Source: Epilithonimonas arachidiradicis
GTDB taxonomy: Bacteria > Bacteroidota > Bacteroidia > Flavobacteriales > Weeksellaceae
Assembly: GCF_003610695.1 (NCBI RefSeq)
Contig: NZ_RAQH01000010.1
Coordinates: 62,001 to 126,000 of the forward strand
DNA length: 64,000 bases
Reading direction: 5' to 3'
This document shows, one piece after another, positions 1 through 64,000 of the stretch (positions are counted from its first letter, which is position 1; the number at the start of each line of letters is the position of its first letter). Made by a program: the position numbers and the translations under genes. Below the pieces are notes generated by a model, which ran no database searches, was not told the DNA's origin, and saw nothing but the letters and a program-made list of their open reading frames with translations.

Positions 1-812
1 GCTACATTCATTTCTTTCAGCCAATTGTCCCAATAGGTTTTGATAATATCACCTTCGAATGGATTTCCCTTTTCCGGATTGATGCCGAGAACCACGACTT
101 CCAGATTGTTAAAGTTGCCATTGGCCTTGATAAAACCCAAACCTTTTTCATCCATTTTAGATTTAAAATCGGACATATTCAGTTTTAGTGATTTTACGAG
201 TTCCGGTGTAAGGTAGGATGTTTTTCCATTTTCTGTGAATTTAGAATCTTTGTGAAACATATAACCATCTGTTAAAATAAAAAGAATGTTTCTATGTTTG
301 TCTTTGATGCAATAATCATTGACCTTATTTTTGAAAAATCCCCAGATATCGGAACCGACATATTGCTTGTCCTGAATCGCCGATTGGTAGATTTTTTCTG
401 GTAAGGTTGAATATTTTTCGTCAACCAGATTAATCGTTTCTTTGGAAGTATTCTTGTCAAAGGAAACTTTCAGCTGTTTGGCAAAGTCATTGATTTTGGA
501 ATCGGAAGGTTCGGGATTGAAGAATATCTGCATCTGGTCATTCAGCTGCATTACTTTTTTGCTCTTGACGTGGTCGATAAATCCGTTTTTAATCGCTTTG
601 ATGTATTCCAAATCGCGTTGATAATATGCCATTGAAGGATTCGGATATTTTTCAGGATCAATTCTATCAGATAGGTCGATCAAAATACTGATATTTAGGT
701 TTTTGTTGTTGGCAATGGAATCATTGTTTGCAGTTACTCCGGTTTTTGGTTCGCTTTTTTTGCATTGAATTAAAGACAATGACAGAATTAGCAGATAGTA
801 TATATATTTCAT
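1..812 (-). CDS. VWA-like lipoprotein, partial (3' end beyond window)
   Basis: The reading frame is open from the ATG at 812 to the left edge (270 codons), so the C-terminus is missing. The N-terminus is a short hydrophobic signal ending in a lipobox LIQC (Cys17), so an outer- or inner-membrane lipoprotein is expected. Residues ~44-50 read ILIDLSDRID and ~190 reads FILTDGY. These look like the first and second metal-binding strands of a von Willebrand A fold, although the MIDAS serine pattern is degenerate. It is the last visible gene of the minus-strand operon that starts at 4933, 11 nt after the preceding stop. The VWA assignment is inference from these two motifs. Confidence 0.75.
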   Translation of the reverse strand, partial: MKYIYYLLILSLSLIQCKKSEPKTGVTANNDSIANNKNLNISILIDLSDRIDPEKYPNPSMAYYQRDLEYIKAIKNGFIDHVKSKKVMQLNDQMQIFFNPEPSDSKINDFAKQLKVSFDKNTSKETINLVDEKYSTLPEKIYQSAIQDKQYVGSDIWGFFKNKVNDYCIKDKHRNILFILTDGYMFHKDSKFTENGKTSYLTPELVKSLKLNMSDFKSKMDEKGLGFIKANGNFNNLEVVVLGINPEKGNPFEGDIIKTYWDNWLKEMNV

Positions 813-823
813 AGATGTTAGTT

Positions 824-2161
824 TTAAAGGACAGAAACGTAAACTGAATTTTGACTGTCGGAATTGGCTCCGACTTTATTCAGATTATAATTATATTGAT
901 TTTTGCATTCTTCAATCATTTCCTGTTTTACAGGATGAGAAACAGCCAGCTTTTCATTGACGAAGGTTATCCAGCCTTGCACATATTCTGATGCATAAGA
1001 TTTATACTCCTTGGTTGGAATGATAACGCCATCAATAATATTTTGGAGTTCCTCGATTCTTCCTCTGGCTTTGATGATTAATTCCTTGATGCTTGCAATA
1101 CCGTTTTTGATGTCTTCCATTTGTTTTTCAAAACCTGTGATACGGTCCTGATGAACAAGGATGTCCTTCTGTTTTTTGATTTGCTCGTGTTTGATTTTAT
1201 CTTTTTCCTTATGTTCTTTCATAATGAAATCGAAAACCAATCCCCAAATAATATAGACCACAAATCCGGCGAAAATAATTCCCCAAAACTGATTCTTGGT
1301 AAAAGCAATCGACAAATCAAAAGGCGGTGAGTCAAAAGTTTTGTTGAGTTCGTAGATTTTCGATTCGATTTCATAAGCAAGAATGGCATCGAACACGAAT
1401 GTTACCACAAAAAGCAGGAACATCTTCACGTAATTCAGCCAGTTTTTGTTCTCGCCAAACATATGAATCAAATAACCTAAACCGAGGAAAACAAACGGAA
1501 TCAAAGTCACAAAAGCGCCTTCTAACGGGCCTTCATCCCAAGCTTTGTTGAATGCCTGCGCGTCCAAAACACTTTGCATTATGCTTACATTCGGGTCAAA
1601 TGTTTTAAAGAACGCCGAAAACGAGGTCGAGATATAAAATGTAAACAAATAAAGGCTGATTGGAATCAAAAGTAGCAAGCCGATCCAAAACTTCGTAGAA
1701 GCACCTTTACTGGCATTGATTTGATACAGTTCCGGGTTTTTCGGAATGTCATTAATTTCGAATTTCAATGTTTCAATTTTATTCTGAACAGTCTCGATGT
1801 TCTGCTGAATTTCTTTGATTTGTTCTTCCTTATTGTCAAGAGAAACTGTTAAACCTTTGATTTCGGTTTCTTTATTTTTCTGCTCGTTGATGTAGGGTTC
1901 TTTCAATTTGTTTTGTTTGTCAGCCAATTCTTTTTCCTCATTCTGAAATTTGGAATAGATCGCGTCCAGACAAATCGATAAAGCGGTGTGGTTTCCATTG
2001 TTGCGAGAGCTATCTCTATAACCAGATTCGTGGTAGGTTCTCTTTCTGCTTTCCTCCGTTACTTCTCCATTGTTGTTGGTTTCTACAATTTTAAGAGGAG
2101 ATTCTTCTTTCTCAACTGCAACAGGTTTCAGCCTGAAAATGTTTTTGATATTACTGGTCAT
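824..2161 (-). CDS. Coiled-coil protein with four membrane segments
   Basis: 445 residues with no family I recognise. Residues ~70-150 are highly charged and heptad-like (coiled coil). Four hydrophobic segments follow at ~158-185, 215-235, 243-265 and 293-315, and a second coiled coil lies at ~318-380. Both coiled coils are predicted to be on the same side of the membrane, which suggests a scaffold or sensor assembling a complex. It starts 3 nt after the TerB-like gene stop and ends 11 nt before the VWA-like lipoprotein gene, so it is translated from the same transcript. Function unknown. Confidence 0.8.
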   Translation of the reverse strand: MTSNIKNIFRLKPVAVEKEESPLKIVETNNNGEVTEESRKRTYHESGYRDSSRNNGNHTALSICLDAIYSKFQNEEKELADKQNKLKEPYINEQKNKETEIKGLTVSLDNKEEQIKEIQQNIETVQNKIETLKFEINDIPKNPELYQINASKGASTKFWIGLLLLIPISLYLFTFYISTSFSAFFKTFDPNVSIMQSVLDAQAFNKAWDEGPLEGAFVTLIPFVFLGLGYLIHMFGENKNWLNYVKMFLLFVVTFVFDAILAYEIESKIYELNKTFDSPPFDLSIAFTKNQFWGIIFAGFVVYIIWGLVFDFIMKEHKEKDKIKHEQIKKQKDILVHQDRITGFEKQMEDIKNGIASIKELIIKARGRIEELQNIIDGVIIPTKEYKSYASEYVQGWITFVNEKLAVSHPVKQEMIEECKNQYNYNLNKVGANSDSQNSVYVSVL

Positions 2162-2164
2162 AAT

Positions 2165-2575
2165 TTAGTTTTTTAAATCGTTAAAAATGTCAGTTTTACT
2201 TTTTCCTTCTTTTACAGAATCTATGAGATAATCCACGATTTGTAATACATTTTCTTCCATAAATCCGAACATCAGGACGTATTTTTCCAAAGCCGTTCTC
2301 TCATTCGGCGAAACTACACCGTCCGCCCAAATCATTACAGTCAAATCATATAGGTAATCAATTTTTTCCTCGATGCTTTCCGGAATACTTAGTTTAGAAT
2401 TAATGGGATTGAGAAGGATCTCGTCCAGATTTTTCTGTGAGATTCCGCGTTCTTCGGCCGATTTGTAAAGCGCTTTCAGTTCAAGTGGACTAAAATTGTC
2501 ATCACAAAGTGCCATTTGATAAAGCCTTAAAAAATGGGCTTTAAGGTTTTCGGTTGGTTCTATAATTTCATTCAT
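2165..2575 (-). CDS. TerB-like (tellurite-resistance TerB family) protein
   Basis: 136 residues, all-helical in appearance. The two repeated halves carry the TerB signature: an acidic first half with DDNFSPLELKAL near residue 25 and a second half with WADGVVSPNERTALEKYV near residue 84. TerB domains bind metal and often occur in stress or defence loci with VWA proteins (known of the family). The start overlaps the end of the upstream membrane-protein gene by 8 nt, which indicates translational coupling. Cytoplasmic, no signal peptide. The family call rests on the ADGxxxxxE pattern and the size. Confidence 0.7.
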   Translation of the reverse strand: MNEIIEPTENLKAHFLRLYQMALCDDNFSPLELKALYKSAEERGISQKNLDEILLNPINSKLSIPESIEEKIDYLYDLTVMIWADGVVSPNERTALEKYVLMFGFMEENVLQIVDYLIDSVKEGKSKTDIFNDLKN

Positions 2576-3008
2576 TGTTATTATTGTTTTTTGATGAAGT
2601 TCTAATGATTCTGTCCCTGCTGAATGTTTTAGCTGTAGTCGGTTTTTCCGGGATGATTTCCTGAAGCGGTTCTTTCTTTTTTAATCTGATGACGACCAGC
2701 AACAAGAATAAAATCCCCGTTACAATGTCAATCGGAATCCAGAGACTTTTGAGATAAAGATGAATGGGAAAAATCGGATTGAATAAAATCAAGATGATTC
2801 CGAAAACAATTACCCAATGATATTCTTTCTGTCTCCCGAAATAATAAACCACAATTCCTGATGCAATGAAAACGATGATTCTAAGAAATGTGTAATATGA
2901 TAATGGTAAAGGAAGAATAGCGAAGAAACAGCAAAGTGCGTAAAAAGAGAAAAATGTTTTGTAGATAATTTCTAATCGTTTGAAATTTTTAGAATTATTT
3001 GCTTCCAT
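2568..3008 (-). CDS. Small four-pass membrane protein (DUF6804-like)
   Basis: 146 residues with four hydrophobic segments (roughly 13-35, 38-56, 64-84 and 88-108) and a charged, asparagine-rich C-terminal tail ending in five asparagines and a glutamate. The FYALCCFFAILPLPLSYYTF stretch resembles small Bacteroidota membrane proteins of the DUF6804 type, a match from memory only. It is 2 nt from the upstream lipoprotein gene and overlaps the downstream TerB-like gene by 8 nt. Function unknown. Confidence 0.7.
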   Translation of the reverse strand: MEANNSKNFKRLEIIYKTFFSFYALCCFFAILPLPLSYYTFLRIIVFIASGIVVYYFGRQKEYHWVIVFGIILILFNPIFPIHLYLKSLWIPIDIVTGILFLLLVVIRLKKKEPLQEIIPEKPTTAKTFSRDRIIRTSSKNNNNNE

Positions 3009-3010
3009 CG

Positions 3011-3214
3011 TTAATTACATCCAGAGCAATAACTCTTGTCTACATATTCCTTATTTCCGCCAGAGGATAAATAATAACAGCCACCTTTTTCTCCTACATA
3101 TAATGTGTGTCCATTATAAGTACATCTTCTGTTTGAATCTCCATCTGAATCTCCGCTTCTAGAACAGGAATTAAATGATAAACAGATTATAAAAAGTAAA
3201 ATTATTTTTTTCAT
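3011..3214 (-). CDS. Small cysteine-rich GG-motif lipoprotein
   Basis: 67 residues from the ATG at 3214; an in-frame TTG six bases upstream is less likely. A signal with lipobox FNSC precedes a short mature chain. Its last 38 residues read CTYNGHTLYVGEKGGCYYLS, then SGGNKEYVDKSYCSGCN. This repeats the C-terminus of the neighbouring 3240-3518 gene almost residue for residue. The pattern G-x-x-GGxYY...K-x-YV resembles the PBCV-specific basic adaptor domain (PF08789), but with five added cysteines. Probably a disulphide-stabilised exported module anchored by lipid. Function unknown. Confidence 0.7.
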   Translation of the reverse strand: MKKIILLFIICLSFNSCSRSGDSDGDSNRRCTYNGHTLYVGEKGGCYYLSSGGNKEYVDKSYCSGCN

Positions 3215-3239
3215 AGTCAAATTCTAAAGTGTTAAAAAC

Positions 3240-3518
3240 CTAATTACATCCTGAACAGTAGCTTCTGTCCACATATTCTTTGCTATTTCCTGCCCAATAA
3301 TAACAGCCACCTCTTGGTCCGACTTCTAACGGATAACCGTTGTATGTACAGCCATTTTTCTTTGAGTACGATTTTGATGATTTTTTCTTTTTAGAAGATT
3401 TTTTCTTCTTCTGTCTTTTAGCAAAAAATTCTGTATTTGAATAATTTTTTGCTGAAGCTTCGTAAGTTGTTGGGATTAATAATCCTAATGTCAATAAAGT
3501 AAAAAGTAGTTTTTTCAT
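3240..3518 (-). CDS. Small exported basic cysteine-rich GG-motif protein
   Basis: 92 residues: a signal peptide (MKKLLFTLLTLGLLIPTTYE then ASA), a lysine/serine-rich linker (RQKKKKSSKKKKSSKSYSKK), then the module CTYNGYPLEVGPRGGCYYWA followed by GNSKEYVDRSYCSGCN. The module matches the one in the 3011-3214 lipoprotein, including all five cysteines, so the two are tandem paralogs: one lipid-anchored, one with a strongly basic tether. The GPRGGxYY...KxYV core looks like PF08789. The poly-lysine linker could bind nucleic acid or cell-surface polyanions (inference). Confidence 0.7.
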   Translation of the reverse strand: MKKLLFTLLTLGLLIPTTYEASAKNYSNTEFFAKRQKKKKSSKKKKSSKSYSKKNGCTYNGYPLEVGPRGGCYYWAGNSKEYVDRSYCSGCN

Positions 3519-3524
3519 AGCCGT

Positions 3525-4595
3525 TTAATTATAATTTTCAATGGTTTGATGAAGTTCGCTTCTGTGATTATAAATCTCGTCTAGAGAACCAAGATTCATT
3601 TTCTCTCCAGAATCTTTCCCGTTATGGAATAACTCAATTAATTTTCTATTAGCTCCGAAATGAAATCTGCAAATTGGCTTTCTATTATTGTCATCCAACA
3701 GAATCCCGAAATAAGATTGTGTGTCTCTGTAAGCAATTCTTTCAGCAGAGATCTTCTCACGTAAAATGGCTTTTACAATTTGAAAAGCTTCTAATTCTTC
3801 TTCTGTAGTGATAACTTTTGAAGTCTCATTATTCTGATCAATGTTTGTCGTAGAAACAGTTGTTTTTTCTGTCTCGATATTATCATTAATAACCAAAGCA
3901 GATTTTAAACGGGAACTGATAGATTCCGAAATTGATAGGCTTAAAGCTCTTTTGGTATATTCTTTAAAAGCAACCATTCTATTCGCTGTTAGTGGTCTTT
4001 CGAAAAATCGATTAACCAATAACTTTACTATTTCGTCAGAAGGGTTTTCAATTTCTTTTTCGAATTCTTTTCTGATGGCTTTGATATATTTCAGAGCTTC
4101 TGCAGAATCCAAAATCGATTCAAGGTTGTAACCGGATTTCGTAAAACTCTCAAGAACTTTGATGGAACTATCTTTCAAATCATCAAGATTGATTGTGAAA
4201 AACGGCTTCTCATCCATAATATTTGGTTTTTCCAAATCGGTGTAAAAATTATAAGTAATTCCGTTAGTCAAAACTCCAAATCTGGCTTTGGAAACGTGAT
4301 AGTAGCGATGAAGTTGCGAATTATGAGCATCTGCATTCTCTTTCCAACTTTTACACTCTATAATTAGAATGGGTTCGTTATCCTTTTTGATGACAAAATC
4401 AACTTTTTCGCCTTTCTTTGTTCCAATATCAGCAATGAATTCTGGAATTACCTCCGTCGGATTGAAAATATCATAACCAAGAATCTGGATAAATGGCATT
4501 ACGAAAGCTGTTTTTGTTGCTTCTTCGGTTTGTATTTGGTCTTTGAGCCCATTAACACGTTGATGAAGTTGCTCTAGTTTTAATTTGAGTTCCAT
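3525..4595 (-). CDS. Orphan PD-(D/E)XK nuclease, HsdR N-terminal-like
   Basis: 356 residues. The N-terminal ~160 residues look like the type I restriction enzyme R-subunit nuclease domain: a TEEATKTAFVMPFI helix (~23-36), then Asp66 (EKVDFVI) and Glu80-x-Lys82 (LIIECKS) as the catalytic PD-(D/E)XK residues. The C-terminal part (~250-356) contains ILLDDNNRKPICRFHFGA, a segment often seen attached to this nuclease fold in Bacteroidota. No helicase, methylase or specificity gene is nearby, so this is not a complete restriction-modification system. It sits 5 nt after the YegP-like gene and 6 nt before the small exported gene, so it is part of the operon. Confidence 0.8.
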   Translation of the reverse strand: MELKLKLEQLHQRVNGLKDQIQTEEATKTAFVMPFIQILGYDIFNPTEVIPEFIADIGTKKGEKVDFVIKKDNEPILIIECKSWKENADAHNSQLHRYYHVSKARFGVLTNGITYNFYTDLEKPNIMDEKPFFTINLDDLKDSSIKVLESFTKSGYNLESILDSAEALKYIKAIRKEFEKEIENPSDEIVKLLVNRFFERPLTANRMVAFKEYTKRALSLSISESISSRLKSALVINDNIETEKTTVSTTNIDQNNETSKVITTEEELEAFQIVKAILREKISAERIAYRDTQSYFGILLDDNNRKPICRFHFGANRKLIELFHNGKDSGEKMNLGSLDEIYNHRSELHQTIENYN

Positions 4596-4600
4596 AGTTA

Positions 4601-4933
4601 TTAAATTGTTTCGTCAATAGTTTCTGCAGTTGGCGCATTTTGTTTTACAGAAGCAATTCCGTTTTCCATTCCTTGTTTTGTGGAGTATAATTGGCTTTTG
4701 CCTATTATTTCTCCGTTCCCGGCTTTTAGAACAAAGTAATCTTTATCGTTTGTTGAAGTTCTTCTTTCAAATCTTGAATCGATTTGTGAATTAATTTTTA
4801 CGGATTCTATTCCGTTTTTACATCCTGATTTTGTAAGATAACCTTCACTTGTCAAAATGATTTCTCCGTTTCCAGCTTTCAGATTAAATTGATATTCTCC
4901 GTCTTTCCTTTTTGTAATTATGAATTTTCCCAT
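4601..4933 (-). CDS. YegP-family protein (two DUF1508 repeats)
   Basis: 110 residues with two tandem copies of the DUF1508 unit. The first is FIITKRKDGEYQFNLKAGNG then EIILTSEGYLTKSGCKNGIESV (~4-45). The second is FERRTSTNDKDYFVLKAGNG then EIIGKSQLYSTKQGMENGIASV (~54-95). The family is widespread and poorly characterised; the fold is a small beta-rich dimer. It is the promoter-proximal gene of the eight-gene operon, directly behind a -7 box (4961-4968) and a dyad (4989-5006). Confidence 0.85.
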   Translation of the reverse strand: MGKFIITKRKDGEYQFNLKAGNGEIILTSEGYLTKSGCKNGIESVKINSQIDSRFERRTSTNDKDYFVLKAGNGEIIGKSQLYSTKQGMENGIASVKQNAPTAETIDETI

Positions 4934-4960
4934 TGTTATTTTTTTACTTGTTTAACAATC

Positions 4961-5006
4961 CAAAAGTAGCCCTGTCTCAAATTCTTTTTTTACGGATTTC
5001 CGTAAA
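4961..5006 (-). promoter_or_regulatory. Promoter of the eight-gene operon with upstream dyad
   Basis: On the minus strand, TACTTTTG (4968-4961) fits the flavobacterial -7 consensus TAnnTTTG. Upstream is the perfect dyad TTTACGGATTTCCGTAAA (4989-5006, 8-bp arms, 2-nt spacer). Its centre is 29.5 nt from the first base of the -7 box, near -42 of the expected start of transcription, the usual place for an activator. GAGACAGGG lies between them (4978-4970). The NarL-type regulator encoded immediately upstream is the obvious candidate ligand (inference). Confidence 0.55.
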
Positions 5007-5007
5007 A

Positions 5008-5040
5008 ACAAAAAAACTTTCAAAATCAATTTGAAAGTTT
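5008..5040 (-). terminator. Intrinsic terminator of the kinase/regulator operon
   Basis: AAACTTTCAAA (5014-5024) and TTTGAAAGTTT (5030-5040) form an 11-bp stem with a 5-nt loop. On the minus strand it is followed by a T-rich run, 28 nt past the regulator stop. Confidence 0.75.
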
Positions 5041-5067
5041 TTAATTAAATGTAATTATTGTAACAGA

Positions 5068-5733
5068 TTAGATAATCCCGAAGTCTTTACAAAAAGCGAT
5101 AAGTTGTTCATTGCTATTGATTTCTAAAGATTCTTTAATTTCTTTTAATCTTTTTTCAACGGCGCTCATGCTTGCAGGTTTGATGTTGTTTTCTTTCAAA
5201 TAATCAGGTATGTTTTTAAGGAGAATTCCATTGGCTAATAAAGAGACAAGCAAAGTGTCATATTCAGAAAATTCGAAAGAATTTCTTTCAGAGCTGTTCG
5301 TTTTCAAATCATAAGAAATATATTTTTCCCCATTGTAAACTGCTCTTATTGCTTTTTTCAAATCTTTGACGTCTTCTCTACCTTTTTTTACATAACCGTT
5401 GATTTGCTGTTCCTTGAAAAGTTTCTCAATAATAACTTCCTTTTTTTCAACGGAGAAAACAATAATTTTCAGATTTGGTTGAAGTTCTCTTGCTGCAGAA
5501 ATAAGCTGTTGACCATTTTTAAGATCCTGTTCTCTATGATCCTCATCAAAGGAAAGGTCTGTAATCAATAGTTCGAAGGGATTGTTTTCTTGTAAACTCA
5601 TTTTGATTCTGCTAAATGCATCATCGCAATAATTTACATATTTTGGATTGGCAATTTTTAAGTCTTCTAATGCTTTTTGGACAGATATATTAGAACTTTC
5701 GTAATCTTCGGCAATAAGAATTTTTGTAAACAT
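5068..5733 (-). CDS. NarL/LuxR-type response regulator
   Basis: 221 residues. A receiver domain occupies ~1-125, with acidic pocket Glu9-Asp10, phosphoacceptor Asp59 (LLITDLSF) and a conserved Lys in GYVKKG. A C-terminal helical segment (~150-218, FEFSEYDTLLVSLLANGILL... MSAVEKRLKEIKESL) is a divergent LuxR-type helix-turn-helix. It is cotranscribed with the TPR histidine kinase (10 nt gap), its presumed partner. The dyad upstream of the 4933 operon lies just past its own terminator and is a plausible target. Confidence 0.85.
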   Translation of the reverse strand: MFTKILIAEDYESSNISVQKALEDLKIANPKYVNYCDDAFSRIKMSLQENNPFELLITDLSFDEDHREQDLKNGQQLISAARELQPNLKIIVFSVEKKEVIIEKLFKEQQINGYVKKGREDVKDLKKAIRAVYNGEKYISYDLKTNSSERNSFEFSEYDTLLVSLLANGILLKNIPDYLKENNIKPASMSAVEKRLKEIKESLEINSNEQLIAFCKDFGII

Positions 5734-5743
5734 AGGTATTATT

Positions 5744-7405
5744 TTAGACTGGAAATGAAATGTTGATTTTCAATAGATTATTGGTTTCTGTGTCAAAAAT
5801 AATTGTTCCGTTGATAGCATTAATACGGTTTTCCATATTTTGCAATCCATTTTTTGGAGAAAGATTCTTAATTCCTATTCCGTTGTCTGTATATGAGATA
5901 TTTATTCTCGAATTGTCTTTAGAAAATTTAATGGAAACGATATTTGCCTGGCTGTGCTTTTTCATATTGGTCATCAATTCCTGAAGGATGAGGTAAACTT
6001 CTGTTTTATTCTGAAAATTAACACTTTCCCATAATTTTTCAGTATTTCCATTGGAAATTAATTTTACTGAACCAGAAGAATATGAATCCAGCATTTTATG
6101 AAGTTGCTCAGAGAAATTCTGATTTTCGTTGACTTCTTTATTGTCGTAAGAGATATCTCTGGAAGTTTCATAAGCATTTTCCAATCCGAACAGCAGAGAA
6201 TCTTTATCAATTATTTCTGTATTTTCAACTTGTGACATCAATTGATAAATTCTGTTGGCGACTTTGTCGTGGACTTTTTTGGAATATTTCAGTTCAGTAT
6301 TTTTTACTTCTAATAGTTTTTCCTGCCGGAGTATTTTTTGCCTTCTTCTGTAATAAAAATAGGCGAAAATAAGCAATCCAAATAGTGAGATTACAATAAT
6401 ATTTCTAACAATGATTTTATTCTGCCTTTCAGTGCTTTCAGCCTTGGCTTTCAGAAAATCTGCTTTATTTTTTTCAGTTTCATATCGGATGAGAGCAAAT
6501 TGATTCTTAGCTTTATTTCTTGCGGTTTGAAGACTGTCACTAAGGTTTTGATAAACTTGAAAATAATGTTTTGAATTTTGAGAATTTTCTAGAGTAATTA
6601 ATTTTTGCAAAGCTTCTATCTGATCATCTGGGCTTTTGATTTGCCTGGCTACATCTAACATTTTTTTTGCATAGATTTTTGCAGAGTCTGGATTAGATCT
6701 CAGATAATAATCGGCAATATGTGCATAACTGGAATTGAGCCCCCAATTATCATTTTCCTTGAGTCTTATATTTAGAGCTTTTTGAAATTCTGGAATGGGA
6801 TTGTAATTTTTATTCTGGAGCCATTTTGTAAATGCAAGATTTGTTAAAGTTTTTGAATAGATGATACCATTAATATTGTCAATCTTTAATGCATCATTGT
6901 ATATATTTATTGCTTGATTATAGTTTTTATTGTTCGTGTAACTATTTCCAAGATTATTTTGATAAAGAGCTTTATCTTGTAAATCTGAACTAAAATTTAG
7001 TGCTTGTGTATAAAATCTAATTGCTTCGCGATAGTTTTTTAATTTGGCAGCAGCAATGCCTAGAGAGTTATAGTTTATAGATAAATATTTATATTGTAAA
7101 CTATCTTTATTATTGAAATAATGCAAAGCAGACAAACTGGTTTCTTGACTACCGAAATAATCACCTTTGTTTTCCTGGATAATAGCCAGATTGGTCAGGC
7201 ATTTTCCAACTCCAAAGCTGTCATTTTCTTGAAGAAAAATATCTTTTGCTTTATAAAAGTATGAAAAAGAACTATCAATTTGCCCGTTGTCTCTAAGCTC
7301 AAAAGCTATATCATAAAAATGATTAGTAAAGTTTTTTTTTTCAATAGTCGATTTCTCGGAGCAACTTATAATACAAATGATTAATAATAAATAAAAAAAT
7401 TTCAA
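5744..7405 (-). CDS. TPR-containing sensor histidine kinase (HisKA_3-like)
   Basis: Start chosen at the TTG at 7405, which gives MKFFYLLLIICIISC, a lipobox-like signal, and is preceded by AAACTAACATC, the same bases that precede the ATG at 812. A TTG at 7423 is the alternative. TPR-like repeats fill ~30-290, presumably periplasmic. A membrane segment lies at ~331-351. The dimerisation/phosphorylation helix has His379 (KKVHDKVANRIYQLM), and the HATPase domain has N-box ELMTNMKKHS (~476-485) and DNGIGI (~507-512). It pairs with the response regulator 10 nt downstream. A lipobox on a protein that also has a transmembrane helix is unusual, but common in this Bacteroidota subfamily. Confidence 0.85.
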   Translation of the reverse strand: MKFFYLLLIICIISCSEKSTIEKKNFTNHFYDIAFELRDNGQIDSSFSYFYKAKDIFLQENDSFGVGKCLTNLAIIQENKGDYFGSQETSLSALHYFNNKDSLQYKYLSINYNSLGIAAAKLKNYREAIRFYTQALNFSSDLQDKALYQNNLGNSYTNNKNYNQAINIYNDALKIDNINGIIYSKTLTNLAFTKWLQNKNYNPIPEFQKALNIRLKENDNWGLNSSYAHIADYYLRSNPDSAKIYAKKMLDVARQIKSPDDQIEALQKLITLENSQNSKHYFQVYQNLSDSLQTARNKAKNQFALIRYETEKNKADFLKAKAESTERQNKIIVRNIIVISLFGLLIFAYFYYRRRQKILRQEKLLEVKNTELKYSKKVHDKVANRIYQLMSQVENTEIIDKDSLLFGLENAYETSRDISYDNKEVNENQNFSEQLHKMLDSYSSGSVKLISNGNTEKLWESVNFQNKTEVYLILQELMTNMKKHSQANIVSIKFSKDNSRINISYTDNGIGIKNLSPKNGLQNMENRINAINGTIIFDTETNNLLKINISFPV

Positions 7406-7423
7406 GATGTTAGTTTTTATCAA

Positions 7424-7461
7424 ATTTAAAAAAAATAGCGAAAGAACTTTCTTTCGCTATT
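7424..7461 (-). terminator. Intrinsic terminator after the 56-residue peptide gene
   Basis: AATAGCGAAAG (7434-7444) and CTTTCGCTATT (7451-7461) form a perfect 11-bp stem with a 6-nt loop. On the minus strand a T run follows. It separates the small gene at 7468-7638 from the kinase gene. Confidence 0.75.
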
Positions 7462-7467
7462 AATTTA

Positions 7468-7638
7468 TTATCCACCAATAATTTTCGGAGGGATTGGATG
7501 TCCGGTATCACCTCCTGTTGGTGGTGCAGGATTCGGATTTGCGATTGTTGGTGTATTACCATCATTTCCGCAGTTAGAAGTATTATAATCTGAAGGATTT
7601 GAAATTAATCCCAATAATATTAAAAGTAAGTTTAACAT
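7468..7638 (-). CDS. Small proline/glycine-rich peptide, 56 residues
   Basis: ATG at 7638 to TAA at 7468. The translation begins MLNLLLILLGLISNPSDYNT and ends PPTGGDTGHPIPPKIIGG: a short hydrophobic N-terminus followed by a polar Asn/Pro/Gly-rich tail with a single cysteine. It has its own terminator directly behind the stop, which supports it being a real transcription unit. It lies between the histidine kinase and the divergent 8026 gene. A small exported or membrane-tethered peptide is likely; the function is unknown and I know of no family. Confidence 0.55.
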   Translation of the reverse strand: MLNLLLILLGLISNPSDYNTSNCGNDGNTPTIANPNPAPPTGGDTGHPIPPKIIGG

Positions 7639-8025
7639 TGTTTTAAAAATTTAAAAATTTGCATTGGTGTTCTTCCTCGCGAAACAGATCACGAGTAGGT
7701 TTACACATTGTTGAAAAAAGAAGCGCTTCTTAAATTTTTGGGAAGTGACCTTCAAAAACGGAAGAGAAATTTCTGCTTCCCAAGCCAGAGATTGTCCTCC
7801 GTCTTATCAGGTTGTTTTTTGAAACCAGTTTTGTAACTTTGTTTTTGTAAGGTTTTGTTTATCACTGATTTCTGATTACAAATTTCAATCAAATAGGGTC
7901 TTTTTTCCTAGACAGAAGCTGGACACGATTTGGACACGGATTGTATCATCTTTATGGAAAACCGTAATTTTTCAGACAGGGATTTGTCTAATTTGGACAC
8001 GTAATTAATTCTTCAATTAAAATAT
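7639..8025. other. 387-bp divergent intergenic region rich in palindromes
   Basis: No convincing ORF. It holds a perfect 14-bp palindrome AAGAAGCGCTTCTT (7718-7731), then an inverted repeat TTGGGAAG (7738-7745)/CTTCCCAA (7776-7783). Further on are a -7-like TAACTTTG (7834-7841), three copies of GGACACG (7921-7927, 7932-7938, 7995-8001), an imperfect copy of the 4989 dyad (7951-7968) and AGACAGGG (7974-7981). The last elements belong to the promoter of the 8026 gene. Confidence 0.6.
7951..7995 (+). promoter_or_regulatory. Putative promoter/operator of the 8026 gene
   Basis: TTTATGGAAAACCGTAAT (7951-7968) is an imperfect version of the dyad at 4989-5006. AGACAGGG (7974-7981) follows, as near the first promoter. 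A shortened -7 box TAATTTG is at 7989-7995. Dyad centre to TA box is 29.5 nt, the same as upstream of the 4933 operon. Confidence 0.4.
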
Positions 8026-8841
8026 ATGTATGAAAAGAAGAAAACTTTAGTTAAAACAGCTTTTGAGCAAGCAGAAAAAGAGCTTTCTAAAAATGGGAAA
8101 AGCCCAAGAGCATCGTATATAAATTCTCTGTTCGAAGAGAAATTTGGATTTGCAAAAAATGAAAGGACTTTTGTAAGGTATTATACAGACCTAGTAGAAA
8201 AAAATATCGACTATGATATTGATGGTATTACATTGGACCAATTAAGTAAATACGTGGGATATAAAGATTACGATGATTTTTGTAAGAACTTTACATTAAC
8301 AAAAACGACTGGCGACTCAACAACAGTAAAGGTTAGTATTAACGATGATGAAGAATCGATTTCAGAGAAATTTTCTAAAATATTTATTACAGTAACTAAT
8401 AATCCTATTTTTAATATTCCGGAATTTTTGACTAAACATAGCAACTTAGGAATCATTGGGGCAATTCTTTGTGGCGGTTTGTTTGTTGGAAATAAAATGT
8501 ATAAAGCAGATGAAAAGAAACCTGAAATAGTAACTAATGGAAATAGATTAGGGTTATTATCTGCAACGAAGCAGTGTATGTATTGGAACGGAAAAGAATA
8601 TGTTCCGGAAGATTGTAATCAGACTAAAAATAATTTAATTGCAATTGATCCTAAAAAAGTGGCTAATTTCAAAAAGATAACTCAGCCTGATACAATTAGT
8701 TCTATTAAAAATATTTGGTATTCTAAGTATCAGAACGAAGTAGAGTTTTTTACAGATAATGGAATCAATCCGGAAAACGGAAGTGATCTGCGTCCGCTTA
8801 CTTATTATATTCTTGAAAAATATACAGTTAGGGAAGAGTAG
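8026..8841 (+). CDS. Unknown one-pass membrane protein with N-terminal helical domain
   Basis: 271 residues. The N-terminal ~95 residues are helical and basic and end YVGYKDYDDFCKNF. This N-terminal module recurs, to my recollection, in Bacteroidota proteins of unknown function and may be a winged-helix or adaptor domain (inference). A hydrophobic segment at ~147-165 (LGIIGAILCGGLFVGNKMY) divides it from a ~100-residue C-terminal part with two cysteines (KQCMYWNGKEYVPEDCNQ), probably periplasmic. It is divergent from the peptide/kinase genes and its promoter resembles that of the 4933 operon, which suggests the same regulon. Confidence 0.7.
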   Translation: MYEKKKTLVKTAFEQAEKELSKNGKSPRASYINSLFEEKFGFAKNERTFVRYYTDLVEKNIDYDIDGITLDQLSKYVGYKDYDDFCKNFTLTKTTGDSTTVKVSINDDEESISEKFSKIFITVTNNPIFNIPEFLTKHSNLGIIGAILCGGLFVGNKMYKADEKKPEIVTNGNRLGLLSATKQCMYWNGKEYVPEDCNQTKNNLIAIDPKKVANFKKITQPDTISSIKNIWYSKYQNEVEFFTDNGINPENGSDLRPLTYYILEKYTVREE

Positions 8842-8844
8842 AAA

Positions 8845-8874
8845 CAAAAAAAAACTCCGCCCAAAAGCAGAGTT
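8845..8874 (-). terminator. Intrinsic terminator of argS
   Basis: AACTCCGC (8853-8860) and GCAGAGTT (8867-8874). As minus-strand RNA this is an 8-bp stem with one G-U pair and a 6-nt loop, followed by nine U residues. On the plus strand the same position is mismatched and lacks a T run, so it serves argS. Confidence 0.75.
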
Positions 8875-8896
8875 CCAATTTATTTAAAAGCGAATT

Positions 8897-10660
8897 TTAC
8901 ATTCTATTCACTACATTAATTCCTAACATAGATAACGATTTCTTAATTGTTTTTCCAGCCAGGTCAGACAACTGAAGACGGAATTGTTTTGCCTGCTCAT
9001 CATCCTGATTCAAGATTGGATTGTTTTGGTAGAAAGAGTTGTAAGCTTTTACTAATTCATAAACATAATTTGCAACCAGAGCCGGACTTAGAGATTCCGC
9101 AGCTTTGCTCACAACATCTTTGGATTCGGACAAAAGTATAATCAAATCCTTCTCGTTTTCATTCGGAAGATATGTCCCCAAATCTTCTTTGGCAGAATAA
9201 TCAGCCTTAGCCAAAAGCGACTGAATTCTCGCATAAGTATATTGAATAAAAGGTCCTGTATTTCCATTAAAATCAATACTTTCTGCAGGATTGAAAAGCA
9301 TTTTTTTCTTCGGATCTACTTTCAGGATGAAATATTTCAAAGCACCCAATCCAACAGTTTCGTAAGAACGCTCTTTCTCTTCATCACTCAAATTCTCCAA
9401 CTTGCCCAATTCCTGAGATTTTTCCTTCGCAGTCTGATACATTTCCTGAACCAAATCATCGGCATCAACCACAGTTCCCTCACGGGATTTCATTTTTCCT
9501 TCTGGCAATTCTACCATTCCGTAAGACAAATGGAAGAGTTGGTCAGCCCATTCATAACCCAATTTTTTTAGGATTTTGAAAAGTACTTGAAAGTGATAAT
9601 CCTGCTCATTTCCAACAGTATAAATCAGTTTTTGAATATCATTATCTTTGAAACGCTCCACAGCAGTTCCCAAATCCTGAGTCATATAAACCGAAGTTCC
9701 ATCAGAACGCAATAACAGTTTTTGGTCAAGACCTTCGTCGGTCAAATCACACCAAACAGAACCGTCCTCTTTTTTATAGAGAATCTCGTCTTGTAAACCT
9801 TTCTGAATCAAGTCTTTCCCAAGAATGTAGGTATTGCTCTCGTACTGAACCTGGTCAAAATTAACACCCAATCTGGAGTAAGTTTGATTAAATCCTGCAT
9901 AAACCCATCCGTTCATCATTTCCCAAAGTTTGCGAACTTCTGGGTCGTTTTGTTCCCATTTCAAAAGCATTTCCTGAGCTTCGATGATAGATGGCGCTTG
10001 TTTTTTCGCTGTTTCTTCGTCGATGCCGTCAGCAACCATTGCCTTGATTTCTGATTTATACAATTTATCAAATTCTACGTAATAGTTTCCGACCAATTTA
10101 TCGCCTTTCAAGCCAGTAGATTCCGGCGTTTCTCCGTTCCCGAATTTCTCCCAAGCCAACATAGATTTGCAGATATGAATCCCACGGTCGTTGATGATTT
10201 GAGATTTGATAACATTATAGCCGTCCGCTTTCAGAATTTCGGCAACAGAAAAACCGAGAAGATTATTTCTGATGTGTCCCAAATGGAGCGGCTTGTTGGT
10301 GTTAGGCGAAGAATATTCCACCATTACCGTTTGATTTTTCGGCGTTACGTTATCAAAATCGTTGCTGATTTCGGATAATTGCTCGGCGAACAATTGGTCT
10401 TTGATTTTTAGGTTAAGAAAACCTTTTACCACATTGAAGTTCTCAACAAAATCAATTTGATTTTTCACTTCTTCGCCCAATTCGTTTCCGATAACATCCG
10501 GACTTTTTTTCGCCTGTTTCACCAAAGGAAAAATGACGATAGTGAAATCACCTTCAAACTCAGTTTTATTTTTCTGGACTTCCAGCGTTACGCCTTCGAT
10601 TCCGTAGAGCTGAGCGATGATTTCGGTTATTTTTGACTGTATATTTTGTTTAATATTCAT
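8897..10660 (-). CDS. argS: Arginine--tRNA ligase
   Basis: 587 residues, normal for class I arginyl-tRNA synthetase, which charges tRNA-Arg in the cytoplasm. The N-terminal Arg-specific tRNA-binding domain covers ~1-105. The HIGH motif is HLGH at 126-129 within SSPNTNKPLHLGHIRNN. The KMSKS-equivalent is MKSREGTVVDADDL. The C-terminal DALR anticodon-binding domain ends with SLSMLGINVVNRM. ATG start, with a TAAATTTG box about 18 nt upstream; own terminator behind it. Confidence 0.97.
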   Translation of the reverse strand: MNIKQNIQSKITEIIAQLYGIEGVTLEVQKNKTEFEGDFTIVIFPLVKQAKKSPDVIGNELGEEVKNQIDFVENFNVVKGFLNLKIKDQLFAEQLSEISNDFDNVTPKNQTVMVEYSSPNTNKPLHLGHIRNNLLGFSVAEILKADGYNVIKSQIINDRGIHICKSMLAWEKFGNGETPESTGLKGDKLVGNYYVEFDKLYKSEIKAMVADGIDEETAKKQAPSIIEAQEMLLKWEQNDPEVRKLWEMMNGWVYAGFNQTYSRLGVNFDQVQYESNTYILGKDLIQKGLQDEILYKKEDGSVWCDLTDEGLDQKLLLRSDGTSVYMTQDLGTAVERFKDNDIQKLIYTVGNEQDYHFQVLFKILKKLGYEWADQLFHLSYGMVELPEGKMKSREGTVVDADDLVQEMYQTAKEKSQELGKLENLSDEEKERSYETVGLGALKYFILKVDPKKKMLFNPAESIDFNGNTGPFIQYTYARIQSLLAKADYSAKEDLGTYLPNENEKDLIILLSESKDVVSKAAESLSPALVANYVYELVKAYNSFYQNNPILNQDDEQAKQFRLQLSDLAGKTIKKSLSMLGINVVNRM

Positions 10661-10677
10661 TTCGGAATTTTGTGTTG

Positions 10678-10685
10678 CAAATTTA
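10678..10685 (-). promoter_or_regulatory. Putative -7 box of argS
   Basis: TAAATTTG on the minus strand matches TAnnTTTG and lies 18 nt before the start codon. A TTTG at 10713-10710 could be the -33 box, but the 24-nt spacing is slightly long. Confidence 0.4.
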
Positions 10686-10760
10686 ACAATTTAAAATAGG
10701 TTTTTCACGCAAAGTCAAGAATTATAATCAGCTTAATGAATTGACTTTGGTTAGAGTAGT

Positions 10761-10827
10761 CTCGCAGATTAGGCAGATAAAGCAGATATTTAATAAAAGA
10801 ATCTGCAAAATTTGCTAAATCTGCGAG
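10761..10827. repeat. Long imperfect inverted repeat (CTCGCAGATT family)
   Basis: Left arm 10761-10787 (CTCGCAGATTAGGCAGATAA...) and right arm 10801-10827 (...TTGCTAAATCTGCGAG) pair over most of 27 bp around a 13-nt loop. It lies between the argS start and the MATE stop. It looks like a dispersed intergenic element of the type common in this genus rather than a terminator, since no T run follows. Confidence 0.6.
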
Positions 10828-10841
10828 GGATCAATGAAGAA

Positions 10842-12221
10842 TCATTTAGCAATTAATTCCCCACTATTAGCTAAAGCTTTCCTCTTGCTCAACCTTAAAA
10901 ATCGAATCACCAGAAGAATCGCAGAAATCGTCAATCCGATTCCCAAAGCGATCCACATCCCGAAAGCACCCATTTTCAGAGTTACACAAAGAAAATAGCC
11001 AACTGGAATCGTGAAAATCCAATAGGCTAAAAATGTAATCACACTCGGGATTTTCACATCCTGGATTCCTCTCAAACAACCTAAAGCTGTTACCTGGATT
11101 CCGTCTGATAATTGGAATAATGCGGCAATAATCATTAATTTAGAAGCTAAGTTGATTACCAAAACATCACTTTCTTTTGTAAAAAAGTGGGGCAGAACAT
11201 TTCTGAAAAGAATAAACATCAACCCACAGAATCCCATATAAATCAAGGTTAATTTGAAATTATTAATCCCGATTTTTCTCAATCCTTCAAAGTCTTTAAC
11301 ACCCATTTTATTTCCAATCATTACCGTAGAAGCCACACTGAATCCAATACAAAGATTGAAAGTAAATGAAGCCATCGACAACGCAATCTGATGCGAAGCA
11401 ATATCGGTAGAGCTTATCAATCCACAGATGAAAGCAGCAGCCGCAAAAGCAGTCACTTCAAAAAACATTTGCAAAGCGGTTGGTAAGCCAAGTTTGAACA
11501 TTTTGTTGAACATCTCCTTTGTAAAAAGACTTATTTTCAAAGAGAACTCTTTGATGTAACGTCTTGTTTTTGGCTCTTTTACCAAAACATAATATAGGAA
11601 AACCACCATAAAGATTCTTGCCAAAAGTGTTGCTAATGCAGAACCCTGAACGCCCATTGCTGGTAATCCGAAAAGCCCTTTGATAAAGACGTAATTCAAA
11701 ACGATGTTAATGACGTTGGCGATGATGGTTGCTTTGGTAACGCCAATTGTAAATGACAAACCTTCCGAAACTTCTCTCAAAGTCTGGAACATCATAAACG
11801 GAATCATCGTAAATGCCATTATGCTAAGGAAACTAATAGTGTTTGGGATAATTTCTTTCGGCTGATCCATATGATAAATCAATGGAAGTCCGCATAACAA
11901 AATAATCATCAGTAATGTTCCGATTCCCAGATTAATTACAAATCCGTGTCTGAAAACGGAATTAATCACATCGTGTTTTTGCTGTGAATTGGCTTCCGAA
12001 ACCAAAGGCGGAATTGCGAAAGAAAATCCTAACGCCAATACGAAAATGGAAAAGAATAATGCATTTCCCAAAGACACCGATGCCAAAGCCTGAGCGCCCA
12101 AAAGTTTACCAACGATAATGTTATCGAACAGGTTTACAGAAACTTGCCCAACTTGTGTCAGCATCACAGGAAGTGCTAACTTCAGTCCTTCCTGCGTATA
12201 TTGTTTGTTTAAAAAGTTCAT
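10842..12221 (-). CDS. MATE family multidrug efflux transporter
   Basis: 459 residues with the twelve hydrophobic segments and two-fold repeat of the MATE family, which exports cationic drugs by Na+ or H+ antiport across the inner membrane. The N-terminal half begins LKLALPVMLTQVGQVSVNLFDNIIVGKLLG, typical of NorM-like proteins. The second half repeats it in FKLGLPTALQMFFEVTAFAAAAFICGLISS. Single gene, ATG start, no associated regulator; the substrate cannot be predicted. Confidence 0.92.
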   Translation of the reverse strand: MNFLNKQYTQEGLKLALPVMLTQVGQVSVNLFDNIIVGKLLGAQALASVSLGNALFFSIFVLALGFSFAIPPLVSEANSQQKHDVINSVFRHGFVINLGIGTLLMIILLCGLPLIYHMDQPKEIIPNTISFLSIMAFTMIPFMMFQTLREVSEGLSFTIGVTKATIIANVINIVLNYVFIKGLFGLPAMGVQGSALATLLARIFMVVFLYYVLVKEPKTRRYIKEFSLKISLFTKEMFNKMFKLGLPTALQMFFEVTAFAAAAFICGLISSTDIASHQIALSMASFTFNLCIGFSVASTVMIGNKMGVKDFEGLRKIGINNFKLTLIYMGFCGLMFILFRNVLPHFFTKESDVLVINLASKLMIIAALFQLSDGIQVTALGCLRGIQDVKIPSVITFLAYWIFTIPVGYFLCVTLKMGAFGMWIALGIGLTISAILLVIRFLRLSKRKALANSGELIAK

Positions 12222-12282
12222 TTTATTTCATATAATTTTATTAAAAGAAAAGTCATAATCGCAAACTTTTCATTTTTATTCA

Positions 12283-12316
12283 AAAAAAACCGTCTCGTTG
12301 AAAAGAACGAGACGGT
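12283..12316 (-). terminator. Intrinsic terminator of the NtrC-like gene
   Basis: ACCGTCTCGTT (12289-12299) and AACGAGACGGT (12306-12316) form a perfect 11-bp stem with a 6-nt loop. The minus strand continues into a T run. It lies 23 nt past the stop. Confidence 0.85.
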
Positions 12317-12339
12317 CAAATATTTTTATTTATTTAATC

Positions 12340-13524
12340 TCATTTCTTTACAAAACTCGCCACGTCGTCAGCAGTCACAGGATCTGCACCTAAGATGATT
12401 AATCTTTCTACCACATTTCTAAGTTCTCTGATGTTTCCTGTCCAGTCAAATTGCTGCAAAGCCTTAATCGATTTTTCATCAAATTTCTTTGGCGAAGTTC
12501 CATTTTCATTAGCAATAATCTGGGTGAAATATTCTACCAGCAAAGGGATGTCTTCTTTCCTGTCATTCAAAGACGGAACATTGATTTCTATAACAGAAAG
12601 TCTGTGGAACAAATCTTCCCTGAATTTTCCGGCTTCGATTTCCTTGGTCAAATTCTTGTTGGTTGCCGCAATGACCCGTACATCCACTTTGATTTCCTTA
12701 TCACTTCCAACAGGAGAAACCTTGCTTTCCTGTAAAGCTCTTAATACCTTTGCCTGAGCTACCAAACTCATATCTCCAATCTCATCAAGGAAAATAGTTC
12801 CGCCGTTCGCTTGTTCAAATTTTCCGGATTTATCTTTGATGGCACCAGTGAAAGAACCTTTTACGTGTCCAAATAGTTCGCTTTCAATCAGTTCTGAAGG
12901 GATTGCAGCGCAGTTCACCTCAACCATTGGTCCTCTGGAACGCTCGCTTTGCGAATGAATGGCGTGAGCTACCAATTCTTTACCAGCACCGTTTGGTCCG
13001 GTGATCATCACTCTTGCGTCAGAAGGCGCCACTTTATCGATGATTTCCTGGATTCTTTTAAGTGCTGCAGATTCTCCGACCATTTGGTATTTTTTGTTGA
13101 CCTTTTTCTTCAGCTGAGAATTTTCCTGCTTCAAATTAGAGTTAGCCTTTTGCAGATTGCCTTTGTCTAATGCGTTTTTTACACTGGTTATCAACCTGTT
13201 GATGTCAATAGGTTTTGAAATGAAATCGTAAGCTCCTTCTTTCAGACAGCTGACGGCAGTGTCAATATCTGCGTGACCGGAAATCATCACAAATGTTGTC
13301 TCCGGCTTTAGCTGGAGGCTTTGTTTCAGAAGTTCGGTCCCGGAAATTTTTGGCATTTTGATATCAGAAATCACCAGAGAAAAATCGTCTTTTTCTATGA
13401 ATTTGAATCCTTCCAGACCGTCTTCGGCAATTTCGAATTGGTAGTCAGGAAGCTCGTCTGATAAAATACTGTGTAGAACTCCGGATATTGCTTTTTCGTC
13501 TTCTACTATTAAGATTTTCTGCAT
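12340..13524 (-). CDS. NtrC-type sigma-54 response regulator lacking a DNA-binding domain
   Basis: 394 residues. Receiver domain with Glu8-Asp9 and phosphoacceptor Asp54 (LVISDIKMP). A sigma-54 AAA+ domain from ~148 has Walker A GPNGAGKE (176-183), the sigma-54 contact loop GSFTGA (223-228, in place of the usual GAFTGA), Walker B TIFLDEIGD (~243-251) and arginine-finger region. The chain ends right after the AAA+ lid (WTGNIRELRNVVERLIIL... VASFVKK). The C-terminal Fis-type helix-turn-helix of classical NtrC is absent. The stop is followed immediately by a clean terminator, so this is not a visible truncation. It may activate sigma-54 from solution or through a partner. Confidence 0.93.
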   Translation of the reverse strand: MQKILIVEDEKAISGVLHSILSDELPDYQFEIAEDGLEGFKFIEKDDFSLVISDIKMPKISGTELLKQSLQLKPETTFVMISGHADIDTAVSCLKEGAYDFISKPIDINRLITSVKNALDKGNLQKANSNLKQENSQLKKKVNKKYQMVGESAALKRIQEIIDKVAPSDARVMITGPNGAGKELVAHAIHSQSERSRGPMVEVNCAAIPSELIESELFGHVKGSFTGAIKDKSGKFEQANGGTIFLDEIGDMSLVAQAKVLRALQESKVSPVGSDKEIKVDVRVIAATNKNLTKEIEAGKFREDLFHRLSVIEINVPSLNDRKEDIPLLVEYFTQIIANENGTSPKKFDEKSIKALQQFDWTGNIRELRNVVERLIILGADPVTADDVASFVKK

Positions 13525-13631
13525 AGGGGCAAATATAGTGATTTTAGATTTCGTAAAACGAATTAATTACGAATGAATATTTTCAAATTTCGAAAACTTC
13601 ATAGCAAATTCTCTGCCGAATTTTGACGCTC

Positions 13632-13761
13632 ATGGTTCAGGTCTGGCCGCAATAGCGATAGAAACGGTTATCCTTTTGTCTTGTTTTGCAAAACAAGACA
13701 AAAGATAATAGTGGATAGCGCGACCCGAGCTGTGGCAAATGCCTGGGCGAGGGGATTGCCC
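13632..13761 (-). repeat. Structured dispersed repeat, copy A
   Basis: Read on the minus strand it contains GCGCTATCCACTATTATC, a central perfect 32-bp palindrome (CTTTTGTCTTGTTTTG 13673-13688 and its complement 13689-13704), then GGATAACCGTTTCTATCG. The flanks match the other four copies; the stem sequence does not. It follows the M28 peptidase stop (13788) in the same orientation. Confidence 0.8.
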
Positions 13762-13787
13762 CAATATTTATAATTGCTGAATGATAA

Positions 13788-14951
13788 TTAATCTACAATC
13801 AATTTCTTGGTAATCTGCTGATCTTCCACTTTGAATGTTCCTAAATAAATCCCTTTCGGAATTGTAGAAATGTTAATCCTGGTCTGATTGTCTGTTTTGC
13901 TGAGGATTTTACCTTCCAAATCTGTAATGGTAAAGCTGAAACGTTGGGTTTTGCTGTTTAGAAATTCCAATTGCAGATAATCCTTCGCCGGATTCGGATA
14001 GAATCTGAAGCTCATTGCGATTTCTTTGGGCGTGCACACATCCAAAGTCTGACCTGCAACCGCAAAATGCTGAACTGCTCCTGTTGTAGCTTTTGCTATG
14101 TTGTAGATATAAACAGGATCCAGATTGACGTATTTATCATTAGCGGTATGGGCGTAAGGCGTTTCATTATACTCAAATAAGCCGGTGATGATTTCTCCGT
14201 TAGCCTGGAAAGGCATATAATCTGAAGCATAAGCGTAACTCAGATTGGTTTTCAGCGGCGAATACAAAGTCACACAATTCATCAATTGTTGTGTAAAAGT
14301 ATTGGAAGCCGAATTGTTGGAACTAGGACTGTTAGATTCGTCTCTCTCGCAGGTGATGGTATCATTGGTTTTTCCTTTCACTCCGCCAACTTCATCGATG
14401 TTAAGAACCAACCGGATGCTCATTTTCGGACTTGTAGCATTCACAACACTTGAAACATAATGAGCGGAACCTAGCAAACCTTGCTCCTCACCGGAAAAAT
14501 TGATGAACTTGATAGAATAATCCGTTGGAACATTTTTTAGAAGTCTGGCAACTTCCAGGATTACAGAAACACCACTTCCGTTGTCATTGGTTCCGGTTCC
14601 GGTAATTGTATCATAATGGCCGCAGACAATAACGTAAGTGTTGGGATACTTGGTTCCTTGTTTTGTAACGATGATATTAGATGTTGATTGTCCGTTGTAA
14701 GTGAAAGTGTCTTTTGTGATTTCAGCATCGGTGTAACCAAAAGAAATATATTTGTTTCTGAGCCAGGTATATGCATTATTGTTGGCTGCAGAACCTGTGG
14801 TTTTCACACCCAAGCTTTCAAATTCCTGCAGATAAGTATTGATATTGGTTTGGGAAACCTGATTACTGATATCGGCGTAAGCCTGATTGAATGTTTGAGA
14901 ATTTGCTAAAAATCCAAGTAAAAACAAACCAAATAGAAGACGTTTTTTCAT
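13788..14951 (-). CDS. Secreted M28 family metallopeptidase with T9SS sorting domain
   Basis: 387 residues. A signal peptide (to ~18, ANS/QTF) targets the protein to the periplasm. The M28 zinc-aminopeptidase domain shows HYDT (His112), Asp123 in TNDNGSGVSVILEVARLL as bridging ligand, catalytic Glu155 with Glu156 in SGEEQGLLGS, an Asp in SDYMPFQANG and a final His in TPYAHTANDKY. The C-terminal ~75 residues (FRFYPNPAKDYLQLEF... GIYLGTFKVEDQQITKKLIVD) form a type A Por-secretion sorting domain, so the enzyme is exported by the type IX system. Likely role: extracellular peptide hydrolysis. Confidence 0.92.
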   Translation of the reverse strand: MKKRLLFGLFLLGFLANSQTFNQAYADISNQVSQTNINTYLQEFESLGVKTTGSAANNNAYTWLRNKYISFGYTDAEITKDTFTYNGQSTSNIIVTKQGTKYPNTYVIVCGHYDTITGTGTNDNGSGVSVILEVARLLKNVPTDYSIKFINFSGEEQGLLGSAHYVSSVVNATSPKMSIRLVLNIDEVGGVKGKTNDTITCERDESNSPSSNNSASNTFTQQLMNCVTLYSPLKTNLSYAYASDYMPFQANGEIITGLFEYNETPYAHTANDKYVNLDPVYIYNIAKATTGAVQHFAVAGQTLDVCTPKEIAMSFRFYPNPAKDYLQLEFLNSKTQRFSFTITDLEGKILSKTDNQTRINISTIPKGIYLGTFKVEDQQITKKLIVD

Positions 14952-14968
14952 TACGTAATAATAATTGA

Positions 14969-14976
14969 CAAATATA
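14969..14976 (-). promoter_or_regulatory. Putative -7 box of the M28 peptidase gene
   Basis: TATATTTG on the minus strand fits TAnnTTTG and lies 18 nt before the start codon. No clear -33 box is seen. Confidence 0.35.
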
Positions 14977-15014
14977 AAATAAAAAGGAGAAGACTTATAA
15001 AAATCTTCTCCTTT
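14977..15014 (-). terminator. Intrinsic terminator of the LEA-like gene
   Basis: AAAGGAGAAGA (14983-14993) and TCTTCTCCTTT (15004-15014) form an 11-bp stem with a 10-nt loop, followed by T-rich sequence on the minus strand. Confidence 0.8.
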
Positions 15015-15044
15015 CGTTGTGAAAAACTATTACTAACTTAAAAA

Positions 15045-15383
15045 CTAATTGGTTGCTTTTCTTACTTCTGCTTTCACATCTTCTGCAGCATCTTTGGTTT
15101 TTTCCCATGCATCAGAAGCAGTGTCTTTGGTGGTTTCCCACGCTTTATCGGCAAAATCCTTGGTATCTTCCCACGCATCGGAAAGATTTGATTTTAGATT
15201 ATCGAAGAAACCTTCTCTCGTCGGCTCTTCATTCTTTCTTTTTTGTTCATCAATATAATTCCGCGCTCTGTCTGCATATTCATTCACTTTGCTTTTAGCT
15301 GTGTCGGCTGCATTTTCTAAAGAATTTTCAGTTTTGTTAACAGCTCTTTCTGCATCATTGTATTTTTCGTCGTGCGTACTCAT
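15045..15383 (-). CDS. LEA/YtxH-like stress protein with 11-residue repeats
   Basis: 112 residues from the ATG at 15383 (MSTHDEKYND); an upstream in-frame ATG at 15434 would add a non-conserved 17-residue tail. The chain is hydrophilic, helical and without a signal peptide. The C-terminal half has 11-residue repeats of the form DAWEDTKDFADKAWETTKDT, which resemble late-embryogenesis-abundant and YtxH-type proteins linked to desiccation or osmotic stress in other bacteria. Single gene with its own terminator. The functional link is inference. Confidence 0.75.
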   Translation of the reverse strand: MSTHDEKYNDAERAVNKTENSLENAADTAKSKVNEYADRARNYIDEQKRKNEEPTREGFFDNLKSNLSDAWEDTKDFADKAWETTKDTASDAWEKTKDAAEDVKAEVRKATN

Positions 15384-15527
15384 AATATTTTGTTTTTGGG
15401 TTAATATTGAAAAATTTGATTTGATGCTAATCAATTATTCAATTAGAATGCCGCAAAGTCTTAATGAACGTTAATCTTTTGTTTCGAATTTATAATGTTT
15501 ACTAAATTGACATCAAAATTAAAAGTA

Positions 15528-16085
15528 ATGGAAAAAATCAGATGTGCGTGGTGCGGAACCGACGAGTTATACCAAAAATATCACGATGAAGAATGGGGAA
15601 GATTGGTGACGGATGATGCTACAATGTTTGAGTTTTTGATTCTTGAGAGTTTCCAAGCTGGATTGAGCTGGATTACGATTCTGAGAAAAAGAGAAACATT
15701 CAGGAAAGCATTTGATAACTTCAATTATAAGAAGATTGCGAAATACGGAGAAGATAAAATCGAAGAATTAATGCAAGACTCAGGAATCGTTCGAAATCGA
15801 TTGAAGATTAATGCGGCCATTTCCAATGCTCAAAAATTTATGGAACTTCAGAAAGAATTTGGAAATTTTTATGATTACATCTCAACATTCACAGGTGGAA
15901 ACCGAATCGTAAATACATGGAAGGTTCACACAGAAGCACCCGCAACGACAGAATTGTCTGATGCAATCAGCAAGGATTTAAAGAAAAGAGGGTTTAAATT
16001 TCTGGGTTCAACGGTTATATATTCTCATCTTCAGGCAACAGGAATTGTAGATGACCACATAGAACGTTGTTTTGTGAGAAATTAA
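15528..16085 (+). CDS. tag: DNA-3-methyladenine glycosylase I
   Basis: 185 residues from the ATG at 15528 (MEKIRCAWCGTDELYQKYHD). The in-frame ATG at 15495 adds 11 residues absent from the family. Tag removes 3-methyladenine from DNA in base-excision repair. Visible features are the N-terminal zinc-site Cys (RCAWC) and YHDEEWG, the LESFQAGLSWITILRKRE core that holds the base pocket Glu, and the C-terminal zinc ligands in VDDHIERCF. Monocistronic; it converges on the nucleoside phosphorylase gene. Confidence 0.95.
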   Translation: MEKIRCAWCGTDELYQKYHDEEWGRLVTDDATMFEFLILESFQAGLSWITILRKRETFRKAFDNFNYKKIAKYGEDKIEELMQDSGIVRNRLKINAAISNAQKFMELQKEFGNFYDYISTFTGGNRIVNTWKVHTEAPATTELSDAISKDLKKRGFKFLGSTVIYSHLQATGIVDDHIERCFVRN

Positions 16086-16114
16086 GTTTGAGGCTTTGAG
16101 ACTGGGAGAGTTTT

Positions 16115-16160
16115 AGTGTCAGAGAAAGATTGATTTTCATTTCATAAACTCTCTGACACT
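16115..16160. terminator. Hairpin between convergent genes
   Basis: AGTGTCAGAGA (16115-16125) and TCTCTGACACT (16150-16160) form an 11-bp stem with a 24-nt loop, midway between the converging tag and phosphorylase genes. No strong T run, so termination in either direction is only likely. Confidence 0.5.
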
Positions 16161-16177
16161 CCAACTCACAAACTATC

Positions 16178-17032
16178 TTACTTAATAATTCTGTCAAGTA
16201 CCCATTCTATCATCATTTTCTCAGAAGCGTGATGGTCGCTTGCAAATTCGCCACGTCTTCTGTTGGCGATAACGCAGTTCACAGTGATTGCTTTATGACC
16301 TAGTAGTTTTGATAACGCATAAATTGCCGAAGTTTCCATTTCAAAGTTGGAAACACCGAGGTCATTCAATGTTTCAAGGAATTGGTCATCCAAAGCTTTC
16401 AATCTCAACTGGCGGCCTTGTGGTGCATAGAATCCAGGGAAAGTCGCTGTGTTGCCTTTATATTTAGCATCCGCATAATAATCTGCAATATCTTCGGCAT
16501 AATTGGAGAAATATAACATTGGCTTGATTCTCTCGTAAGGGAATTTTTCCAGGAAATTCTTACTGAATTCATTTTCAAAATTATAATCCTGATAAAAATG
16601 CATAAGTCCGTCCAGACCCACTACGTTTTCCGTTACCAGCATATTATTAACTTCGATATCAGGGTTCACACTTCCGCAAGTTCCCATACGGAAAAGCTCC
16701 AGCGACTTATGCTCTTTTTTGAATTCTTTCTCTTTCAAATCGATGTTGACCAAAGCATCCAATTCGTTCATCACGATATCAATGTTTTCTGTCCCGATTC
16801 CCGTTGACATTACCGTGATTCTCTCGCCACGCAAAGTTCCTGTATGCGTATAGAATTCTCTTTTGTTCTTTTTAATTTCGATAGTGTCGAAGAATTTAGA
16901 AACTTTCGGAACTCTGTCAGGATCGCCTACAAGAAGTACTTTGTCTGCAAGGTCTTCCGGAAGAAGGTTAAGGTGGTAAACACTTCCGTCGTCATTTAGA
17001 ACCAATTCAGAAGCTGCTAGTTTGTTAATCAT
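16178..17032 (-). CDS. Nucleoside phosphorylase (uridine phosphorylase-like)
   Basis: 284 residues, PNP/UDP family 1. It cleaves a nucleoside with phosphate to the base and (deoxy)ribose-1-phosphate in the cytoplasm. Phosphate-binding GDPDRVPKVS is near residue 37, MSTGIGTENIDIVMNEL near 75, GTCGSVNPDIEV near 117, and the ribose-binding NFEMETSAIYALSKLLGH near 230. The combination is closer to uridine phosphorylase than to hexameric PNP, but the substrate is not certain. No linked pathway genes. Confidence 0.88.
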   Translation of the reverse strand: MINKLAASELVLNDDGSVYHLNLLPEDLADKVLLVGDPDRVPKVSKFFDTIEIKKNKREFYTHTGTLRGERITVMSTGIGTENIDIVMNELDALVNIDLKEKEFKKEHKSLELFRMGTCGSVNPDIEVNNMLVTENVVGLDGLMHFYQDYNFENEFSKNFLEKFPYERIKPMLYFSNYAEDIADYYADAKYKGNTATFPGFYAPQGRQLRLKALDDQFLETLNDLGVSNFEMETSAIYALSKLLGHKAITVNCVIANRRRGEFASDHHASEKMMIEWVLDRIIK

Positions 17033-17151
17033 ATTATTTATATTATAATTTTAAATTTTAGATTTTAAATTAAAGATTACAATTTCTGAGTGTTTGGTTA
17101 AGTGCAAACATTTATCATTTAAAATTTATAATCTATAATTCATCATTTTGT

Positions 17152-17475
17152 TTATCCTCCTACACGTTTGGTTTTGTAACCAAGGTCTTTCAGGATGTTC
17201 ATTATTTTGTCACGGTTGTCGCCTTGGATGATGATGATGCCGTCTTTTTCCGAGCCACCAATTCCAAGTGTTGTTTTGATTTTTTTCGAAATCTCTTTCA
17301 ATCCTTCATCATCGCCTTCCCAACCTTCTATCAAAGTTACCGGTTTTCCGTTCCGGCCTTTCTTTTCGAATTTGCACACCAAAGGTTCTTTCTGTTTGAA
17401 CACTTCTTTCGGCATTTCAAAATCCTGCTCTTCGTGGTCAGGGAAAAGGTTTTTCAGTTGGTCTCTTAAGTCCAT
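17152..17475 (-). CDS. SUI1/eIF1-like translation factor (YciH family)
   Basis: 107 residues, cytoplasmic. The SUI1 core runs from ~33 (LVCKFEKKGRNGKPVTLIEG) through LKEISKKIKTTLGIGGSEKD to IIIIQGDNRDKIMNILKDLGYKTKRVGG. Bacterial homologs such as YciH resemble eukaryotic eIF1 and may affect initiation fidelity (known of the family). Single gene. The 119 bp between it and the phosphorylase are AT-rich, with no obvious signal. Confidence 0.9.
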   Translation of the reverse strand: MDLRDQLKNLFPDHEEQDFEMPKEVFKQKEPLVCKFEKKGRNGKPVTLIEGWEGDDEGLKEISKKIKTTLGIGGSEKDGIIIIQGDNRDKIMNILKDLGYKTKRVGG

Positions 17476-17567
17476 TTTAATTTTTTAAAAAAGGGTCTTA
17501 AAGTTAATCATATTTATCAATCTGCAAAAAATAAGTTGAGAAATTCTACCAATGCTTTTCCATTTCG

Positions 17568-17575
17568 TAAATTTG
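17568..17575 (+). promoter_or_regulatory. Putative -7 box of gpmI
   Basis: TAAATTTG matches TAnnTTTG and lies 22 nt before the ATG. The -33 box is not evident. Confidence 0.4.
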
Positions 17576-17597
17576 TAATAACAAAACAAAATCAACA

Positions 17598-19124
17598 ATG
17601 TCAAAAAAAGCAATTCTTGCAATATTAGATGGCTGGGGAATCGGGCCAAATCCTGCTGTTTCAGCCATTGCTCAGGCCAAAACACCTTTTATGGATTATG
17701 CCTTGAAAACTTTTCCAAATACAACACTTGAAGCGAGCGGATTAGCGGTTGGATTGCCGGCCGGACAAATGGGGAACTCGGAAGTAGGACATATGAATTT
17801 GGGCGCTGGTCGTGTAGTTTACCAAAATCTTGTAAAACTGAATATGGCTGTGGAAAACGGAAGTCTTGGAAAAGAACCTGTGATCCAACAAGCCTTCGAA
17901 TATGCTAAAGCGAATAACAAAAAAGTACATTTCATTGGGTTGGTTTCTGATGGGGGTGTCCATTCCCATATCAACCATCTGAAAGGATTGCTGACGGCGG
18001 CTCACGAATTTGGATTTACGGACAAAGTTTATGTTCACGCTTTTACAGATGGCCGTGACTGTGATCCAAAATCAGGGAAAGGTTTTATAGAAGATTTATT
18101 AAATCATATGAAGTCCACTACAGGAAAACTGGCTTCTGTTATCGGCCGTTATTATGCGATGGACAGAGACAAACGTTGGGAACGTGTAAAGCTGGCCTAC
18201 GATCTTCTGGTAAATGGCGTTGGGAAAGAAACCAAGGATTTTGTTCAGGCGATTCAGGAGTCTTACAACGAAGATGTGACGGATGAATTCATTAAGCCTA
18301 TTGTCGGAGTTCAGAATCATTTCCCTATTGCGAAGATCGAAGACCACGATGTCGTCATTTGTTTCAATTTCCGTACAGACAGAGGTCGCGAGATTACAGA
18401 AGTACTTTCTCAGCAGGATTTCCCGGAATATGGAATGAAGAAGCTGGATCTATATTATGTGACTTTGACAAACTACGATAAGACATTCCAGAATGTAAGA
18501 GTTGTTTTTGATGAAAATGTTCTTCAGAAAACAATGGGCGAAGTTTTGGAAGCGTCTGGTAAATCTCAAATCAGAATTGCTGAAACGGAAAAATATCCGC
18601 ACGTTACATTCTTTTTCTCAGGTGGTCGCGAAGCAGAATTCGTTCAGGAAAGACGTTTGCTTTGTCCAAGCCCGAAAGATGTTCCGACCTACGATCTGAA
18701 ACCGGAAATGTCGGCTTACGACATCACGAATACCATTGTCCCGGAACTGGAGAAAGAATCTGCGGATTTCATCTGTCTTAACTTTGCCAACACAGATATG
18801 GTGGGTCACACCGGTGTTTTTTCGGCGGCGGTGAAAGCAGCAGAAGTGGTGGACGAATGCATCCAGAAAGTTGCAACGACGGCTTATGAGCACGGTTATG
18901 CGGTTTTCATTTTGGCAGATCACGGTAACTCTGATGTAATGATCAATCCGGACGGAAGCCCAAACACGCAGCATTCCACAAACCTTGTTCCTTTCATTGT
19001 GATGGATAAAGACCACACCTGGAATCTGACACCGGGAAAATTGGGCGATGTCGCACCAACCATTCTGAAAGTAATGGGTGTTGATATTCCCGAAGAAATG
19101 ACAGGAAATGTTTTGGCTAACTAA
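17598..19124 (+). CDS. gpmI: 2,3-bisphosphoglycerate-independent phosphoglycerate mutase
   Basis: 508 residues, the normal length. It interconverts 3- and 2-phosphoglycerate in glycolysis, using two Mn ions and a phosphoserine. Asp11 (AILDGWGIG) and Ser61 (GQMGNSEVGHMNLGAGR) are the N-terminal metal site and nucleophile. The inserted phosphotransferase domain carries SDGGVHSHINHL and AFTDGRDCDP. The C-terminal metal residues appear in NFANTDMVGHTG and ILADHGNSD, then NTQHSTNLVPF. Monocistronic with its own terminator. Confidence 0.97.
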   Translation: MSKKAILAILDGWGIGPNPAVSAIAQAKTPFMDYALKTFPNTTLEASGLAVGLPAGQMGNSEVGHMNLGAGRVVYQNLVKLNMAVENGSLGKEPVIQQAFEYAKANNKKVHFIGLVSDGGVHSHINHLKGLLTAAHEFGFTDKVYVHAFTDGRDCDPKSGKGFIEDLLNHMKSTTGKLASVIGRYYAMDRDKRWERVKLAYDLLVNGVGKETKDFVQAIQESYNEDVTDEFIKPIVGVQNHFPIAKIEDHDVVICFNFRTDRGREITEVLSQQDFPEYGMKKLDLYYVTLTNYDKTFQNVRVVFDENVLQKTMGEVLEASGKSQIRIAETEKYPHVTFFFSGGREAEFVQERRLLCPSPKDVPTYDLKPEMSAYDITNTIVPELEKESADFICLNFANTDMVGHTGVFSAAVKAAEVVDECIQKVATTAYEHGYAVFILADHGNSDVMINPDGSPNTQHSTNLVPFIVMDKDHTWNLTPGKLGDVAPTILKVMGVDIPEEMTGNVLAN

Positions 19125-19145
19125 AGCCTGATATAAATAAAATTG

Positions 19146-19172
19146 AAAGTCGGTTTTTTTACCGGCTTTTTT
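19146..19172 (+). terminator. Intrinsic terminator of gpmI
   Basis: AAAGTCGG (19146-19153) and CCGGCTTT (19162-19169), an 8-bp stem with one G-U pair, followed by a T run 22 nt past the stop. Confidence 0.75.
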
Positions 19173-19211
19173 AATTTTTGGTGTAAATTCGTTTATTAAT
19201 TCATAATAATT

Positions 19212-20678
19212 ATGACGGGCAGACTGCTTTTCTGTTGTATTTTGATTGTAAATCTTGTTTTTGGGCAAAATATTTTGCCTGATGATACTGATTACAATAC
19301 TAAGAAAAGTGAAGAGCTGGCTTCTTTAGCGATATCGTACTTTAAAAAGAATGATCTTAAAAAATCGACGGAATTACTTTTCAAAGCCAAAGAATATGCA
19401 GAGAAAACCGATGATTATGCCTTGATTGCCAGGATGAACGGTTCAATCGCTCATCAATATGTCCAATTGAATCTGAATGATAAAGCAAAATTCTACCTCG
19501 ATAATGCCATAAAACAAATCAACAAGTTACCCGAAAGCGATAAGAAAAAACTGCTTAAAACCTTGTCTTATCTGGAAATCGGGAATATCGAGTTTGATGA
19601 AGAAAATTATCAAAAAGCCAGCGAATTTTATAAAAAATCGCTCAAAGAAATTGAACTGGTGAAAAATCCTGATGCCCAAACCGTTTATCATCACAGGCGT
19701 TCGCTTTATAATATCGGTAATTCTTACTATTATCTCAAAAATGATTCAGCCGAAATCTATCTGAACAAAGCTTTAGCAATTAAAAATAATTACAATAGGG
19801 AAATTGATTATTTCATTTATAACGCTTTGTCACAGGTTTACGCGGAAAGGAAAGATTATCAACGCGCCATTGATACTTTGAAGGTGGTGCTTAAGCATAG
19901 GAATGATCTTGATACGCGTTTGCTTTCCGACATTTATTACAATCTTTCTCAGGATTACAAAGCGCTGAATGACCAGAAGCAATATTCGTTATACAACGAA
20001 CAATATATTACGCTGAGCCGGGCGATCAAAGAAAGTGAAATGAAGGCCATTTCTTCCGCTATTAATGCTGAGCAGAAAGATTATAAGGAAGCGATTTCCG
20101 ATGCGGACAGTTCTAAGAAAAGTGTTGTCATCATTTCGGTAGTCTGTGTTTGGATATTAGCCTGTACTATTATCTTTTTGTTGTATCGCCGGAAAAAGGA
20201 AAGAAAGGCTTTCGAAAACATCATCGAAAAATTGGAATCTGATAAAAATTTAGTCGAAGACAATCTTCCGGAATCCACTGTGGAAATCCAAAAAGAATCG
20301 ACCATTCAGATGCCTAATTCTGTCGAACAGGATTTGCTGGAGAAACTCCAAAAGTTTGAAGAATCACAAAAATTTACCAATCCGAAATTAACTATTGCAA
20401 GCCTTGCGCTTCAGTTGAAAACCAACACGAGCTATCTTTCCGAAGTGATTAATAAATATAAAGGCAAGAATTTCAATACTTACATCAACGAGCTGAGAAT
20501 TGCTTACATCTGCCAGAAAATTTATAATCATAAAGAGTATCAGAATTACAAAATAAGCTACTTGGCGGAAGAATCCGGCTTTGCTTCACACAGTGCTTTT
20601 GCTACCGTTTTCCGAAATATTACTGGTATTTCACCTTCTGTATTCATTCGCGAAGCTTCTAAAAATCAATCCTCGTAA
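19212..20678 (+). CDS. Membrane-spanning TPR/AraC-type transcriptional regulator
   Basis: 488 residues. N-terminal signal (MTGRLLFCCILIVNLVFGQ), then TPR-like helices over ~25-290, a membrane helix at ~304-322 (VVIISVVCVWILACTIIFLL) followed by RRKKERK, a coiled stretch, and a C-terminal AraC helix-turn-helix domain (~385-485, with YLAEESGFASHSAFATVFRNITGISPSVFIRE). The topology puts the TPRs in the periplasm and the DNA-binding domain in the cytosol, giving a one-component transmembrane regulator. Target genes unknown; the T9SS protein gene downstream is a candidate by position only. Confidence 0.85.
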   Translation: MTGRLLFCCILIVNLVFGQNILPDDTDYNTKKSEELASLAISYFKKNDLKKSTELLFKAKEYAEKTDDYALIARMNGSIAHQYVQLNLNDKAKFYLDNAIKQINKLPESDKKKLLKTLSYLEIGNIEFDEENYQKASEFYKKSLKEIELVKNPDAQTVYHHRRSLYNIGNSYYYLKNDSAEIYLNKALAIKNNYNREIDYFIYNALSQVYAERKDYQRAIDTLKVVLKHRNDLDTRLLSDIYYNLSQDYKALNDQKQYSLYNEQYITLSRAIKESEMKAISSAINAEQKDYKEAISDADSSKKSVVIISVVCVWILACTIIFLLYRRKKERKAFENIIEKLESDKNLVEDNLPESTVEIQKESTIQMPNSVEQDLLEKLQKFEESQKFTNPKLTIASLALQLKTNTSYLSEVINKYKGKNFNTYINELRIAYICQKIYNHKEYQNYKISYLAEESGFASHSAFATVFRNITGISPSVFIREASKNQSS

Positions 20679-20824
20679 TAAGAGGTTTTTAATTTTAAGT
20701 TGTTGATAGTCAGATTTTTGATTTACAGTTTTTATTTTAAAAATCAAGGATTTCGAAAGTGTTGGCGTTGGATTTGACAAAATTCTAGTATAGTTTAGCA
20801 TCAAATAATATTTTGAAGATTAAA

Positions 20825-22204
20825 ATGAAAAGAAACTTACTTTTGGTTTTGGCTCTATCCGGAATTTTGGGATTTGGTCAGACAGGCGCAGATTGCAATT
20901 ACAGTGTTAGCTCAGAGCAGACATCTAACGGCGAGAATATCACAACAGGCGGCAACTTCGATTACAGTGCTGCTAGCGATTTTGATGTTGCGCTAGGAAA
21001 AATTTTGACAGCGAAGCAATTGACGTTTAATGTTATGAAAAGTGCTTCGGCAGTGAGCTATGTCAATGTTTATATCCTGAAAGAAAATCAGGGATTGCCG
21101 GGTGATGCGATTCAGACATTCACAAATCTGGTTCCTACGTCTCAAGTTTTAGCTTACAATTCAACTGTGGAAGATGTTGATGTTTATAAGATCAGTGTCG
21201 ATTTTCCTGCTTCTTTTGATTTGCCAAAAGGAAAATATTATATCCAGTTAAAAGCTGCTTTGGCTGACGGCACATCCGTATTTTGGGAAATTAATAAAGA
21301 AACGACAAGAAAATTGGGACGTTTTGATTTTACAAAGTTTGACAATGATCCTTGGTTTGGCGGATTTTCTTACTACGATCACGTTTTTGAGCTTATCGGA
21401 AACTGCAACGATACCAGCGAAGAGCAGCCGACAGGAACACTTTTTACAGCGGGTAATTCTGGAGATTCCCATGAAGGTGGCGTTCACATGGTCTGGACAT
21501 CGTTAGCCGATGATTTTGTCGTTCCGGATGGCCAGAAATTCACTTTTACTAAATTCAAGATTTCTACTTTGCAATTAGGAAATATCAAAAATGCGACGAT
21601 CAATATCCGTAAATCTGAGAATGATTTGCCTGGCGAGATTCTTCATACTTTTGAAAATGTAGGTCCGACAACGGAGAATTTCTATGGCTATCATCCTGTG
21701 CCGGGCTTTCCTTTGGATGTTGTGGCTGCGGATGTAGAATTTGATTGGAATCAGCCTGTTGACTTATTGCCGGGAAGATATTTTATCGAGATTATTTCAG
21801 CGCCGTTCCCATTCACAGATTATCAACGTTGGGAAGTGACGCCTAATTCGGGGGATAGCTTGGATTCTGTTGCGTCATTTGACGGTGGAGAAACATGGGA
21901 ATCGAATCCCGGATACAACTATGTTTTCGAAGTTTCCGGGTTTACAAATCCTTATTTGGCGGTTGCTGATGCTGATAAAAATAACTTCAGTTTTTATCCG
22001 AATCCTGTCAAAGATGAGTTGAATTTTGTTTCTAAAAATGAAGCAAGCAGAATCACTATTTACAATGTTGCAGGACAAATGGTAAAAGATTCTGAAATCA
22101 AAAATAATAGAGTAGATGTTTCAGATTTACAGTCCGGAAATTACATTGGTAAAGTCATTTTGAAAAACGGTAGCACGCAAACTATTAAAGTTATTAAAAA
22201 GTAA
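20825..22204 (+). CDS. Secreted repeat protein with T9SS type A sorting domain
   Basis: 459 residues from the ATG at 20825; a TTG at 20813 is an alternative start. Signal peptide MKRNLLLVLALSGILGFGQ. The mature part contains two homologous ~170-residue units, each with a lectin/jelly-roll look (LTFNVMKSASAVSYVNVYIL... FDLPKGKYYIQL and FTKFKISTLQLGNIKNATIN... VDLLPGRYFIEI). The C-terminal ~75 residues (FSFYPNPVKDELNF... SGNYIGKVILKNGSTQTIKVIKK) are a type IX sorting domain. Secreted or cell-surface protein; the role is unknown. Own terminator. Confidence 0.85.
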   Translation: MKRNLLLVLALSGILGFGQTGADCNYSVSSEQTSNGENITTGGNFDYSAASDFDVALGKILTAKQLTFNVMKSASAVSYVNVYILKENQGLPGDAIQTFTNLVPTSQVLAYNSTVEDVDVYKISVDFPASFDLPKGKYYIQLKAALADGTSVFWEINKETTRKLGRFDFTKFDNDPWFGGFSYYDHVFELIGNCNDTSEEQPTGTLFTAGNSGDSHEGGVHMVWTSLADDFVVPDGQKFTFTKFKISTLQLGNIKNATINIRKSENDLPGEILHTFENVGPTTENFYGYHPVPGFPLDVVAADVEFDWNQPVDLLPGRYFIEIISAPFPFTDYQRWEVTPNSGDSLDSVASFDGGETWESNPGYNYVFEVSGFTNPYLAVADADKNNFSFYPNPVKDELNFVSKNEASRITIYNVAGQMVKDSEIKNNRVDVSDLQSGNYIGKVILKNGSTQTIKVIKK

Positions 22205-22232
22205 AATATTCAATTTTTTTAAAGTTTCAAAT

Positions 22233-22272
22233 CCTATTCAAGCGGTTTAAAATCTGCTGAATAGGTTTTTTT
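22233..22272 (+). terminator. Intrinsic terminator of the T9SS protein gene
   Basis: CCTATTC (22233-22239) and GAATAGG (22259-22265), extended by AGC/GCT across one bulge, followed by eight T residues. Confidence 0.7.
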
Positions 22273-22363
22273 TGATTTGGCTATACTTGGTACAAAATCA
22301 ACCAATTATGCAATGAATAATATTATTTTGTTGTACCTTTACGGTCTTAAATAATTTTTTTTG

Positions 22364-23341
22364 ATGCACGAGAAAGAATTACAGCTAGAGGTAATGAAAA
22401 CGTTGGAGCAAAATATGGATGAGTTCATCAGTTCATATCTTACGCCGATAGATAAAATATGGCAGCCATCGGATTTTCTTCCGGATAGTTCGAGCGAAAA
22501 TTTCAAATACGAAATCGAGGAACTTCAGACCTTTGCCAGAGAAATGCCTTATGATCTTTTTGTAACCCTTATTGGAGATTGTATTACTGAAGAAGCTTTG
22601 CCAACTTACGAATCCTGGCTGATGGGATTGGATGGTGTGGACCAGGAAAACCGGGTAGGCTGGACACAATGGGTCAGAGCGTGGACGGCAGAAGAAAACA
22701 GACATGGCGATCTTCTAGGGAAATATCTTTACTTATGCGGACGTGTCAATATGCGCGAGATGGAAATCACTACGCATCATTTGATTAATGATGGTTTTGA
22801 CATCGGAACCAGTTCAGATCCTTACAAGAATTTTGTCTACACAAGCTTTCAGGAAACAGCAACCAATATTTCTCACAGAAGGGTTGGGACTTTAGCAAAG
22901 CAATCCGGAAATAAAAAATTAGCTCAGATGTGCGGTGTGATTGCGGCAGATGAAGCCAGACATGCCAAAGCGTACAAAGATTTCTCTTCCAGAATTTTTG
23001 AGATGGATGCCAGTGGGATGATGCTTGCCTTCGAAGATATGATGAGAAGAAAAATTGTAATGCCGGCACATCTTTTGAGAGAATCCGGACAAAAAGCAGG
23101 AGAACTTTGGGAGCATTTTTCAGATGCTGCGCAAAGAGCAATGGTCTATACAGGGCAAGATTATATCAATATTCTGAAAGACCTGTTGGATGAGTGGAAA
23201 ATCGAAGGTATGAAAAATCTGAATGATAAAGCAGAACGGGCCAGGGATTATCTGATGAAATTGCCGGACAGACTGCAAAGGATCTCTGATAGAATTGCAA
23301 CGCCACAACTGCCTTATAGTTTCAAATGGGTTAAAAGTTAA
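22364..23341 (+). CDS. Acyl-ACP desaturase
   Basis: 325 residues from the ATG at 22364 (a TTG precedes it in frame). This is the soluble di-iron fatty-acid desaturase family, which introduces a double bond into acyl-ACP using O2 and reduced ferredoxin. The two iron-binding helices carry EENRH (110-114) and DEARH (196-200), 82 residues apart as in the plant stearoyl-ACP enzyme, and an additional Glu is in SFQETATNISHRR. Cytoplasmic, monocistronic. Likely sets unsaturated fatty-acid content; the positional specificity is unknown. Confidence 0.93.
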   Translation: MHEKELQLEVMKTLEQNMDEFISSYLTPIDKIWQPSDFLPDSSSENFKYEIEELQTFAREMPYDLFVTLIGDCITEEALPTYESWLMGLDGVDQENRVGWTQWVRAWTAEENRHGDLLGKYLYLCGRVNMREMEITTHHLINDGFDIGTSSDPYKNFVYTSFQETATNISHRRVGTLAKQSGNKKLAQMCGVIAADEARHAKAYKDFSSRIFEMDASGMMLAFEDMMRRKIVMPAHLLRESGQKAGELWEHFSDAAQRAMVYTGQDYINILKDLLDEWKIEGMKNLNDKAERARDYLMKLPDRLQRISDRIATPQLPYSFKWVKS

Positions 23342-23350
23342 ATAATTATT

Positions 23351-23378
23351 AAATGCACCAATCGGTGCATTTTTTATA
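23351..23378 (+). terminator. Intrinsic terminator of the desaturase gene
   Basis: AAATGCACC (23351-23359) and GGTGCATTT (23364-23372), a 9-bp stem with a 4-nt loop and a T run, 10 nt after the stop. Confidence 0.85.
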
Positions 23379-23412
23379 TCAAAATATCCGAAATACACGT
23401 TTTAATATTTTG

Positions 23413-23420
23413 TATATTTG
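23413..23420 (+). promoter_or_regulatory. Putative -7 box of the HAD hydrolase gene
   Basis: TATATTTG matches TAnnTTTG, 23 nt before the ATG at 23444. No clear -33 box. Confidence 0.4.
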
Positions 23421-23443
23421 CAGACATTTTTACTCAAAACCAG

Positions 23444-23878
23444 ATGATAAAAAGTAATAAAAAATTAGCTATCGATTTTGACGGAACTATTGTAGATGAT
23501 GCTTATCCGGGGATTGGAAAGGCGAAAACATTTGCTTTTGAAACTTTGAAAAAGCTTCAGGGAGAAGGTTACCGATTGATTCTTTGGACTTACCGCCACG
23601 GTAAAACGCTGGAGGAAGCTGTAGAATTCTGCAGAAAAAACGGCATCGAATTTTATGCGGTTAACTCCAGTTTTGAAGGTGAAGTTTTTGATTCGGAAAC
23701 TCAGTCAAGAAAGATTGATGCAGATCTTTTCATCGATGATAGAAATCTTGGCGGATTCCCGGGTTGGGGAGAAATCTATCAAATCATCAACGAAAGAATA
23801 GAGTTCCAAGTGGCGGGCGGTGAAGTACACGCTTACTCCAAAATGAAAAAAGAAAAGAAAAGAGGGCTTTTTTGGTAA
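23444..23878 (+). CDS. HAD superfamily hydrolase (BT0820-like)
   Basis: 144 residues. The catalytic motif I DFDGTIVDD gives nucleophile Asp11 and general acid Asp13. Motif II region is LILWTYR and motif IV is LFIDDRNLGGFPGW. This matches a small Bacteroidota HAD family with a minimal cap (BT0820 type); its natural substrate is unknown. The basic tail MKKEKKRGLFW is poorly conserved. It precedes map by 89 nt of AT-rich sequence. Confidence 0.8.
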   Translation: MIKSNKKLAIDFDGTIVDDAYPGIGKAKTFAFETLKKLQGEGYRLILWTYRHGKTLEEAVEFCRKNGIEFYAVNSSFEGEVFDSETQSRKIDADLFIDDRNLGGFPGWGEIYQIINERIEFQVAGGEVHAYSKMKKEKKRGLFW

Positions 23879-23967
23879 GTCTCTTTGTAAAAAGTAAAAT
23901 GTAACAAGTACAAAGTATCGTATTAAAACATATTACACTTTTACATAATACATCAATGCAATTATAA

Positions 23968-24777
23968 ATGATTCAACTCAAAAATATAGATGAGCTTCGA
24001 TTGATGAAGCAAAGTGCAAGATTGGTATCCCAGACTCTGGGGATGTTGGCCAAGGAAATTAAGCCTGGTGTTACAACACTTCATCTTGATAAATTAGCTT
24101 ACGATTTTATCAAAGATCACGGCGCAGAACCTGCATTTCTTGGTTATGGAGGATTTCCTGCTTCACTTTGTATTTCTCCAAATGAGCAAGTCGTTCATGG
24201 GATTCCAAACTCTGAACCAATTAAGGAAGGAACCATTCTTTCTGTGGATTGTGGCGTTTTCTGGAATGGATTTGTAGGCGACCACGCTTACACGTTTGAG
24301 GTTGGAGAAGTTTCTGATGAGGTTAAAAAGCTATTGAGAGTTACCAAAGAATCTTTGTATAAAGGTATCGAGCAATGTGTAAGAGGAAAACGTGTTGGCG
24401 ATATTTCCTACGCTATTCAAAAGCATTGTGAAAAAGAAGGTTATGGTGTGGTGAGAGAATTGGTAGGTCACGGCGTCGGAAGACAGATGCACGAAGATCC
24501 GCAAGTTCCGAATTACGGAAAACCAGGCAGCGGAAAAGTCCTGAAAGACGGAATCTGTTTGGCTATCGAACCGATGATCAACCTTGGAACAGAAAAAGTG
24601 AAGTTCCATAATGATGGTTGGACGGTTACAACACTAGACAATCAGCCTTCTGCTCACTTTGAACACGATGTTTGTGTTTATAATGGCAAGCCGGTTTTGC
24701 TTTCTACCTACGATTATATTTACGAGGCGTTAGGTATTCAATCTGACGAAGAAAAAGCTTTCCAGGTTGATTTTTAA
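23968..24777 (+). CDS. map: Methionine aminopeptidase, type I
   Basis: 269 residues. Removes the initiator methionine from nascent proteins; two-metal pita-bread fold. Visible are substrate-binding His in NEQVVHGIPN, metal Asp in LSVDCGVFWNGFVGDHAYTF (both Asp ligands), His in VRELVGHGVGRQMHEDP, and the Glu ligands in CLAIEPM and AHFEHDV. The GTG-started exported-protein gene begins 10 nt downstream, so the genes from here to 26192 may be one transcript. Confidence 0.96.
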   Translation: MIQLKNIDELRLMKQSARLVSQTLGMLAKEIKPGVTTLHLDKLAYDFIKDHGAEPAFLGYGGFPASLCISPNEQVVHGIPNSEPIKEGTILSVDCGVFWNGFVGDHAYTFEVGEVSDEVKKLLRVTKESLYKGIEQCVRGKRVGDISYAIQKHCEKEGYGVVRELVGHGVGRQMHEDPQVPNYGKPGSGKVLKDGICLAIEPMINLGTEKVKFHNDGWTVTTLDNQPSAHFEHDVCVYNGKPVLLSTYDYIYEALGIQSDEEKAFQVDF

Positions 24778-24787
24778 TTTTTGAATT

Positions 24788-25414
24788 GTGAAATCGCTAT
24801 ACGTTCTTTTTTCAATATTTTTGGCTGGCTATTGTTCAGCACAGACTTTTCAGCGTAATATTGGTGAGTCCAAAGAAGATTTTGTAAAAAGAATAAAACC
24901 GGTTCAGAGTGCCGAAATCCAAGGTGAAGTCTTGGAAGTTAAGCAATGGAATAATTTGGCTAATTCTATTTTCGCATTCTACGAATATTCTGAAGAAGGG
25001 ATCGAAAAAGGTAAGCCCAATGGTCTCAACTATTCTTACGTCGATGGTTATCTATTGATTCCTTCGGAAAATAATAGGTATAAGAAAATTTTTATCGACA
25101 CTTATGCAGAAGAAGGCGCAACAGCTTATGTAGAGTCTGTTTTTTTTGCGAATGCAGACCGTGATGCGGACAAGGAATTAGGCGTTCTGTGTTCTTGGGA
25201 TCAAAGTATGCATTACGGCATCAGTGGAAGAATTTATCAGGTTTATTTTTACGATTTTCCAAAAGCAACGGATAAAATTTCAAAATTGAAACCAATCCAG
25301 ATTAAAGGTTTTGATTTCGAATTTGATGGAACTAACGATGCTGGTGAGCGTTCTGTGGCCAAATTCAATACGGCAGCCAAAATAAAAGCCGAATTAAAAC
25401 GATTAGGATTCTAA
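24788..25414 (+). CDS. Exported protein of unknown function
   Basis: 208 residues from a GTG at 24788; no in-frame ATG gives the signal peptide MKSLYVLFSIFLAGYCSAQ that this start gives. The mature protein is alpha/beta-like with an acidic patch (FANADRDADKELGVLCSWDQ) and a C-terminal helix (AKFNTAAKIKAELKRLGF). I do not recognise the family. It lies 10 nt after map and 13 nt before a TTG-started methyltransferase gene, so it is probably cotranscribed with both. Periplasmic location expected. Confidence 0.75.
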   Translation: MKSLYVLFSIFLAGYCSAQTFQRNIGESKEDFVKRIKPVQSAEIQGEVLEVKQWNNLANSIFAFYEYSEEGIEKGKPNGLNYSYVDGYLLIPSENNRYKKIFIDTYAEEGATAYVESVFFANADRDADKELGVLCSWDQSMHYGISGRIYQVYFYDFPKATDKISKLKPIQIKGFDFEFDGTNDAGERSVAKFNTAAKIKAELKRLGF

Positions 25415-25427
25415 ACCATTTCCAGAT

Positions 25428-26192
25428 TTGAAAAAAATTGCTAAACTTCTGCTGAACGCGATTCCCAGACCAATGCTTATCAGCCTGAGCATTTTCTTGC
25501 GTCCATTAATTGTTCTATTTTTTAAAGGAAATAATTTCACCGACCCAATTGATGGTAAATCGTACAGAAAGTTTTTACCTTATGGTTACGGAAAGCAGCG
25601 TGCCAACGCTTTGTCTCCTGGAACGTTATCGTTAGAAAGACACCGTCAAATGTGGCTTTACCTTCAAAACGAAACCAATTTTTTTACGGATAAACTGAAA
25701 GTTCTTCATATTGCACCAGAGCAGGAATTTCTCAGGAAATTCAAAAAGATGAAGAACCTGGATTACACTTCTGCGGATCTGTTTTCTCCGATTGTGGATG
25801 TAAAAGCGGATATTCTGGATTTGCCTTTTGAGGATAACAGTTTTGATGTCATCATTTGCAACCACGTTTTGGAACATATTGTAAACGACAGAAAAGCAAT
25901 GTCTGAACTTTATCGCGTAATGAAGCCCGGAGGTTGGGGAATTGTGCAGGTTCCGATGAAAAACTCTCTGGAAAAAACTTACGAAGACTTTACCATTACA
26001 GACCCGAAAGAGCGTCAGAAACATTTTGGTCAATACGACCACGTTCGTTGGTACGGAATGGATTATTTTGACCGTCTGAAAAGTGTCGGTTTTGAAGCTG
26101 AAATCAATTTCTATTCTCAAAAATTCTCTGAGGCTGATATCAAAAAATTTGGCCTTAATAAAAACGAGATTCTTCCTGTTGTTAGAAAATAA
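25428..26192 (+). CDS. Class I SAM-dependent methyltransferase
   Basis: 254 residues from a TTG at 25428 (MKKIAKLLLNAIPRPML). Methyltransferase_11-type Rossmann fold: divergent motif I LHIAPEQEFLRKF (~92), acidic loop YTSADLFSPIVDVKADILDL (~111), then FDVIICNHVLEHIVNDRKAM and MKPGGWGIVQVP. The first ~35 residues are hydrophobic and may associate with the membrane. The substrate cannot be read from the sequence. It converges on the 26196 gene with only 3 nt between the stops. Confidence 0.85.
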   Translation: MKKIAKLLLNAIPRPMLISLSIFLRPLIVLFFKGNNFTDPIDGKSYRKFLPYGYGKQRANALSPGTLSLERHRQMWLYLQNETNFFTDKLKVLHIAPEQEFLRKFKKMKNLDYTSADLFSPIVDVKADILDLPFEDNSFDVIICNHVLEHIVNDRKAMSELYRVMKPGGWGIVQVPMKNSLEKTYEDFTITDPKERQKHFGQYDHVRWYGMDYFDRLKSVGFEAEINFYSQKFSEADIKKFGLNKNEILPVVRK

Positions 26193-26195
26193 TAA

Positions 26196-26747
26196 TTACT
26201 TCACTGTTAGAAATTTAGATTTGTTGATATAATAATCTAAGATTGCTACGGCTAGATAATAGATTCCGCCAAACATCATATTCATCTTGACTTCGTTGTC
26301 ATCGAAAAGAAAATAAGACAGCGAAAATAGTAAAAGGAAAAACCATAACAGTAATTTTCCCGCATAAACACCCACAACTCTCGCTGTCATCTCTTCATCT
26401 TTAATTGTCTGAGACTGAATCAAGCATTGAATCAAAACAACCATATAACCGCACAAAAGCTCTTCTTGTTCAAATAAATCAAACGTGTAAAAATACAAAA
26501 CAGGCCCAGATGCAACCAAGCCGAAAATCAAAAACTTGAGAAACATATTCGCTTTTGTCATTTTTGAAAAAATCAAAATTGAAAAGATAAAAAGTGGATA
26601 AACCAAGAAAACGGAATAAAGTGCGTATTTGTAAATTAGAAACTCAGGCGTTTCTTCACCATCAGAAATCCAAAATAATCTAAAGTAGAGAGAAGAAAGA
26701 TATAATGAATTGAGGCTGAAGAAGATTGGAAGTGGTTGAGGTTTCAT
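26196..26747 (-). CDS. Multi-pass membrane protein of unknown function
   Basis: 183 residues with about five hydrophobic segments, including ALYSVFLVYPLFIFSILIF (~42-60), FLKFLIFGLVASGPVLYFYT, LLWFFLLLFSLSYFLF and MNMMFGGIYYLAVAILDYYI. No motif known to me. ATG start. It is tail-to-tail with the methyltransferase gene and divergent from the RND efflux operon, whose long upstream region it borders. Confidence 0.65.
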   Translation of the reverse strand: MKPQPLPIFFSLNSLYLSSLYFRLFWISDGEETPEFLIYKYALYSVFLVYPLFIFSILIFSKMTKANMFLKFLIFGLVASGPVLYFYTFDLFEQEELLCGYMVVLIQCLIQSQTIKDEEMTARVVGVYAGKLLLWFFLLLFSLSYFLFDDNEVKMNMMFGGIYYLAVAILDYYINKSKFLTVK

Positions 26748-26923
26748 AGATTATTCAGACATTATAATTCAAATATCTAAAATCAAATTTAAATTAAAGT
26801 TCTTAAATATTAAGTAATTCTATTTTAAATTCTATTACTGTTAAAGTGATTTGCTTCACTAGGAAGATTGTAATTAATAGCTTTTTAAAAATCTCTTTTA
26901 GTTGGCAGTTTTTAACTTTATGT

Positions 26924-26939
26924 TCAAACAAATGTTTGA
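26924..26939. promoter_or_regulatory. Candidate efflux operator, site 1
   Basis: TCAAACAAATGTTTGA: 7-bp arms TCAAACA/TGTTTGA around AA. Its reverse complement is identical, base for base, to the site at 34784-34799 before the second efflux operon. Confidence 0.55.
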
Positions 26940-27067
26940 TAAAATTGTGTTAAATATTCTTTAAAATTATTTTTTAAGTTATTGAACATCAGTAATAATA
27001 GTTTTTGTTGATTATCTTTGATAGATATTATTATTAATAACATAACACAAGTTTTGTAGATAATCAA

Positions 27068-27088
27068 TAAATTTGAACGTTTGTTTGA
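27068..27088 (+). promoter_or_regulatory. -7 box of the RND operon and degenerate operator
   Basis: TAAATTTG (27068-27075) fits the -7 consensus 38 nt before the ATG. TTGAACGTTTGTTTGA (27073-27088) overlaps it; its right arm TGTTTGA matches site 1 and its left arm is degenerate. A bound repressor here would block initiation (inference). Confidence 0.4.
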
Positions 27089-27113
27089 AAAACACTTCTA
27101 AAAATTAGTATTT

Positions 27114-28262
27114 ATGAGGAATATCGCGATTAGCTTTTTTGTTGTTTTAGGTCTTTTGACATCTTGTTCAAAGTCAGAAAATAAAGATGACAAAAAAGAA
27201 TTGCCACCACAACCATATGAGTATATTGTTGCGAAAAGTGGACCAGCTGAAAATCTGACACAATATCCTGCCCGATTGGAAGGGATCGAAAACGTAGAAA
27301 TTCGTCCAAAAATTGATGGATTTGTTGAGAAAATCTACGTTGATGAAGGTAGCCAGGTGAGCAAAGGTCAACTTTTATTCCTCATCAGAAATCCACAATA
27401 CGAGCAATCTGTTTTGGCAGCGCAGGCTACTGTGAATAGTGCTAGAGCGCAGGTGGCAACAGCCCAGATGCAAGTCACAAAAACCAAACCTTTGGTTGAC
27501 AAAAAAATTATTTCTGCTTATGAACTTCAAGCTGCAGAATTGGCGCTTAAATCTGCAAAAGCTGCTTTGGCAGAAACTCAGGCTCAACTGACGAATGCGC
27601 AAGTGAATCAGGGTTATACCAAATTGTATAGCCCCGTGAGTGGTGTTGTCGGAACTTTGCCCTATAAGGCTGGAAGTTACATAAGTACAGCAACTGCACA
27701 ACCTTTGACTACAGTTTCTAATGTTTCAAAGATATTCGCTTATTTTTCCATTAATGAAAAGCAACAGTTGGATTTTTTCAAGCATTCGACTGGTTCTACA
27801 ATTCAGGAAAAAATCAAAAATTCTCCTTTGGTAGAATTGATTCTTTCTGATGGAAGCAAGTACGATGAAAAAGGAAAAATCGAATCCATTAGTGGACTAG
27901 TTGACCCCAACACAGGTTCGTTTTCTATGAGAGCGACTTTTCCAAACAGCAAAGGTCTTTTGAGAAGCGGATATAGTGCAACAGTTCAAATGCCGAATAG
28001 TCTGGAAAATGTCATTATCATTCCACAAGCTGCTACTTATGAAATGCAAGGAAAGGTTTTGGTTTACCTGATCGGAGCTGACAACAAAGTGAAGTCTACA
28101 GAAATCAAAGTGGAAAGTCTTCCGGATGGAGTGACTTACGCGGTGACATCTGGCTTGAAAGCAGGCGATAAAGTGGTTGTAGAAGGCATCGGACTTCTGA
28201 AAGATGATACGCAGGTGGTCCCAAAAGAAACGACTTTGCAAAACGTCATCGATAGAAAATAG
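27114..28262 (+). CDS. RND efflux periplasmic adaptor (MexA/AcrA family) lipoprotein
   Basis: 382 residues. Lipobox LLTSC (Cys18) anchors it to the inner membrane. The barrel-sandwich/lipoyl halves (ENVEIRPKIDGFVEKIYVDE... and LYSPVSGVVGTLPYKAGSYI) flank an alanine-rich alpha-hairpin (~100-160), followed by a beta-barrel and membrane-proximal domain. It bridges the RND pump and the outer-membrane channel encoded downstream. First gene of a three-gene operon with two candidate operator sites upstream. Confidence 0.95.
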   Translation: MRNIAISFFVVLGLLTSCSKSENKDDKKELPPQPYEYIVAKSGPAENLTQYPARLEGIENVEIRPKIDGFVEKIYVDEGSQVSKGQLLFLIRNPQYEQSVLAAQATVNSARAQVATAQMQVTKTKPLVDKKIISAYELQAAELALKSAKAALAETQAQLTNAQVNQGYTKLYSPVSGVVGTLPYKAGSYISTATAQPLTTVSNVSKIFAYFSINEKQQLDFFKHSTGSTIQEKIKNSPLVELILSDGSKYDEKGKIESISGLVDPNTGSFSMRATFPNSKGLLRSGYSATVQMPNSLENVIIIPQAATYEMQGKVLVYLIGADNKVKSTEIKVESLPDGVTYAVTSGLKAGDKVVVEGIGLLKDDTQVVPKETTLQNVIDRK

Positions 28263-28359
28263 TCTCCCAATTATTATATTAATGTCAAAAGTGAGAATTT
28301 GAAACTTTCGATTTTGAGAGTCTTTTATCTTTCATTTTTTTTCTTTTAGTCTAAAAAAT

Positions 28360-31300
28360 ATGTTTAAAAAATTTATAGAACGTCCGGTATTGTCTACCGT
28401 AATTTCCATTATCATCGTAATTCTCGGTGTTCTGGGAATCGTGACTTTACCGATTTCACAATATCCGGATATTGCCCCGCCAACGGTAGTTGTAAGTGCA
28501 AGTTACCAAGGTGCCAATGCCGATGTAATTCTTAAAAGTGTAATTGTCCCGTTGGAAGAACAAATCAATGGGGTAGAAGGGATGACGTATATGACTTCTA
28601 CGGCGACTAATGATGGTTCTGGTTCGGTAACAATTTATTTCAAGCAAGGCGTAGATCCAGATATTGCTGCGGTAAACGTACAAAACAGGGTTTCCAGAGC
28701 GACGCCTTTGTTGCCTGCGGAAGTTACGAGAGCCGGAGTTACAACCACCAAGAGACAGAGTTCCAATGTATTGATTTTCTCGCTCTACAGTGAGAATCCT
28801 AATTACGATATGACTTTCCTTCAAAACTACACCAACATCAACATTGTTCCTCAAATCAAAAGGGTAACCGGCGTTGGTGATGTGACGGTTTTTGGTACAA
28901 AAGATTACTCAATCAGAATTTGGTTGGATCCAAATAAAATGGCGTCTTATGGACTTGTTCCTTCAGATATCAATACCGTTCTGGCTGAACAAAATATAGA
29001 AGCAGCGCCAGGAAGTTTAGGTGATGAAAGTAACGAGAGTTTCCGTTATACCTTGAAATATAAAGGTCGATTAACAGAAATCCCGGAGTTCGATAATATC
29101 ATCATAAAAGCCACTGCGAATGGACAAATCTTAAAACTAAAAGATGTTGCCAGAGTAGAATTGGGAGCACAGGATTACACAGGAACAAGTGTTACAGACG
29201 GCCATCCATCCATTGGTATGGCGGTCGCTCAAACGGCAGGTTCCAATGCGCAAGATGTCATCAATCAATCGATTGCGGTTCTGGACAAAGCTCAGGAATC
29301 TTTTCCGAAAGGTGTAAAATATGTGGCTTTGGTTAATGCCAATGACTTTTTGGATGCATCCATTGAGAAAGTAATCCACACTTTATTCGAAGCTTTTATC
29401 CTTGTATTTATTGTTGTTTTCTTGTTCCTTCAAGATTGGCGTTCTACATTGATTCCGGCGATTTCGGTTCCGGTGGCAATTGTCGGGACATTTTTCTTCC
29501 TGAGTATTTTTGGATTTACCATCAACTTGTTGACACTTTTTGCATTGATTTTGGCAGTGGGAATTGTGGTCGATGATGCGATTGTGGTTGTGGAAGCAGT
29601 TCATACCAAATTAGAACAGGGCGAAAAATCTCCTTTAAGAGCTTCTGTGAATGCTATGGACGAAATCAGTAGTGCAATTATCAGTATTACCTTGGTAATG
29701 GCAGCGGTTTTCATTCCTGTAAGTTTTATCTCTGGTTCAGCTGGGGTTTTCTATAAACAATTTGGTTTAACATTAGCGATTTCGATTATATTATCTGCCG
29801 TTAATGCCTTGACGCTGAGTCCTGCTCTTTGTGCGATTTTCCTTAAACCCCATTCTCATGAAGAAAAGAAAAAGAATTTCCTGCAAAGATTTTTTACCAA
29901 CTTCAATATCATTTTCGATGCGATGGTAAAGAGATATTCTCGAGGGATTTTATTTTTATTAAAGAAAAAATGGATGGCATTTGCAGGATTGGCTGTGTTT
30001 GCAGGAATTTTTGTTTGGTTGATGAATACCACTCCGAAATCCTTCGTTCCAAGTGAAGACATGGGAGGGATTTTTATGGATATTTCGCTTCCAATCGGTT
30101 CTAATGAAAACAGAACGAGAGAGGTTCTCGCCAAAGTTGAAAAGATTGTTGAAAAGCAACCGGAAGTTCTTCACATTTTCAAAGTTTCTGGAAGAGGAAT
30201 GATTAGTGGAAGTGGTTCTAATAATGGGATGCTCATCGTAAAACTAAAGGATTGGAAAGACAGAACTAAAAAAGGGGAAGATCTACAATCTTTCGTTGCG
30301 AAAATGTACAAAGAAACGGCCGGAATCAAAGATGCGAAAATGACATTCTTTGGAAGGCCAACGTTGCAAGGGTTTGGTAATGCAGCCGGTTTCGAAATGC
30401 AGATTCAGGATCAGAAAGGCGGAAGTATCGCAGATTTGACCAAGGTTACCAATGATTTCATCGATAAAATGAATCAACAACCGGACATCCAAAGAACATT
30501 CACCTCATTTAACCCAAACTATCCTCAATATATGATTGATATTGATATTCCTGCTGCAAAGGCTGCTGGATTCTCGGTCTCAGATATTTTGGGAACAATG
30601 CAAGGCTATTATGGAGGGGTTTATTCTTCCAATGTTAATTTATTCGGGAAACAATACCGTGTGATTTATCAGGCACCTTTTCAGGACAGGGAAAATCTGG
30701 AAAGCTTTAATATGATTCAGATTAGAAATTCTAACGGCGAAATGGCGCCTTTGAGTAGATTTATCACTGCAAAAAGAGTATATGGACCACAAGCCATTGG
30801 ACGTTTCAATTTATTTACAGCAATTTCTCTGAACGGAACACCAAATCCAGGTTTCTCTTCCGGAGACGCCATTGCAACAGTAGAAAGAGTGGCTAAAGAA
30901 ACTTTACCACAAGGTTACGGTTACGAATTCTCTGGTTTGACGAGAGAAGAAGTTACAGCGGGAGGACAAACGGTTTACATCTTCATTTTATGTTGTGTAT
31001 TCGTTTATTTCCTTTTGGCAGCGCAGTATGAGAGTTACATTTTACCCTTTGCGGTAATGTTGTCATTGCCGGTTGGTTTGGCTGGTGTAATGATGTTCAG
31101 TGCGTGGATTGGAGGTTCTAATAATATTTATACTCAGATTTCGCTCATTATGTTGATTGGACTCTTGGCGAAGAATGCGATTTTGATTGTAGAATTTGCG
31201 CTTGATGCTAGGAAGAAAGGTTACAGTATTGCGCACGCTGCCATCAGTGGTGCTAAACAAAGGTTACGTCCGATTTTGATGACATCATTTGCTTTCATTT

Positions 31301-31506
31301 TCGGTTTGATTCCATTAGCGATTTCAACCGGAGCAGGAGCTGTAGGTAACCAGTCAATTGGTATTGGAGCCATTGGTGGAATGTTATTCGGAACTATTTT
31401 CGGAGTCTTTTTTATTCCGATTTTGTTTGCGGTATTTATGTACTTACAGGAAAAAGTGAGCAGCAAAAAAGTGTCTGATAAATACGAAGGAGAACTAAGC
31501 GAATAA
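28360..31506 (+). CDS. RND multidrug efflux pump (AcrB/MexB, HAE1 family)
   Basis: 1048 residues, full length. Twelve membrane helices in two halves, each followed by a large periplasmic loop. The N-terminus MFKKFIERPVLSTVISIIIV is typical. Proton-relay Asp-Asp lies in VGIVVDDAIVVVE (TM4), and the matching Lys is in LLAKNAILIVEFALDARKKG (TM10). It is driven by the proton gradient and exports drugs or other amphiphiles with its adaptor (27114) and channel (31527). A 97-nt gap precedes it. Confidence 0.97.
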   Translation: MFKKFIERPVLSTVISIIIVILGVLGIVTLPISQYPDIAPPTVVVSASYQGANADVILKSVIVPLEEQINGVEGMTYMTSTATNDGSGSVTIYFKQGVDPDIAAVNVQNRVSRATPLLPAEVTRAGVTTTKRQSSNVLIFSLYSENPNYDMTFLQNYTNINIVPQIKRVTGVGDVTVFGTKDYSIRIWLDPNKMASYGLVPSDINTVLAEQNIEAAPGSLGDESNESFRYTLKYKGRLTEIPEFDNIIIKATANGQILKLKDVARVELGAQDYTGTSVTDGHPSIGMAVAQTAGSNAQDVINQSIAVLDKAQESFPKGVKYVALVNANDFLDASIEKVIHTLFEAFILVFIVVFLFLQDWRSTLIPAISVPVAIVGTFFFLSIFGFTINLLTLFALILAVGIVVDDAIVVVEAVHTKLEQGEKSPLRASVNAMDEISSAIISITLVMAAVFIPVSFISGSAGVFYKQFGLTLAISIILSAVNALTLSPALCAIFLKPHSHEEKKKNFLQRFFTNFNIIFDAMVKRYSRGILFLLKKKWMAFAGLAVFAGIFVWLMNTTPKSFVPSEDMGGIFMDISLPIGSNENRTREVLAKVEKIVEKQPEVLHIFKVSGRGMISGSGSNNGMLIVKLKDWKDRTKKGEDLQSFVAKMYKETAGIKDAKMTFFGRPTLQGFGNAAGFEMQIQDQKGGSIADLTKVTNDFIDKMNQQPDIQRTFTSFNPNYPQYMIDIDIPAAKAAGFSVSDILGTMQGYYGGVYSSNVNLFGKQYRVIYQAPFQDRENLESFNMIQIRNSNGEMAPLSRFITAKRVYGPQAIGRFNLFTAISLNGTPNPGFSSGDAIATVERVAKETLPQGYGYEFSGLTREEVTAGGQTVYIFILCCVFVYFLLAAQYESYILPFAVMLSLPVGLAGVMMFSAWIGGSNNIYTQISLIMLIGLLAKNAILIVEFALDARKKGYSIAHAAISGAKQRLRPILMTSFAFIFGLIPLAISTGAGAVGNQSIGIGAIGGMLFGTIFGVFFIPILFAVFMYLQEKVSSKKVSDKYEGELSE

Positions 31507-31526
31507 CCAAAACAAGTTGTGAAAAA

Positions 31527-32930
31527 ATGAAATTAAGAATAACAAATCTAATCATATTAGCAGGTGTCGCGGGTCTCTTTTATTCGTGTAAAGTCACGGA
31601 TACTTATAAGAGTCCGGACATCGAGCAAAGTCGTCAGGATAATCTCTTTCGACAAAAAACCAGTAACGACAGTACTTCTATAGCCAGCGTAGCGTGGAAT
31701 CAAATTTTCACAGATGCCAAGCTACAGAACATCATCAACAAAACCATTCAGAATAATCTGGATTTGAAAGTAGCAGTGGCCAGAATCCAGGAAGCGAGTG
31801 CGGTTTTCAAACAATCCAAATTGCAGAATCTTCCAAGTCTGGACGGTGTAGCTTCTGTAACTGAAACCAAAAACAGTGCAGCAGCACAAGGTGGCAATTT
31901 TGTGATGCCCGATTTGTTAGTCTACAGATTAGGAATTTCTACAGGTTGGGAAATCGATGTTTGGGGAAGGATCAAAGCGCTTAAAAACTCAGCATACGCA
32001 GGATTTCTTCAGACCGATGCCGCAAAACGTGCTGTTCAGACACAATTGGTTGCGCAGGCCGCCAATCTTTATTATCAATTGATTTCTCTCGATAAGCAAC
32101 TGGAGATTACAAAACAAACGATTGAATTAAGAAAAAAAGATGTGGAAACTGTGGAAGCGCTGATGGATGCCGCTTATCTTACTGGTGCGGATGTGGAACA
32201 AAGCAAAGCTAATCTTTATTCTGCTCAGTTATCGGTCCCGGATCTGGAATTGCAAATCCAGCAAACCGAAAATTCTTTGAGTATTCTGATGAATGACAAT
32301 CCACAATCCATCGATAGAAACTCTATAGATTCCCAGGTCGTTTATACCGATTTGAAAACCGGAGTTCCAGCTTCATTATTAAAGAATCGTCCGGATGTTC
32401 AGGCGGCTGAGTTAACTTTCCGTCAGGCATTCGAAAATAAAAATATGGCGATGGCACAGGTGTATCCTACGATTAACATCACAGGAACTTTGGGATTGTC
32501 ATCCAGAACTTTGGAAAACTTCTTCAACAATTCTCTGTTCTACACGCTTGGAGGAACAGTAACTCAGAATATCTTCCAGATGGGAAATAGAAAAGCGCAG
32601 GTCAGAATAATGGAAGCCCGGAAAATGCAGGCTTATTATACATTCGAAAAAACTTTACTGACTGCAGGTTCCGAAGTTTCTAACTCATTATTATCTTATC
32701 AGAAAGCAAAAGAAAAAGAAACCACAAGACAGCTTCAGATTCAGTCTCTGGAAAAAGCGGTTGAATTTAATAAGGAATTGCTTACTTATTCATCCAGTAC
32801 AAACTACGTGAATGTGTTAACATCCGAACAATCATTATTAGCCGCAAAATTAGCTGGTGTTAATGATAAACTTCAACAGTTACAAGCCGTTACCGAGTTC
32901 TACAGAGCACTTGGAGGCGGACAATTTTAA
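31527..32930 (+). CDS. Outer-membrane efflux channel (TolC/NodT family) lipoprotein
   Basis: 467 residues. Lipobox LFYSC (Cys21) and mature VTDTYKSP are typical of OprM-like factors. Two repeated coiled-coil/beta-barrel halves follow, with the NodT motifs YQLISLDKQLEITKQTIELR and LLKNRPDVQAAELTFRQAFE. It starts 20 nt after the RND pump gene and is followed by a terminator, closing the operon. It forms the outer-membrane exit duct of the tripartite pump. Confidence 0.95.
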   Translation: MKLRITNLIILAGVAGLFYSCKVTDTYKSPDIEQSRQDNLFRQKTSNDSTSIASVAWNQIFTDAKLQNIINKTIQNNLDLKVAVARIQEASAVFKQSKLQNLPSLDGVASVTETKNSAAAQGGNFVMPDLLVYRLGISTGWEIDVWGRIKALKNSAYAGFLQTDAAKRAVQTQLVAQAANLYYQLISLDKQLEITKQTIELRKKDVETVEALMDAAYLTGADVEQSKANLYSAQLSVPDLELQIQQTENSLSILMNDNPQSIDRNSIDSQVVYTDLKTGVPASLLKNRPDVQAAELTFRQAFENKNMAMAQVYPTINITGTLGLSSRTLENFFNNSLFYTLGGTVTQNIFQMGNRKAQVRIMEARKMQAYYTFEKTLLTAGSEVSNSLLSYQKAKEKETTRQLQIQSLEKAVEFNKELLTYSSSTNYVNVLTSEQSLLAAKLAGVNDKLQQLQAVTEFYRALGGGQF

Positions 32931-32955
32931 ACACTGAATTTTTTTCTATACTTGT

Positions 32956-32982
32956 AAACCCGGCAATTTTGTTGGGTTTTTT
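32956..32982 (+). terminator. Intrinsic terminator of the RND operon
   Basis: AAACCCGGCAA (32956-32966) pairs with TTGTTGGGTTT (32969-32979) through a stem with two G-U pairs, followed by T residues, 25 nt after the stop. Confidence 0.65.
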
Positions 32983-33058
32983 GTTTGGAAATTCTTGGAC
33001 AATTAATCTAGTCAAATCAGGAAAAATTCTTAGTTTAGGTTATCAAAAAATAAAAATT

Positions 33059-33751
33059 ATGAGCAAATTTTCAATCGAAGCCTTCGTTAATGAAACCAAA
33101 GAAAATCCACAGGAAAAAGACTATTTCGAACTGGAAAAACCAGAACTTCTGGAAATCAATTTAAACAATCAGGCCGTTTGGACAAAAGCCGGAAGTATGG
33201 TTGGCTATGTCGGGAAAATCAATTTCGAAAGACAAGGGATGTTGTCCGGTGGATTAGGAAATCTCCTTAAAAAAGCCATTTCTGGAGAAGGGACAAAACT
33301 TATGAAAGCCGAAGGTTCGGGCAGATTGTATGTGGCTGACAATGGCAAAAAAGTAAGAATCCTGCACCTGAATAACGAGTCAATCTGTGTCAATGGGAAT
33401 GACGTTCTCGCACACGATCAAAGCATCAAAAGCGACATCAAGATGCTGAAAAGCATCGCAGGTGTTATGGCAGGCGGACTTTTCCAGGTAAAACTGGGCG
33501 GAACAGGTCACATCGCAATCACCACCCACGGACATCCTCTGACGCTTTTGGTAACGCCGGAAAATCCGGTTTTCACAGATCCCAATGCAACCGTAGCTTG
33601 GTCAGGAAACCTAACGCCTGAGCTCAAAACCAACGTTTCTCTGAAAAGCCTCATCGGCAGAGGAAGTGGCGAAGAATTCCAAATGAAATTCTCCGGAAAC
33701 GGCTGGGTGCTTATCCAACCTTACGAGGAAGTTTACGTTGTAACCAAATAA
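33059..33751 (+). CDS. AIM24 family protein
   Basis: 230 residues from the ATG at 33059 (MSKFSIEAFVNETKENPQEK). The in-frame TTG at 32969 lies inside the preceding terminator and is not used. The AIM24/tryptophan-RNA-attenuator-like beta fold shows ELLEINLNNQAVWTKAGSMV, GSGRLYVADNGKKVRI and LTLLVTPENPVFTDPNATVA. The family is soluble and of unknown function in bacteria. It stands between the RND operon and the AraC gene as its own unit. Repeat copy B begins 2 nt after the stop. Confidence 0.85.
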   Translation: MSKFSIEAFVNETKENPQEKDYFELEKPELLEINLNNQAVWTKAGSMVGYVGKINFERQGMLSGGLGNLLKKAISGEGTKLMKAEGSGRLYVADNGKKVRILHLNNESICVNGNDVLAHDQSIKSDIKMLKSIAGVMAGGLFQVKLGGTGHIAITTHGHPLTLLVTPENPVFTDPNATVAWSGNLTPELKTNVSLKSLIGRGSGEEFQMKFSGNGWVLIQPYEEVYVVTK

Positions 33752-33752
33752 A

Positions 33753-33838
33753 TTTTTAGGAGCTTAATCCCGCTATCCGCTATATCTTTTTCTTTTTTAG
33801 CAAAAAAAGAAAAAGGATGCCGCTACTATCGGGGCTAT
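33753..33838 (+). repeat. Structured dispersed repeat, copy B
   Basis: TTTTTAGGAGCTTAATCCCG begins the element and GCCGCTACTATCGGGGCTAT ends it. The central stem is CTTTTTCTTTTTT (33786-33798) with a 13-bp perfect complement (33803-33815). It begins directly after the AIM24 stop codon. Confidence 0.85.
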
Positions 33839-33843
33839 AAAAT

Positions 33844-33875
33844 AAAAACCTCAGAGAAATTTCTCTGAGGTTTTT
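33844..33875 (+). terminator. Bidirectional intrinsic terminator after AIM24 and repeat B
   Basis: AAAAACCTCAGAGAAA (33844-33859) and TTTCTCTGAGGTTTTT (33860-33875) are a perfect 16-bp inverted repeat with A and T runs at its ends. Confidence 0.85.
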
Positions 33876-33905
33876 ATTTGAAATTAGATTCCTTAAATTT
33901 ACCAA

Positions 33906-34748
33906 ATGACAGCTTTAGAAAAATTCGGGGTTGAGATTTTTACTCAGGAAACGATTCACCAGAGAATTACGGTGGACAAACCTTTTCGTCCGGAGAATCC
34001 TGCGTTTTTGTTTATAAAAAGCGGAACGATAAAACTCAGGCAACACCTCAGTGATCTGGAGCTTTCGGCCAATACTTTTATTGTCACAGATCCGCAAAGC
34101 GTTTATGAGTTGATTTCTTTCAGCGATGATTTTCAGTCAAGGATGGTCTCTTATAAGCGCGAATTTATTTCTACATTGTCATTGAAATTTAACAGGTTAA
34201 TTACCTACCGGTATTTCCGTCAGCAGATGAATGTGGGAGTTCCGTTTTCTCCGGATGACCTGGAAGTGGTTTGGAAAAGCGTCAATTTTTTAAAATATAT
34301 TCTCGATTCCGACACTGAAATGATCTACAAAAAAGAGATTGTGGAACATCTTTTCTCGGTTTTCTGCTATCAGATGGCAGGAATTATTGCCAATGAAGAC
34401 AACAGCTCTATGAATCAGATGTCGAGACAGGAAGAGATTGTTTTTTTATTCCTTAATGATTTGTCAAATCATCATTTGAATAACCGCAATGTTGAGTTCT
34501 ATGCGGAGCGGCAATCCATTACAACCAGACATCTTTCGTCGGTGGTAAAGTCAATTACGGGAAGATCGGCAAGCCAGATTATTGCTTCTATTGTAATTAA
34601 TGAAGCAAAAGTATATTTAAACTCTTCTAATATGCCTGTTTCAGAGATTTCCTCCGTTCTTGGCTTTAGCGACCAATACTCGTTTTCTCACTTTTTTAAG
34701 AAGCATTTGAGGATGAGTCCAAGCCAGTATAGGCAGCAATTCCAATAA
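33906..34748 (+). CDS. AraC family transcriptional regulator
   Basis: 280 residues. A cupin-like N-terminal sensing region (~1-150) is followed by an AraC DNA-binding domain (~180-280), with the second helix-turn-helix visible in PVSEISSVLGFSDQYSFSHF and FKKHLRMSPSQYRQQFQ. It lies 92 nt upstream of the TolC-EmrA-EmrB operon in the same direction and may activate it. The 16-bp inverted repeat and promoter lie in this gap. The ligand is unknown. Confidence 0.85.
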   Translation: MTALEKFGVEIFTQETIHQRITVDKPFRPENPAFLFIKSGTIKLRQHLSDLELSANTFIVTDPQSVYELISFSDDFQSRMVSYKREFISTLSLKFNRLITYRYFRQQMNVGVPFSPDDLEVVWKSVNFLKYILDSDTEMIYKKEIVEHLFSVFCYQMAGIIANEDNSSMNQMSRQEEIVFLFLNDLSNHHLNNRNVEFYAERQSITTRHLSSVVKSITGRSASQIIASIVINEAKVYLNSSNMPVSEISSVLGFSDQYSFSHFFKKHLRMSPSQYRQQFQ

Positions 34749-34783
34749 TCGAATCCTACATTTGAACATCTTTTTCCAAAAAT

Positions 34784-34799
34784 CAAACATTTGTTTGAA
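34784..34799. promoter_or_regulatory. Candidate efflux operator, site 2
   Basis: TCAAACATTTGTTTGA, 7-bp arms around TT. It contains the -33 box TTTG (34791-34794) of the promoter and is the exact reverse complement of the site at 26924-26939, which points to a regulator shared by the two efflux operons. Confidence 0.6.
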
Positions 34800-34820
34800 T
34801 CTTTAACCAACCTAACTTTG
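34791..34820 (+). promoter_or_regulatory. Promoter of the TolC-EmrA-EmrB operon
   Basis: TTTG (34791-34794), an 18-nt spacer and TAACTTTG (34813-34820) match the Bacteroidota -33/-7 consensus. Transcription would start near 34827, 14 nt before the ATG. It is the clearest two-box promoter in the window. Confidence 0.65.
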
Positions 34821-34840
34821 CATCTGTAAAACAAGGTAAA

Positions 34841-36151
34841 ATGGTTAAGAACATAAAAACAGCAGTCTCAGTTTTGATAGGTCTCTTTCCTGCGCTGTTT
34901 TTTTCACAAGAAATAAAACAGATGACCGCAGATGAAGTTGCCGCACTGGCAATTCAGAACCATCAGCAACTAAAAGTTTCTGCTCAGAATATCGACATCG
35001 CAAAACAGCAGACCGATATAACGAAGCTTCAGAAACTTCCAACGATCACCGCTTCTACAAGTCAGTTTTACTTGGGAAACGCAATAGCTATCGACAAAGA
35101 TTTTTCTAATTCAACAACGATTCCGATGCCGCATTACGGAAGTTCGTATGCGGTTCAGGCGACTCAACTCATCTTCAAAGGTGGATTGGTTAACAAGTCA
35201 ATTGAATTGGCCGGACTTCGTGAACAGCTTTCTGAATTGGATTTAGAAAAAAATAAACAAGACGTTAAGTTTTTGGTGATTTCAAATTATTTGGACATTT
35301 ATAAAATTATCAATCAGGAAAAGGTTTTTCAAAACAACAAAAAACTGGCTCAGGAAAGATTAAAAAACATCAACGATTTCTACAAACAAGGAATGATTAC
35401 AAGGAATGAAGTCATTCGTGGAGAATTGATCATCAAAAATCTCGACCAGGGAATTTTAACTTTAGTCAATAACAGAAAAATTCTTAATTATAATCTGAAT
35501 ATTGCTTTAGGTTTAAATTTTGAAACGCAGATTGTTCCTGTGGAAGATTTGGGTAACAAAGAAACCGGAATCGGAATGGATTATTATCTGAATCTCGCTC
35601 ACGACAGCAATCCTCAGATGAAATCGGCAAAAACCAATATCGAAGTTGCCGATAAAAACATCGAAATCATTAAAACCGATAAAATGCCGACGCTTTCAGG
35701 TTTTGGAGGTTACACTTTACAAAGACCGATTACGACGAGAAATCCTGTTTTGGATATGTACTCCGGCGGTTGGCAGGGCGGAATTTCTTTGAGCTACAAT
35801 ATTGATAATTTATACAAAACCAAAGAAAGAGTGAAGCTTGGGGAAATCCAGAAAAATCAGGCGAATGATGCGATGACTTTGGTACAGCAAAATCTGGATA
35901 TGGCTGTGAATGCGGCTTATACAAAATATCAGGAAGCCATTCAACAAGCAGAAATTCTGAATGATGCTAAAAATTTAGCCGATGAAAACTACAAGATTAC
36001 AGAAGCTAAATATCTGAATCAATTGGCTGTACAGGCAGAAATGCTGGATGCACAAAACCAAAAACTGCAATCGGAATTAGATTTTGCCAATGCAGAAATC
36101 AATGTGCTGTATCAATATTATAATCTTCTGAAATCTACCGGAACGCTGTAG
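34841..36151 (+). CDS. TolC family outer-membrane efflux protein
   Basis: 436 residues with signal peptide MVKNIKTAVSVLIGLFPALFFSQ and two TolC repeats (MTADEVAALAIQNHQQLKVS... and MDYYLNLAHDSNPQMKSAKT). Unlike the 31527 channel it is not a lipoprotein. First gene of the operon with the EmrA- and EmrB-like genes. It provides the outer-membrane duct for an MFS-type tripartite exporter. Confidence 0.93.
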   Translation: MVKNIKTAVSVLIGLFPALFFSQEIKQMTADEVAALAIQNHQQLKVSAQNIDIAKQQTDITKLQKLPTITASTSQFYLGNAIAIDKDFSNSTTIPMPHYGSSYAVQATQLIFKGGLVNKSIELAGLREQLSELDLEKNKQDVKFLVISNYLDIYKIINQEKVFQNNKKLAQERLKNINDFYKQGMITRNEVIRGELIIKNLDQGILTLVNNRKILNYNLNIALGLNFETQIVPVEDLGNKETGIGMDYYLNLAHDSNPQMKSAKTNIEVADKNIEIIKTDKMPTLSGFGGYTLQRPITTRNPVLDMYSGGWQGGISLSYNIDNLYKTKERVKLGEIQKNQANDAMTLVQQNLDMAVNAAYTKYQEAIQQAEILNDAKNLADENYKITEAKYLNQLAVQAEMLDAQNQKLQSELDFANAEINVLYQYYNLLKSTGTL

Positions 36152-36183
36152 TTATTAAAATTTAAATAATTCAAAAGTTGTGG

Positions 36184-36262
36184 TCTTTGCTAAGTGAAAC
36201 GGCTTTGCGAACTTAAAAACACTTAGTAGTTAAAAAAACTTTGCGCACTTTGCGTTAAAAAC
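36184..36262 (+). repeat. CTTTGCGAACTT dispersed repeat, copy 1
   Basis: Starts CTTTGCTAAGTGAAACGGCT, then TTTGCGAACTT, and ends ACTTTGCGCACTTTGCGTTA. It aligns with the element at 53611-53690 in the same orientation. It lies inside the operon, between the TolC and EmrA-like genes. Confidence 0.65.
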
Positions 36263-36297
36263 AACATTCAATTTTATTAAAACTGAAAATCAAGATA

Positions 36298-37404
36298 ATG
36301 GAAAACAAGGAACAAAATACTCAAGATACAAAACCGGCGGCTAATTCTGCCGTAGCGAAGAAGAAAGAAAATAAGAAAAATAAAATCAGAGCCATCATTT
36401 CAAACATCATCGTTTTTGCGGTGATTGGTTTTGGATTGTATTGGCTGGTTCGTCAGTACTTTCACATCGGCGACAAAACTTATACAGAAGCTGCTCAGGT
36501 AGAGGAATTTATTAATCCGATTAACACAAGAGTTTCGGCTTATATTAAAGAAATTAAATTTATAGAACATCAGCAGGTGAAAAAAGGCGATACTTTGGTC
36601 ATTCTGGATGACAGAGAAATTCTTACACAGCTTGGTCAGGCAGAAGCGGCGTATCAAAATGCATTGGCCCAAAGATCAGCAACAAGTTCTTCTGTCAACA
36701 CGGTTTCCAACAACGTAAGCGTGATGGAATCTAATATCGCCGGAGCAAAAGCCAGACTTTGGAATGCCGAACAGAATTTAAACCGATACAAAAACTTATT
36801 GGCTTCGGAAGCGGTAACAAGACAGCAATACGATCAGATGAAAACCGAATATGACGCCCAAAAAGCAGCCTATGAAACGTTGGTTAATCAAAAGCAATCG
36901 GCAAATCTTTCAACCACTGAAGTGAAATCTAAATTAGGAATCAACGATGCAGAAATCAAAAGAACAAAATCGGCTTTGGATATGGCGAAAATCAATCTTT
37001 CTTACACCGTAATTACGGCACCTTACGATGGTGTAATGGGACGAAGACTGATTTCTGAAGGTCAGTTGATTCAGCCGGGACAGCAGGTTGGAACCATCGT
37101 TTTGAATAATCAGAAATGGGTAACCGCCAACTTCTTGGAAAGTCAAATGCCGAATATCAAAATCGGACAAAAGATAATGATGACTGCCGATGCATTGGGC
37201 GGAAAACAGTTTGAAGGAGTGGTGACTGCCGTTTCAGCAGCAACAGGTTCAAGATATTCTAGCGTTCCAACAGACAATTCAACCGGTAATTTCATTAAAG
37301 TTCAGCAAAGAATTCCCGTTAGAATCGAGTTTACAGATTCCAATAAAAAAGAAGATGTTGCGAAACTGAGTGCGGGAATGAATATGAATGTGTCTATAAA
37401 ATAA
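36298..37404 (+). CDS. HlyD/EmrA-type membrane fusion protein
   Basis: 368 residues. A lysine-rich cytoplasmic N-terminus (~1-30) is followed by one membrane helix (~31-50, AIISNIIVFAVIGFGLYWLV), then lipoyl half-motifs around a long coiled-coil hairpin (~95-215) and a beta-barrel (VITAPYDGVMGRRLISEGQL, VTANFLESQMPNIKIGQKIM). It links the MFS pump encoded downstream to the TolC channel encoded upstream. It is 146 nt from the TolC gene, with a dispersed repeat in the gap. Confidence 0.93.
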   Translation: MENKEQNTQDTKPAANSAVAKKKENKKNKIRAIISNIIVFAVIGFGLYWLVRQYFHIGDKTYTEAAQVEEFINPINTRVSAYIKEIKFIEHQQVKKGDTLVILDDREILTQLGQAEAAYQNALAQRSATSSSVNTVSNNVSVMESNIAGAKARLWNAEQNLNRYKNLLASEAVTRQQYDQMKTEYDAQKAAYETLVNQKQSANLSTTEVKSKLGINDAEIKRTKSALDMAKINLSYTVITAPYDGVMGRRLISEGQLIQPGQQVGTIVLNNQKWVTANFLESQMPNIKIGQKIMMTADALGGKQFEGVVTAVSAATGSRYSSVPTDNSTGNFIKVQQRIPVRIEFTDSNKKEDVAKLSAGMNMNVSIK

Positions 37405-37476
37405 AAGGCTGGAAGCTGGGTGATGGATGCTGAAAGATAACATCCCGCACCCAACATCCCGCATCAAACAAAATAT

Positions 37477-39066
37477 ATGTACAACCAAGGTCTTTTCAGC
37501 AATTGGGTTCCGAAACCGCTTCAGCTATTTATGCTGTTCCTGATCACGCTTATCGCAATGCCGGTGAGTGGAGTGTATACGGGAAGTTTAAGCTATATGG
37601 TGGGCGATACGGGAGCACTGAGCGAATATTATATGTGGGCAAACTATGCCACAACAGTAGGGATGGGCGCTGCAATGCCTATCGTTTTGAGGGCTAAAAT
37701 GCGTTTCAAAGTCCGAGATAAAGTCGTGGCTTTACTCGTATTGATGGGTGTTTTAAGTTTCATCAATGCTACAACTTCCAATCCGATGGTAATTGTTTTT
37801 GTATCATTGATTTTAGGGTTCTTCAAAACATTTATTACAATTGAAGTATTTCTCCCATTGATGATGCTGATGGGCGGAAGGGGAATATTTTACGGTGTTT
37901 TTTACACTTTTATTCTCGTGATAACCCAAGTTGCAAATTATTACGCCGTAGAATTTTCTATCATTTACAATTGGCGACAGTTCCTCATTTTTGTAGCGAT
38001 TCTGTGTTTCATTGTGGCACTGATTTGCTGGGTATTGATGCACGATAAATATTTTGCGCTTAAAATGCCTTTGCATTACATCGACTGGCTGAGTATTCTT
38101 CTTTTTATTTCGACATTTATGTTTTCGGCGTATGTTTTTTCATTTGGGAAGCAACAGGATTGGCTCAATTCTCAGAATATTATCAATGCAAGTATTGCTG
38201 CATTTGTGAGTTTTGCTCTGATGGTCATTCGTCAGGCGACATTAAAACGACCGTATTTATCATTTAAAATCTTCACACGAAACAATGTGCAGGTTGGCTT
38301 ATTCCTTTTGCTGTGTCTTGGGATGTTTCTCGCAACCACTTCGCTTCAGAACATCTTTTCAGTCGGAGTTTTAGGGTACGACCAGTTGACAAATGCGAAA
38401 CTGAATATGATGATGATTCCGGGAATGTTACTCGCAGGAATTTTAGCCGTGTATTGGTTTAAAAAAGAAAAAAAGCTCAAGTTTTTCATCTTTGCAGGTT
38501 TTTCGTCGATGGTGGCGTACTGCATCATAATGTATTTTTCGATGGTACTCGAGTTCAGTTATGAAAGCTGGTATCTGCCGATGTTTTTAAAAGGATTCGG
38601 GATGTGTTCGCTCTACATATCCGTTTGGTATTACGCTTTAGATAAGCTCGAAATCAACGATATGTTGCCGGCAATCGGGTTGTTTTTGCTTTGGCGTTCT
38701 TTCGTCACAGTCGGACTTTTCTCCGCCCTATTTTCGTGGACTCAATACCAATTTCAGATTGAAAGCCTTGGAAATTTAGCAGTCTATATGGACGGAATGA
38801 CACTCAATTCACAACCCAATCTCAGCCTGAAAACCATTCAGCTCAACGCGATGATTGTAGCCAACAAAAAACTATTCGGATATATTGTACTTGCCGGTTT
38901 TGGGATTTTAATTTTCGTAATGACCCATCATTTCGGATATCCTAAATTCACTTTAAATAAGCTCGTAAGACTCTTCGGCGGTAAATCCGTCGTTGCCCGA
39001 AGACGCTTAAGAGAAAGAAAAAAATTAGCAGAAAGCCTGAAAGACGGCGTAGGTTCTGCGATATAG
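37477..39066 (+). CDS. MFS multidrug transporter (EmrB/DHA2-like)
   Basis: 529 residues with about 14 hydrophobic segments, as in the DHA2 family. The N-terminal part contains MPVSGVYTGSLSYMVGDTGA; the usual basic loop between TM2 and TM3 is LRAKMRFKVRDKV. The basic C-terminal tail ends RRRLRERKKLAESLKDGV. With the TolC and EmrA-like genes upstream it forms a tripartite proton-driven exporter. The 72-nt gap before it holds an imperfect GGATGC/GCATC-type hairpin. Confidence 0.92.
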   Translation: MYNQGLFSNWVPKPLQLFMLFLITLIAMPVSGVYTGSLSYMVGDTGALSEYYMWANYATTVGMGAAMPIVLRAKMRFKVRDKVVALLVLMGVLSFINATTSNPMVIVFVSLILGFFKTFITIEVFLPLMMLMGGRGIFYGVFYTFILVITQVANYYAVEFSIIYNWRQFLIFVAILCFIVALICWVLMHDKYFALKMPLHYIDWLSILLFISTFMFSAYVFSFGKQQDWLNSQNIINASIAAFVSFALMVIRQATLKRPYLSFKIFTRNNVQVGLFLLLCLGMFLATTSLQNIFSVGVLGYDQLTNAKLNMMMIPGMLLAGILAVYWFKKEKKLKFFIFAGFSSMVAYCIIMYFSMVLEFSYESWYLPMFLKGFGMCSLYISVWYYALDKLEINDMLPAIGLFLLWRSFVTVGLFSALFSWTQYQFQIESLGNLAVYMDGMTLNSQPNLSLKTIQLNAMIVANKKLFGYIVLAGFGILIFVMTHHFGYPKFTLNKLVRLFGGKSVVARRRLRERKKLAESLKDGVGSAI

Positions 39067-39085
39067 AAAATACCTTGTTTTCACT

Positions 39086-39125
39086 GCGAAGCCCTTTTTT
39101 ATTGTAAAAATGGGGCTTTGCTTTT
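39086..39125 (+). terminator. Terminator of the TolC-EmrA-EmrB operon
   Basis: GCGAAGCCC (39086-39094) pairs with GGGCTTTGC (39113-39121), helped by a T6/A5 extension, and is followed by TTTT, 20 nt after the stop. Confidence 0.6.
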
Positions 39126-39177
39126 ACAACGATACACGAGCGTTCATCAATCACCATTTGTCAATTATCAATCATCA

Positions 39178-39265
39178 TTTTTTAGGAGCTTTTTCCGGCT
39201 ATCCACTGTATCTTTTGTTCCGCTTTGCTCCACAAAAGGATGCCGTTTCTATCCGGGCTATGGGG
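39178..39265 (+). repeat. Structured dispersed repeat, copy C
   Basis: Starts TTTTTAGGAGCTTTTTCCGG; ends TGCCGTTTCTATCCGGGCTA. The central stem CTTTTGT (39212-39218)/ACAAAAG (39232-39238) encloses a 13-nt loop. It lies after the EmrB-like gene, in its orientation. Confidence 0.8.
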
Positions 39266-39303
39266 AAAATTAACGCTCAAAATTACTCTGAATGTTTTAT
39301 GTT

Positions 39304-40167
39304 TTATTCTTTAGATTTTGTTCTTCGGTTTCTCCATTTTCTGAATAAGATGATAAGAACTGGAATTGCCAGTAGGAACGGCCAATAAGAAATTAATCCT
39401 AATATGAAACCGACAAAGTTGTTCCAACCTTCTGCCAAAGAATCTGTAAACTGACTTCCAAAACCAATTTTGGATGTCACAGCATTTCTAGGATTATTTT
39501 TAATTAATGTTAATTCAAGCGTACTGTATTTTACTTTGTCATCAATGAATCTGAGTCTGCCTTTCGAAGATTCTATTTCTTCTTCCAGACTACGAATATT
39601 CTCCTGGATTTCCAGAATATCTTTTGTATTGGTCGTTTTTTTCAGAAGGTCTCGGTATTTTTCCAGATAAACAAATTTGTTCTCCAGTCTGATAGAAACA
39701 TCAGTATATTCTTCGGTAACATCGTCAGTTACAATCCTGTTCGAAATCACATTACCCAATTCTGAACTGAATGATTGCAACAGATTATCAAAATTCTGAT
39801 TAGGTACTCGAATAGTCATTTTGAGCATTTCCTGACTATCACCATTACTGAAGTATTCGCCCTGTTTGTACGCATTCAGCTTTTTAAGATTATCAGTAAC
39901 AATTTTTTGAGCTTTCTTCATATCGCCCACTTCGATTTCCAAATCGCCACTTTTAATAATTTTTGAAGCTATTTCTAGAGAATTTGCATAGATTTCTTTT
40001 TCCTCAATGGTATTTGGTGGTACAGGAACGTATTGATCTTTCGTGTCATTTTTTTCACTAATAACATTGGCTAATGCAGCGTCTACAGAGACGATCTCAT
40101 GGTTATTATCTTGTTTGCTGCAAGAAAGTATGGAAACAAAAAGAAGAAAAAGTAAAGAGTTTTTCAT
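39304..40167 (-). CDS. DUF4349 domain lipoprotein
   Basis: 287 residues. Lipobox ILSCS (Cys16). The DUF4349 region (~65-270) has IIKSGDLEIEVGDMKKAQKI, MTIRVPNQNFDNLLQSFSSE, a coiled coil (~185-215, NIRSLEEEIESSKGRLRF), then a membrane helix near the C-terminus (FVGFILGLISYWPFLLAIPV) and a basic tail. The function of the family is not established. Single gene on the minus strand, converging with the efflux operon. Confidence 0.88.
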   Translation of the reverse strand: MKNSLLFLLFVSILSCSKQDNNHEIVSVDAALANVISEKNDTKDQYVPVPPNTIEEKEIYANSLEIASKIIKSGDLEIEVGDMKKAQKIVTDNLKKLNAYKQGEYFSNGDSQEMLKMTIRVPNQNFDNLLQSFSSELGNVISNRIVTDDVTEEYTDVSIRLENKFVYLEKYRDLLKKTTNTKDILEIQENIRSLEEEIESSKGRLRFIDDKVKYSTLELTLIKNNPRNAVTSKIGFGSQFTDSLAEGWNNFVGFILGLISYWPFLLAIPVLIILFRKWRNRRTKSKE

Positions 40168-40209
40168 ATGAAGCGGTGTTTTCTCATAGCAACATCAAAA
40201 ATTATGCGC

Positions 40210-40242
40210 AAAAAAAATCTCCTAGATAATTTCTAAAAGATT
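40210..40242 (-). terminator. Intrinsic terminator of metG
   Basis: AATCTCCTAGA (40216-40226) and TCTAAAAGATT (40232-40242) pair as minus-strand RNA over 11 bp with two G-U pairs. A T run follows on the minus strand. Confidence 0.7.
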
Positions 40243-40269
40243 TTTGTATTAATAATGTTATTTCAATTT

Positions 40270-42306
40270 CTATCCAATCTCAATCCCGTTCTCCACATTG
40301 CTGTCATCCGGTGTTACGAAAGATAATTTTCCGTCTGGTTTAGTCGTCAATAAGAACATTCCTTGAGATTCAATTCCGCGGATTTTTCTTGGTGCAAGAT
40401 TCAATAGAATCATCACTTGTTTACCAATCAATTCTTCCGGAGAAAAGCTCTCAGCAACACCAGAAACCACAGTTCTGATATCAACACCTGTATCCACTTT
40501 GAACTTCAATAATTTATCTGCTTTTTCTACTTTTTCAGCTTCAAGAATTGTTGCAGTTCTCAAATCGATTTTAGCAAAATCATCAAATGTGATTTGTTCT
40601 TTCATAGGGTTGGCGTTAGGGTTTGTTTTTTTATTGTTTTGTTTGGTATCTTCCAGTTTCTGGATTTGAGCTTCGATAACATCGTCTTCGATTTTTGAGA
40701 AAAGAAGAGAAGCTTCGTTGATTTTGTGACCTGTTTCAATTAAAACAGATTTAGTTTCAACATCATTCCAGTCTGATTTTTGAACATTAAATAGAGTCAA
40801 TAATTTCTCAGAACTGAAAGGCATAAACGGTTCGCACAGCTGAGCCAAAGCAACAGCAATCTGAGCGCCTACAAATAAAGAATGTGCGGCCTTTTCAGGA
40901 TTGTCTTTAATCGTTTTCCAAGGCTCTTCTGTCTGAAGATATTGATTTCCAAAACGTGCTAAATTCATCAAGGCTGTTAAAGAATTTCTGAACTCATAAT
41001 TTTCTAAGAATCCTGAGATTTCTTTTGCAGCTTTGTTTATTTCAGCTAATTCAGGCACATTTACATCACCTTGAGGAACAATTCCGTCATAATATTTATG
41101 AATCAAAACCGCAACCCTGTTGATAAAGTTTCCAAAAATTCCAACTAACTCAGAATTATTCTTCGTCTGAAAATCCTTCCAAGTAAAATTATTATCTTTA
41201 GTTTCCGGAGCTGATGAAAGAAGAGCGTATCTCAAAACATCCTGCTGTCCCGGGAAATCTTCTACATACTCGTGTGCCCAAACTGCCCAGTTTCTTGAGG
41301 TTGAAATTTTATCATTTTCAAGATTCAAAAATTCGAAAGCAGGAACGTTTTTCGGCATGATAAAATCGCCGTGAGCCTTCATCATCGCAGGGAAAATAAT
41401 ACAATGGAACACAATGTTATCTTTTCCAATAAAGTGAACTAAATCACTTCCTTCACTTTGCCAGTAATCTTTCCAGTCTTTTCCGTTTTTCTCTGCCCAT
41501 TCTTTGGTAAATGAAATATAACCAATTGGCGCATCAAACCAAACATAAAGTACTTTTCCTTCAGCATTCGGAAGTGGAACAGGAACGCCCCAGTTCAGAT
41601 CTCTGGTCATTGCACGAGGCTTCAGACCGTCATTTAACCAAGATTTTACCTGTCCGTAAACGTTAGGTTTCCAGTCGTCTTTATGACCTTCGATAATCCA
41701 TTCGTTTAAGAAATCTTCATATTCGTTTAATGGTAAATACCAGTTTTTTGTCTCTTTTAAAATCGGAACATTCCCGCTCAACATTGATTTTGGATTAATC
41801 AATTCGGATGGAGAAAGGGTGGAACCACATTTTTCACATTGATCACCATAAGCGTTTTCGTTGCCACAATTTGGGCAAGTTCCAACAATATATCGGTCTG
41901 CTAAGAATTCTCCTGCCTGTTCATCAAAATATTGCTCAGACATTTCTTCCGTAAATTTTCCTTTTTCATAAAGAACTTTGAAGAAATCCTGACTTGTCTC
42001 ACGATGATTCGCCGATGTCGTTCTTGAATATTCATCAAAAGAAATTCCCAAATCTGAGAACGATTTTTTGATGATTTCGTGGTATTTGTCAACGATATCC
42101 TGCGGTGTAACACCTTCTTTTTTAGCTCTTATGGTAATAGGAATCCCGTGCTCATCGCTACCGCAAATAAAAGCAACGTCTTTTCCTAATCTTCTCTGGA
42201 ATCTAGCATAAACATCTGCTGGAATGTAAACTCCCGCCAAATGCCCTATATGAACCGGTCCGTTTGCATAAGGCAAAGCCGCCGTAATCATCTTTCTGTT
42301 TGACAT
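40270..42306 (-). CDS. metG: Methionine--tRNA ligase
   Basis: 678 residues, full length with the C-terminal dimerisation domain. HIGH motif HIGH at 19-22. The zinc knuckle CPNCGNENAYGDQCEKCG (~144-161) has four cysteines. The KMSKS equivalent is KISTS (in ENDKISTSRNWAVW). The tRNA-binding OB domain spans ~575-678 (FAKIDLRTATILEAEKVEKA). It charges initiator and elongator tRNA-Met. Single gene, with a TATTTTTG box upstream. Confidence 0.97.
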   Translation of the reverse strand: MSNRKMITAALPYANGPVHIGHLAGVYIPADVYARFQRRLGKDVAFICGSDEHGIPITIRAKKEGVTPQDIVDKYHEIIKKSFSDLGISFDEYSRTTSANHRETSQDFFKVLYEKGKFTEEMSEQYFDEQAGEFLADRYIVGTCPNCGNENAYGDQCEKCGSTLSPSELINPKSMLSGNVPILKETKNWYLPLNEYEDFLNEWIIEGHKDDWKPNVYGQVKSWLNDGLKPRAMTRDLNWGVPVPLPNAEGKVLYVWFDAPIGYISFTKEWAEKNGKDWKDYWQSEGSDLVHFIGKDNIVFHCIIFPAMMKAHGDFIMPKNVPAFEFLNLENDKISTSRNWAVWAHEYVEDFPGQQDVLRYALLSSAPETKDNNFTWKDFQTKNNSELVGIFGNFINRVAVLIHKYYDGIVPQGDVNVPELAEINKAAKEISGFLENYEFRNSLTALMNLARFGNQYLQTEEPWKTIKDNPEKAAHSLFVGAQIAVALAQLCEPFMPFSSEKLLTLFNVQKSDWNDVETKSVLIETGHKINEASLLFSKIEDDVIEAQIQKLEDTKQNNKKTNPNANPMKEQITFDDFAKIDLRTATILEAEKVEKADKLLKFKVDTGVDIRTVVSGVAESFSPEELIGKQVMILLNLAPRKIRGIESQGMFLLTTKPDGKLSFVTPDDSNVENGIEIG

Positions 42307-42329
42307 TTTTTAATTGAAATTTTGAGTTG

Positions 42330-42337
42330 CAAAAATA
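42330..42337 (-). promoter_or_regulatory. Putative -7 box of metG
   Basis: TATTTTTG on the minus strand fits TAnnTTTG, 24 nt before the ATG. No clear -33 box. Confidence 0.35.
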
Positions 42338-42952
42338 CGATTTCATTTTTAAACTCAGATAAGTGCATCTATTATTATGCAAAGCGTAAATCAGATTTGT
42401 ATTTTAACTAATTTGATATATCAAATGCTTTATTTGATTCCGTTTGGGAAATCATTAATAATTTAAAATAAGCATTTTTCCAATGTAAGTTCTTTCCATA
42501 TTTCTATATACGTCAGAAGTCCGTTCTCGAGTTTTGTTTAAAATTAATGTTTTGCAGTTACAGGTTTATAAATTTAATTTAAAATGGACTTTTGGTAAAA
42601 TTTTTAATTTTTATCAAAGTCACGAATTTATTGATGTTTTTAAGGATTTGGAATATTCTAAAAATTATGATTTGTTTCATTTTTGATTAATATAGGATTA
42701 ATATTGGTTAATTTAGAAGAAGAAAAAAGTGTTAAAACTGAACAAAATAAGCAGAAAATATATAATTGTTAAAAAAATTAACATTGAATTATTTTATTGA
42801 TATTCAATATGTTGTGTTTTATTGTTGATGTTTTTGTTTTCAAAACACGTTCTAAAATAACCGATTTTAAAAATATTTTAACACAATGTTGTTTTTTTTA
42901 TAAATTGCAAAACTAGATTATATGTAATCTGGGAACAAATTGAAAATAATAT

Positions 42953-42966
42953 AAACCTTAAAAATT
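42953..42966 (+). promoter_or_regulatory. ACCTTAAAAA leader motif, SusC gene
   Basis: AAACCTTAAAAATT lies 8 nt before the GTG start. The same ACCTTAAAAA core stands before the GH97, GH13 and MFS genes of this locus. Confidence 0.45.
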
Positions 42967-42974
42967 TATTTTTT

Positions 42975-45890
42975 GTGAGAAACTATAATGTATTAAAAAT
43001 TGCTCCAGCTTTTCTATTGCTCGGATCAATGTTACATGCACAGCAGAACGATTCGGTGAAAAAAGAAACCGAGATCGAACAAGTTGTGTTGATTGGTTAT
43101 GGTAAGCAGAAGAAATCCGACTTGACAGGGTCGATAACATCTGTAACTGAAAAGGATTTCAATAAAGGTGCAATGGTATCTGCAGACCAACTCATTATGG
43201 GTAAGGCTGCGGGTGTCAGAATCACTAATACCGGAGGTAATCCTAATGCTGCACCTAATATTGTTATTAGGGGAGGTGGTTCTCTTTCTGCAAGTAACCA
43301 ACCACTTATTGTCATTGACGGTGTACCGATTGCTATTGATAATCCGGCAGGAATCAGCAACCCACTCTTACTTGTAAATCCAAACGATATTGAATCGTTC
43401 TCCATTCTTAAAGATGCATCTGCTACAGCTATTTACGGTTCAAGAGCATCTGCGGGTGTAATCATTATTACAACTAAAAAAGGGACCAGTGGAAAACCTA
43501 AGTTCAGTTACAATGCTAATGTTTCTCTTGGTGAGGTTTATAAGTATATGAATGTTATGAGTTCTGATGAATTTGTAAGATTTGTAACAGAAAATCTTCC
43601 GAATGATGCCTGGAAATTGGGTGTAGGCGGCTCCGCGCCTGTAAGAGATGCTAATGGAAATATAACATCTCCGGCAGTTATGGGAAAAATATACAGTACT
43701 GACTGGCAAAAAGAAGTTTTGAGGAATTCGCTTTCGACTGATCATGTATTTAGTGCTTCCGCATCATTGCCAGACGGAACACCTATCAGAGCTTCCCTAG
43801 GCTATAATAGAGCAGAAGGTGTGGTGAAAATGAATGATCTTGACAGATATACTGCTTCCATCAAAATCACACCAATATTTTTTGACAAGCACTTAAAAAT
43901 TGATATCAATTCAAAAAGTATATGGGTTAAGCAAAATGCGATAGATGAAGGCAGTGTTTTAGGAGCAGCAATTGCCATGGATCCTACTAAGCCAGTTTAT
44001 GCTGTGGATGATTCGCCAGCGTCTACAAGATTTGGAGGTTATTATCAATATCTAAGCCCGGAGACCAACGCTACTACTGGTGAGGTTTTGCGTTACCTTA
44101 AAGCAGGATCTAGCAATCCGGTTGCAGATCTTTTTCAGAGAAGTAAACCTCAATCTACATCCCGATATCTCAACAATATTGAATTTGATTACAAAACCCA
44201 TTTCCTTCCAGATTTGAGAGCTGTTGTGAATTTGGGTTATGATTACTCTGTAACTAAGTTGAGAGAGAGTTTTGCTTATAATTCTATTTCTCAATACAAT
44301 ACTTATTCACCATTAAGACCTTATCCAAATGATTATTTTTTCTATAATGGATTTGAAACGGGCGAAGATCAAACCATGAAGAATAAGCTTTTGGATGCTT
44401 ATTTGGTTTATAATAAGGTTAGCACAGATTCCTTCATTTCGAATTTCTTAATTCAAGGTGGATATTCTTACCAGGACTTTGTCAATGATGGAAGCAAAAT
44501 CAGAACAAGACTAAAGCCCGGAACACAAGAGCTTGAGTATTTTACCGATATAGAATCTGTTTATTATAATCGTTATAATCTGCAATCGTTTTTTGGTAGA
44601 TCAAATATTGATATATTAGATAAATATCTTTTTACAGTAACATTCAGAGCGGACGCTTCGTCACTGTTCCAAGGATTGAATAAGACTTGGGGCTATTTCC
44701 CAGCTGTAGGCTTTGCCTGGAAAGCATCTAGTGAGGAATGGATAAAAAACCTAAATCTTTTCTCTGAATTAAAGTTGAGAGCTGGATGGGGGCTTACTGG
44801 TCAGCAGAATATACAGAATGTTGTAGGATATTATCCTTCTAGGCCTTTATTCATTGTAGGTTCATCAGTTGGACAATATTTAGGTGGACTTAATACTTAC
44901 ACTGCTGCACCATTTAACAATGAATTGACATGGGAGAAAGCAGAAACTTATAATGTAGGAATCGACTTCAGCTCAAAAAATAGAAGGATTTCTGGAACAG
45001 TAGAGTATTATAATAGAAGAATGACAGACTTGCTCGCAAGAGTAACTTATCCTGCAGGTCAATTTCTTACCAATACTTTTGTGAAAAATACCGGTGAAAT
45101 GGTGTCAAAAGGATTTGAAGCTTCTTTGACTATCACACCAGTAAAAACGATGGATTTTACCTGGGATCTTAATGGAAATATAGCTTACAACGATAGCAAG
45201 ATTGATAACCTTGAGGGACAAAGATTTGTATCTGCATTGCAAGACCAAAATCTTCCAAGTGGTACAGGAGCTGTTATCAGACAACATTTTGTTGGCTATC
45301 AACCTGCGTCAGCATATGTTTATCAACAGGTCTATGATCAAAATGGGAATCCGCTTCAAAATGTTTTTGTAGATAGAAACGGTGATGGAATCATTAATGA
45401 TTCTGACAGATACATTTTAGAAATTGCTCCGAAAACAACATTTGGATTTGGGACCAATCTAGCTTATAAGAATTGGGATTTATCTGCAAGTTTCCACGGA
45501 CAGATTGGTGGGATGGTTCATAATTCTAGAAAATTATCTCAAGGTTTTATTGAGCAGGCAGCTACTTCCGATGGTTTGGCGCTCAACAATCTTGTCAATT
45601 TCTATGATGGTATGTCCAGTTTTAATTTCGTGACCAGACCAAATGACCAGATGCAATTGTCGGATTATTTTTATGAGGATGCCTCATTCTTACGTTGTGA
45701 TAACATCACATTAGGTTATAGATTCAATAAACTTTTAGGCTTTAATAGTGTAAGGATTTATGGAACTGTGAACAATGCTTTCATCGTGACAAAATACACG
45801 GGTCAAGATCCTGAGACACCATCTACATTCGATAACAATATATATCCGAGACCAAGGATTTATACATTTGGATTCAATCTAAATTTCTAA
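42975..45890 (+). CDS. SusC/RagA family TonB-dependent outer-membrane transporter
   Basis: 971 residues from a GTG at 42975, which gives signal peptide MRNYNVLKIAPAFLLLGSML then HAQ. The TonB-box-like ETEIEQVVLIGYGKQKKSDL precedes the plug domain (~45-170, with GKAAGVRITNTGGNPNAAPN), then a 22-strand barrel to the C-terminal FGFNLNF. The carboxypeptidase-regulatory-like domain usual at the N-terminus of SusC proteins is absent: only ~10 residues separate the signal peptide from the TonB box. With SusD it imports large maltodextrins. First gene of the sus-like operon. Confidence 0.95.
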   Translation: MRNYNVLKIAPAFLLLGSMLHAQQNDSVKKETEIEQVVLIGYGKQKKSDLTGSITSVTEKDFNKGAMVSADQLIMGKAAGVRITNTGGNPNAAPNIVIRGGGSLSASNQPLIVIDGVPIAIDNPAGISNPLLLVNPNDIESFSILKDASATAIYGSRASAGVIIITTKKGTSGKPKFSYNANVSLGEVYKYMNVMSSDEFVRFVTENLPNDAWKLGVGGSAPVRDANGNITSPAVMGKIYSTDWQKEVLRNSLSTDHVFSASASLPDGTPIRASLGYNRAEGVVKMNDLDRYTASIKITPIFFDKHLKIDINSKSIWVKQNAIDEGSVLGAAIAMDPTKPVYAVDDSPASTRFGGYYQYLSPETNATTGEVLRYLKAGSSNPVADLFQRSKPQSTSRYLNNIEFDYKTHFLPDLRAVVNLGYDYSVTKLRESFAYNSISQYNTYSPLRPYPNDYFFYNGFETGEDQTMKNKLLDAYLVYNKVSTDSFISNFLIQGGYSYQDFVNDGSKIRTRLKPGTQELEYFTDIESVYYNRYNLQSFFGRSNIDILDKYLFTVTFRADASSLFQGLNKTWGYFPAVGFAWKASSEEWIKNLNLFSELKLRAGWGLTGQQNIQNVVGYYPSRPLFIVGSSVGQYLGGLNTYTAAPFNNELTWEKAETYNVGIDFSSKNRRISGTVEYYNRRMTDLLARVTYPAGQFLTNTFVKNTGEMVSKGFEASLTITPVKTMDFTWDLNGNIAYNDSKIDNLEGQRFVSALQDQNLPSGTGAVIRQHFVGYQPASAYVYQQVYDQNGNPLQNVFVDRNGDGIINDSDRYILEIAPKTTFGFGTNLAYKNWDLSASFHGQIGGMVHNSRKLSQGFIEQAATSDGLALNNLVNFYDGMSSFNFVTRPNDQMQLSDYFYEDASFLRCDNITLGYRFNKLLGFNSVRIYGTVNNAFIVTKYTGQDPETPSTFDNNIYPRPRIYTFGFNLNF

Positions 45891-45894
45891 GAAA

Positions 45895-47454
45895 ATGAAA
45901 AAAAATATATTTAAACTAGCAATAATTTCAGCAGTCTCTTTGATGTCTGTTTCGTGTCTTAATGATCTGGAAACAGACCCAAAATATGAAGTGACTTTAG
46001 AAAATCTTCTAGCGCAAGATCCTAATGCGATTGAAGGTTTACTTTCAAAGATGTATTCTAATTTTGCACTGTCCAGCACAAAAGGACCGGGAGACTCTGA
46101 CATAGAAGGTGCCAATGCAGGAGAATCACCATTCATCAGAGGATTACTTAACCTGAATGACTTTACAGCGGATGATATGAAGAATAGATGGGGTGATGGA
46201 GGTCTGGATCCTCTTACAACTTCTTCAGGATGGTCAGATTCTAATAAATTCTTCAAATATGTCTATGACAGAATTTATTATATCGTTCCGCAGACAACCA
46301 ACCTTATAAAAATCGTAAATTCTGATAATGTCAATGTTGCTAATAAAGAACAAGTAACAAGCGAGTTGAGATTCTTGAGAGCCTTAGCATATTATTACCA
46401 GATTGACTTTTTTGGAAAAGGAGCATTAGTAACTACAGAAAATTACGGCTCAACTACACCTTTACCAGAATCTTCCAGAACAGAACTCTTCAACTATGTT
46501 GAATCTGAATTGTTGGATATTGAAGGAAAATTGCCTGACACCAACGGTTATGGAAGAGCAAATAAGTCTGTTGTAAGAATGCTTCTGGCTAAATTATACA
46601 TCAATGCAGAAGTTTACACAGGAACACCAAGGTATAACGACTGCGCAATCTACTTGAACAAAGTTTTCGGGGGTGGCTATCAGTTGGAAAGTAATTTTCA
46701 CAAAAATTTCCGTGCAGACAATAACACATCAAGAGAAATCATATTCCCGCTTATTGCAGACTCTAACGTGAGTCAAAGTTATGGGAATACAACGTACATC
46801 ATTAATGGAAGTCTTAGTACAGCAACGATGAATCTTTCTGACTATGCTGCTGCAGAGGGATGGACAGGTCATAGAGCGACGAAGGCTTGGTATGGCTTAT
46901 ATGCAAGTAATGCTGCAGGGCTACAAACTTCTTCTGATGTGCGGGCAAAAGATTTTTGGACTTCTGGTCATAACTGGGAAATGACTGATTATAAGGAATG
47001 GACTGATGGTTATCCAAGTATCAAGTATAGCAACAAAGCTACTGACGATTCAGGCATCAACGTTTCTTTTTCACCTACTGATTTTCCAATGTTCCGTCTT
47101 TCAGATGCTTACTTGATGTATGCAGAGTGTGTGCTGAGAGGTGCTAATCCTGTGGCTGGAGATGCGTTGGAGTTTGTTAACAAGGTAAGAACAAGGGCTG
47201 GGGCTTCTGCGATTACTTCTAATCAGCTGACGTTGGATTTTATTCTAAATGAGCGAGGTAGAGAGTTGAACTTAGAAGGACACAGAAGGTCTGACCTGAT
47301 AAGATTTGGAAAGTTTACAGGAGGATCATATCTATGGCCTTGGAAGGGAGGTATTGAAAGCGGAACAGCTATTCCTTCCACTTATAATCTTTTTCCAATA
47401 CCATCTACGGCGCTTCAGGCTAATCCTAATTTGAAACAGAACCCTGGATATTAA
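45895..47454 (+). CDS. SusD/RagB family outer-membrane lipoprotein
   Basis: 519 residues. Lipobox SVSC (Cys21). SusD-like TPR scaffold with EVTLENLLAQDPNAIEGLLS near the N-terminus, VTSELRFLRALAYYYQIDFF (~125), and the C-terminal region FPMFRLSDAYLMYAECVLRG then ELNLEGHRRSDLIRFGKF. It caps the SusC barrel and binds glycan at the cell surface. It starts 4 nt after the SusC stop. Confidence 0.95.
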   Translation: MKKNIFKLAIISAVSLMSVSCLNDLETDPKYEVTLENLLAQDPNAIEGLLSKMYSNFALSSTKGPGDSDIEGANAGESPFIRGLLNLNDFTADDMKNRWGDGGLDPLTTSSGWSDSNKFFKYVYDRIYYIVPQTTNLIKIVNSDNVNVANKEQVTSELRFLRALAYYYQIDFFGKGALVTTENYGSTTPLPESSRTELFNYVESELLDIEGKLPDTNGYGRANKSVVRMLLAKLYINAEVYTGTPRYNDCAIYLNKVFGGGYQLESNFHKNFRADNNTSREIIFPLIADSNVSQSYGNTTYIINGSLSTATMNLSDYAAAEGWTGHRATKAWYGLYASNAAGLQTSSDVRAKDFWTSGHNWEMTDYKEWTDGYPSIKYSNKATDDSGINVSFSPTDFPMFRLSDAYLMYAECVLRGANPVAGDALEFVNKVRTRAGASAITSNQLTLDFILNERGRELNLEGHRRSDLIRFGKFTGGSYLWPWKGGIESGTAIPSTYNLFPIPSTALQANPNLKQNPGY

Positions 47455-47471
47455 TTTTTAACAATTGAAAA

Positions 47472-48569
47472 ATGAAACAAAAAATGTTATCTTACAATAG
47501 ATTCTTCCTTGCGATAGCTGTAATTATCGGGCTAATGTCTTGCGAGGATAGAGAGATTGTTACCATTGATGAGCAGAGTCCTGCTGTTGTAATGGATCTA
47601 TCAACTCAGAGCCTTATGCTGGATGCTAATTTTCCAAACAATCAGGTGCTAACTGTCACTTGGAAACCTGCGTCATTTAATGTTCCGGTGCAAATGAATT
47701 ATCAATTGGAAATAAGTGCAACCGAAAATTTTGAAAATTCTACAATACTTGGTCTTTCCACAGCTCCACAAAACTATATTTCTTTTACTTCCAAACAAAT
47801 TAATGAAGCGGTAAAGAAAATAGGTTTGGTGCCAGATGTTGTACAGAAATTGTTTTTCCGAGTAAATTCTAGTACAGGGCTTAATAATTTTCAGCAAGTT
47901 TCGAATATCACATCTTTATCTATAAAACCATACTTGGCAAGTCCGATTTATAACTTTACAGACTTATATCTCATTGGTGCTGCTACTGCAGGTGGCTGGG
48001 ATAATTTAGCAACCAATGATAAGATTTACCCGTTACTGAAAACTGCTAATGCTAATATATATACATTCACAGGTTTTTTCAAAGCCGATGGTTTCAAGAT
48101 TATCAAAACAAAAGGATCTTGGGATGCACAATATGGATTAGGAGCTTCAGCAGGATTATTGGATACAAGTGGTGGTTCTGGTAATATTACTATTTCCGCA
48201 GATGGTTATTATAAATTAACTATAAACATTTCAGCACTGACTTATACTTTGGAGTCTGTACCTACGCCTACAAAAACATATAATACAATTTCAATCATAG
48301 GAACAGTAAACGGAAATTACGATACAGATACAGAATTGGTTCAGTCGTCATTTGATCCACACTTGTGGACTTTGAAAAAGGTGAAATTGAATGCTGGGGA
48401 TTTCAAGTTTAGAGCTAATAAAAACTGGGATGTAAACTGGGGAAGTACAGCAGAATATTTTGGAACCGCAACCCAAGGTGGAGATAATATCCCTCTGACA
48501 TCTGAGTGGGAATATGATGTTTATTTTAACGATTCAACAGGTGCTTACAGCTTGATTCCAATCAAATAA
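47472..48569 (+). CDS. SusE-like surface starch-binding lipoprotein
   Basis: 365 residues. Lipobox LMSC. An N-terminal SusE-type Ig-like domain (~35-145, NQVLTVTWKPASFNVPVQMN) is followed by two starch-binding modules in tandem (~155-260 with DLYLIGAATAGGWDNLATND and FKIIKTKGSWDAQYGLGASA; ~265-365 with ISIIGTVNGNYDTDTELVQS). The aromatic pattern suits binding of starch helices. Second module pair nearly repeated in the next gene. It follows SusD by 17 nt. Confidence 0.88.
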   Translation: MKQKMLSYNRFFLAIAVIIGLMSCEDREIVTIDEQSPAVVMDLSTQSLMLDANFPNNQVLTVTWKPASFNVPVQMNYQLEISATENFENSTILGLSTAPQNYISFTSKQINEAVKKIGLVPDVVQKLFFRVNSSTGLNNFQQVSNITSLSIKPYLASPIYNFTDLYLIGAATAGGWDNLATNDKIYPLLKTANANIYTFTGFFKADGFKIIKTKGSWDAQYGLGASAGLLDTSGGSGNITISADGYYKLTINISALTYTLESVPTPTKTYNTISIIGTVNGNYDTDTELVQSSFDPHLWTLKKVKLNAGDFKFRANKNWDVNWGSTAEYFGTATQGGDNIPLTSEWEYDVYFNDSTGAYSLIPIK

Positions 48570-48594
48570 TTTTTAAATTTCAGTATAAAATATT

Positions 48595-49998
48595 ATGAAA
48601 AATATATTCAAATTATTATTTGTTTCAATTTTGATCACAGCAGTATTAATTGCTTGTGATAACGAAGCCGATCGAGACTGGACCACGCCCGAAGCCAGCT
48701 TCAAGCTGAATGACACTTCTATGGGTGCAGAAAATGTTCTCTACAAGACTATGGAAAACAATCCCTTCATTTTAGTTTGGGAATCGATTGGTGCTGGAGA
48801 ATATTCTGTAGTGCTTTCATCTACAGAAGATTTTGCCAATAAGGTTGAATTAGGTAAATCCTCTGAATCAACTTTTACAACCACTATTGGAACACTTAAT
48901 ACTAAATTGTTGCAGGCTGGTTTTTCACCTTTTGTATCTCAAATGGTTTACATACGTGTGGAAAAAGGTGGTGAAATGTCTAATGCCATTAGTTTTAATG
49001 TAAAGGCTTATCCAGTAAATGGACCAGTTATAACTGCTCCAACTAACGGAAGCACCGTGATGCTAAATTCTGCCGACCAATCAACAATTGCTACGACTGT
49101 TACTTGGAGTGATTACGCTACGTATGGTTCAGACGTTGTTTACAAAGTTGAAATTGCAAAGAAGGGAACTACTACGTTTTTAAATCTAGGTGAAGTAACC
49201 AATACAAAATCATTAGCAATTACAAGTAAAGACCTTAATACGGCAGCACTTAACTCCGGTGGTATTGCTAATCAGGAAAGCGAATTTGACTTAAGGGTAA
49301 CAGCTAAAACAAGCTTTTCTGTGCCTTCAATTGAATTACAGTCAGCAATTTCTACAATAAAGATCACGCCATTCAAAGTCGAATTTGTTAATCTTTATTT
49401 GGTAGGTGATGCTACTGCGGCAGGCTGGAATAACAGTGCTACCAATGCAGATATGTATCCATTGTTGGGTAACAAAACGGTTAGTGCATCTTACACATAT
49501 ACTGGATTCTTCAAAGCTGGAGGGTTCAAATTGATAAAAGTAAAAGGTAGCTGGGATGCTCAGTACGGAGCCGGTTCATCAGCCGGAACTTTGAGTTCAG
49601 ATGGAGGCTCAGGTAATATCACGGTTGCAGCAGATGGTTATTATAAGCTTGCAGTAAACATTGCAACAATGACGTATACTCTTGAAGCAATTACACCACC
49701 TTCTACGACTTATCCTACGATAGGAATTATTGGAGATGCCACGCCTAATGCCTGGGATGCAAGCACAGCAATGACGCAATCCACATTTGATCCTCATATT
49801 TGGTATATAACAAATGTTAATCTTACCAACGGAAAATTGAAATTCAGAGCCAACAATGCTTGGGATGTGAATTGGGGAAGTTCTGATGAAGATTTTGGTA
49901 TTGGTACACAAGGAGGACCGGACATCAATGTAAAAGCTGGTACTTATAACATTTATTTTAATGATGCTACCGGCGCATTCTCAATGATAAAATTGTAA
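48595..49998 (+). CDS. SusE/SusF-like surface starch-binding lipoprotein
   Basis: 467 residues. Lipobox LIAC. Layout: a SusE-type domain (~30-140), an additional Ig-like domain (~145-260, VITAPTNGSTVMLNSADQST), then two starch-binding modules (~265-365 with NLYLVGDATAAGWNNSATNA and KLIKVKGSWDAQYGAGSSAG; ~370-467 with IGIIGDATPNAWDASTAMTQ). The binding modules are close paralogs of those in the 47472 gene, so the pair arose by duplication with gain of one domain. It follows by 25 nt and ends the operon before a strong terminator. Confidence 0.88.
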   Translation: MKNIFKLLFVSILITAVLIACDNEADRDWTTPEASFKLNDTSMGAENVLYKTMENNPFILVWESIGAGEYSVVLSSTEDFANKVELGKSSESTFTTTIGTLNTKLLQAGFSPFVSQMVYIRVEKGGEMSNAISFNVKAYPVNGPVITAPTNGSTVMLNSADQSTIATTVTWSDYATYGSDVVYKVEIAKKGTTTFLNLGEVTNTKSLAITSKDLNTAALNSGGIANQESEFDLRVTAKTSFSVPSIELQSAISTIKITPFKVEFVNLYLVGDATAAGWNNSATNADMYPLLGNKTVSASYTYTGFFKAGGFKLIKVKGSWDAQYGAGSSAGTLSSDGGSGNITVAADGYYKLAVNIATMTYTLEAITPPSTTYPTIGIIGDATPNAWDASTAMTQSTFDPHIWYITNVNLTNGKLKFRANNAWDVNWGSSDEDFGIGTQGGPDINVKAGTYNIYFNDATGAFSMIKL

Positions 49999-50017
49999 TT
50001 TAGATTACACTTACTTA

Positions 50018-50050
50018 AAATAACCGATTGCTAAAATCGGTTATTTTTTT
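50018..50050 (+). terminator. Intrinsic terminator of the susCDEF-like operon
   Basis: AAATAACCGATT (50018-50029) and AATCGGTTATTT (50035-50046), a perfect 12-bp stem with a 5-nt loop and a T run. Confidence 0.9.
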
Positions 50051-50094
50051 ATTGCAGTTTACACATACTTTTTTTATATTGTAACCAATATATA

Positions 50095-50106
50095 AACCTT
50101 AAAAAA
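50095..50106 (+). promoter_or_regulatory. ACCTTAAAAA leader motif, GH97 gene
   Basis: AACCTTAAAAAA, 77 nt before the GH97 start. It is followed by a tiny ORF ATG GAA ... TAA (50106-50132, 8 codons). Confidence 0.4.
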
Positions 50107-50182
50107 TGGAATCGCTAATGTCTTATTGCTAAGTTGATTTGACAAAGGACAAACGAAACCATCGATCTTAAAATCTATTCAA

Positions 50183-52339
50183 ATGAAAAAAATCACCATT
50201 GGAGCAGCATTGTTCTCATTGATGTTTACAGGGCTCAATGCCCAGAGTCTGAAATCGCCGGACGGCAAATTCGAAATGAATTTCCAACTGAAAAGCGGCG
50301 TTCCTTATTACAATTTAAAATATAACGGCGGCATCGTAGTAGAGGATTCCAAATTGGGCTTAAGATTGCTGAAAGACGGCGACATCCAGTTCGCTTCAGA
50401 AATCGAAAATAAAAATAACGAAGGCAAGAACCTCGATTACGGATTCGAGAAAACTGCTGAGAAGAGAGATTCAAAAAACGAGACCTGGCAGCCGGTTCTT
50501 GGCGAAAAGAAAAATTACATCAACAATTATAACGAACTCGCCGTTACCCTGAATCAAAAGGATAACGACAGAAGCATCATTGTAAAATTCAGATTGTTCA
50601 ATGACGGTTTGGGTTTCAGATATGAGTTTCCTCAACAGAAAAACCTGAATTACTTTATCATTAAAGAAGAAGATTCGGAAATCGACCTTCCAACCGATAT
50701 GAAAGCGTGGTGGTTAGCAGGAGATTATGATACGGAAGAGTATGTAACACAGACCTCGAAATTATCCGAGATTCCTGCTAAATGGCCAACATCTTACGAA
50801 GGAAACGCATCTCAAAATTTGGTGAAAAATGGTGTTCAGATGCCACTGATGATGAAAAAAGAAGGCGCTAATCCACTTTACATCAACATCGCAGAAGCTG
50901 CCGTCATCGATTATCCTGCTGCGAATCTGGAACTCGATGCCACGAATTTCAAATTCAAAACTCACCTTACACCGGACGCTCAGGGCGCCAAAGGTTATAT
51001 GCAGACACCTCAGGTCACGCCTTGGAGAACCATCATCGTATCTCCAAAAGCCGAGGAAGTTTTGGATTCCAAAATGTTGTTCAACCTGAACGAACCTACG
51101 AAATATACCGACACATCGTGGATTCATCCTACAAAATATATGGGCGTTTGGTGGGAAATGATTATCGGAAAATCCCAGTGGGCTTATTCTACAGCAGACA
51201 ATGTTCATATCGGTAAAACAGACTTTTCGAAGTTGACACCGAACGGAAAACACGCTGCTAACAATACTAAAGTTAAAGAATATATCGACTTCGCAGCAGC
51301 CAACGGTTTCCAGGGACTTTTGATTGAAGGCTGGAACATTGGTTGGGAAGACTGGTTCGGTCATTCCAAGGAATTTGTTTTTGATTTCATCACGCCGTAT
51401 CCGGATTTCGATATCAAAATGCTGAACGATTACGCGCATTCCAAAGGTATCAAACTGATTATGCACCACGAGACTTCCGGCTCAGCATCCAACTACGAAA
51501 GATGGGCTGATAAAGCATTTCAATTGATGAATAAATATGGTTATGATGCTGTGAAGACTGGTTATGTCGGGAATATCATTCCACGAGGGGAACACCATTA
51601 CAGCCAGTGGACCATCAACCATTACCGAAGAATTATCGAGAAAGCAGCAGAATATAAAATTATGGTCAACTCGCACGAGTCGGTGCGTCCAAGCGGCGAA
51701 AGCAGAACTTATCCTAACTGGATTGCCGCGGAAGCTGCCAGAGGAACCGAGTTCGAAGCCTTTGCAGGAAACAATCCGGACCATCAGACGATTTTGCCAT
51801 TTACCAGATGGATGGGCGGCCCGATGGATTACACGCCGGGGATTTTCCAGACCAAACTGGATTACTATTTCCCGGGTGACAAACGTTTTGTGAAAACCAC
51901 GCTGGCCAAGCAGTTGGCGCTTTATGTCGTGATGTACCAGCCACTTCAGATGGCCGCAGATTTACCGGAAAACTATGCCAGACATATGGACGCTTTCCAG
52001 TTCATCAAGGACGTCGCTGCTGATTGGGATGATACCAAGATTCTTTCCGCAGAACCAGGCGATTACATCCACACCGCCAGAAAAGCGAAAGGAACGGATA
52101 ACTGGTTTGTGGGCGGAATTACCGATGAGAATGCCAGAGACTACACCGTAGATTTCTCCTTCCTGGACAAAGGCCGCAAGTATGAAGCGACAATCTACGA
52201 AGACGGAAAAGACGCCGATTACATCAACAATCCGCAGAGTTACAAAATCTACAAAAAAACCGTAGACAGCAAAACGAAATTGCCGATGCACCTTGTAAGA
52301 AGTGGTGGTTACGCCATTTCCCTGAAACCAATCAAATAA
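50183..52339 (+). CDS. GH97 alpha-glucosidase (SusB-like)
   Basis: 718 residues. Signal peptide MKKITIGAALFSLMFTGLNA. An N-terminal beta-sandwich (~25-290) precedes a TIM barrel (~300-610) and a C-terminal beta domain. Glu430 (LIMHHETSG), Glu499 (VNSHESVRPSG) and Glu523 (AARGTEFEAF) line up at a constant 9-residue offset with Glu439, Glu508 and Glu532 of the Bacteroides SusB enzyme, which marks the inverting GH97 type. It removes glucose from maltooligosaccharides in the periplasm. Separate transcription unit behind the sus terminator. Confidence 0.95.
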   Translation: MKKITIGAALFSLMFTGLNAQSLKSPDGKFEMNFQLKSGVPYYNLKYNGGIVVEDSKLGLRLLKDGDIQFASEIENKNNEGKNLDYGFEKTAEKRDSKNETWQPVLGEKKNYINNYNELAVTLNQKDNDRSIIVKFRLFNDGLGFRYEFPQQKNLNYFIIKEEDSEIDLPTDMKAWWLAGDYDTEEYVTQTSKLSEIPAKWPTSYEGNASQNLVKNGVQMPLMMKKEGANPLYINIAEAAVIDYPAANLELDATNFKFKTHLTPDAQGAKGYMQTPQVTPWRTIIVSPKAEEVLDSKMLFNLNEPTKYTDTSWIHPTKYMGVWWEMIIGKSQWAYSTADNVHIGKTDFSKLTPNGKHAANNTKVKEYIDFAAANGFQGLLIEGWNIGWEDWFGHSKEFVFDFITPYPDFDIKMLNDYAHSKGIKLIMHHETSGSASNYERWADKAFQLMNKYGYDAVKTGYVGNIIPRGEHHYSQWTINHYRRIIEKAAEYKIMVNSHESVRPSGESRTYPNWIAAEAARGTEFEAFAGNNPDHQTILPFTRWMGGPMDYTPGIFQTKLDYYFPGDKRFVKTTLAKQLALYVVMYQPLQMAADLPENYARHMDAFQFIKDVAADWDDTKILSAEPGDYIHTARKAKGTDNWFVGGITDENARDYTVDFSFLDKGRKYEATIYEDGKDADYINNPQSYKIYKKTVDSKTKLPMHLVRSGGYAISLKPIK

Positions 52340-52362
52340 AAAATTCCCTTCACTGAAGGAGA

Positions 52363-52396
52363 GATTTTCGAACCTGTTCGGAAATCGGGAGTTTTT
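52363..52396 (+). terminator. Putative terminator of the GH97 gene
   Basis: GATTTTCGAAC (52363-52373) and GTTCGGAAATC (52376-52386), an 11-bp stem with one G-U pair, followed by GGGAGTTTTT. It runs directly into repeat copy D. Confidence 0.6.
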
Positions 52397-52487
52397 CAGG
52401 AGCTTAATCCCGCTATCCGCTATTACTCCTCGTGCCAAAGCTTTTCCCAAGGCTTGCTGTGGGGTAACCGCTACTATCGGGGCTATG
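52392..52487 (+). repeat. Structured dispersed repeat, copy D
   Basis: Starts TTTTTCAGGAGCTTAATCCC; ends ACCGCTACTATCGGGGCTAT. The central stem is TTACTCC/GGGGTAA (one G-U pair), enclosing CTCGTGCC...GGCTTGCTGT. It follows the GH97 gene in its orientation. Confidence 0.85.
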
Positions 52488-52569
52488 GCTTTCAACTCCA
52501 AATAAACTTTGTCAAAGTTCAACCTTTGACAAAGTTTTTCTTAATTTTTTTTCTCAAAAATCCTACTAA

Positions 52570-53556
52570 ATGAATTGGATTTCCAGACTTTTCAACAAGC
52601 AAAATACATTTCTCTTCCTGTTGGTCGGGATGGTTATTTTAGCTAAAGTTTTCCCGTTTCAGGATTCCTATAATCAGTATTTCAATCTCACCGGCTTTAT
52701 AGATTGGGGCATTGCGGGAATTTTTCTGTTGTATGGACTGAAACTCAATCTCAAGGAAGTCATAAAAGATGTCTCCAACTGGAAACTGCATTTGCTGATT
52801 CAGTCGGGAACATTTATTATTTTTCCTTTGTTGGCGTTGATGTTTTATCCATTCTTGAAAGACACACCGTATTACAATATTTGGCTTTCGATTTTCTTTT
52901 TAGCGAGTTTGCCTTCTACGGTTTCATCATCTGTTGTAATGGTTTCCATTGCAAAAGGAAATGTCACATCAGCCATTTTCAATGCATCGATTTCCGGAAT
53001 TATCGGGATTGTAATGACGCCATTATGGATGAGTTTTTTCCTGACAGCAAATGGAGAATCTAGTAATCAATCCGAAATCATTCAGCAACTTTTGTTAAAA
53101 GTTTTATTGCCAATTATTTTAGGAATTTTACTCAATCCAATCTTCAAAAAATGGGTGATCAAATACTCCAATATTATTTCAGAATTTGACCGACTGATTA
53201 TTTTGTTGATTGTTTACGAAAGTTTCTCACACGCATTTATAGAAAATATTTTCGTTGCTGTTCCAGCTTTAGTATTTGTTGCTTTAGCTTTCAGTGTAAT
53301 ATTTTTGTTTTTTGCAACTTATTACATCCTGAAATTCATCGCCGAAAAACTGAATTTCAAACCCCAAGATGTCATCACAACAAACTTCTGTGGCTCCAAA
53401 AAATCCTTAGTTCACGGGAGTTTATTCCTTTTGGTTTTAGGAATTCCGGACGACCAAAAAGTGTTGTTTTTGTTACCGGTAATGATTTACCACAGTTTTC
53501 AATTATTCTACGTAAGTTGGTTAGCGAATAAAATTTCCAAAAGAACCAAAATTTAA
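52570..53556 (+). CDS. SBF-like (bile acid:sodium symporter family) membrane transporter
   Basis: 328 residues with nine or ten hydrophobic segments. The PF13593 SBF-like pattern is visible in WGIAGIFLLYGLKLNLKEV, LASLPSTVSSSVVMVSIAKG and NFCGSKKSLVHGSLFLLVLG. Members are putative Na+-coupled organic-anion transporters; the substrate is unknown. It is set between the two starch-degrading enzymes but has no obvious part in starch use, so its place may be accidental. ATG start, 230 nt after GH97 with repeat D in the gap. Confidence 0.85.
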   Translation: MNWISRLFNKQNTFLFLLVGMVILAKVFPFQDSYNQYFNLTGFIDWGIAGIFLLYGLKLNLKEVIKDVSNWKLHLLIQSGTFIIFPLLALMFYPFLKDTPYYNIWLSIFFLASLPSTVSSSVVMVSIAKGNVTSAIFNASISGIIGIVMTPLWMSFFLTANGESSNQSEIIQQLLLKVLLPIILGILLNPIFKKWVIKYSNIISEFDRLIILLIVYESFSHAFIENIFVAVPALVFVALAFSVIFLFFATYYILKFIAEKLNFKPQDVITTNFCGSKKSLVHGSLFLLVLGIPDDQKVLFLLPVMIYHSFQLFYVSWLANKISKRTKI

Positions 53557-53610
53557 TGTAACAATTTAAAAATCTAGCAGTTTAATAATTTTCAACAACT
53601 CAATATGTTA

Positions 53611-53690
53611 CTTTGATAAGTTTCACGCCTTTGCGAACTTTAAGATAAACATTAATCAAGAAATCTTCGTGGACTTTGTGTTCAAATTTC
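53611..53690 (+). repeat. CTTTGCGAACTT dispersed repeat, copy 2
   Basis: Starts CTTTGATAAGTTTCACGCCT, then TTGCGAACTTTAAG, and ends GGACTTTGTGTTCAAATTTC. It aligns with 36184-36262. Confidence 0.6.
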
Positions 53691-53734
53691 AGCTAAATTC
53701 ACTTGAATCTAAAAATAAATCTTAATTTTAAATA

Positions 53735-53745
53735 GACCTTAAAAA
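53735..53745 (+). promoter_or_regulatory. ACCTTAAAAA leader motif, GH13 gene
   Basis: GACCTTAAAAA ends 8 nt before the ATG at 53754; a partial second copy, AACCTT, directly precedes the start. Confidence 0.45.
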
Positions 53746-53753
53746 TTAACCTT

Positions 53754-55601
53754 ATGAAAAAAATATTAACCATTTCCGCCATCTCAATATCTGCAATTTT
53801 CTATTCTCAGGTTCAGAAAGTAGAACCAGCTTTTTGGTGGAGCGGAATGAAAAATACTGAACTACAATTGTTAGTTTACGGAAGAGACATCCAGAATCTT
53901 CAACCAGAATTCTCAACTGGAATCAAAATCAAAGAAGTCAAAAAAGTTGAAAACCCAAATTACCTTTTTGTAACTATCGACACCAACGGCGTTCAACCCG
54001 GAAAAACAAAATTGAATTTCAAAAACGGAAACAAAACCGTTAAAACCATCGATTACGAATTCAAGCAAAGACTACAAAACTCAGCAAACAGAGATTCTTA
54101 CACGTCTTCGGATGTAATGTATCTCATAATGCCGGACCGTTTTGCCAACGGAAATCCGAAAAACGACAATACGCCAGACACGGCTGAAAAAGCTGACCGA
54201 AGCAAAACTGGTGGTCGCCACGGTGGAGATATTGCCGGTATTGTAAAGAATCTGGATTACCTTCAGGAATTAGGCGTTACCACGATTTGGAATACACCTT
54301 TGTTGGAGGATAATGAACCTTCATATTCTTACCACGGCTACGCGCAAAGTGATTATTACAAAATCGACCCGCGCTACGGAACTAATGAAGATTATAAAAA
54401 TCTGGCGGACGAACTTCATAAAAGAAAAATGAAACTCGTGATGGATTATGTCACGAATCATTGGGGTTCGAAAAGTTGGATTATCAAAGATTTGCCTTCA
54501 AAAGATTGGATTCATTATTGGAACGGACAGGAAAATGGGTTCCAGAGAAGCAATTACAGAATGACAACACAGTTCGATAGCAACGCAGCCAAAGTAGACG
54601 AAGCAGCTTGTATGGATGGCTGGTTCGATACAACAATGCCGGATATGAATCAGAGCAATCCAATGGTTGTAACTTATATGGCTCAGAACGCAATCTGGTG
54701 GATTGAATATGCAGGTCTGGACGGGTTCCGTGTGGACACTTATTCTTACAACGATAAAAAAGGAATTGCAGATTGGACAAAAAGAATTACCGACGAATAT
54801 CCAAAATTCAATATTGTTGGCGAAGTCTGGATGCACGATCAGGCGCAGATGTCTTATTGGCAGAAGGATTCCAAAATTGCGGCGATAGAAGGTTACAATT
54901 CTTATTTGCCTTCTGTGATGGATTTTACGCTTCACGATGCTCTTGGTCAGGTTTTCCGCGAAGATGCTGGTTGGGATTCCGGAATGCAGAGAGTTTATGA
55001 TAATCTGGCGAACGATTTTCTTTATCCGGATATCAATAATCTTTTGGTTTTTGCTGAGAATCACGATACGAACAGATTTAATCAAATTTTTCCAAAAGTT
55101 GAAGATTACAAATTAGCAATGAGTTTGATTTTGACCATTCGTGGAATTCCGCAACTATATTACGGTTCCGAAATCGGAATGGCTGGCGACAAAAACAAAG
55201 GTGGTGACGGCGAGATCCGTAAAGATTTTCCAGGAGGTTGGGCTGGCGATGCGCACAATGCTTTCATAAAATCCGGAAGAACAGCTTCTCAAAACGAATA
55301 TTTTGATTACACCAAAAAACTTCTGAATTGGAGAAAAACAAACGAAGCGGTTCATACAGGGAAAACTTTGCATTATATCCCCAACAACAACGTTTACGTT
55401 TATTTCCGATATACGGATAACAAAAGGGTAATGGTCGTTATCAATAACAACAAGGAAAATCAAAACTTAGATTTGAAACGTTTTTCTGAAGGTCTGAAGA
55501 ATTTCACAAAAGGAAAAGATATTATTTCTGACAAAGAGTTTGATTTGAAAACAAATTTGTCTGTTCCTGCAAAATCTTCATTAATTTTAGAATTAAAATG
55601 A
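53754..55601 (+). CDS. GH13 alpha-amylase (neopullulanase/cyclomaltodextrinase type, SusA-like)
   Basis: 615 residues with signal peptide MKKILTISAISISAIFYSQ. The N-terminal ~100 residues (EPAFWWSGMKNTELQLLVYG) match the cyclomaltodextrinase N-terminal domain. The barrel begins at VMYLIMPDRFANGNP. Conserved regions: DYVTNH (231-236), GFRVDTYSY with nucleophile Asp328, GEVW with acid/base Glu357, and FAENHDT with Asp438. The C-terminal domain ends LSVPAKSSLILELK. It cuts alpha-1,4 bonds in maltodextrins or pullulan, probably in the periplasm, feeding GH97 and the MFS transporter. Confidence 0.94.
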   Translation: MKKILTISAISISAIFYSQVQKVEPAFWWSGMKNTELQLLVYGRDIQNLQPEFSTGIKIKEVKKVENPNYLFVTIDTNGVQPGKTKLNFKNGNKTVKTIDYEFKQRLQNSANRDSYTSSDVMYLIMPDRFANGNPKNDNTPDTAEKADRSKTGGRHGGDIAGIVKNLDYLQELGVTTIWNTPLLEDNEPSYSYHGYAQSDYYKIDPRYGTNEDYKNLADELHKRKMKLVMDYVTNHWGSKSWIIKDLPSKDWIHYWNGQENGFQRSNYRMTTQFDSNAAKVDEAACMDGWFDTTMPDMNQSNPMVVTYMAQNAIWWIEYAGLDGFRVDTYSYNDKKGIADWTKRITDEYPKFNIVGEVWMHDQAQMSYWQKDSKIAAIEGYNSYLPSVMDFTLHDALGQVFREDAGWDSGMQRVYDNLANDFLYPDINNLLVFAENHDTNRFNQIFPKVEDYKLAMSLILTIRGIPQLYYGSEIGMAGDKNKGGDGEIRKDFPGGWAGDAHNAFIKSGRTASQNEYFDYTKKLLNWRKTNEAVHTGKTLHYIPNNNVYVYFRYTDNKRVMVVINNNKENQNLDLKRFSEGLKNFTKGKDIISDKEFDLKTNLSVPAKSSLILELK

Positions 55602-55672
55602 TAGAATTCAAAACAAGAAAATGTAATTGAGTTCCCGAACAAATTTTAAAATCGTTTAATTATATTTTGAAT

Positions 55673-56145
55673 ATGAAAAATCAATTGCAATTGGCCAATC
55701 GTTTTCGGGAAGTTATCCTGAATGGAACCTGGATTGCGAACACCAATTTCAAAGACCAATTAGATAATTTAGATTATAAAATTGCTGCCACTAAGGTAGT
55801 AAACCTTAATACGATTGCTGTTCTTGCACAACATATTCATTATTATATCAAAGGAATTAAAAATGTTTTGCTTGGTGGCGATTTGGAAATAAGGGATAAA
55901 TTCAGTTTCGATTTTCCACCAATAGAATCTCAACAACAATGGGATAATTTCCTTACTGGATTTTGGAGAGATTCCGAAGGATTTGCAAAACTGATAGAAA
56001 TCTGCCGGAAGAAAAACTCAATACTGATTTTATTGACGAAAAATACGGAACATACATCAGAAATCTTGACGGAATGATAGAGCATAGTTATTATCACCTC
56101 GGTCAGATCGTGTTAATCAAAAAAATTATAGAAACTCAAAAATAA
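55673..56145 (+). pseudogene. DinB family protein gene, frameshifted
   Basis: Frame 1 from the ATG at 55673 encodes MKNQLQLANRFREVILNGTW through DSEGFAKLIE, then runs into an unrelated tail that ends at 56077. The second frame resumes with LPEEKLNTDFIDEKYGTYIR, then NLDGMIEHSYYHLGQIVLIKK, the typical DinB/DUF1572 C-terminus with its metal-binding His, up to 56145. One additional A in the run at 55998-56000 (GAAATCTG to GAAAATCTG) would restore a single ~157-residue protein. Either a real loss of function or a sequencing/assembly error. A further 8 nt lead to the next gene. Confidence 0.8.
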
Positions 56146-56152
56146 ACTCGAA

Positions 56153-56668
56153 ATGAAAAGAATAATTTCCATTTTTATACTATCTTTTTTGATATTTTCG
56201 GTTCCTGTTTCTGCACAGAAAAAGGGCTTTTACGAGAATGTTCAGAAAAAAAATATCAACAAATTACTGGACGATTTCAATACGTTTGCAGCTAACGCAG
56301 ATTTCGAAAAATATTTTGATTGCTTCGCAGAAGAATCAACGTTTATCGGAACGGATGCAACAGAAGTTTGGAACAAGAAAGAATTCAAGGATTGGGCAAA
56401 ACCATTTTTCGATAAGAAAACAACCTGGAATTTCAAATCCTTAAAACGAAATATCTATTTCAGCAAAGACGGAAATTATGCTTGGTTCGATGAGATTCTC
56501 GATACGCAGATGAAAATCTGCAGAGGTTCTGGTGTACTTGAAAAAATCAGCGGAAAATGGAAGGTGAAACAATACGTTCTTTCCGCAACCATCCCGAATG
56601 AAGTGATAGATGAAGTCACCAAAATCAAAACGCCGATCGAGGATGCTTTGATTCAGAAATTAAAATAA
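56153..56668 (+). CDS. Exported SnoaL-like/NTF2-fold protein
   Basis: 171 residues. Signal peptide MKRIISIFILSFLIFSVPVSA. The mature part has the SnoaL_3/DUF4440 pattern: NKLLDDFNTFAANADFEKYF then DCFAEESTFIGTDATEVWNK, and the strand pair AWFDEILDT and GVLEKISGKWKVKQYVLS. NTF2 folds bind small ligands; no catalytic residues can be assigned here. It follows the DinB remnant by 7 nt and precedes the MFS gene by 22 nt. Confidence 0.82.
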   Translation: MKRIISIFILSFLIFSVPVSAQKKGFYENVQKKNINKLLDDFNTFAANADFEKYFDCFAEESTFIGTDATEVWNKKEFKDWAKPFFDKKTTWNFKSLKRNIYFSKDGNYAWFDEILDTQMKICRGSGVLEKISGKWKVKQYVLSATIPNEVIDEVTKIKTPIEDALIQKLK

Positions 56669-56675
56669 TATATAA

Positions 56676-56686
56676 AACCTTAAAAA
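56676..56686 (+). promoter_or_regulatory. ACCTTAAAAA leader motif, MFS gene
   Basis: AACCTTAAAAA lies at 56676-56686, 4 nt before the ATG at 56691, directly after the SnoaL stop. Confidence 0.4.
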
Positions 56687-56690
56687 TAAA

Positions 56691-58070
56691 ATGAAAAAAA
56701 AAATAAAACCGAATCTTTCCATCGCTCAGATTATCAATATGAGTATGGGATTTTTGGGAATCCAAATGGCGTTTGGCTTGCAGAACGGAAATGCCAGCAG
56801 AATTTTAGCAAATCTTGGCGCTGATGTTCACGAATTGTCTTGGTTTTGGTTGGTGGCGCCTGTTACGGGATTAATCGTTCAGCCGATTATCGGACACATG
56901 GGAGACAACACCTGGAGTCCGTTGGGAAGAAGAAAACCCTATTTTTTGATTGGTGCAGTTTTATGTGCCATCGGATTGGTTCTCCTTCCAAACGCTGCTT
57001 CCGTGACTAATCTTATCGCAGCTAATGTATTATTGCTTGCAGTAATTTTCTTAGCAATGATGGATGCGTCTATCAATGTAGCAATGGAACCTTTCCGAGC
57101 ACTGGTCGGGGATATGCTTCCAAAACATCAGGGAACAATCGGGTTTTCCGTTCAAACGATTTTGATCGGAATTGGTGCGGTAATCGGTTCTTACCTTCCG
57201 GATTGGCTTACCAAACTAGGAATCTCGAATGTTGCTCTGGAAGGGTTTGTGGCAGATAACGTGATTTTCTCTTTTTATGTTGGGGCAGGATTTTTAATTC
57301 TGACTATTCTTTACACGATTCTGACTACGAAAGAATATTCTCCGGAAGAATTTGCATCTTTCGAAGACGGAAAAGAAGTTGCAGAACCTTCCAAATTCTC
57401 AGACATTTTCAAGGATTTTGCGAACATTCCTGCCCAAATGAAAAGATTAGGAATTGTTCAGTTCTTTTCTTGGTTTGCTTTATTCACAATGTGGGTTTTC
57501 ACAACAAGTGCTTTGGCAACGCATCATTTTGGGTTGTCTCCGGAAGATACACATTCGGAAGCTTTTAATAATGCCGGAGATTTAACAGGAAAATTATTCG
57601 GGATGTATAACCTTTGGGCTATTCCGTTTGCATTTTTGCTAACACCGATTGCCAAATTCTTAGGCAAAAAACAAACGCACGCTTTGGCTTTATTATCAGG
57701 AGGTTTGGGATTGATTTCGATGTATTTTATTAAGGACACATCGTTGCTTTGGATTTCTATGATAGGATTGGGATTTGCTTGGGCAAGTATTTTAGCAATG
57801 CCTTATGCGATGTTGATTGAAGTGATTCCGCAAAGAAAAATGGGTGTTTATATGGGAATTTTTAATTTCTTTATCGTCATTCCTCAAATCATTAACGGAA
57901 TTTTCGGTGGACCGATTGTCTCCAATATTTTTGGAAAAATGGCGATTGATTACGTGGTGGTCGGCGGCATTTGTATGCTAATTGGTGCAGTCGTTACAAT
58001 GATTTTCATCAAATCAGATGACGAAACACCAAAAGAAATTGAAGAAGAAATCCAGCAGGTTCATTTTTAA
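56691..58070 (+). CDS. MFS sugar transporter (maltose/SLC45-like)
   Basis: 459 residues, twelve membrane segments. The start SIAQIINMSMGFLGIQMAFG then LQNGNASRILANLG, and the loop GDNTWSPLGRRKPYFLIGAV, match the inner-membrane maltose/sucrose permeases (GPH-like, SLC45-like) found in Bacteroidota starch loci. It probably brings maltose or short dextrins into the cytoplasm, completing the SusC-GH13-GH97 route. The stop overlaps the start of the 74-residue gene (TAATG). Confidence 0.9.
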   Translation: MKKKIKPNLSIAQIINMSMGFLGIQMAFGLQNGNASRILANLGADVHELSWFWLVAPVTGLIVQPIIGHMGDNTWSPLGRRKPYFLIGAVLCAIGLVLLPNAASVTNLIAANVLLLAVIFLAMMDASINVAMEPFRALVGDMLPKHQGTIGFSVQTILIGIGAVIGSYLPDWLTKLGISNVALEGFVADNVIFSFYVGAGFLILTILYTILTTKEYSPEEFASFEDGKEVAEPSKFSDIFKDFANIPAQMKRLGIVQFFSWFALFTMWVFTTSALATHHFGLSPEDTHSEAFNNAGDLTGKLFGMYNLWAIPFAFLLTPIAKFLGKKQTHALALLSGGLGLISMYFIKDTSLLWISMIGLGFAWASILAMPYAMLIEVIPQRKMGVYMGIFNFFIVIPQIINGIFGGPIVSNIFGKMAIDYVVVGGICMLIGAVVTMIFIKSDDETPKEIEEEIQQVHF

Positions 58071-58294
58071 TGAATTATAAAAAGATTCTTTTATTAAGTA
58101 TTTTGCTTATAATTCTTTCGGTAATAATGTTTTTAACCGGAATAGGATTGTTTGCATACAAAGGAAATCAAGTGGACCCATTAATTGTTAAATTAGGAGA
58201 AATTAGTTTTGTCTTTTGGATACCAACTTTAGTTTTAGGAATTTTATTATTCTTCATTTCAATAGTATTATTGGGACGAAATAAATCAAAATAG
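58070..58294 (+). CDS. Small two-pass membrane protein
   Basis: 74 residues with hydrophobic segments at ~5-27 (ILLLSILLIILSVIMFLTGI) and ~47-68 (FVFWIPTLVLGILLFFISIV). Its ATG overlaps the MFS stop codon, so it is translationally coupled to the transporter. It may be an accessory subunit or unrelated; no family recognised. A strong terminator follows. Confidence 0.65.
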   Translation: MNYKKILLLSILLIILSVIMFLTGIGLFAYKGNQVDPLIVKLGEISFVFWIPTLVLGILLFFISIVLLGRNKSK

Positions 58295-58304
58295 TATAAC
58301 TATT

Positions 58305-58330
58305 AAATCCACCAAATCGGTGGATTTTTC
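58305..58330 (+). terminator. Intrinsic terminator of the MFS operon
   Basis: AAATCCACC (58305-58313) and GGTGGATTT (58319-58327), a perfect 9-bp stem with a 5-nt loop and T residues behind. Confidence 0.85.
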
Positions 58331-58416
58331 GTTCTTATCCTACGTCAATGTGTAAGAGTTTTCAAAGCTGGAAATTTGTATCAACAAAAAAGCCTAACAA
58401 TTAAAATCAATTTATA

Positions 58417-59136
58417 ATGAAAACAGTATATCACAAATCAGACAGCAGAGGTTATGCTAACCATGGTTGGTTAAAAAGTCATCACACTTTTAGCTTTGCC
58501 AACTATCACAATCCGGAAAGAACACATTTTGGTGTTCTCAGAGTGTTGAATGACGATTTTGTAGAAGGTGGAATGGGATTCGGGAGACATCCGCACCGCG
58601 ATATGGAAATCATCTCGATTCCTTTGGAAGGCGATTTGCGACACGGCGATAATATGGGCAATTCCGGAATCATCAAAAAAGGCGATATCCAGGTGATGTC
58701 TGCAGGAACCGGAATTATGCACAGCGAAGAAAACGCCACCGAACAACCTGTCAAATTCTTACAAATCTGGGTGATCCCCAACAAAACTGATGTTACACCA
58801 AGATACGATCAAATCAACATCGAGGAACAATCTGTACAGAATGATTTTCAGCAGATTCTTTCTCCTAACGCAGATGACGCCGGTGTCTGGATTCATCAGG
58901 ATGCGTGGTTCAATTTGGCAAGATTTGACAAAGGCTTTTCTAAGGAATACAACATCCATAAATCAGGAAATGGCGTGTATGTATTTGTCATCAAAGGAAA
59001 AGCAAAAATCGGTGACCAAATCCTCGATGAAAGAGACGGTTTGGGAATATCGGAGACAGAAAGTTTTGCGTTAGAAGCTGAAGAAAATTCCGAAATACTA
59101 CTAATGGAAGTTCCAATGCAGTTACCACAATCTTAA
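58417..59136 (+). CDS. Pirin family protein (YhhW-like)
   Basis: 239 residues, bicupin. The metal site of the N-terminal cupin is complete: His58 and His60 in GRHPHRDMEI, His102 and Glu104 in IMHSEEN, matching the quercetin-2,3-dioxygenase-like YhhW. Pirins bind iron; the physiological role in bacteria is unclear. Cytoplasmic, single gene. Confidence 0.92.
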   Translation: MKTVYHKSDSRGYANHGWLKSHHTFSFANYHNPERTHFGVLRVLNDDFVEGGMGFGRHPHRDMEIISIPLEGDLRHGDNMGNSGIIKKGDIQVMSAGTGIMHSEENATEQPVKFLQIWVIPNKTDVTPRYDQINIEEQSVQNDFQQILSPNADDAGVWIHQDAWFNLARFDKGFSKEYNIHKSGNGVYVFVIKGKAKIGDQILDERDGLGISETESFALEAEENSEILLMEVPMQLPQS

Positions 59137-59200
59137 TTTTTTAATAAATTTTTAAGAAAAATACATCAGACTCGGTATAAGATTTGTCCTCAAAAAATCT

Positions 59201-59208
59201 TAAATTTG
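59201..59208 (+). promoter_or_regulatory. Putative -7 box of purD
   Basis: TAAATTTG matches TAnnTTTG, 31 nt before the ATG. A TTTG at 59183-59186 is only 14 nt away, short for a -33 box. Confidence 0.4.
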
Positions 59209-59239
59209 GCACTTTAAAAAGTTAAACTGAAAACATAAT

Positions 59240-60478
59240 ATGAGATTACTTATTGTAGGAAACGGTGGACGTGCTTCTGCCTTGGCTACCAAGCTAAGCG
59301 AGGACAACAGAATTACGAAGATGTACTTTGCACCTGGTAATGCCACTACCGAAAAACTGGGAGAAAATATCAACGAAACAGACATCATTGCATTGAGAGA
59401 TTTTGCGATCAAACACAAGGTAGATTTGACCATTGTTGGTCCGGAAGCACCTTTGGTAGAGGGGATAGTGGATGAGTTTAAAAAAGTTGACCTCAAGGTT
59501 TTCGGTCCTGCAAAAAAAGCAGCTTCATTGGAAGGTAGCAAGGCATTCTCAAAAAAGTTTATGAAAACTTACGGAATCAAAACGGCGCAATCCGTGACAT
59601 TTGATTCTTACGCAGAAGCTAAGGAATACTTGCAGAAGCAAAAATTTCCTATAGTCATCAAAGCGAGTGGATTAGCGGGTGGAAAAGGTGTGGTCATCGC
59701 CGAGAATCTTGAAGATGCAGAAGGAACGATCCACGATTTTATGATTAAAAGAATCTTTGGCGATGCCGGGATTCAGGTGATCATCGAAGAATTTTTGCAA
59801 GGTTTCGAAGCATCTATTATTGGTGTTTCCAATGGTGAAAAGATTTTCCCTTTCATTCCTGCAAAAGATTACAAAAAAGTCGGAAATGGTGACAAAGGCC
59901 CAAACACAGGTGGGATGGGTTCTGCAGCGCCAAGTCCGGAATTTACAGATGAGCATCAGAAAGATTTCGTAGAGCATATTATGAATCCAACCGTTGAAGG
60001 TCTTAAAAAAGAAGGTCTTAGCTTCAAAGGATTTATTTTCTTCGGATTAATGGTGACTAAGAACGGGACTTACTTGTTGGAATACAATATGAGACTGGGC
60101 GACCCGGAAACTCAGGTGCTTCTACCGTTGTTGGAAAATAACCTGGTAGATGTTATCGAGGATTGTCTTCACGGCAGAGAGTTGGAGCTGAAATTCAAAA
60201 ACAAAAAAGCGGTTTGTCTTGTAGTGTGTTCCGGAGGTTATCCTCAGAACCACGAGACAGGCTTCGAGATAACAGGTGCGGAAAAAGTGAAAAACAGTAC
60301 GCTGCTTTACGCCGGCGCAGATTACAGAGGCGACCGTGTGATTTCCACAGGCGGTAGAGTTCTGAATCTTGTAGCTTTGGGGGACACATTCGAGGAAGCA
60401 CGCAAAAAAGTGTACGAAGACGCAGTGCCTGTAGATTTTGACTACGGATTTTATAGAGACGATATTGCGAAATTCTAA
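59240..60478 (+). CDS. purD: Phosphoribosylamine--glycine ligase
   Basis: 412 residues, normal for PurD (GAR synthetase). It joins phosphoribosylamine and glycine with ATP in de novo purine synthesis. N-terminal MRLLIVGNGGRASALATKLS; ATP-grasp loop ASGLAGGKGVVIAENLEDAE; the signature YNMRLGDPETQVLLP carries Mg ligands, and PNTGGMGSAAPSPEF is typical. Stand-alone gene, not in a pur cluster, with a strong GNRA-loop terminator. guaA, another purine gene, lies 1.1 kb downstream. Confidence 0.96.
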   Translation: MRLLIVGNGGRASALATKLSEDNRITKMYFAPGNATTEKLGENINETDIIALRDFAIKHKVDLTIVGPEAPLVEGIVDEFKKVDLKVFGPAKKAASLEGSKAFSKKFMKTYGIKTAQSVTFDSYAEAKEYLQKQKFPIVIKASGLAGGKGVVIAENLEDAEGTIHDFMIKRIFGDAGIQVIIEEFLQGFEASIIGVSNGEKIFPFIPAKDYKKVGNGDKGPNTGGMGSAAPSPEFTDEHQKDFVEHIMNPTVEGLKKEGLSFKGFIFFGLMVTKNGTYLLEYNMRLGDPETQVLLPLLENNLVDVIEDCLHGRELELKFKNKKAVCLVVCSGGYPQNHETGFEITGAEKVKNSTLLYAGADYRGDRVISTGGRVLNLVALGDTFEEARKKVYEDAVPVDFDYGFYRDDIAKF

Positions 60479-60485
60479 AATATAC

Positions 60486-60519
60486 AGAGATGTTGGGCGA
60501 CCAATGTCTCTTTTTTTTT
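60486..60519 (+). terminator. Intrinsic terminator of purD with GCGA tetraloop
   Basis: AGAGATGTTGG (60486-60496), loop GCGA, CCAATGTCTCT (60501-60511): an 11-bp stem with two G-U pairs, followed by a T9 run that merges into repeat E. Confidence 0.85.
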
Positions 60520-60606
60520 AGGAGCTGATCCCGCTTTCCACTCATACTCCTCGCGCCGCCGCAATTGCCAACGCCTGCTGTGGGGTATCCGTTACAATCG
60601 GGGCTA
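60512..60606 (+). repeat. Structured dispersed repeat, copy E
   Basis: Starts TTTTTAGGAGCTGATCCCGC; ends TCCGTTACAATCGGGGCTAG. The central stem is ATACTCC (60544-60550)/GGGGTAT (60582-60588) with one G-U pair. It follows purD in its orientation. Confidence 0.85.
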
Positions 60607-60761
60607 GTTTGCAATTCGGAAACTGAGATATGGAAATTTATTTAATAGAAAGTCTTCCAGAACCTCAGCCTGATACTGCTGAATAATATTAGATTTATCA
60701 TACTGAGCTTATCGTAATGTTTAATTCATAATTAATAACTTATAATTCATAATTAAAAAAA

Positions 60762-61526
60762 ATGCCTTGGAATCCCGATGTTTACGACCAGTTCAAACAA
60801 GAGCGTTCAGCGCCTTATTTCGATTTGATCAAATTGGTTGAGATAGAATCCAATATGTCTGTTATCGATTTAGGTTGCGGAACTGGCGAACTCACTTCTG
60901 GACTTTTGGATGTTTTCCCAGACTCAAAAATTGTAGGAATCGATTCTTCTGCAGAGATGCTTCAAAAAGCGGAACAATTTGAAACCAAAAGATTACAGTT
61001 TTTTCAGAGAAGTGTGGAGGAACAAATGGAATTGGATGAAAAATTTGATCTGATTGTCGCTAACGCTTCTTTACAATGGTGCAACAATCATTACGACTTG
61101 TTTCCAAAACTCATTTCAAAACTGAATCCAGAAGGACAATTAGCTGTTCAGGTTCCATCGAATCATAATTTTATTGTTCACCAGTTATTATCAGTCGTTG
61201 CAGAACACGAGATTTATCAGAAACATTTTAACGGTTGGAAAAGAGAATATTCGGTTCTTAATATAGAAGATTACGCCAAGATTTTGTCAGATAACGAAGG
61301 CAAAAAAATAAACGTTTTCGAAAAAGTTTATCCACACATTATGAAAGATGCGGATGCGGTTTTTGACTGGGCTTCCGGAACAGCGATGATTCCATTCGTG
61401 GAGAGACTTCCGGAAAAATTGAAAGAGCAATACAAGCAGGATTATAAAGAAGAACTGAGAAAAGTATTCACAGGTTCGCCGGTGTTTTATCCATTCAAAA
61501 GAACCTTTATTTACGCACAATTTTAA
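60762..61526 (+). CDS. Trans-aconitate 2-methyltransferase-like SAM methyltransferase
   Basis: 254 residues. Tam-type layout: MPWNPDVYDQFKQERSAPYF at the N-terminus, SAM motif I VIDLGCGTGELTSGL (~34-48), VGIDSSAEMLQKAE, then FDLIVANASLQWCNNH and LNPEGQLAVQVPSN. E. coli Tam methylates trans-aconitate, an inhibitor formed from cis-aconitate; the same substrate is likely but unproven here. Eighteen nt before guaA, so possibly cotranscribed with it. Confidence 0.85.
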   Translation: MPWNPDVYDQFKQERSAPYFDLIKLVEIESNMSVIDLGCGTGELTSGLLDVFPDSKIVGIDSSAEMLQKAEQFETKRLQFFQRSVEEQMELDEKFDLIVANASLQWCNNHYDLFPKLISKLNPEGQLAVQVPSNHNFIVHQLLSVVAEHEIYQKHFNGWKREYSVLNIEDYAKILSDNEGKKINVFEKVYPHIMKDADAVFDWASGTAMIPFVERLPEKLKEQYKQDYKEELRKVFTGSPVFYPFKRTFIYAQF

Positions 61527-61544
61527 AAAATATTACAACATTAT

Positions 61545-63074
61545 ATGCAAAACGGAATTATCATTTTAGACTTCGGTTCACAGTACAACCAACTCATTGG
61601 AAGAAGAATCCGTGAAATGGAAGTTTATTCGGAAATAGTACCATTCAACACACCATTAGCAGAAATTCTTGAGAAAAAACCAAGAGGAATCATCCTTTCC
61701 GGCGGTCCAAGTTCTGTGAACGCAGAAAATGCGCACCTTGTAGAAAAAGAATTGTATAAACAAGGAATTCCGGTTTTAGGAATCTGCTACGGAATGCAAT
61801 TAACAGCACATCTTTTGGGCGGAAAAGTGGCCAAAGGAGAAAAAGGCGAGTATGGAAAAGCTCACCTTGAAATTGTAAAAGAAAACGAATTACTGAAAGG
61901 TGTTTATCAGAATTCAATCGTTTGGATGAGCCATTTTGATGAGGTTGCAGAATTGCCGGAAGGTTTTGAACTCAATGCAAAATCTGGTGTTATCGCTTCG
62001 ATTTCAAATCCTGAAAAAAAAATTTACGCTGTACAATTTCATCCTGAAGTTTCTCATTCCGAAGAAGGAGGAAAGATGATTGAAAATTTCGTTTTTGGAA
62101 TTTGTAAAGCAGACAAAAACTGGAAACTAACCAATTATATTGAGAAAACTGTTGCTGAAATCAAGGAAAAAGTGGGCGATCAAAAAGTGATTCTTGGATT
62201 GTCTGGAGGTGTTGATTCGTCTGTAGCTGCAGTTTTGATTCATAAAGCCATTGGCGACCAGCTGAATTGTATCTTCGTAGACACAGGACTTTTGAGAAAA
62301 GACGAGGGCAAAAAAGTAATGGAAAATTACGGCAAACATTTCCATATGAATATCAAAATGGTAGATGCTTCCGAAAGATTCTTATCCAAATTAGCAGGAG
62401 TTGGTGATCCTGAAGAAAAACGTAAAATCATCGGTAACGAATTTGTTCACGTCTTTGATGAAGAATCAAAACAAATCGAAGGTGCGAAATTCTTGGCACA
62501 AGGAACTATCTATCCGGATGTTATCGAATCACAATCTGTGAAAGGACCTTCTGCAGTTATCAAATCTCATCACAACGTTGGTGGGCTTCCCGAAGAAATG
62601 GAATTCGAATTGTTGGAACCTTTGAGGGAATTGTTCAAAGATGAGGTGAGAAAAGTAGGCGAGGAGTTGGGAATTCCACACGAGTTGGTTTACAGACATC
62701 CGTTTCCTGGTCCAGGTTTGGGAATCAGAGTTTTGGGAGAAGTTGATGCTGAAAAAGTTAGAATCTTGCAGGAAGCTGATGATATTTTCATCGAAGAATT
62801 ATATAAAAATGATTTGTATGAGAAAGTTTCCCAGGCATTCGTGGTTCTTCTTCCGGTAAAATCTGTTGGCGTAATGGGAGATGAAAGAACTTACGAATAT
62901 ACAGCAGTAGTTCGTTCTGCCAACACAATTGATTTTATGACTGCAACCTGGAGCCGACTTCCGTATGAGTTTTTAGACACCGTTTCCAGCAGAATCATCA
63001 ATGAGGTTAGAGGAATCAACAGAGTTGCTTATGATATCAGTTCAAAACCACCAGCAACCATCGAGTGGGAGTAA
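61545..63074 (+). CDS. guaA: GMP synthase (glutamine-hydrolysing)
   Basis: 509 residues, both activities in one chain. Class I glutamine amidotransferase: Cys81 (GICYGMQL), His166 and Glu168 (QFHPEV). ATP-pyrophosphatase P-loop SGGVDS (220-225), followed by the GMP synthase dimerisation domain to PPATIEWE. It converts XMP to GMP in the cytoplasm. A terminator follows 6 nt after the stop. Confidence 0.97.
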   Translation: MQNGIIILDFGSQYNQLIGRRIREMEVYSEIVPFNTPLAEILEKKPRGIILSGGPSSVNAENAHLVEKELYKQGIPVLGICYGMQLTAHLLGGKVAKGEKGEYGKAHLEIVKENELLKGVYQNSIVWMSHFDEVAELPEGFELNAKSGVIASISNPEKKIYAVQFHPEVSHSEEGGKMIENFVFGICKADKNWKLTNYIEKTVAEIKEKVGDQKVILGLSGGVDSSVAAVLIHKAIGDQLNCIFVDTGLLRKDEGKKVMENYGKHFHMNIKMVDASERFLSKLAGVGDPEEKRKIIGNEFVHVFDEESKQIEGAKFLAQGTIYPDVIESQSVKGPSAVIKSHHNVGGLPEEMEFELLEPLRELFKDEVRKVGEELGIPHELVYRHPFPGPGLGIRVLGEVDAEKVRILQEADDIFIEELYKNDLYEKVSQAFVVLLPVKSVGVMGDERTYEYTAVVRSANTIDFMTATWSRLPYEFLDTVSSRIINEVRGINRVAYDISSKPPATIEWE

Positions 63075-63080
63075 TTGATG

Positions 63081-63117
63081 AATGAAAAAACCAGCAATTT
63101 ATTGCTGGTTTTTCATT
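63081..63117. terminator. Bidirectional terminator between guaA and the glutamate-synthase-like gene
   Basis: AATGAAAAAACCAGCAA (63081-63097) and TTGCTGGTTTTTCATT (63102-63117), a 16-bp stem with one bulged A and a TTTA loop, between convergent genes. Confidence 0.85.
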
Positions 63118-63138
63118 TGTTAATATTTGTTGCAGATT

Positions 63139-64000
63139 TTATCGTTTCCTCACATTCTGTAAAATATCAGGAAAGTAAGTGTCAGAAAGATGTTCGAACT
63201 CGTCACCCCGCATAAACATCGATGCATCAACTTGGTCGTAAGAGTCCCTTCCTGCTGCGGCAATCAGCTCGTTGCAGGTGTGTAACGTATTTTTATGAAA
63301 CTGATAAACACGTTCGGTTTTGTCATTGGTATCCAATCCTTTGATAAGCATTTTGTCTTGTGTAGCAACACCGGTTGGGCAAGTGTTGGTGTTGCATCTC
63401 AATGCCTGGATACAGCCTAGAGAAAACATAAAACCTCTGGCATTATTACAAAGGTCAGCACCCATTGCAATGGCTCTCAAAATATCCAGCGACGTCAAAA
63501 CTTTTCCACTGGCAATGATTCTTAGCTTGTCACGGACTTCGTAATTCATCAAAGTTTTGTTAACGAAAATCAAGGCCGGTTCCAAAGGCATACCGACACC
63601 ATCTGAAAATTCCGGTGGTGCGGCACCAGTTCCACCCTCGGCACCATCTACGGTGATGAAATCCGGGTAAATATTCAGAATCGTCATCTGTTCACAAATA
63701 TCTTCGAACTCTTTGGTGTCACCGATGCAAAGTTTGAATCCGACAGGTTTGCCGCCGGAAAGTTCACGCAGTTGATCCACAAATCTCAATAAACCCTCGG
63801 CATTAGAAAATGCACTGTGCGATGGCGGTGATAGAATTGTCACGCCAGGCGGAACGTGTCGGATTTTCGCAATTTCAGGCGTGTTTTTCACAGCGGGTAA
63901 AACTCCGCCGTGACCAGGTTTGGCACCTTGCGACAATTTGATTTCAACCATTTTGACATTGTCCATTGTCGCATATTTTCTGAATAATTCAGGATCAAAG
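63139..64000 (-). CDS. FMN-binding glutamate synthase family protein, partial (5' end beyond window)
   Basis: The frame stays open to the right edge. The ATG at 63966 is internal, since the codons before it read FDPELFRKYAT, which continues the family pattern. The visible C-terminal ~287 residues contain MVEIKLSQGAKPGHGGVLPA, VTVDGAEGGTGAAPPEF (FMN phosphate binding), IIASGKVLTSLDILRAIAMG and the iron-sulphur motif CIQALRCNTNTCPTGVATQD. This is the GltS FMN domain as a stand-alone protein, without the amidotransferase part in view. Its substrate is uncertain. Confidence 0.88.
   Translation of the reverse strand, partial: FDPELFRKYATMDNVKMVEIKLSQGAKPGHGGVLPAVKNTPEIAKIRHVPPGVTILSPPSHSAFSNAEGLLRFVDQLRELSGGKPVGFKLCIGDTKEFEDICEQMTILNIYPDFITVDGAEGGTGAAPPEFSDGVGMPLEPALIFVNKTLMNYEVRDKLRIIASGKVLTSLDILRAIAMGADLCNNARGFMFSLGCIQALRCNTNTCPTGVATQDKMLIKGLDTNDKTERVYQFHKNTLHTCNELIAAAGRDSYDQVDASMFMRGDEFEHLSDTYFPDILQNVRKR

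Follow-up and report, generated by a model that had tools for sequence, protein, structure and literature searches.

Flavo-1 repeats of Epilithonimonas arachidiradicis: a paired lower ladder at conserved sites, with tips replaced as blocks

A window of 64,000 nucleotides of Epilithonimonas arachidiradicis DNA (contig NZ_RAQH01000010.1, positions 62,001 to 126,000) contains five repeats, A to E, with variable central parts that nevertheless pair with themselves. This raises the question of what these repeats are and which of their features are under selection. An earlier note had described them as a family of structured repeats. All five were present at the positions given there, and chance was ruled out by the cmscan scores obtained with the Flavo-1 model over positions 13400-60800. 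The comparison with Rfam, proposed in that note as a check, showed that repeats A to E are members of Flavo-1 (Rfam RF01705), an already catalogued family. All five aligned to model positions 1-76 with the full-length consensus fold; copies A to D exceeded the Rfam gathering score of 42 bits, and copy E (38.8 bits) was just under it. The features are:

13641..13729, plus strand: copy A, Flavo-1, 63.1 bits; tip a perfect palindrome of 16 bp; outer frame of another type, GCGATAG..ATAGCGCGACCCGAG
33762..33840, minus strand: copy B, Flavo-1, 80.0 bits, E 3.3e-16; frame arms 33815-33840 and 33762-33786, tip 33787-33814
33848..33871, plus strand: terminator-like hairpin ACCTCAGAGAAATTTCTCTGAGGT, then a T run, just past copy B (from the sequence and an alignment over relatives)
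39188..39263, minus strand: copy C, Flavo-1, 62.2 bits; compensated outer stem CCGG/CCGG
52402..52488, minus strand: copy D, Flavo-1, 43.6 bits; tip type CCCC..GAGGAG on the minus strand
60523..60609, minus strand: copy E, Flavo-1, 38.8 bits, E 7.3e-5, below the gathering score; tip type as in D

The genome of origin (G000, Epilithonimonas clade) has at least 91 Flavo-1 matches, 61 of the 91 listed being above the cut-off; all counts per genome are lower bounds. In this genome, Flavo-1 is a dispersed, mostly intergenic repeat. The element combines a lower ladder with a tip, an apical stem-loop whose sequence is free. The core of the ladder has GAT-n-GNA in one arm and GGA-n-AGC in the other; its purine mismatches are conserved, and it contains compensating pairs. 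A related second frame, GCAGCCCGACTTGAGCGG..GGAAGGCGGATTAAGCTGCC, was matched weakly or missed by the model, and one tip word was shared by two different frames and also turned up where no frame could be made out. The central arms were all found as previously described, namely 16 bp and perfect in A, 13 bp in B, 7 bp in C, TTACTCC/GGGGTAA in D, and ATACTCC/GGGGTAT in E, the latter two with one G.T apiece. The outer blocks had been thought to be common to all five copies. This did not apply to copy A, which has GCGATAG..ATAGCGCGACCCGAG and neither AGGAGCT..CCCGCTATCC nor CTATCGGGGCTA, and copies C and E carry variants, those of C (CCGG/CCGG) still pairing. The proposal of two subtypes was right in that there is more than one, but it understated the diversity, as several frame types and many tips exist among the at least 91 copies. 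As expected in the note, similar elements are common in flavobacterial relatives, where Flavo-1 matches were found. Its observation of the five repeats was thus largely right, and its interpretation is partly supported.

The folded structure of Flavo-1 is real, and the case for it rests on covariation over many copies. Among 61 distinct arm pairs from the genome of origin and genomes G022 and G004, the five variable lower-stem positions were paired in 59-61 of 61 cases and formed 38 combinations, whereas the shuffle means were 47-82%. In the genome of origin alone, 36 distinct arm pairs were obtained from 50 of the 91 copies (the other 41 were left out because their anchor bases were unmatched), and n7-n5 was paired in 36/36 as AT, TA, or GC, compared with 45% in shuffles. 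In the second frame type, three variable pairs were paired in 17/17; an A.G to G.A exchange in this frame was no more than a hint (Fisher p 0.11). The tips were analyzed with 67 unique sequences from 71 of the 91 copies, and 75 of 86 G022 copies were also used. The mean number of unbroken pairs was 8.79 with the own partner versus 4.68 with swapped partners, and the best of 1000 shuffles reached 5.33. Shuffle controls, here and for the arm pairs, overstate the significance, since copies within a family are not independent of each other. Selection on the fold, as claimed in the note, is supported by the pairing constraint in the lower ladder and by tips that pair with their own partners. The statement that the central stem keeps its pairing while its bases change needs a correction: pairing is preserved, but mainly through block replacement and not through compensatory point changes. 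Classical covariation is located in the lower ladder.

Single-copy folding energies are poor support for the structure. The z values for copies A to E were -3.94, -2.03, -1.11, -0.15, and +0.68 on Rfam's strand, and -4.47, -1.83, -1.32, -0.98, and +0.38 on the strand read in the earlier note, which is the reverse complement of Rfam's. The evidence on which strand folds is mixed. Rfam's strand folded better in 77 of the 91 copies with RNA parameters and in 85 of 91 with DNA parameters, and G.T outnumbered A.C on this strand by 28 to 4. Among the five window copies, Rfam's strand folded better only for B and E, and the tip type of D and E (7 copies in the genome) has a fixed C.A on Rfam's strand, which is a G.T on the opposite strand.

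Comparison with relatives showed that Flavo-1 sites are positionally conserved over long times and across species, while the tips are replaced as blocks by unrelated, self-pairing tips. For 53 of the 91 copies, both flanks were present at a fetched locus of G022, a close relative; of the remaining 38, 13 had one flank and 25 had none in the fetched loci. The tip identity was bimodal, either near-identical or block-replaced: 20 of the 53 tips were less than 0.75 identical, 10 of these with both arms at 0.75 or higher, and the other 33 averaged 0.94. Elements that kept their tip averaged 0.956 identity, compared with 0.74 for 14 intergenic 50-bp flank segments. In the window, the sites orthologous to copy A bear a different tip in G016 and G022, G016 has another tip at site D, and the tip of copy E is the same in both genomes. 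Copy B sits between the stop codon of an AIM24-like gene (named by Pfam AIM24) and the terminator-like hairpin at 33848..33871. At this site, the element was found behind the same gene in 14 of 14 readable genomes (the other members of the genus had one flank gene missing from the fetched loci or no match), with four tip types and 6 tip changes by a hand Fitch count on a weakly supported single-gene tree. Twenty further sites were aligned to G022, out of 21 taken from the 38 incompletely flanked copies (17 were left uncompared). Seven had no recognisable element and one a degenerate element, the surrounding DNA being altered too, and no clean insertion with target duplication was seen by eye among these 20 sites. 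A plasmid and phage search with copies B and D gave no match, but B may have been masked by the low-complexity filter. The open-licence PMC papers searched showed no account of Flavo-1 exchanging its tips.

The reading that we favour, and to which we give about an even chance, is that Flavo-1 is a REP-like interspersed hairpin repeat selected for its folded strand (DNA or RNA), with a putative ladder-binding protein and an exchangeable tip clamp. The lower ladder, folded as a single strand, would be recognised by the putative protein, and the tip would act as a clamp of nearly arbitrary sequence, which could therefore be exchanged by recombination with further elements of the same or other genomes.

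One alternative, that Flavo-1 is a structured non-coding RNA, would agree with the Rfam type (Gene; sRNA), with Table 1 of Weinberg et al. 2010, in which Flavo-1 has a "y" for RNA and an "n" for cis-reg (PMC2864571, table entry), with covariation and the G.T excess on Rfam's strand, and with the coincidence of some 5' transcribed regions of F. psychrophilum with Flavo-1 matches, as given in the accessible parts of PMC9723704. However, the same parts of that 2021 transcriptome study describe matches that are sense or antisense alike and often outside transcribed regions, and contain no functional clue. Relative to Rfam's strand, the contexts of the 91 copies were ++ in 21 cases, -- in 37, convergent in 16, divergent in 16, and undetermined in 1, and this presence in all orientations to genes speaks against an sRNA gene or a cis RNA. 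With at least 91 matches in one genome and an exchangeable tip sequence, we regard a non-coding RNA as unlikely. A role in stabilising mRNA at its 3' end or in terminating transcription could explain why, of 53 copies in the genome whose right side faces the 3' end of a gene, 25 are within 25 bp of it, and why copy B has a stop codon on one side and a terminator-like hairpin on the other. Yet this hairpin is a separate one, as are those beside D and, in relatives, C; the T run of copies B to E precedes the stem, on the gene side, and none of the four has a U run directly after the stem in gene direction, copy B lacking one in the required place at either end. As 16 of the 91 contexts are divergent and the 21 ++ copies have the other co-directional orientation, such a role appears very improbable. 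Among the 58 co-directional contexts, 37 were antisense to both neighbours (p 0.048). In the closed genome G022, Rfam's strand was opposite the inferred leading strand in 61 of the 91 listed copies (106 found; p 0.0015, with the leading strand taken from coarse GC skew and breakpoints picked after the skew was seen). When the breakpoints were left free, the bias was reached by 6 of 300 permutations for G022 and by 23 of 300 for G004; it was left uninterpreted because genes share it.

Two further explanations concern the spread of the element and of its tips. Flavo-1 might be a REP that depends on a Y1 (TnpA_REP/RAYT-like) transposase and is spread by it as folded single-stranded DNA, as its hairpin with conserved mismatches resembles the REP architecture described in part of PMC8266576. 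In the order sample, PF01797 was present in 33 of 40 genomes with Flavo-1 versus 11 of 108 others, and the sole genome of the same family without Flavo-1 (G072) also lacked PF01797. However, 7 of the 40 Flavo-1 genomes had no PF01797, the genome of origin gave no match at E<=1e-3, and the co-occurrence may reflect shared ancestry. At 20 Y1 loci from 11 genomes, Flavo-1 was found only once, 1.8 kb off, and by eye most loci had other short palindromes beside the gene (none was seen at L115); a direct linkage, promising from the co-occurrence, was rejected on these gene neighbourhoods. Matches to miRNA families in cm-scans of the TnpA loci were taken as chance or palindromes and ignored. By eye, a GTAG tag before the stem was absent, TAGCCC-type copies having A, C, or T before TAG and other frame types CAG or AATAG at this position. 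We therefore hold a Y1-dependent REP to be quite doubtful. The tip differences could also stem from ordinary ectopic gene conversion among copies within one genome, the element being otherwise functionless. This would fit the near-identical frame arms and the recurrence of some tips, such as a T-rich palindrome shared with as many as 10 further copies in the genome. But in the 17 pairs used of the 20 with exchanged tips (pairs with short tips, and a locus that had no element, were excluded), only 6 exchanged tips had a near-identical copy elsewhere among the sampled copies of the two genomes and 11 had none (unexchanged tips: 9 of 30), so that exchange within a genome is no more than a candidate route, and the 38 compensated ladder combinations suggest selection; we consider this explanation highly improbable.

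A bolder idea, to which we assign a slim chance, is that Flavo-1 is a new two-part element, in which a site-fixed frame docks apical hairpins that move between frames by a dedicated single-strand, structure-recognising recombination. If so, the frame would remain in place for as long as a genus lasts, tips would move even between frame types, and flavobacterial genomes would have a permanent system for reshuffling the tips found at conserved intergenic sites. The family itself is already known, having been entered in 2010 as a probable RNA to which no function is ascribed; in agreement with the earlier note, the open-licence PMC texts searched, as far as accessible, gave it none. Reading it as a REP-like DNA repeat with a conserved ladder and a disposable tip opens direct tests, and tallies in which Flavo-1 figures as an abundant "sRNA" family would have to be reinterpreted under this DNA-repeat view. 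Tip exchange, if a dedicated process, would be a source of genome variation that has so far gone unrecognised.

Three known systems invite comparison. In integron attC sites, the conserved arms include unpaired positions and the terminal stem is variable. Flavo-1 shares these traits but occurs as single intergenic copies with flanks that stay constant when the tip changes, and the window showed no cassette arrays. The REP/REPIN elements with their TnpA_REP (RAYT) transposases, as covered in the accessible parts of PMC8266576, PMC8049555, PMC3116915, PMC2817692, and PMC3733652, likewise have many intergenic copies, an imperfect hairpin with conserved mismatches, and a strand-specific fold. In contrast, Flavo-1 is longer (about 65-115 nt, versus 20-40 bp in the available text of PMC3733652) and has no GTAG tag; no Y1 gene was found in its own genome, and the Y1 genes elsewhere are not flanked by it (20 loci, one at 1.8 kb). 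Finally, copies A to E share with Rfam's Flavo-1 (RF01705) the strand-specific ladder and the closing tip stem. The related frame GCAGCCCGACTTGAGCGG..GGAAGGCGGATTAAGCTGCC is hardly or not caught by that model, and whereas Rfam files an sRNA gene, Flavo-1 is here a dispersed repeat with exchangeable tips.

A covariance-model search of the window against Rfam identified all five repeats, copies A to E, as Flavo-1 (RF01705), a family already known. Four matches exceeded the gathering score, and copy E was added at 38.8 bits under the E-value threshold. In Rfam's sense, copy A lies on the plus strand and copies B to E on the minus strand, so the earlier note, which proposed the comparison with Rfam, had described the elements on the complementary strand. 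The own genome contains at least 91 matches at E<=0.001, at least 61 of them over the cut-off. In the relatives sample, Flavo-1 was present in all 22 genomes of the same genus (46 to at least 91 matches each) and in 27 of 39 genomes overall; in the order sample, it was present in 40 of 148. The AIM24-like protein encoded next to copy B had its closest named records in Flavobacteriaceae bacterium PS02293 (97% over the best segment) and in Epilithonimonas species, and the window thus probably stems from that clade.

The anatomy was read on Rfam's strand from the model alignment of the window copies and the list of 91 own-genome copies. The base is an outer stem of 3-4 bp, followed by an A.G mismatch and two pairs; the middle has two 3x3 loops, the first of which sets GNA against GGA, with two pairs between them and 3-5 pairs after the second; and a bulged C, present in most copies, precedes the apical stem-loop, or tip, which usually starts with TTTT and ends with AAAA. 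The paired arms below the tip form frames of several types:

TAGCCCCGAT..AGCGGGATTAAGCTCC, from the list of 91 copies
TAGCCCTGAT..AGCAGGTTCCCGGCTCC, from the list of 91 copies
(GTAA/CAATA)GGGAT..AGCCCGACCCG, to which copy A is close
GCAGCCCGACTTGAGCGG..GGAAGGCGGATTAAGCTGCC, the second frame type, weakly matched or missed by Rfam

The last type had 65 distinct instances in the fetched sequence, 35 of them in own-genome loci, and six loci carrying it (L321, L322, L324, L325, L328, L329) had no Flavo-1 match at E<=0.01. From the frame type of copy A, a second hairpin (CCCGAGC..GGCGAGGGGATTGCC) continues beyond the Rfam model (window 13695-13761, L020, L029).

While Flavo-1 sites are conserved, the tips they carry are swapped block by block. 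At the five window sites, flanks and arms were kept in the relatives G022 and G016, and the tip was replaced in at least one relative at sites A, B, C and D and unchanged at E. Site B, beside an AIM24-like gene, was 95% identical to the own sequence in G022 and 92% in G016. Genome-wide, tip identity was split among 53 site pairs between the own genome and G022, with 33 near-identical (mean 0.94) and 20 below 0.75; in ten of the latter, both arms were at least 0.75 identical, and in the remainder the frame had changed too, the alignment was poor or, once, the aligned G022 segment lacked the element. At site B, the element lay behind the AIM24-like gene in all 14 readable genomes; four types of tip occurred there, in 3, 8, 2 and 1 genomes, respectively. 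Three Chryseobacterium loci lacked the element at this place. A Fitch count by hand gave six tip changes on a single-gene tree with several deep branches of support below 60. The CTCC tips showed a compensated change of a lower pair, G/C in G001 and G018 and A/T in six others. In a small, crude test with 14 segments of nearby intergenic DNA, tip-conserving elements were 0.956 identical versus 0.74 for the segments and were the more alike in 11 of 14 comparisons. When 80 loci were scanned loosely, L241-L248 were picked out, as was L286, which by eye was not Flavo-1.

In G012 (L043), site B has a partial duplication of the AGGAGCT end, about 40 extra bases, and then a full element. A short palindrome (GACTTCGTCGAAC..) is another repeat inserted into Flavo-1; it occurs within the right arm in G022 or G016 at places where the own genome lacks it:

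L221, near 5174-5290, palindrome in right arm
L225, near 4093-4220, palindrome in right arm
G016, palindrome in right arm

Among the sampled copies, near-identical tips were found elsewhere for 6 of 17 exchanged and 9 of 30 unexchanged tips. One tip word occurred at 11 own-genome places (five listed Flavo-1 copies, four with the second frame, two without a visible frame); tips are therefore modules that different frames have in common.

It is the lower ladder that bears the pairing constraint. Anchoring on conserved bases only recovered 36 distinct arm pairs from 50 of the 91 own copies; four variable positions were paired in 36/36 of them and a fifth in 35/36. Shuffle means were 0.45-0.80 and, as the copies are related, neither these nor the swap controls below are probabilities. 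Pairing fell to 0.67 at the outer position o2 and to 0.17 at the outermost, o1, matching the shuffles; part of the copies therefore have an outer stem that stops there. When copies of G022 and G004 were added, the five positions were paired in 61, 59, 61, 61 and 59 of 61 arm pairs, with 38 different five-pair combinations. The second frame type kept three variable pairs in 17 of 17 distinct arms. Tips formed 8.79 unbroken pairs (maximum 12) with their own other half versus 4.68 with swapped halves; under this count, 7 of 67 own tips had a run of only one pair. The earlier note's central stem of changing sequence and kept pairing stands insofar as tips pair with their own halves, but its sequence changes mainly by block exchange, and the constraint lies in the ladder. 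Single-copy folding energies of copies C, D and E were unremarkable. Ladder constraint and tip exchange are useful additions to the known family.

Rfam's strand was favoured by energy in 77 (RNA parameters) and 85 (DNA parameters) of 91 copies, and G.T outnumbered A.C at its pairing positions by 28 to 4, the C.A of the D/E tip type being outside this count. That fixed C.A counts against Rfam's strand, as do copies A, C and D (3 of 5 in the window), in which the complementary strand folds slightly or clearly better as RNA.

In the search for a mobiliser, the Y1 transposase domain PF01797 was found in 33 of 40 order-sample genomes with Flavo-1 versus 11 of 108 without. It had no match in the own genome, and no such gene adjoined Flavo-1 at the Y1 loci examined. 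Copies B and D as queries had no match in plasmid and phage collections. Matches to Acido-Lenti-1 (RF01687), with scores at or below the cut-off, directly adjoin 150-aa Y1 transposase genes:

L109, 2224-2269
L113, 2881-2926 and 2345-2389
L104, 2840-2884

This adjacency suggests that the Acido-Lenti-1 'RNA' family includes REP-like hairpins of Y1 transposases. Next to copy D, a sub-threshold FuFi-1 RNA match (window 52503-52630, minus strand; 35 bits versus a cut-off of 59.6) overlaps a terminator-like hairpin.

By crude ORF calls, the genes around the 91 own copies were co-directional (++ 21, -- 37), convergent (16), divergent (16) or undetermined (1), and 7 copies overlapped an ORF of at least 80 aa. 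Any function of Flavo-1 we infer; its distribution, a further useful addition, looks like that of a DNA repeat rather than of an sRNA gene. The mixed contexts agree with the F. psychrophilum transcriptome paper, according to which Flavo-1 matches are sense or antisense without distinction (PMC9723704).
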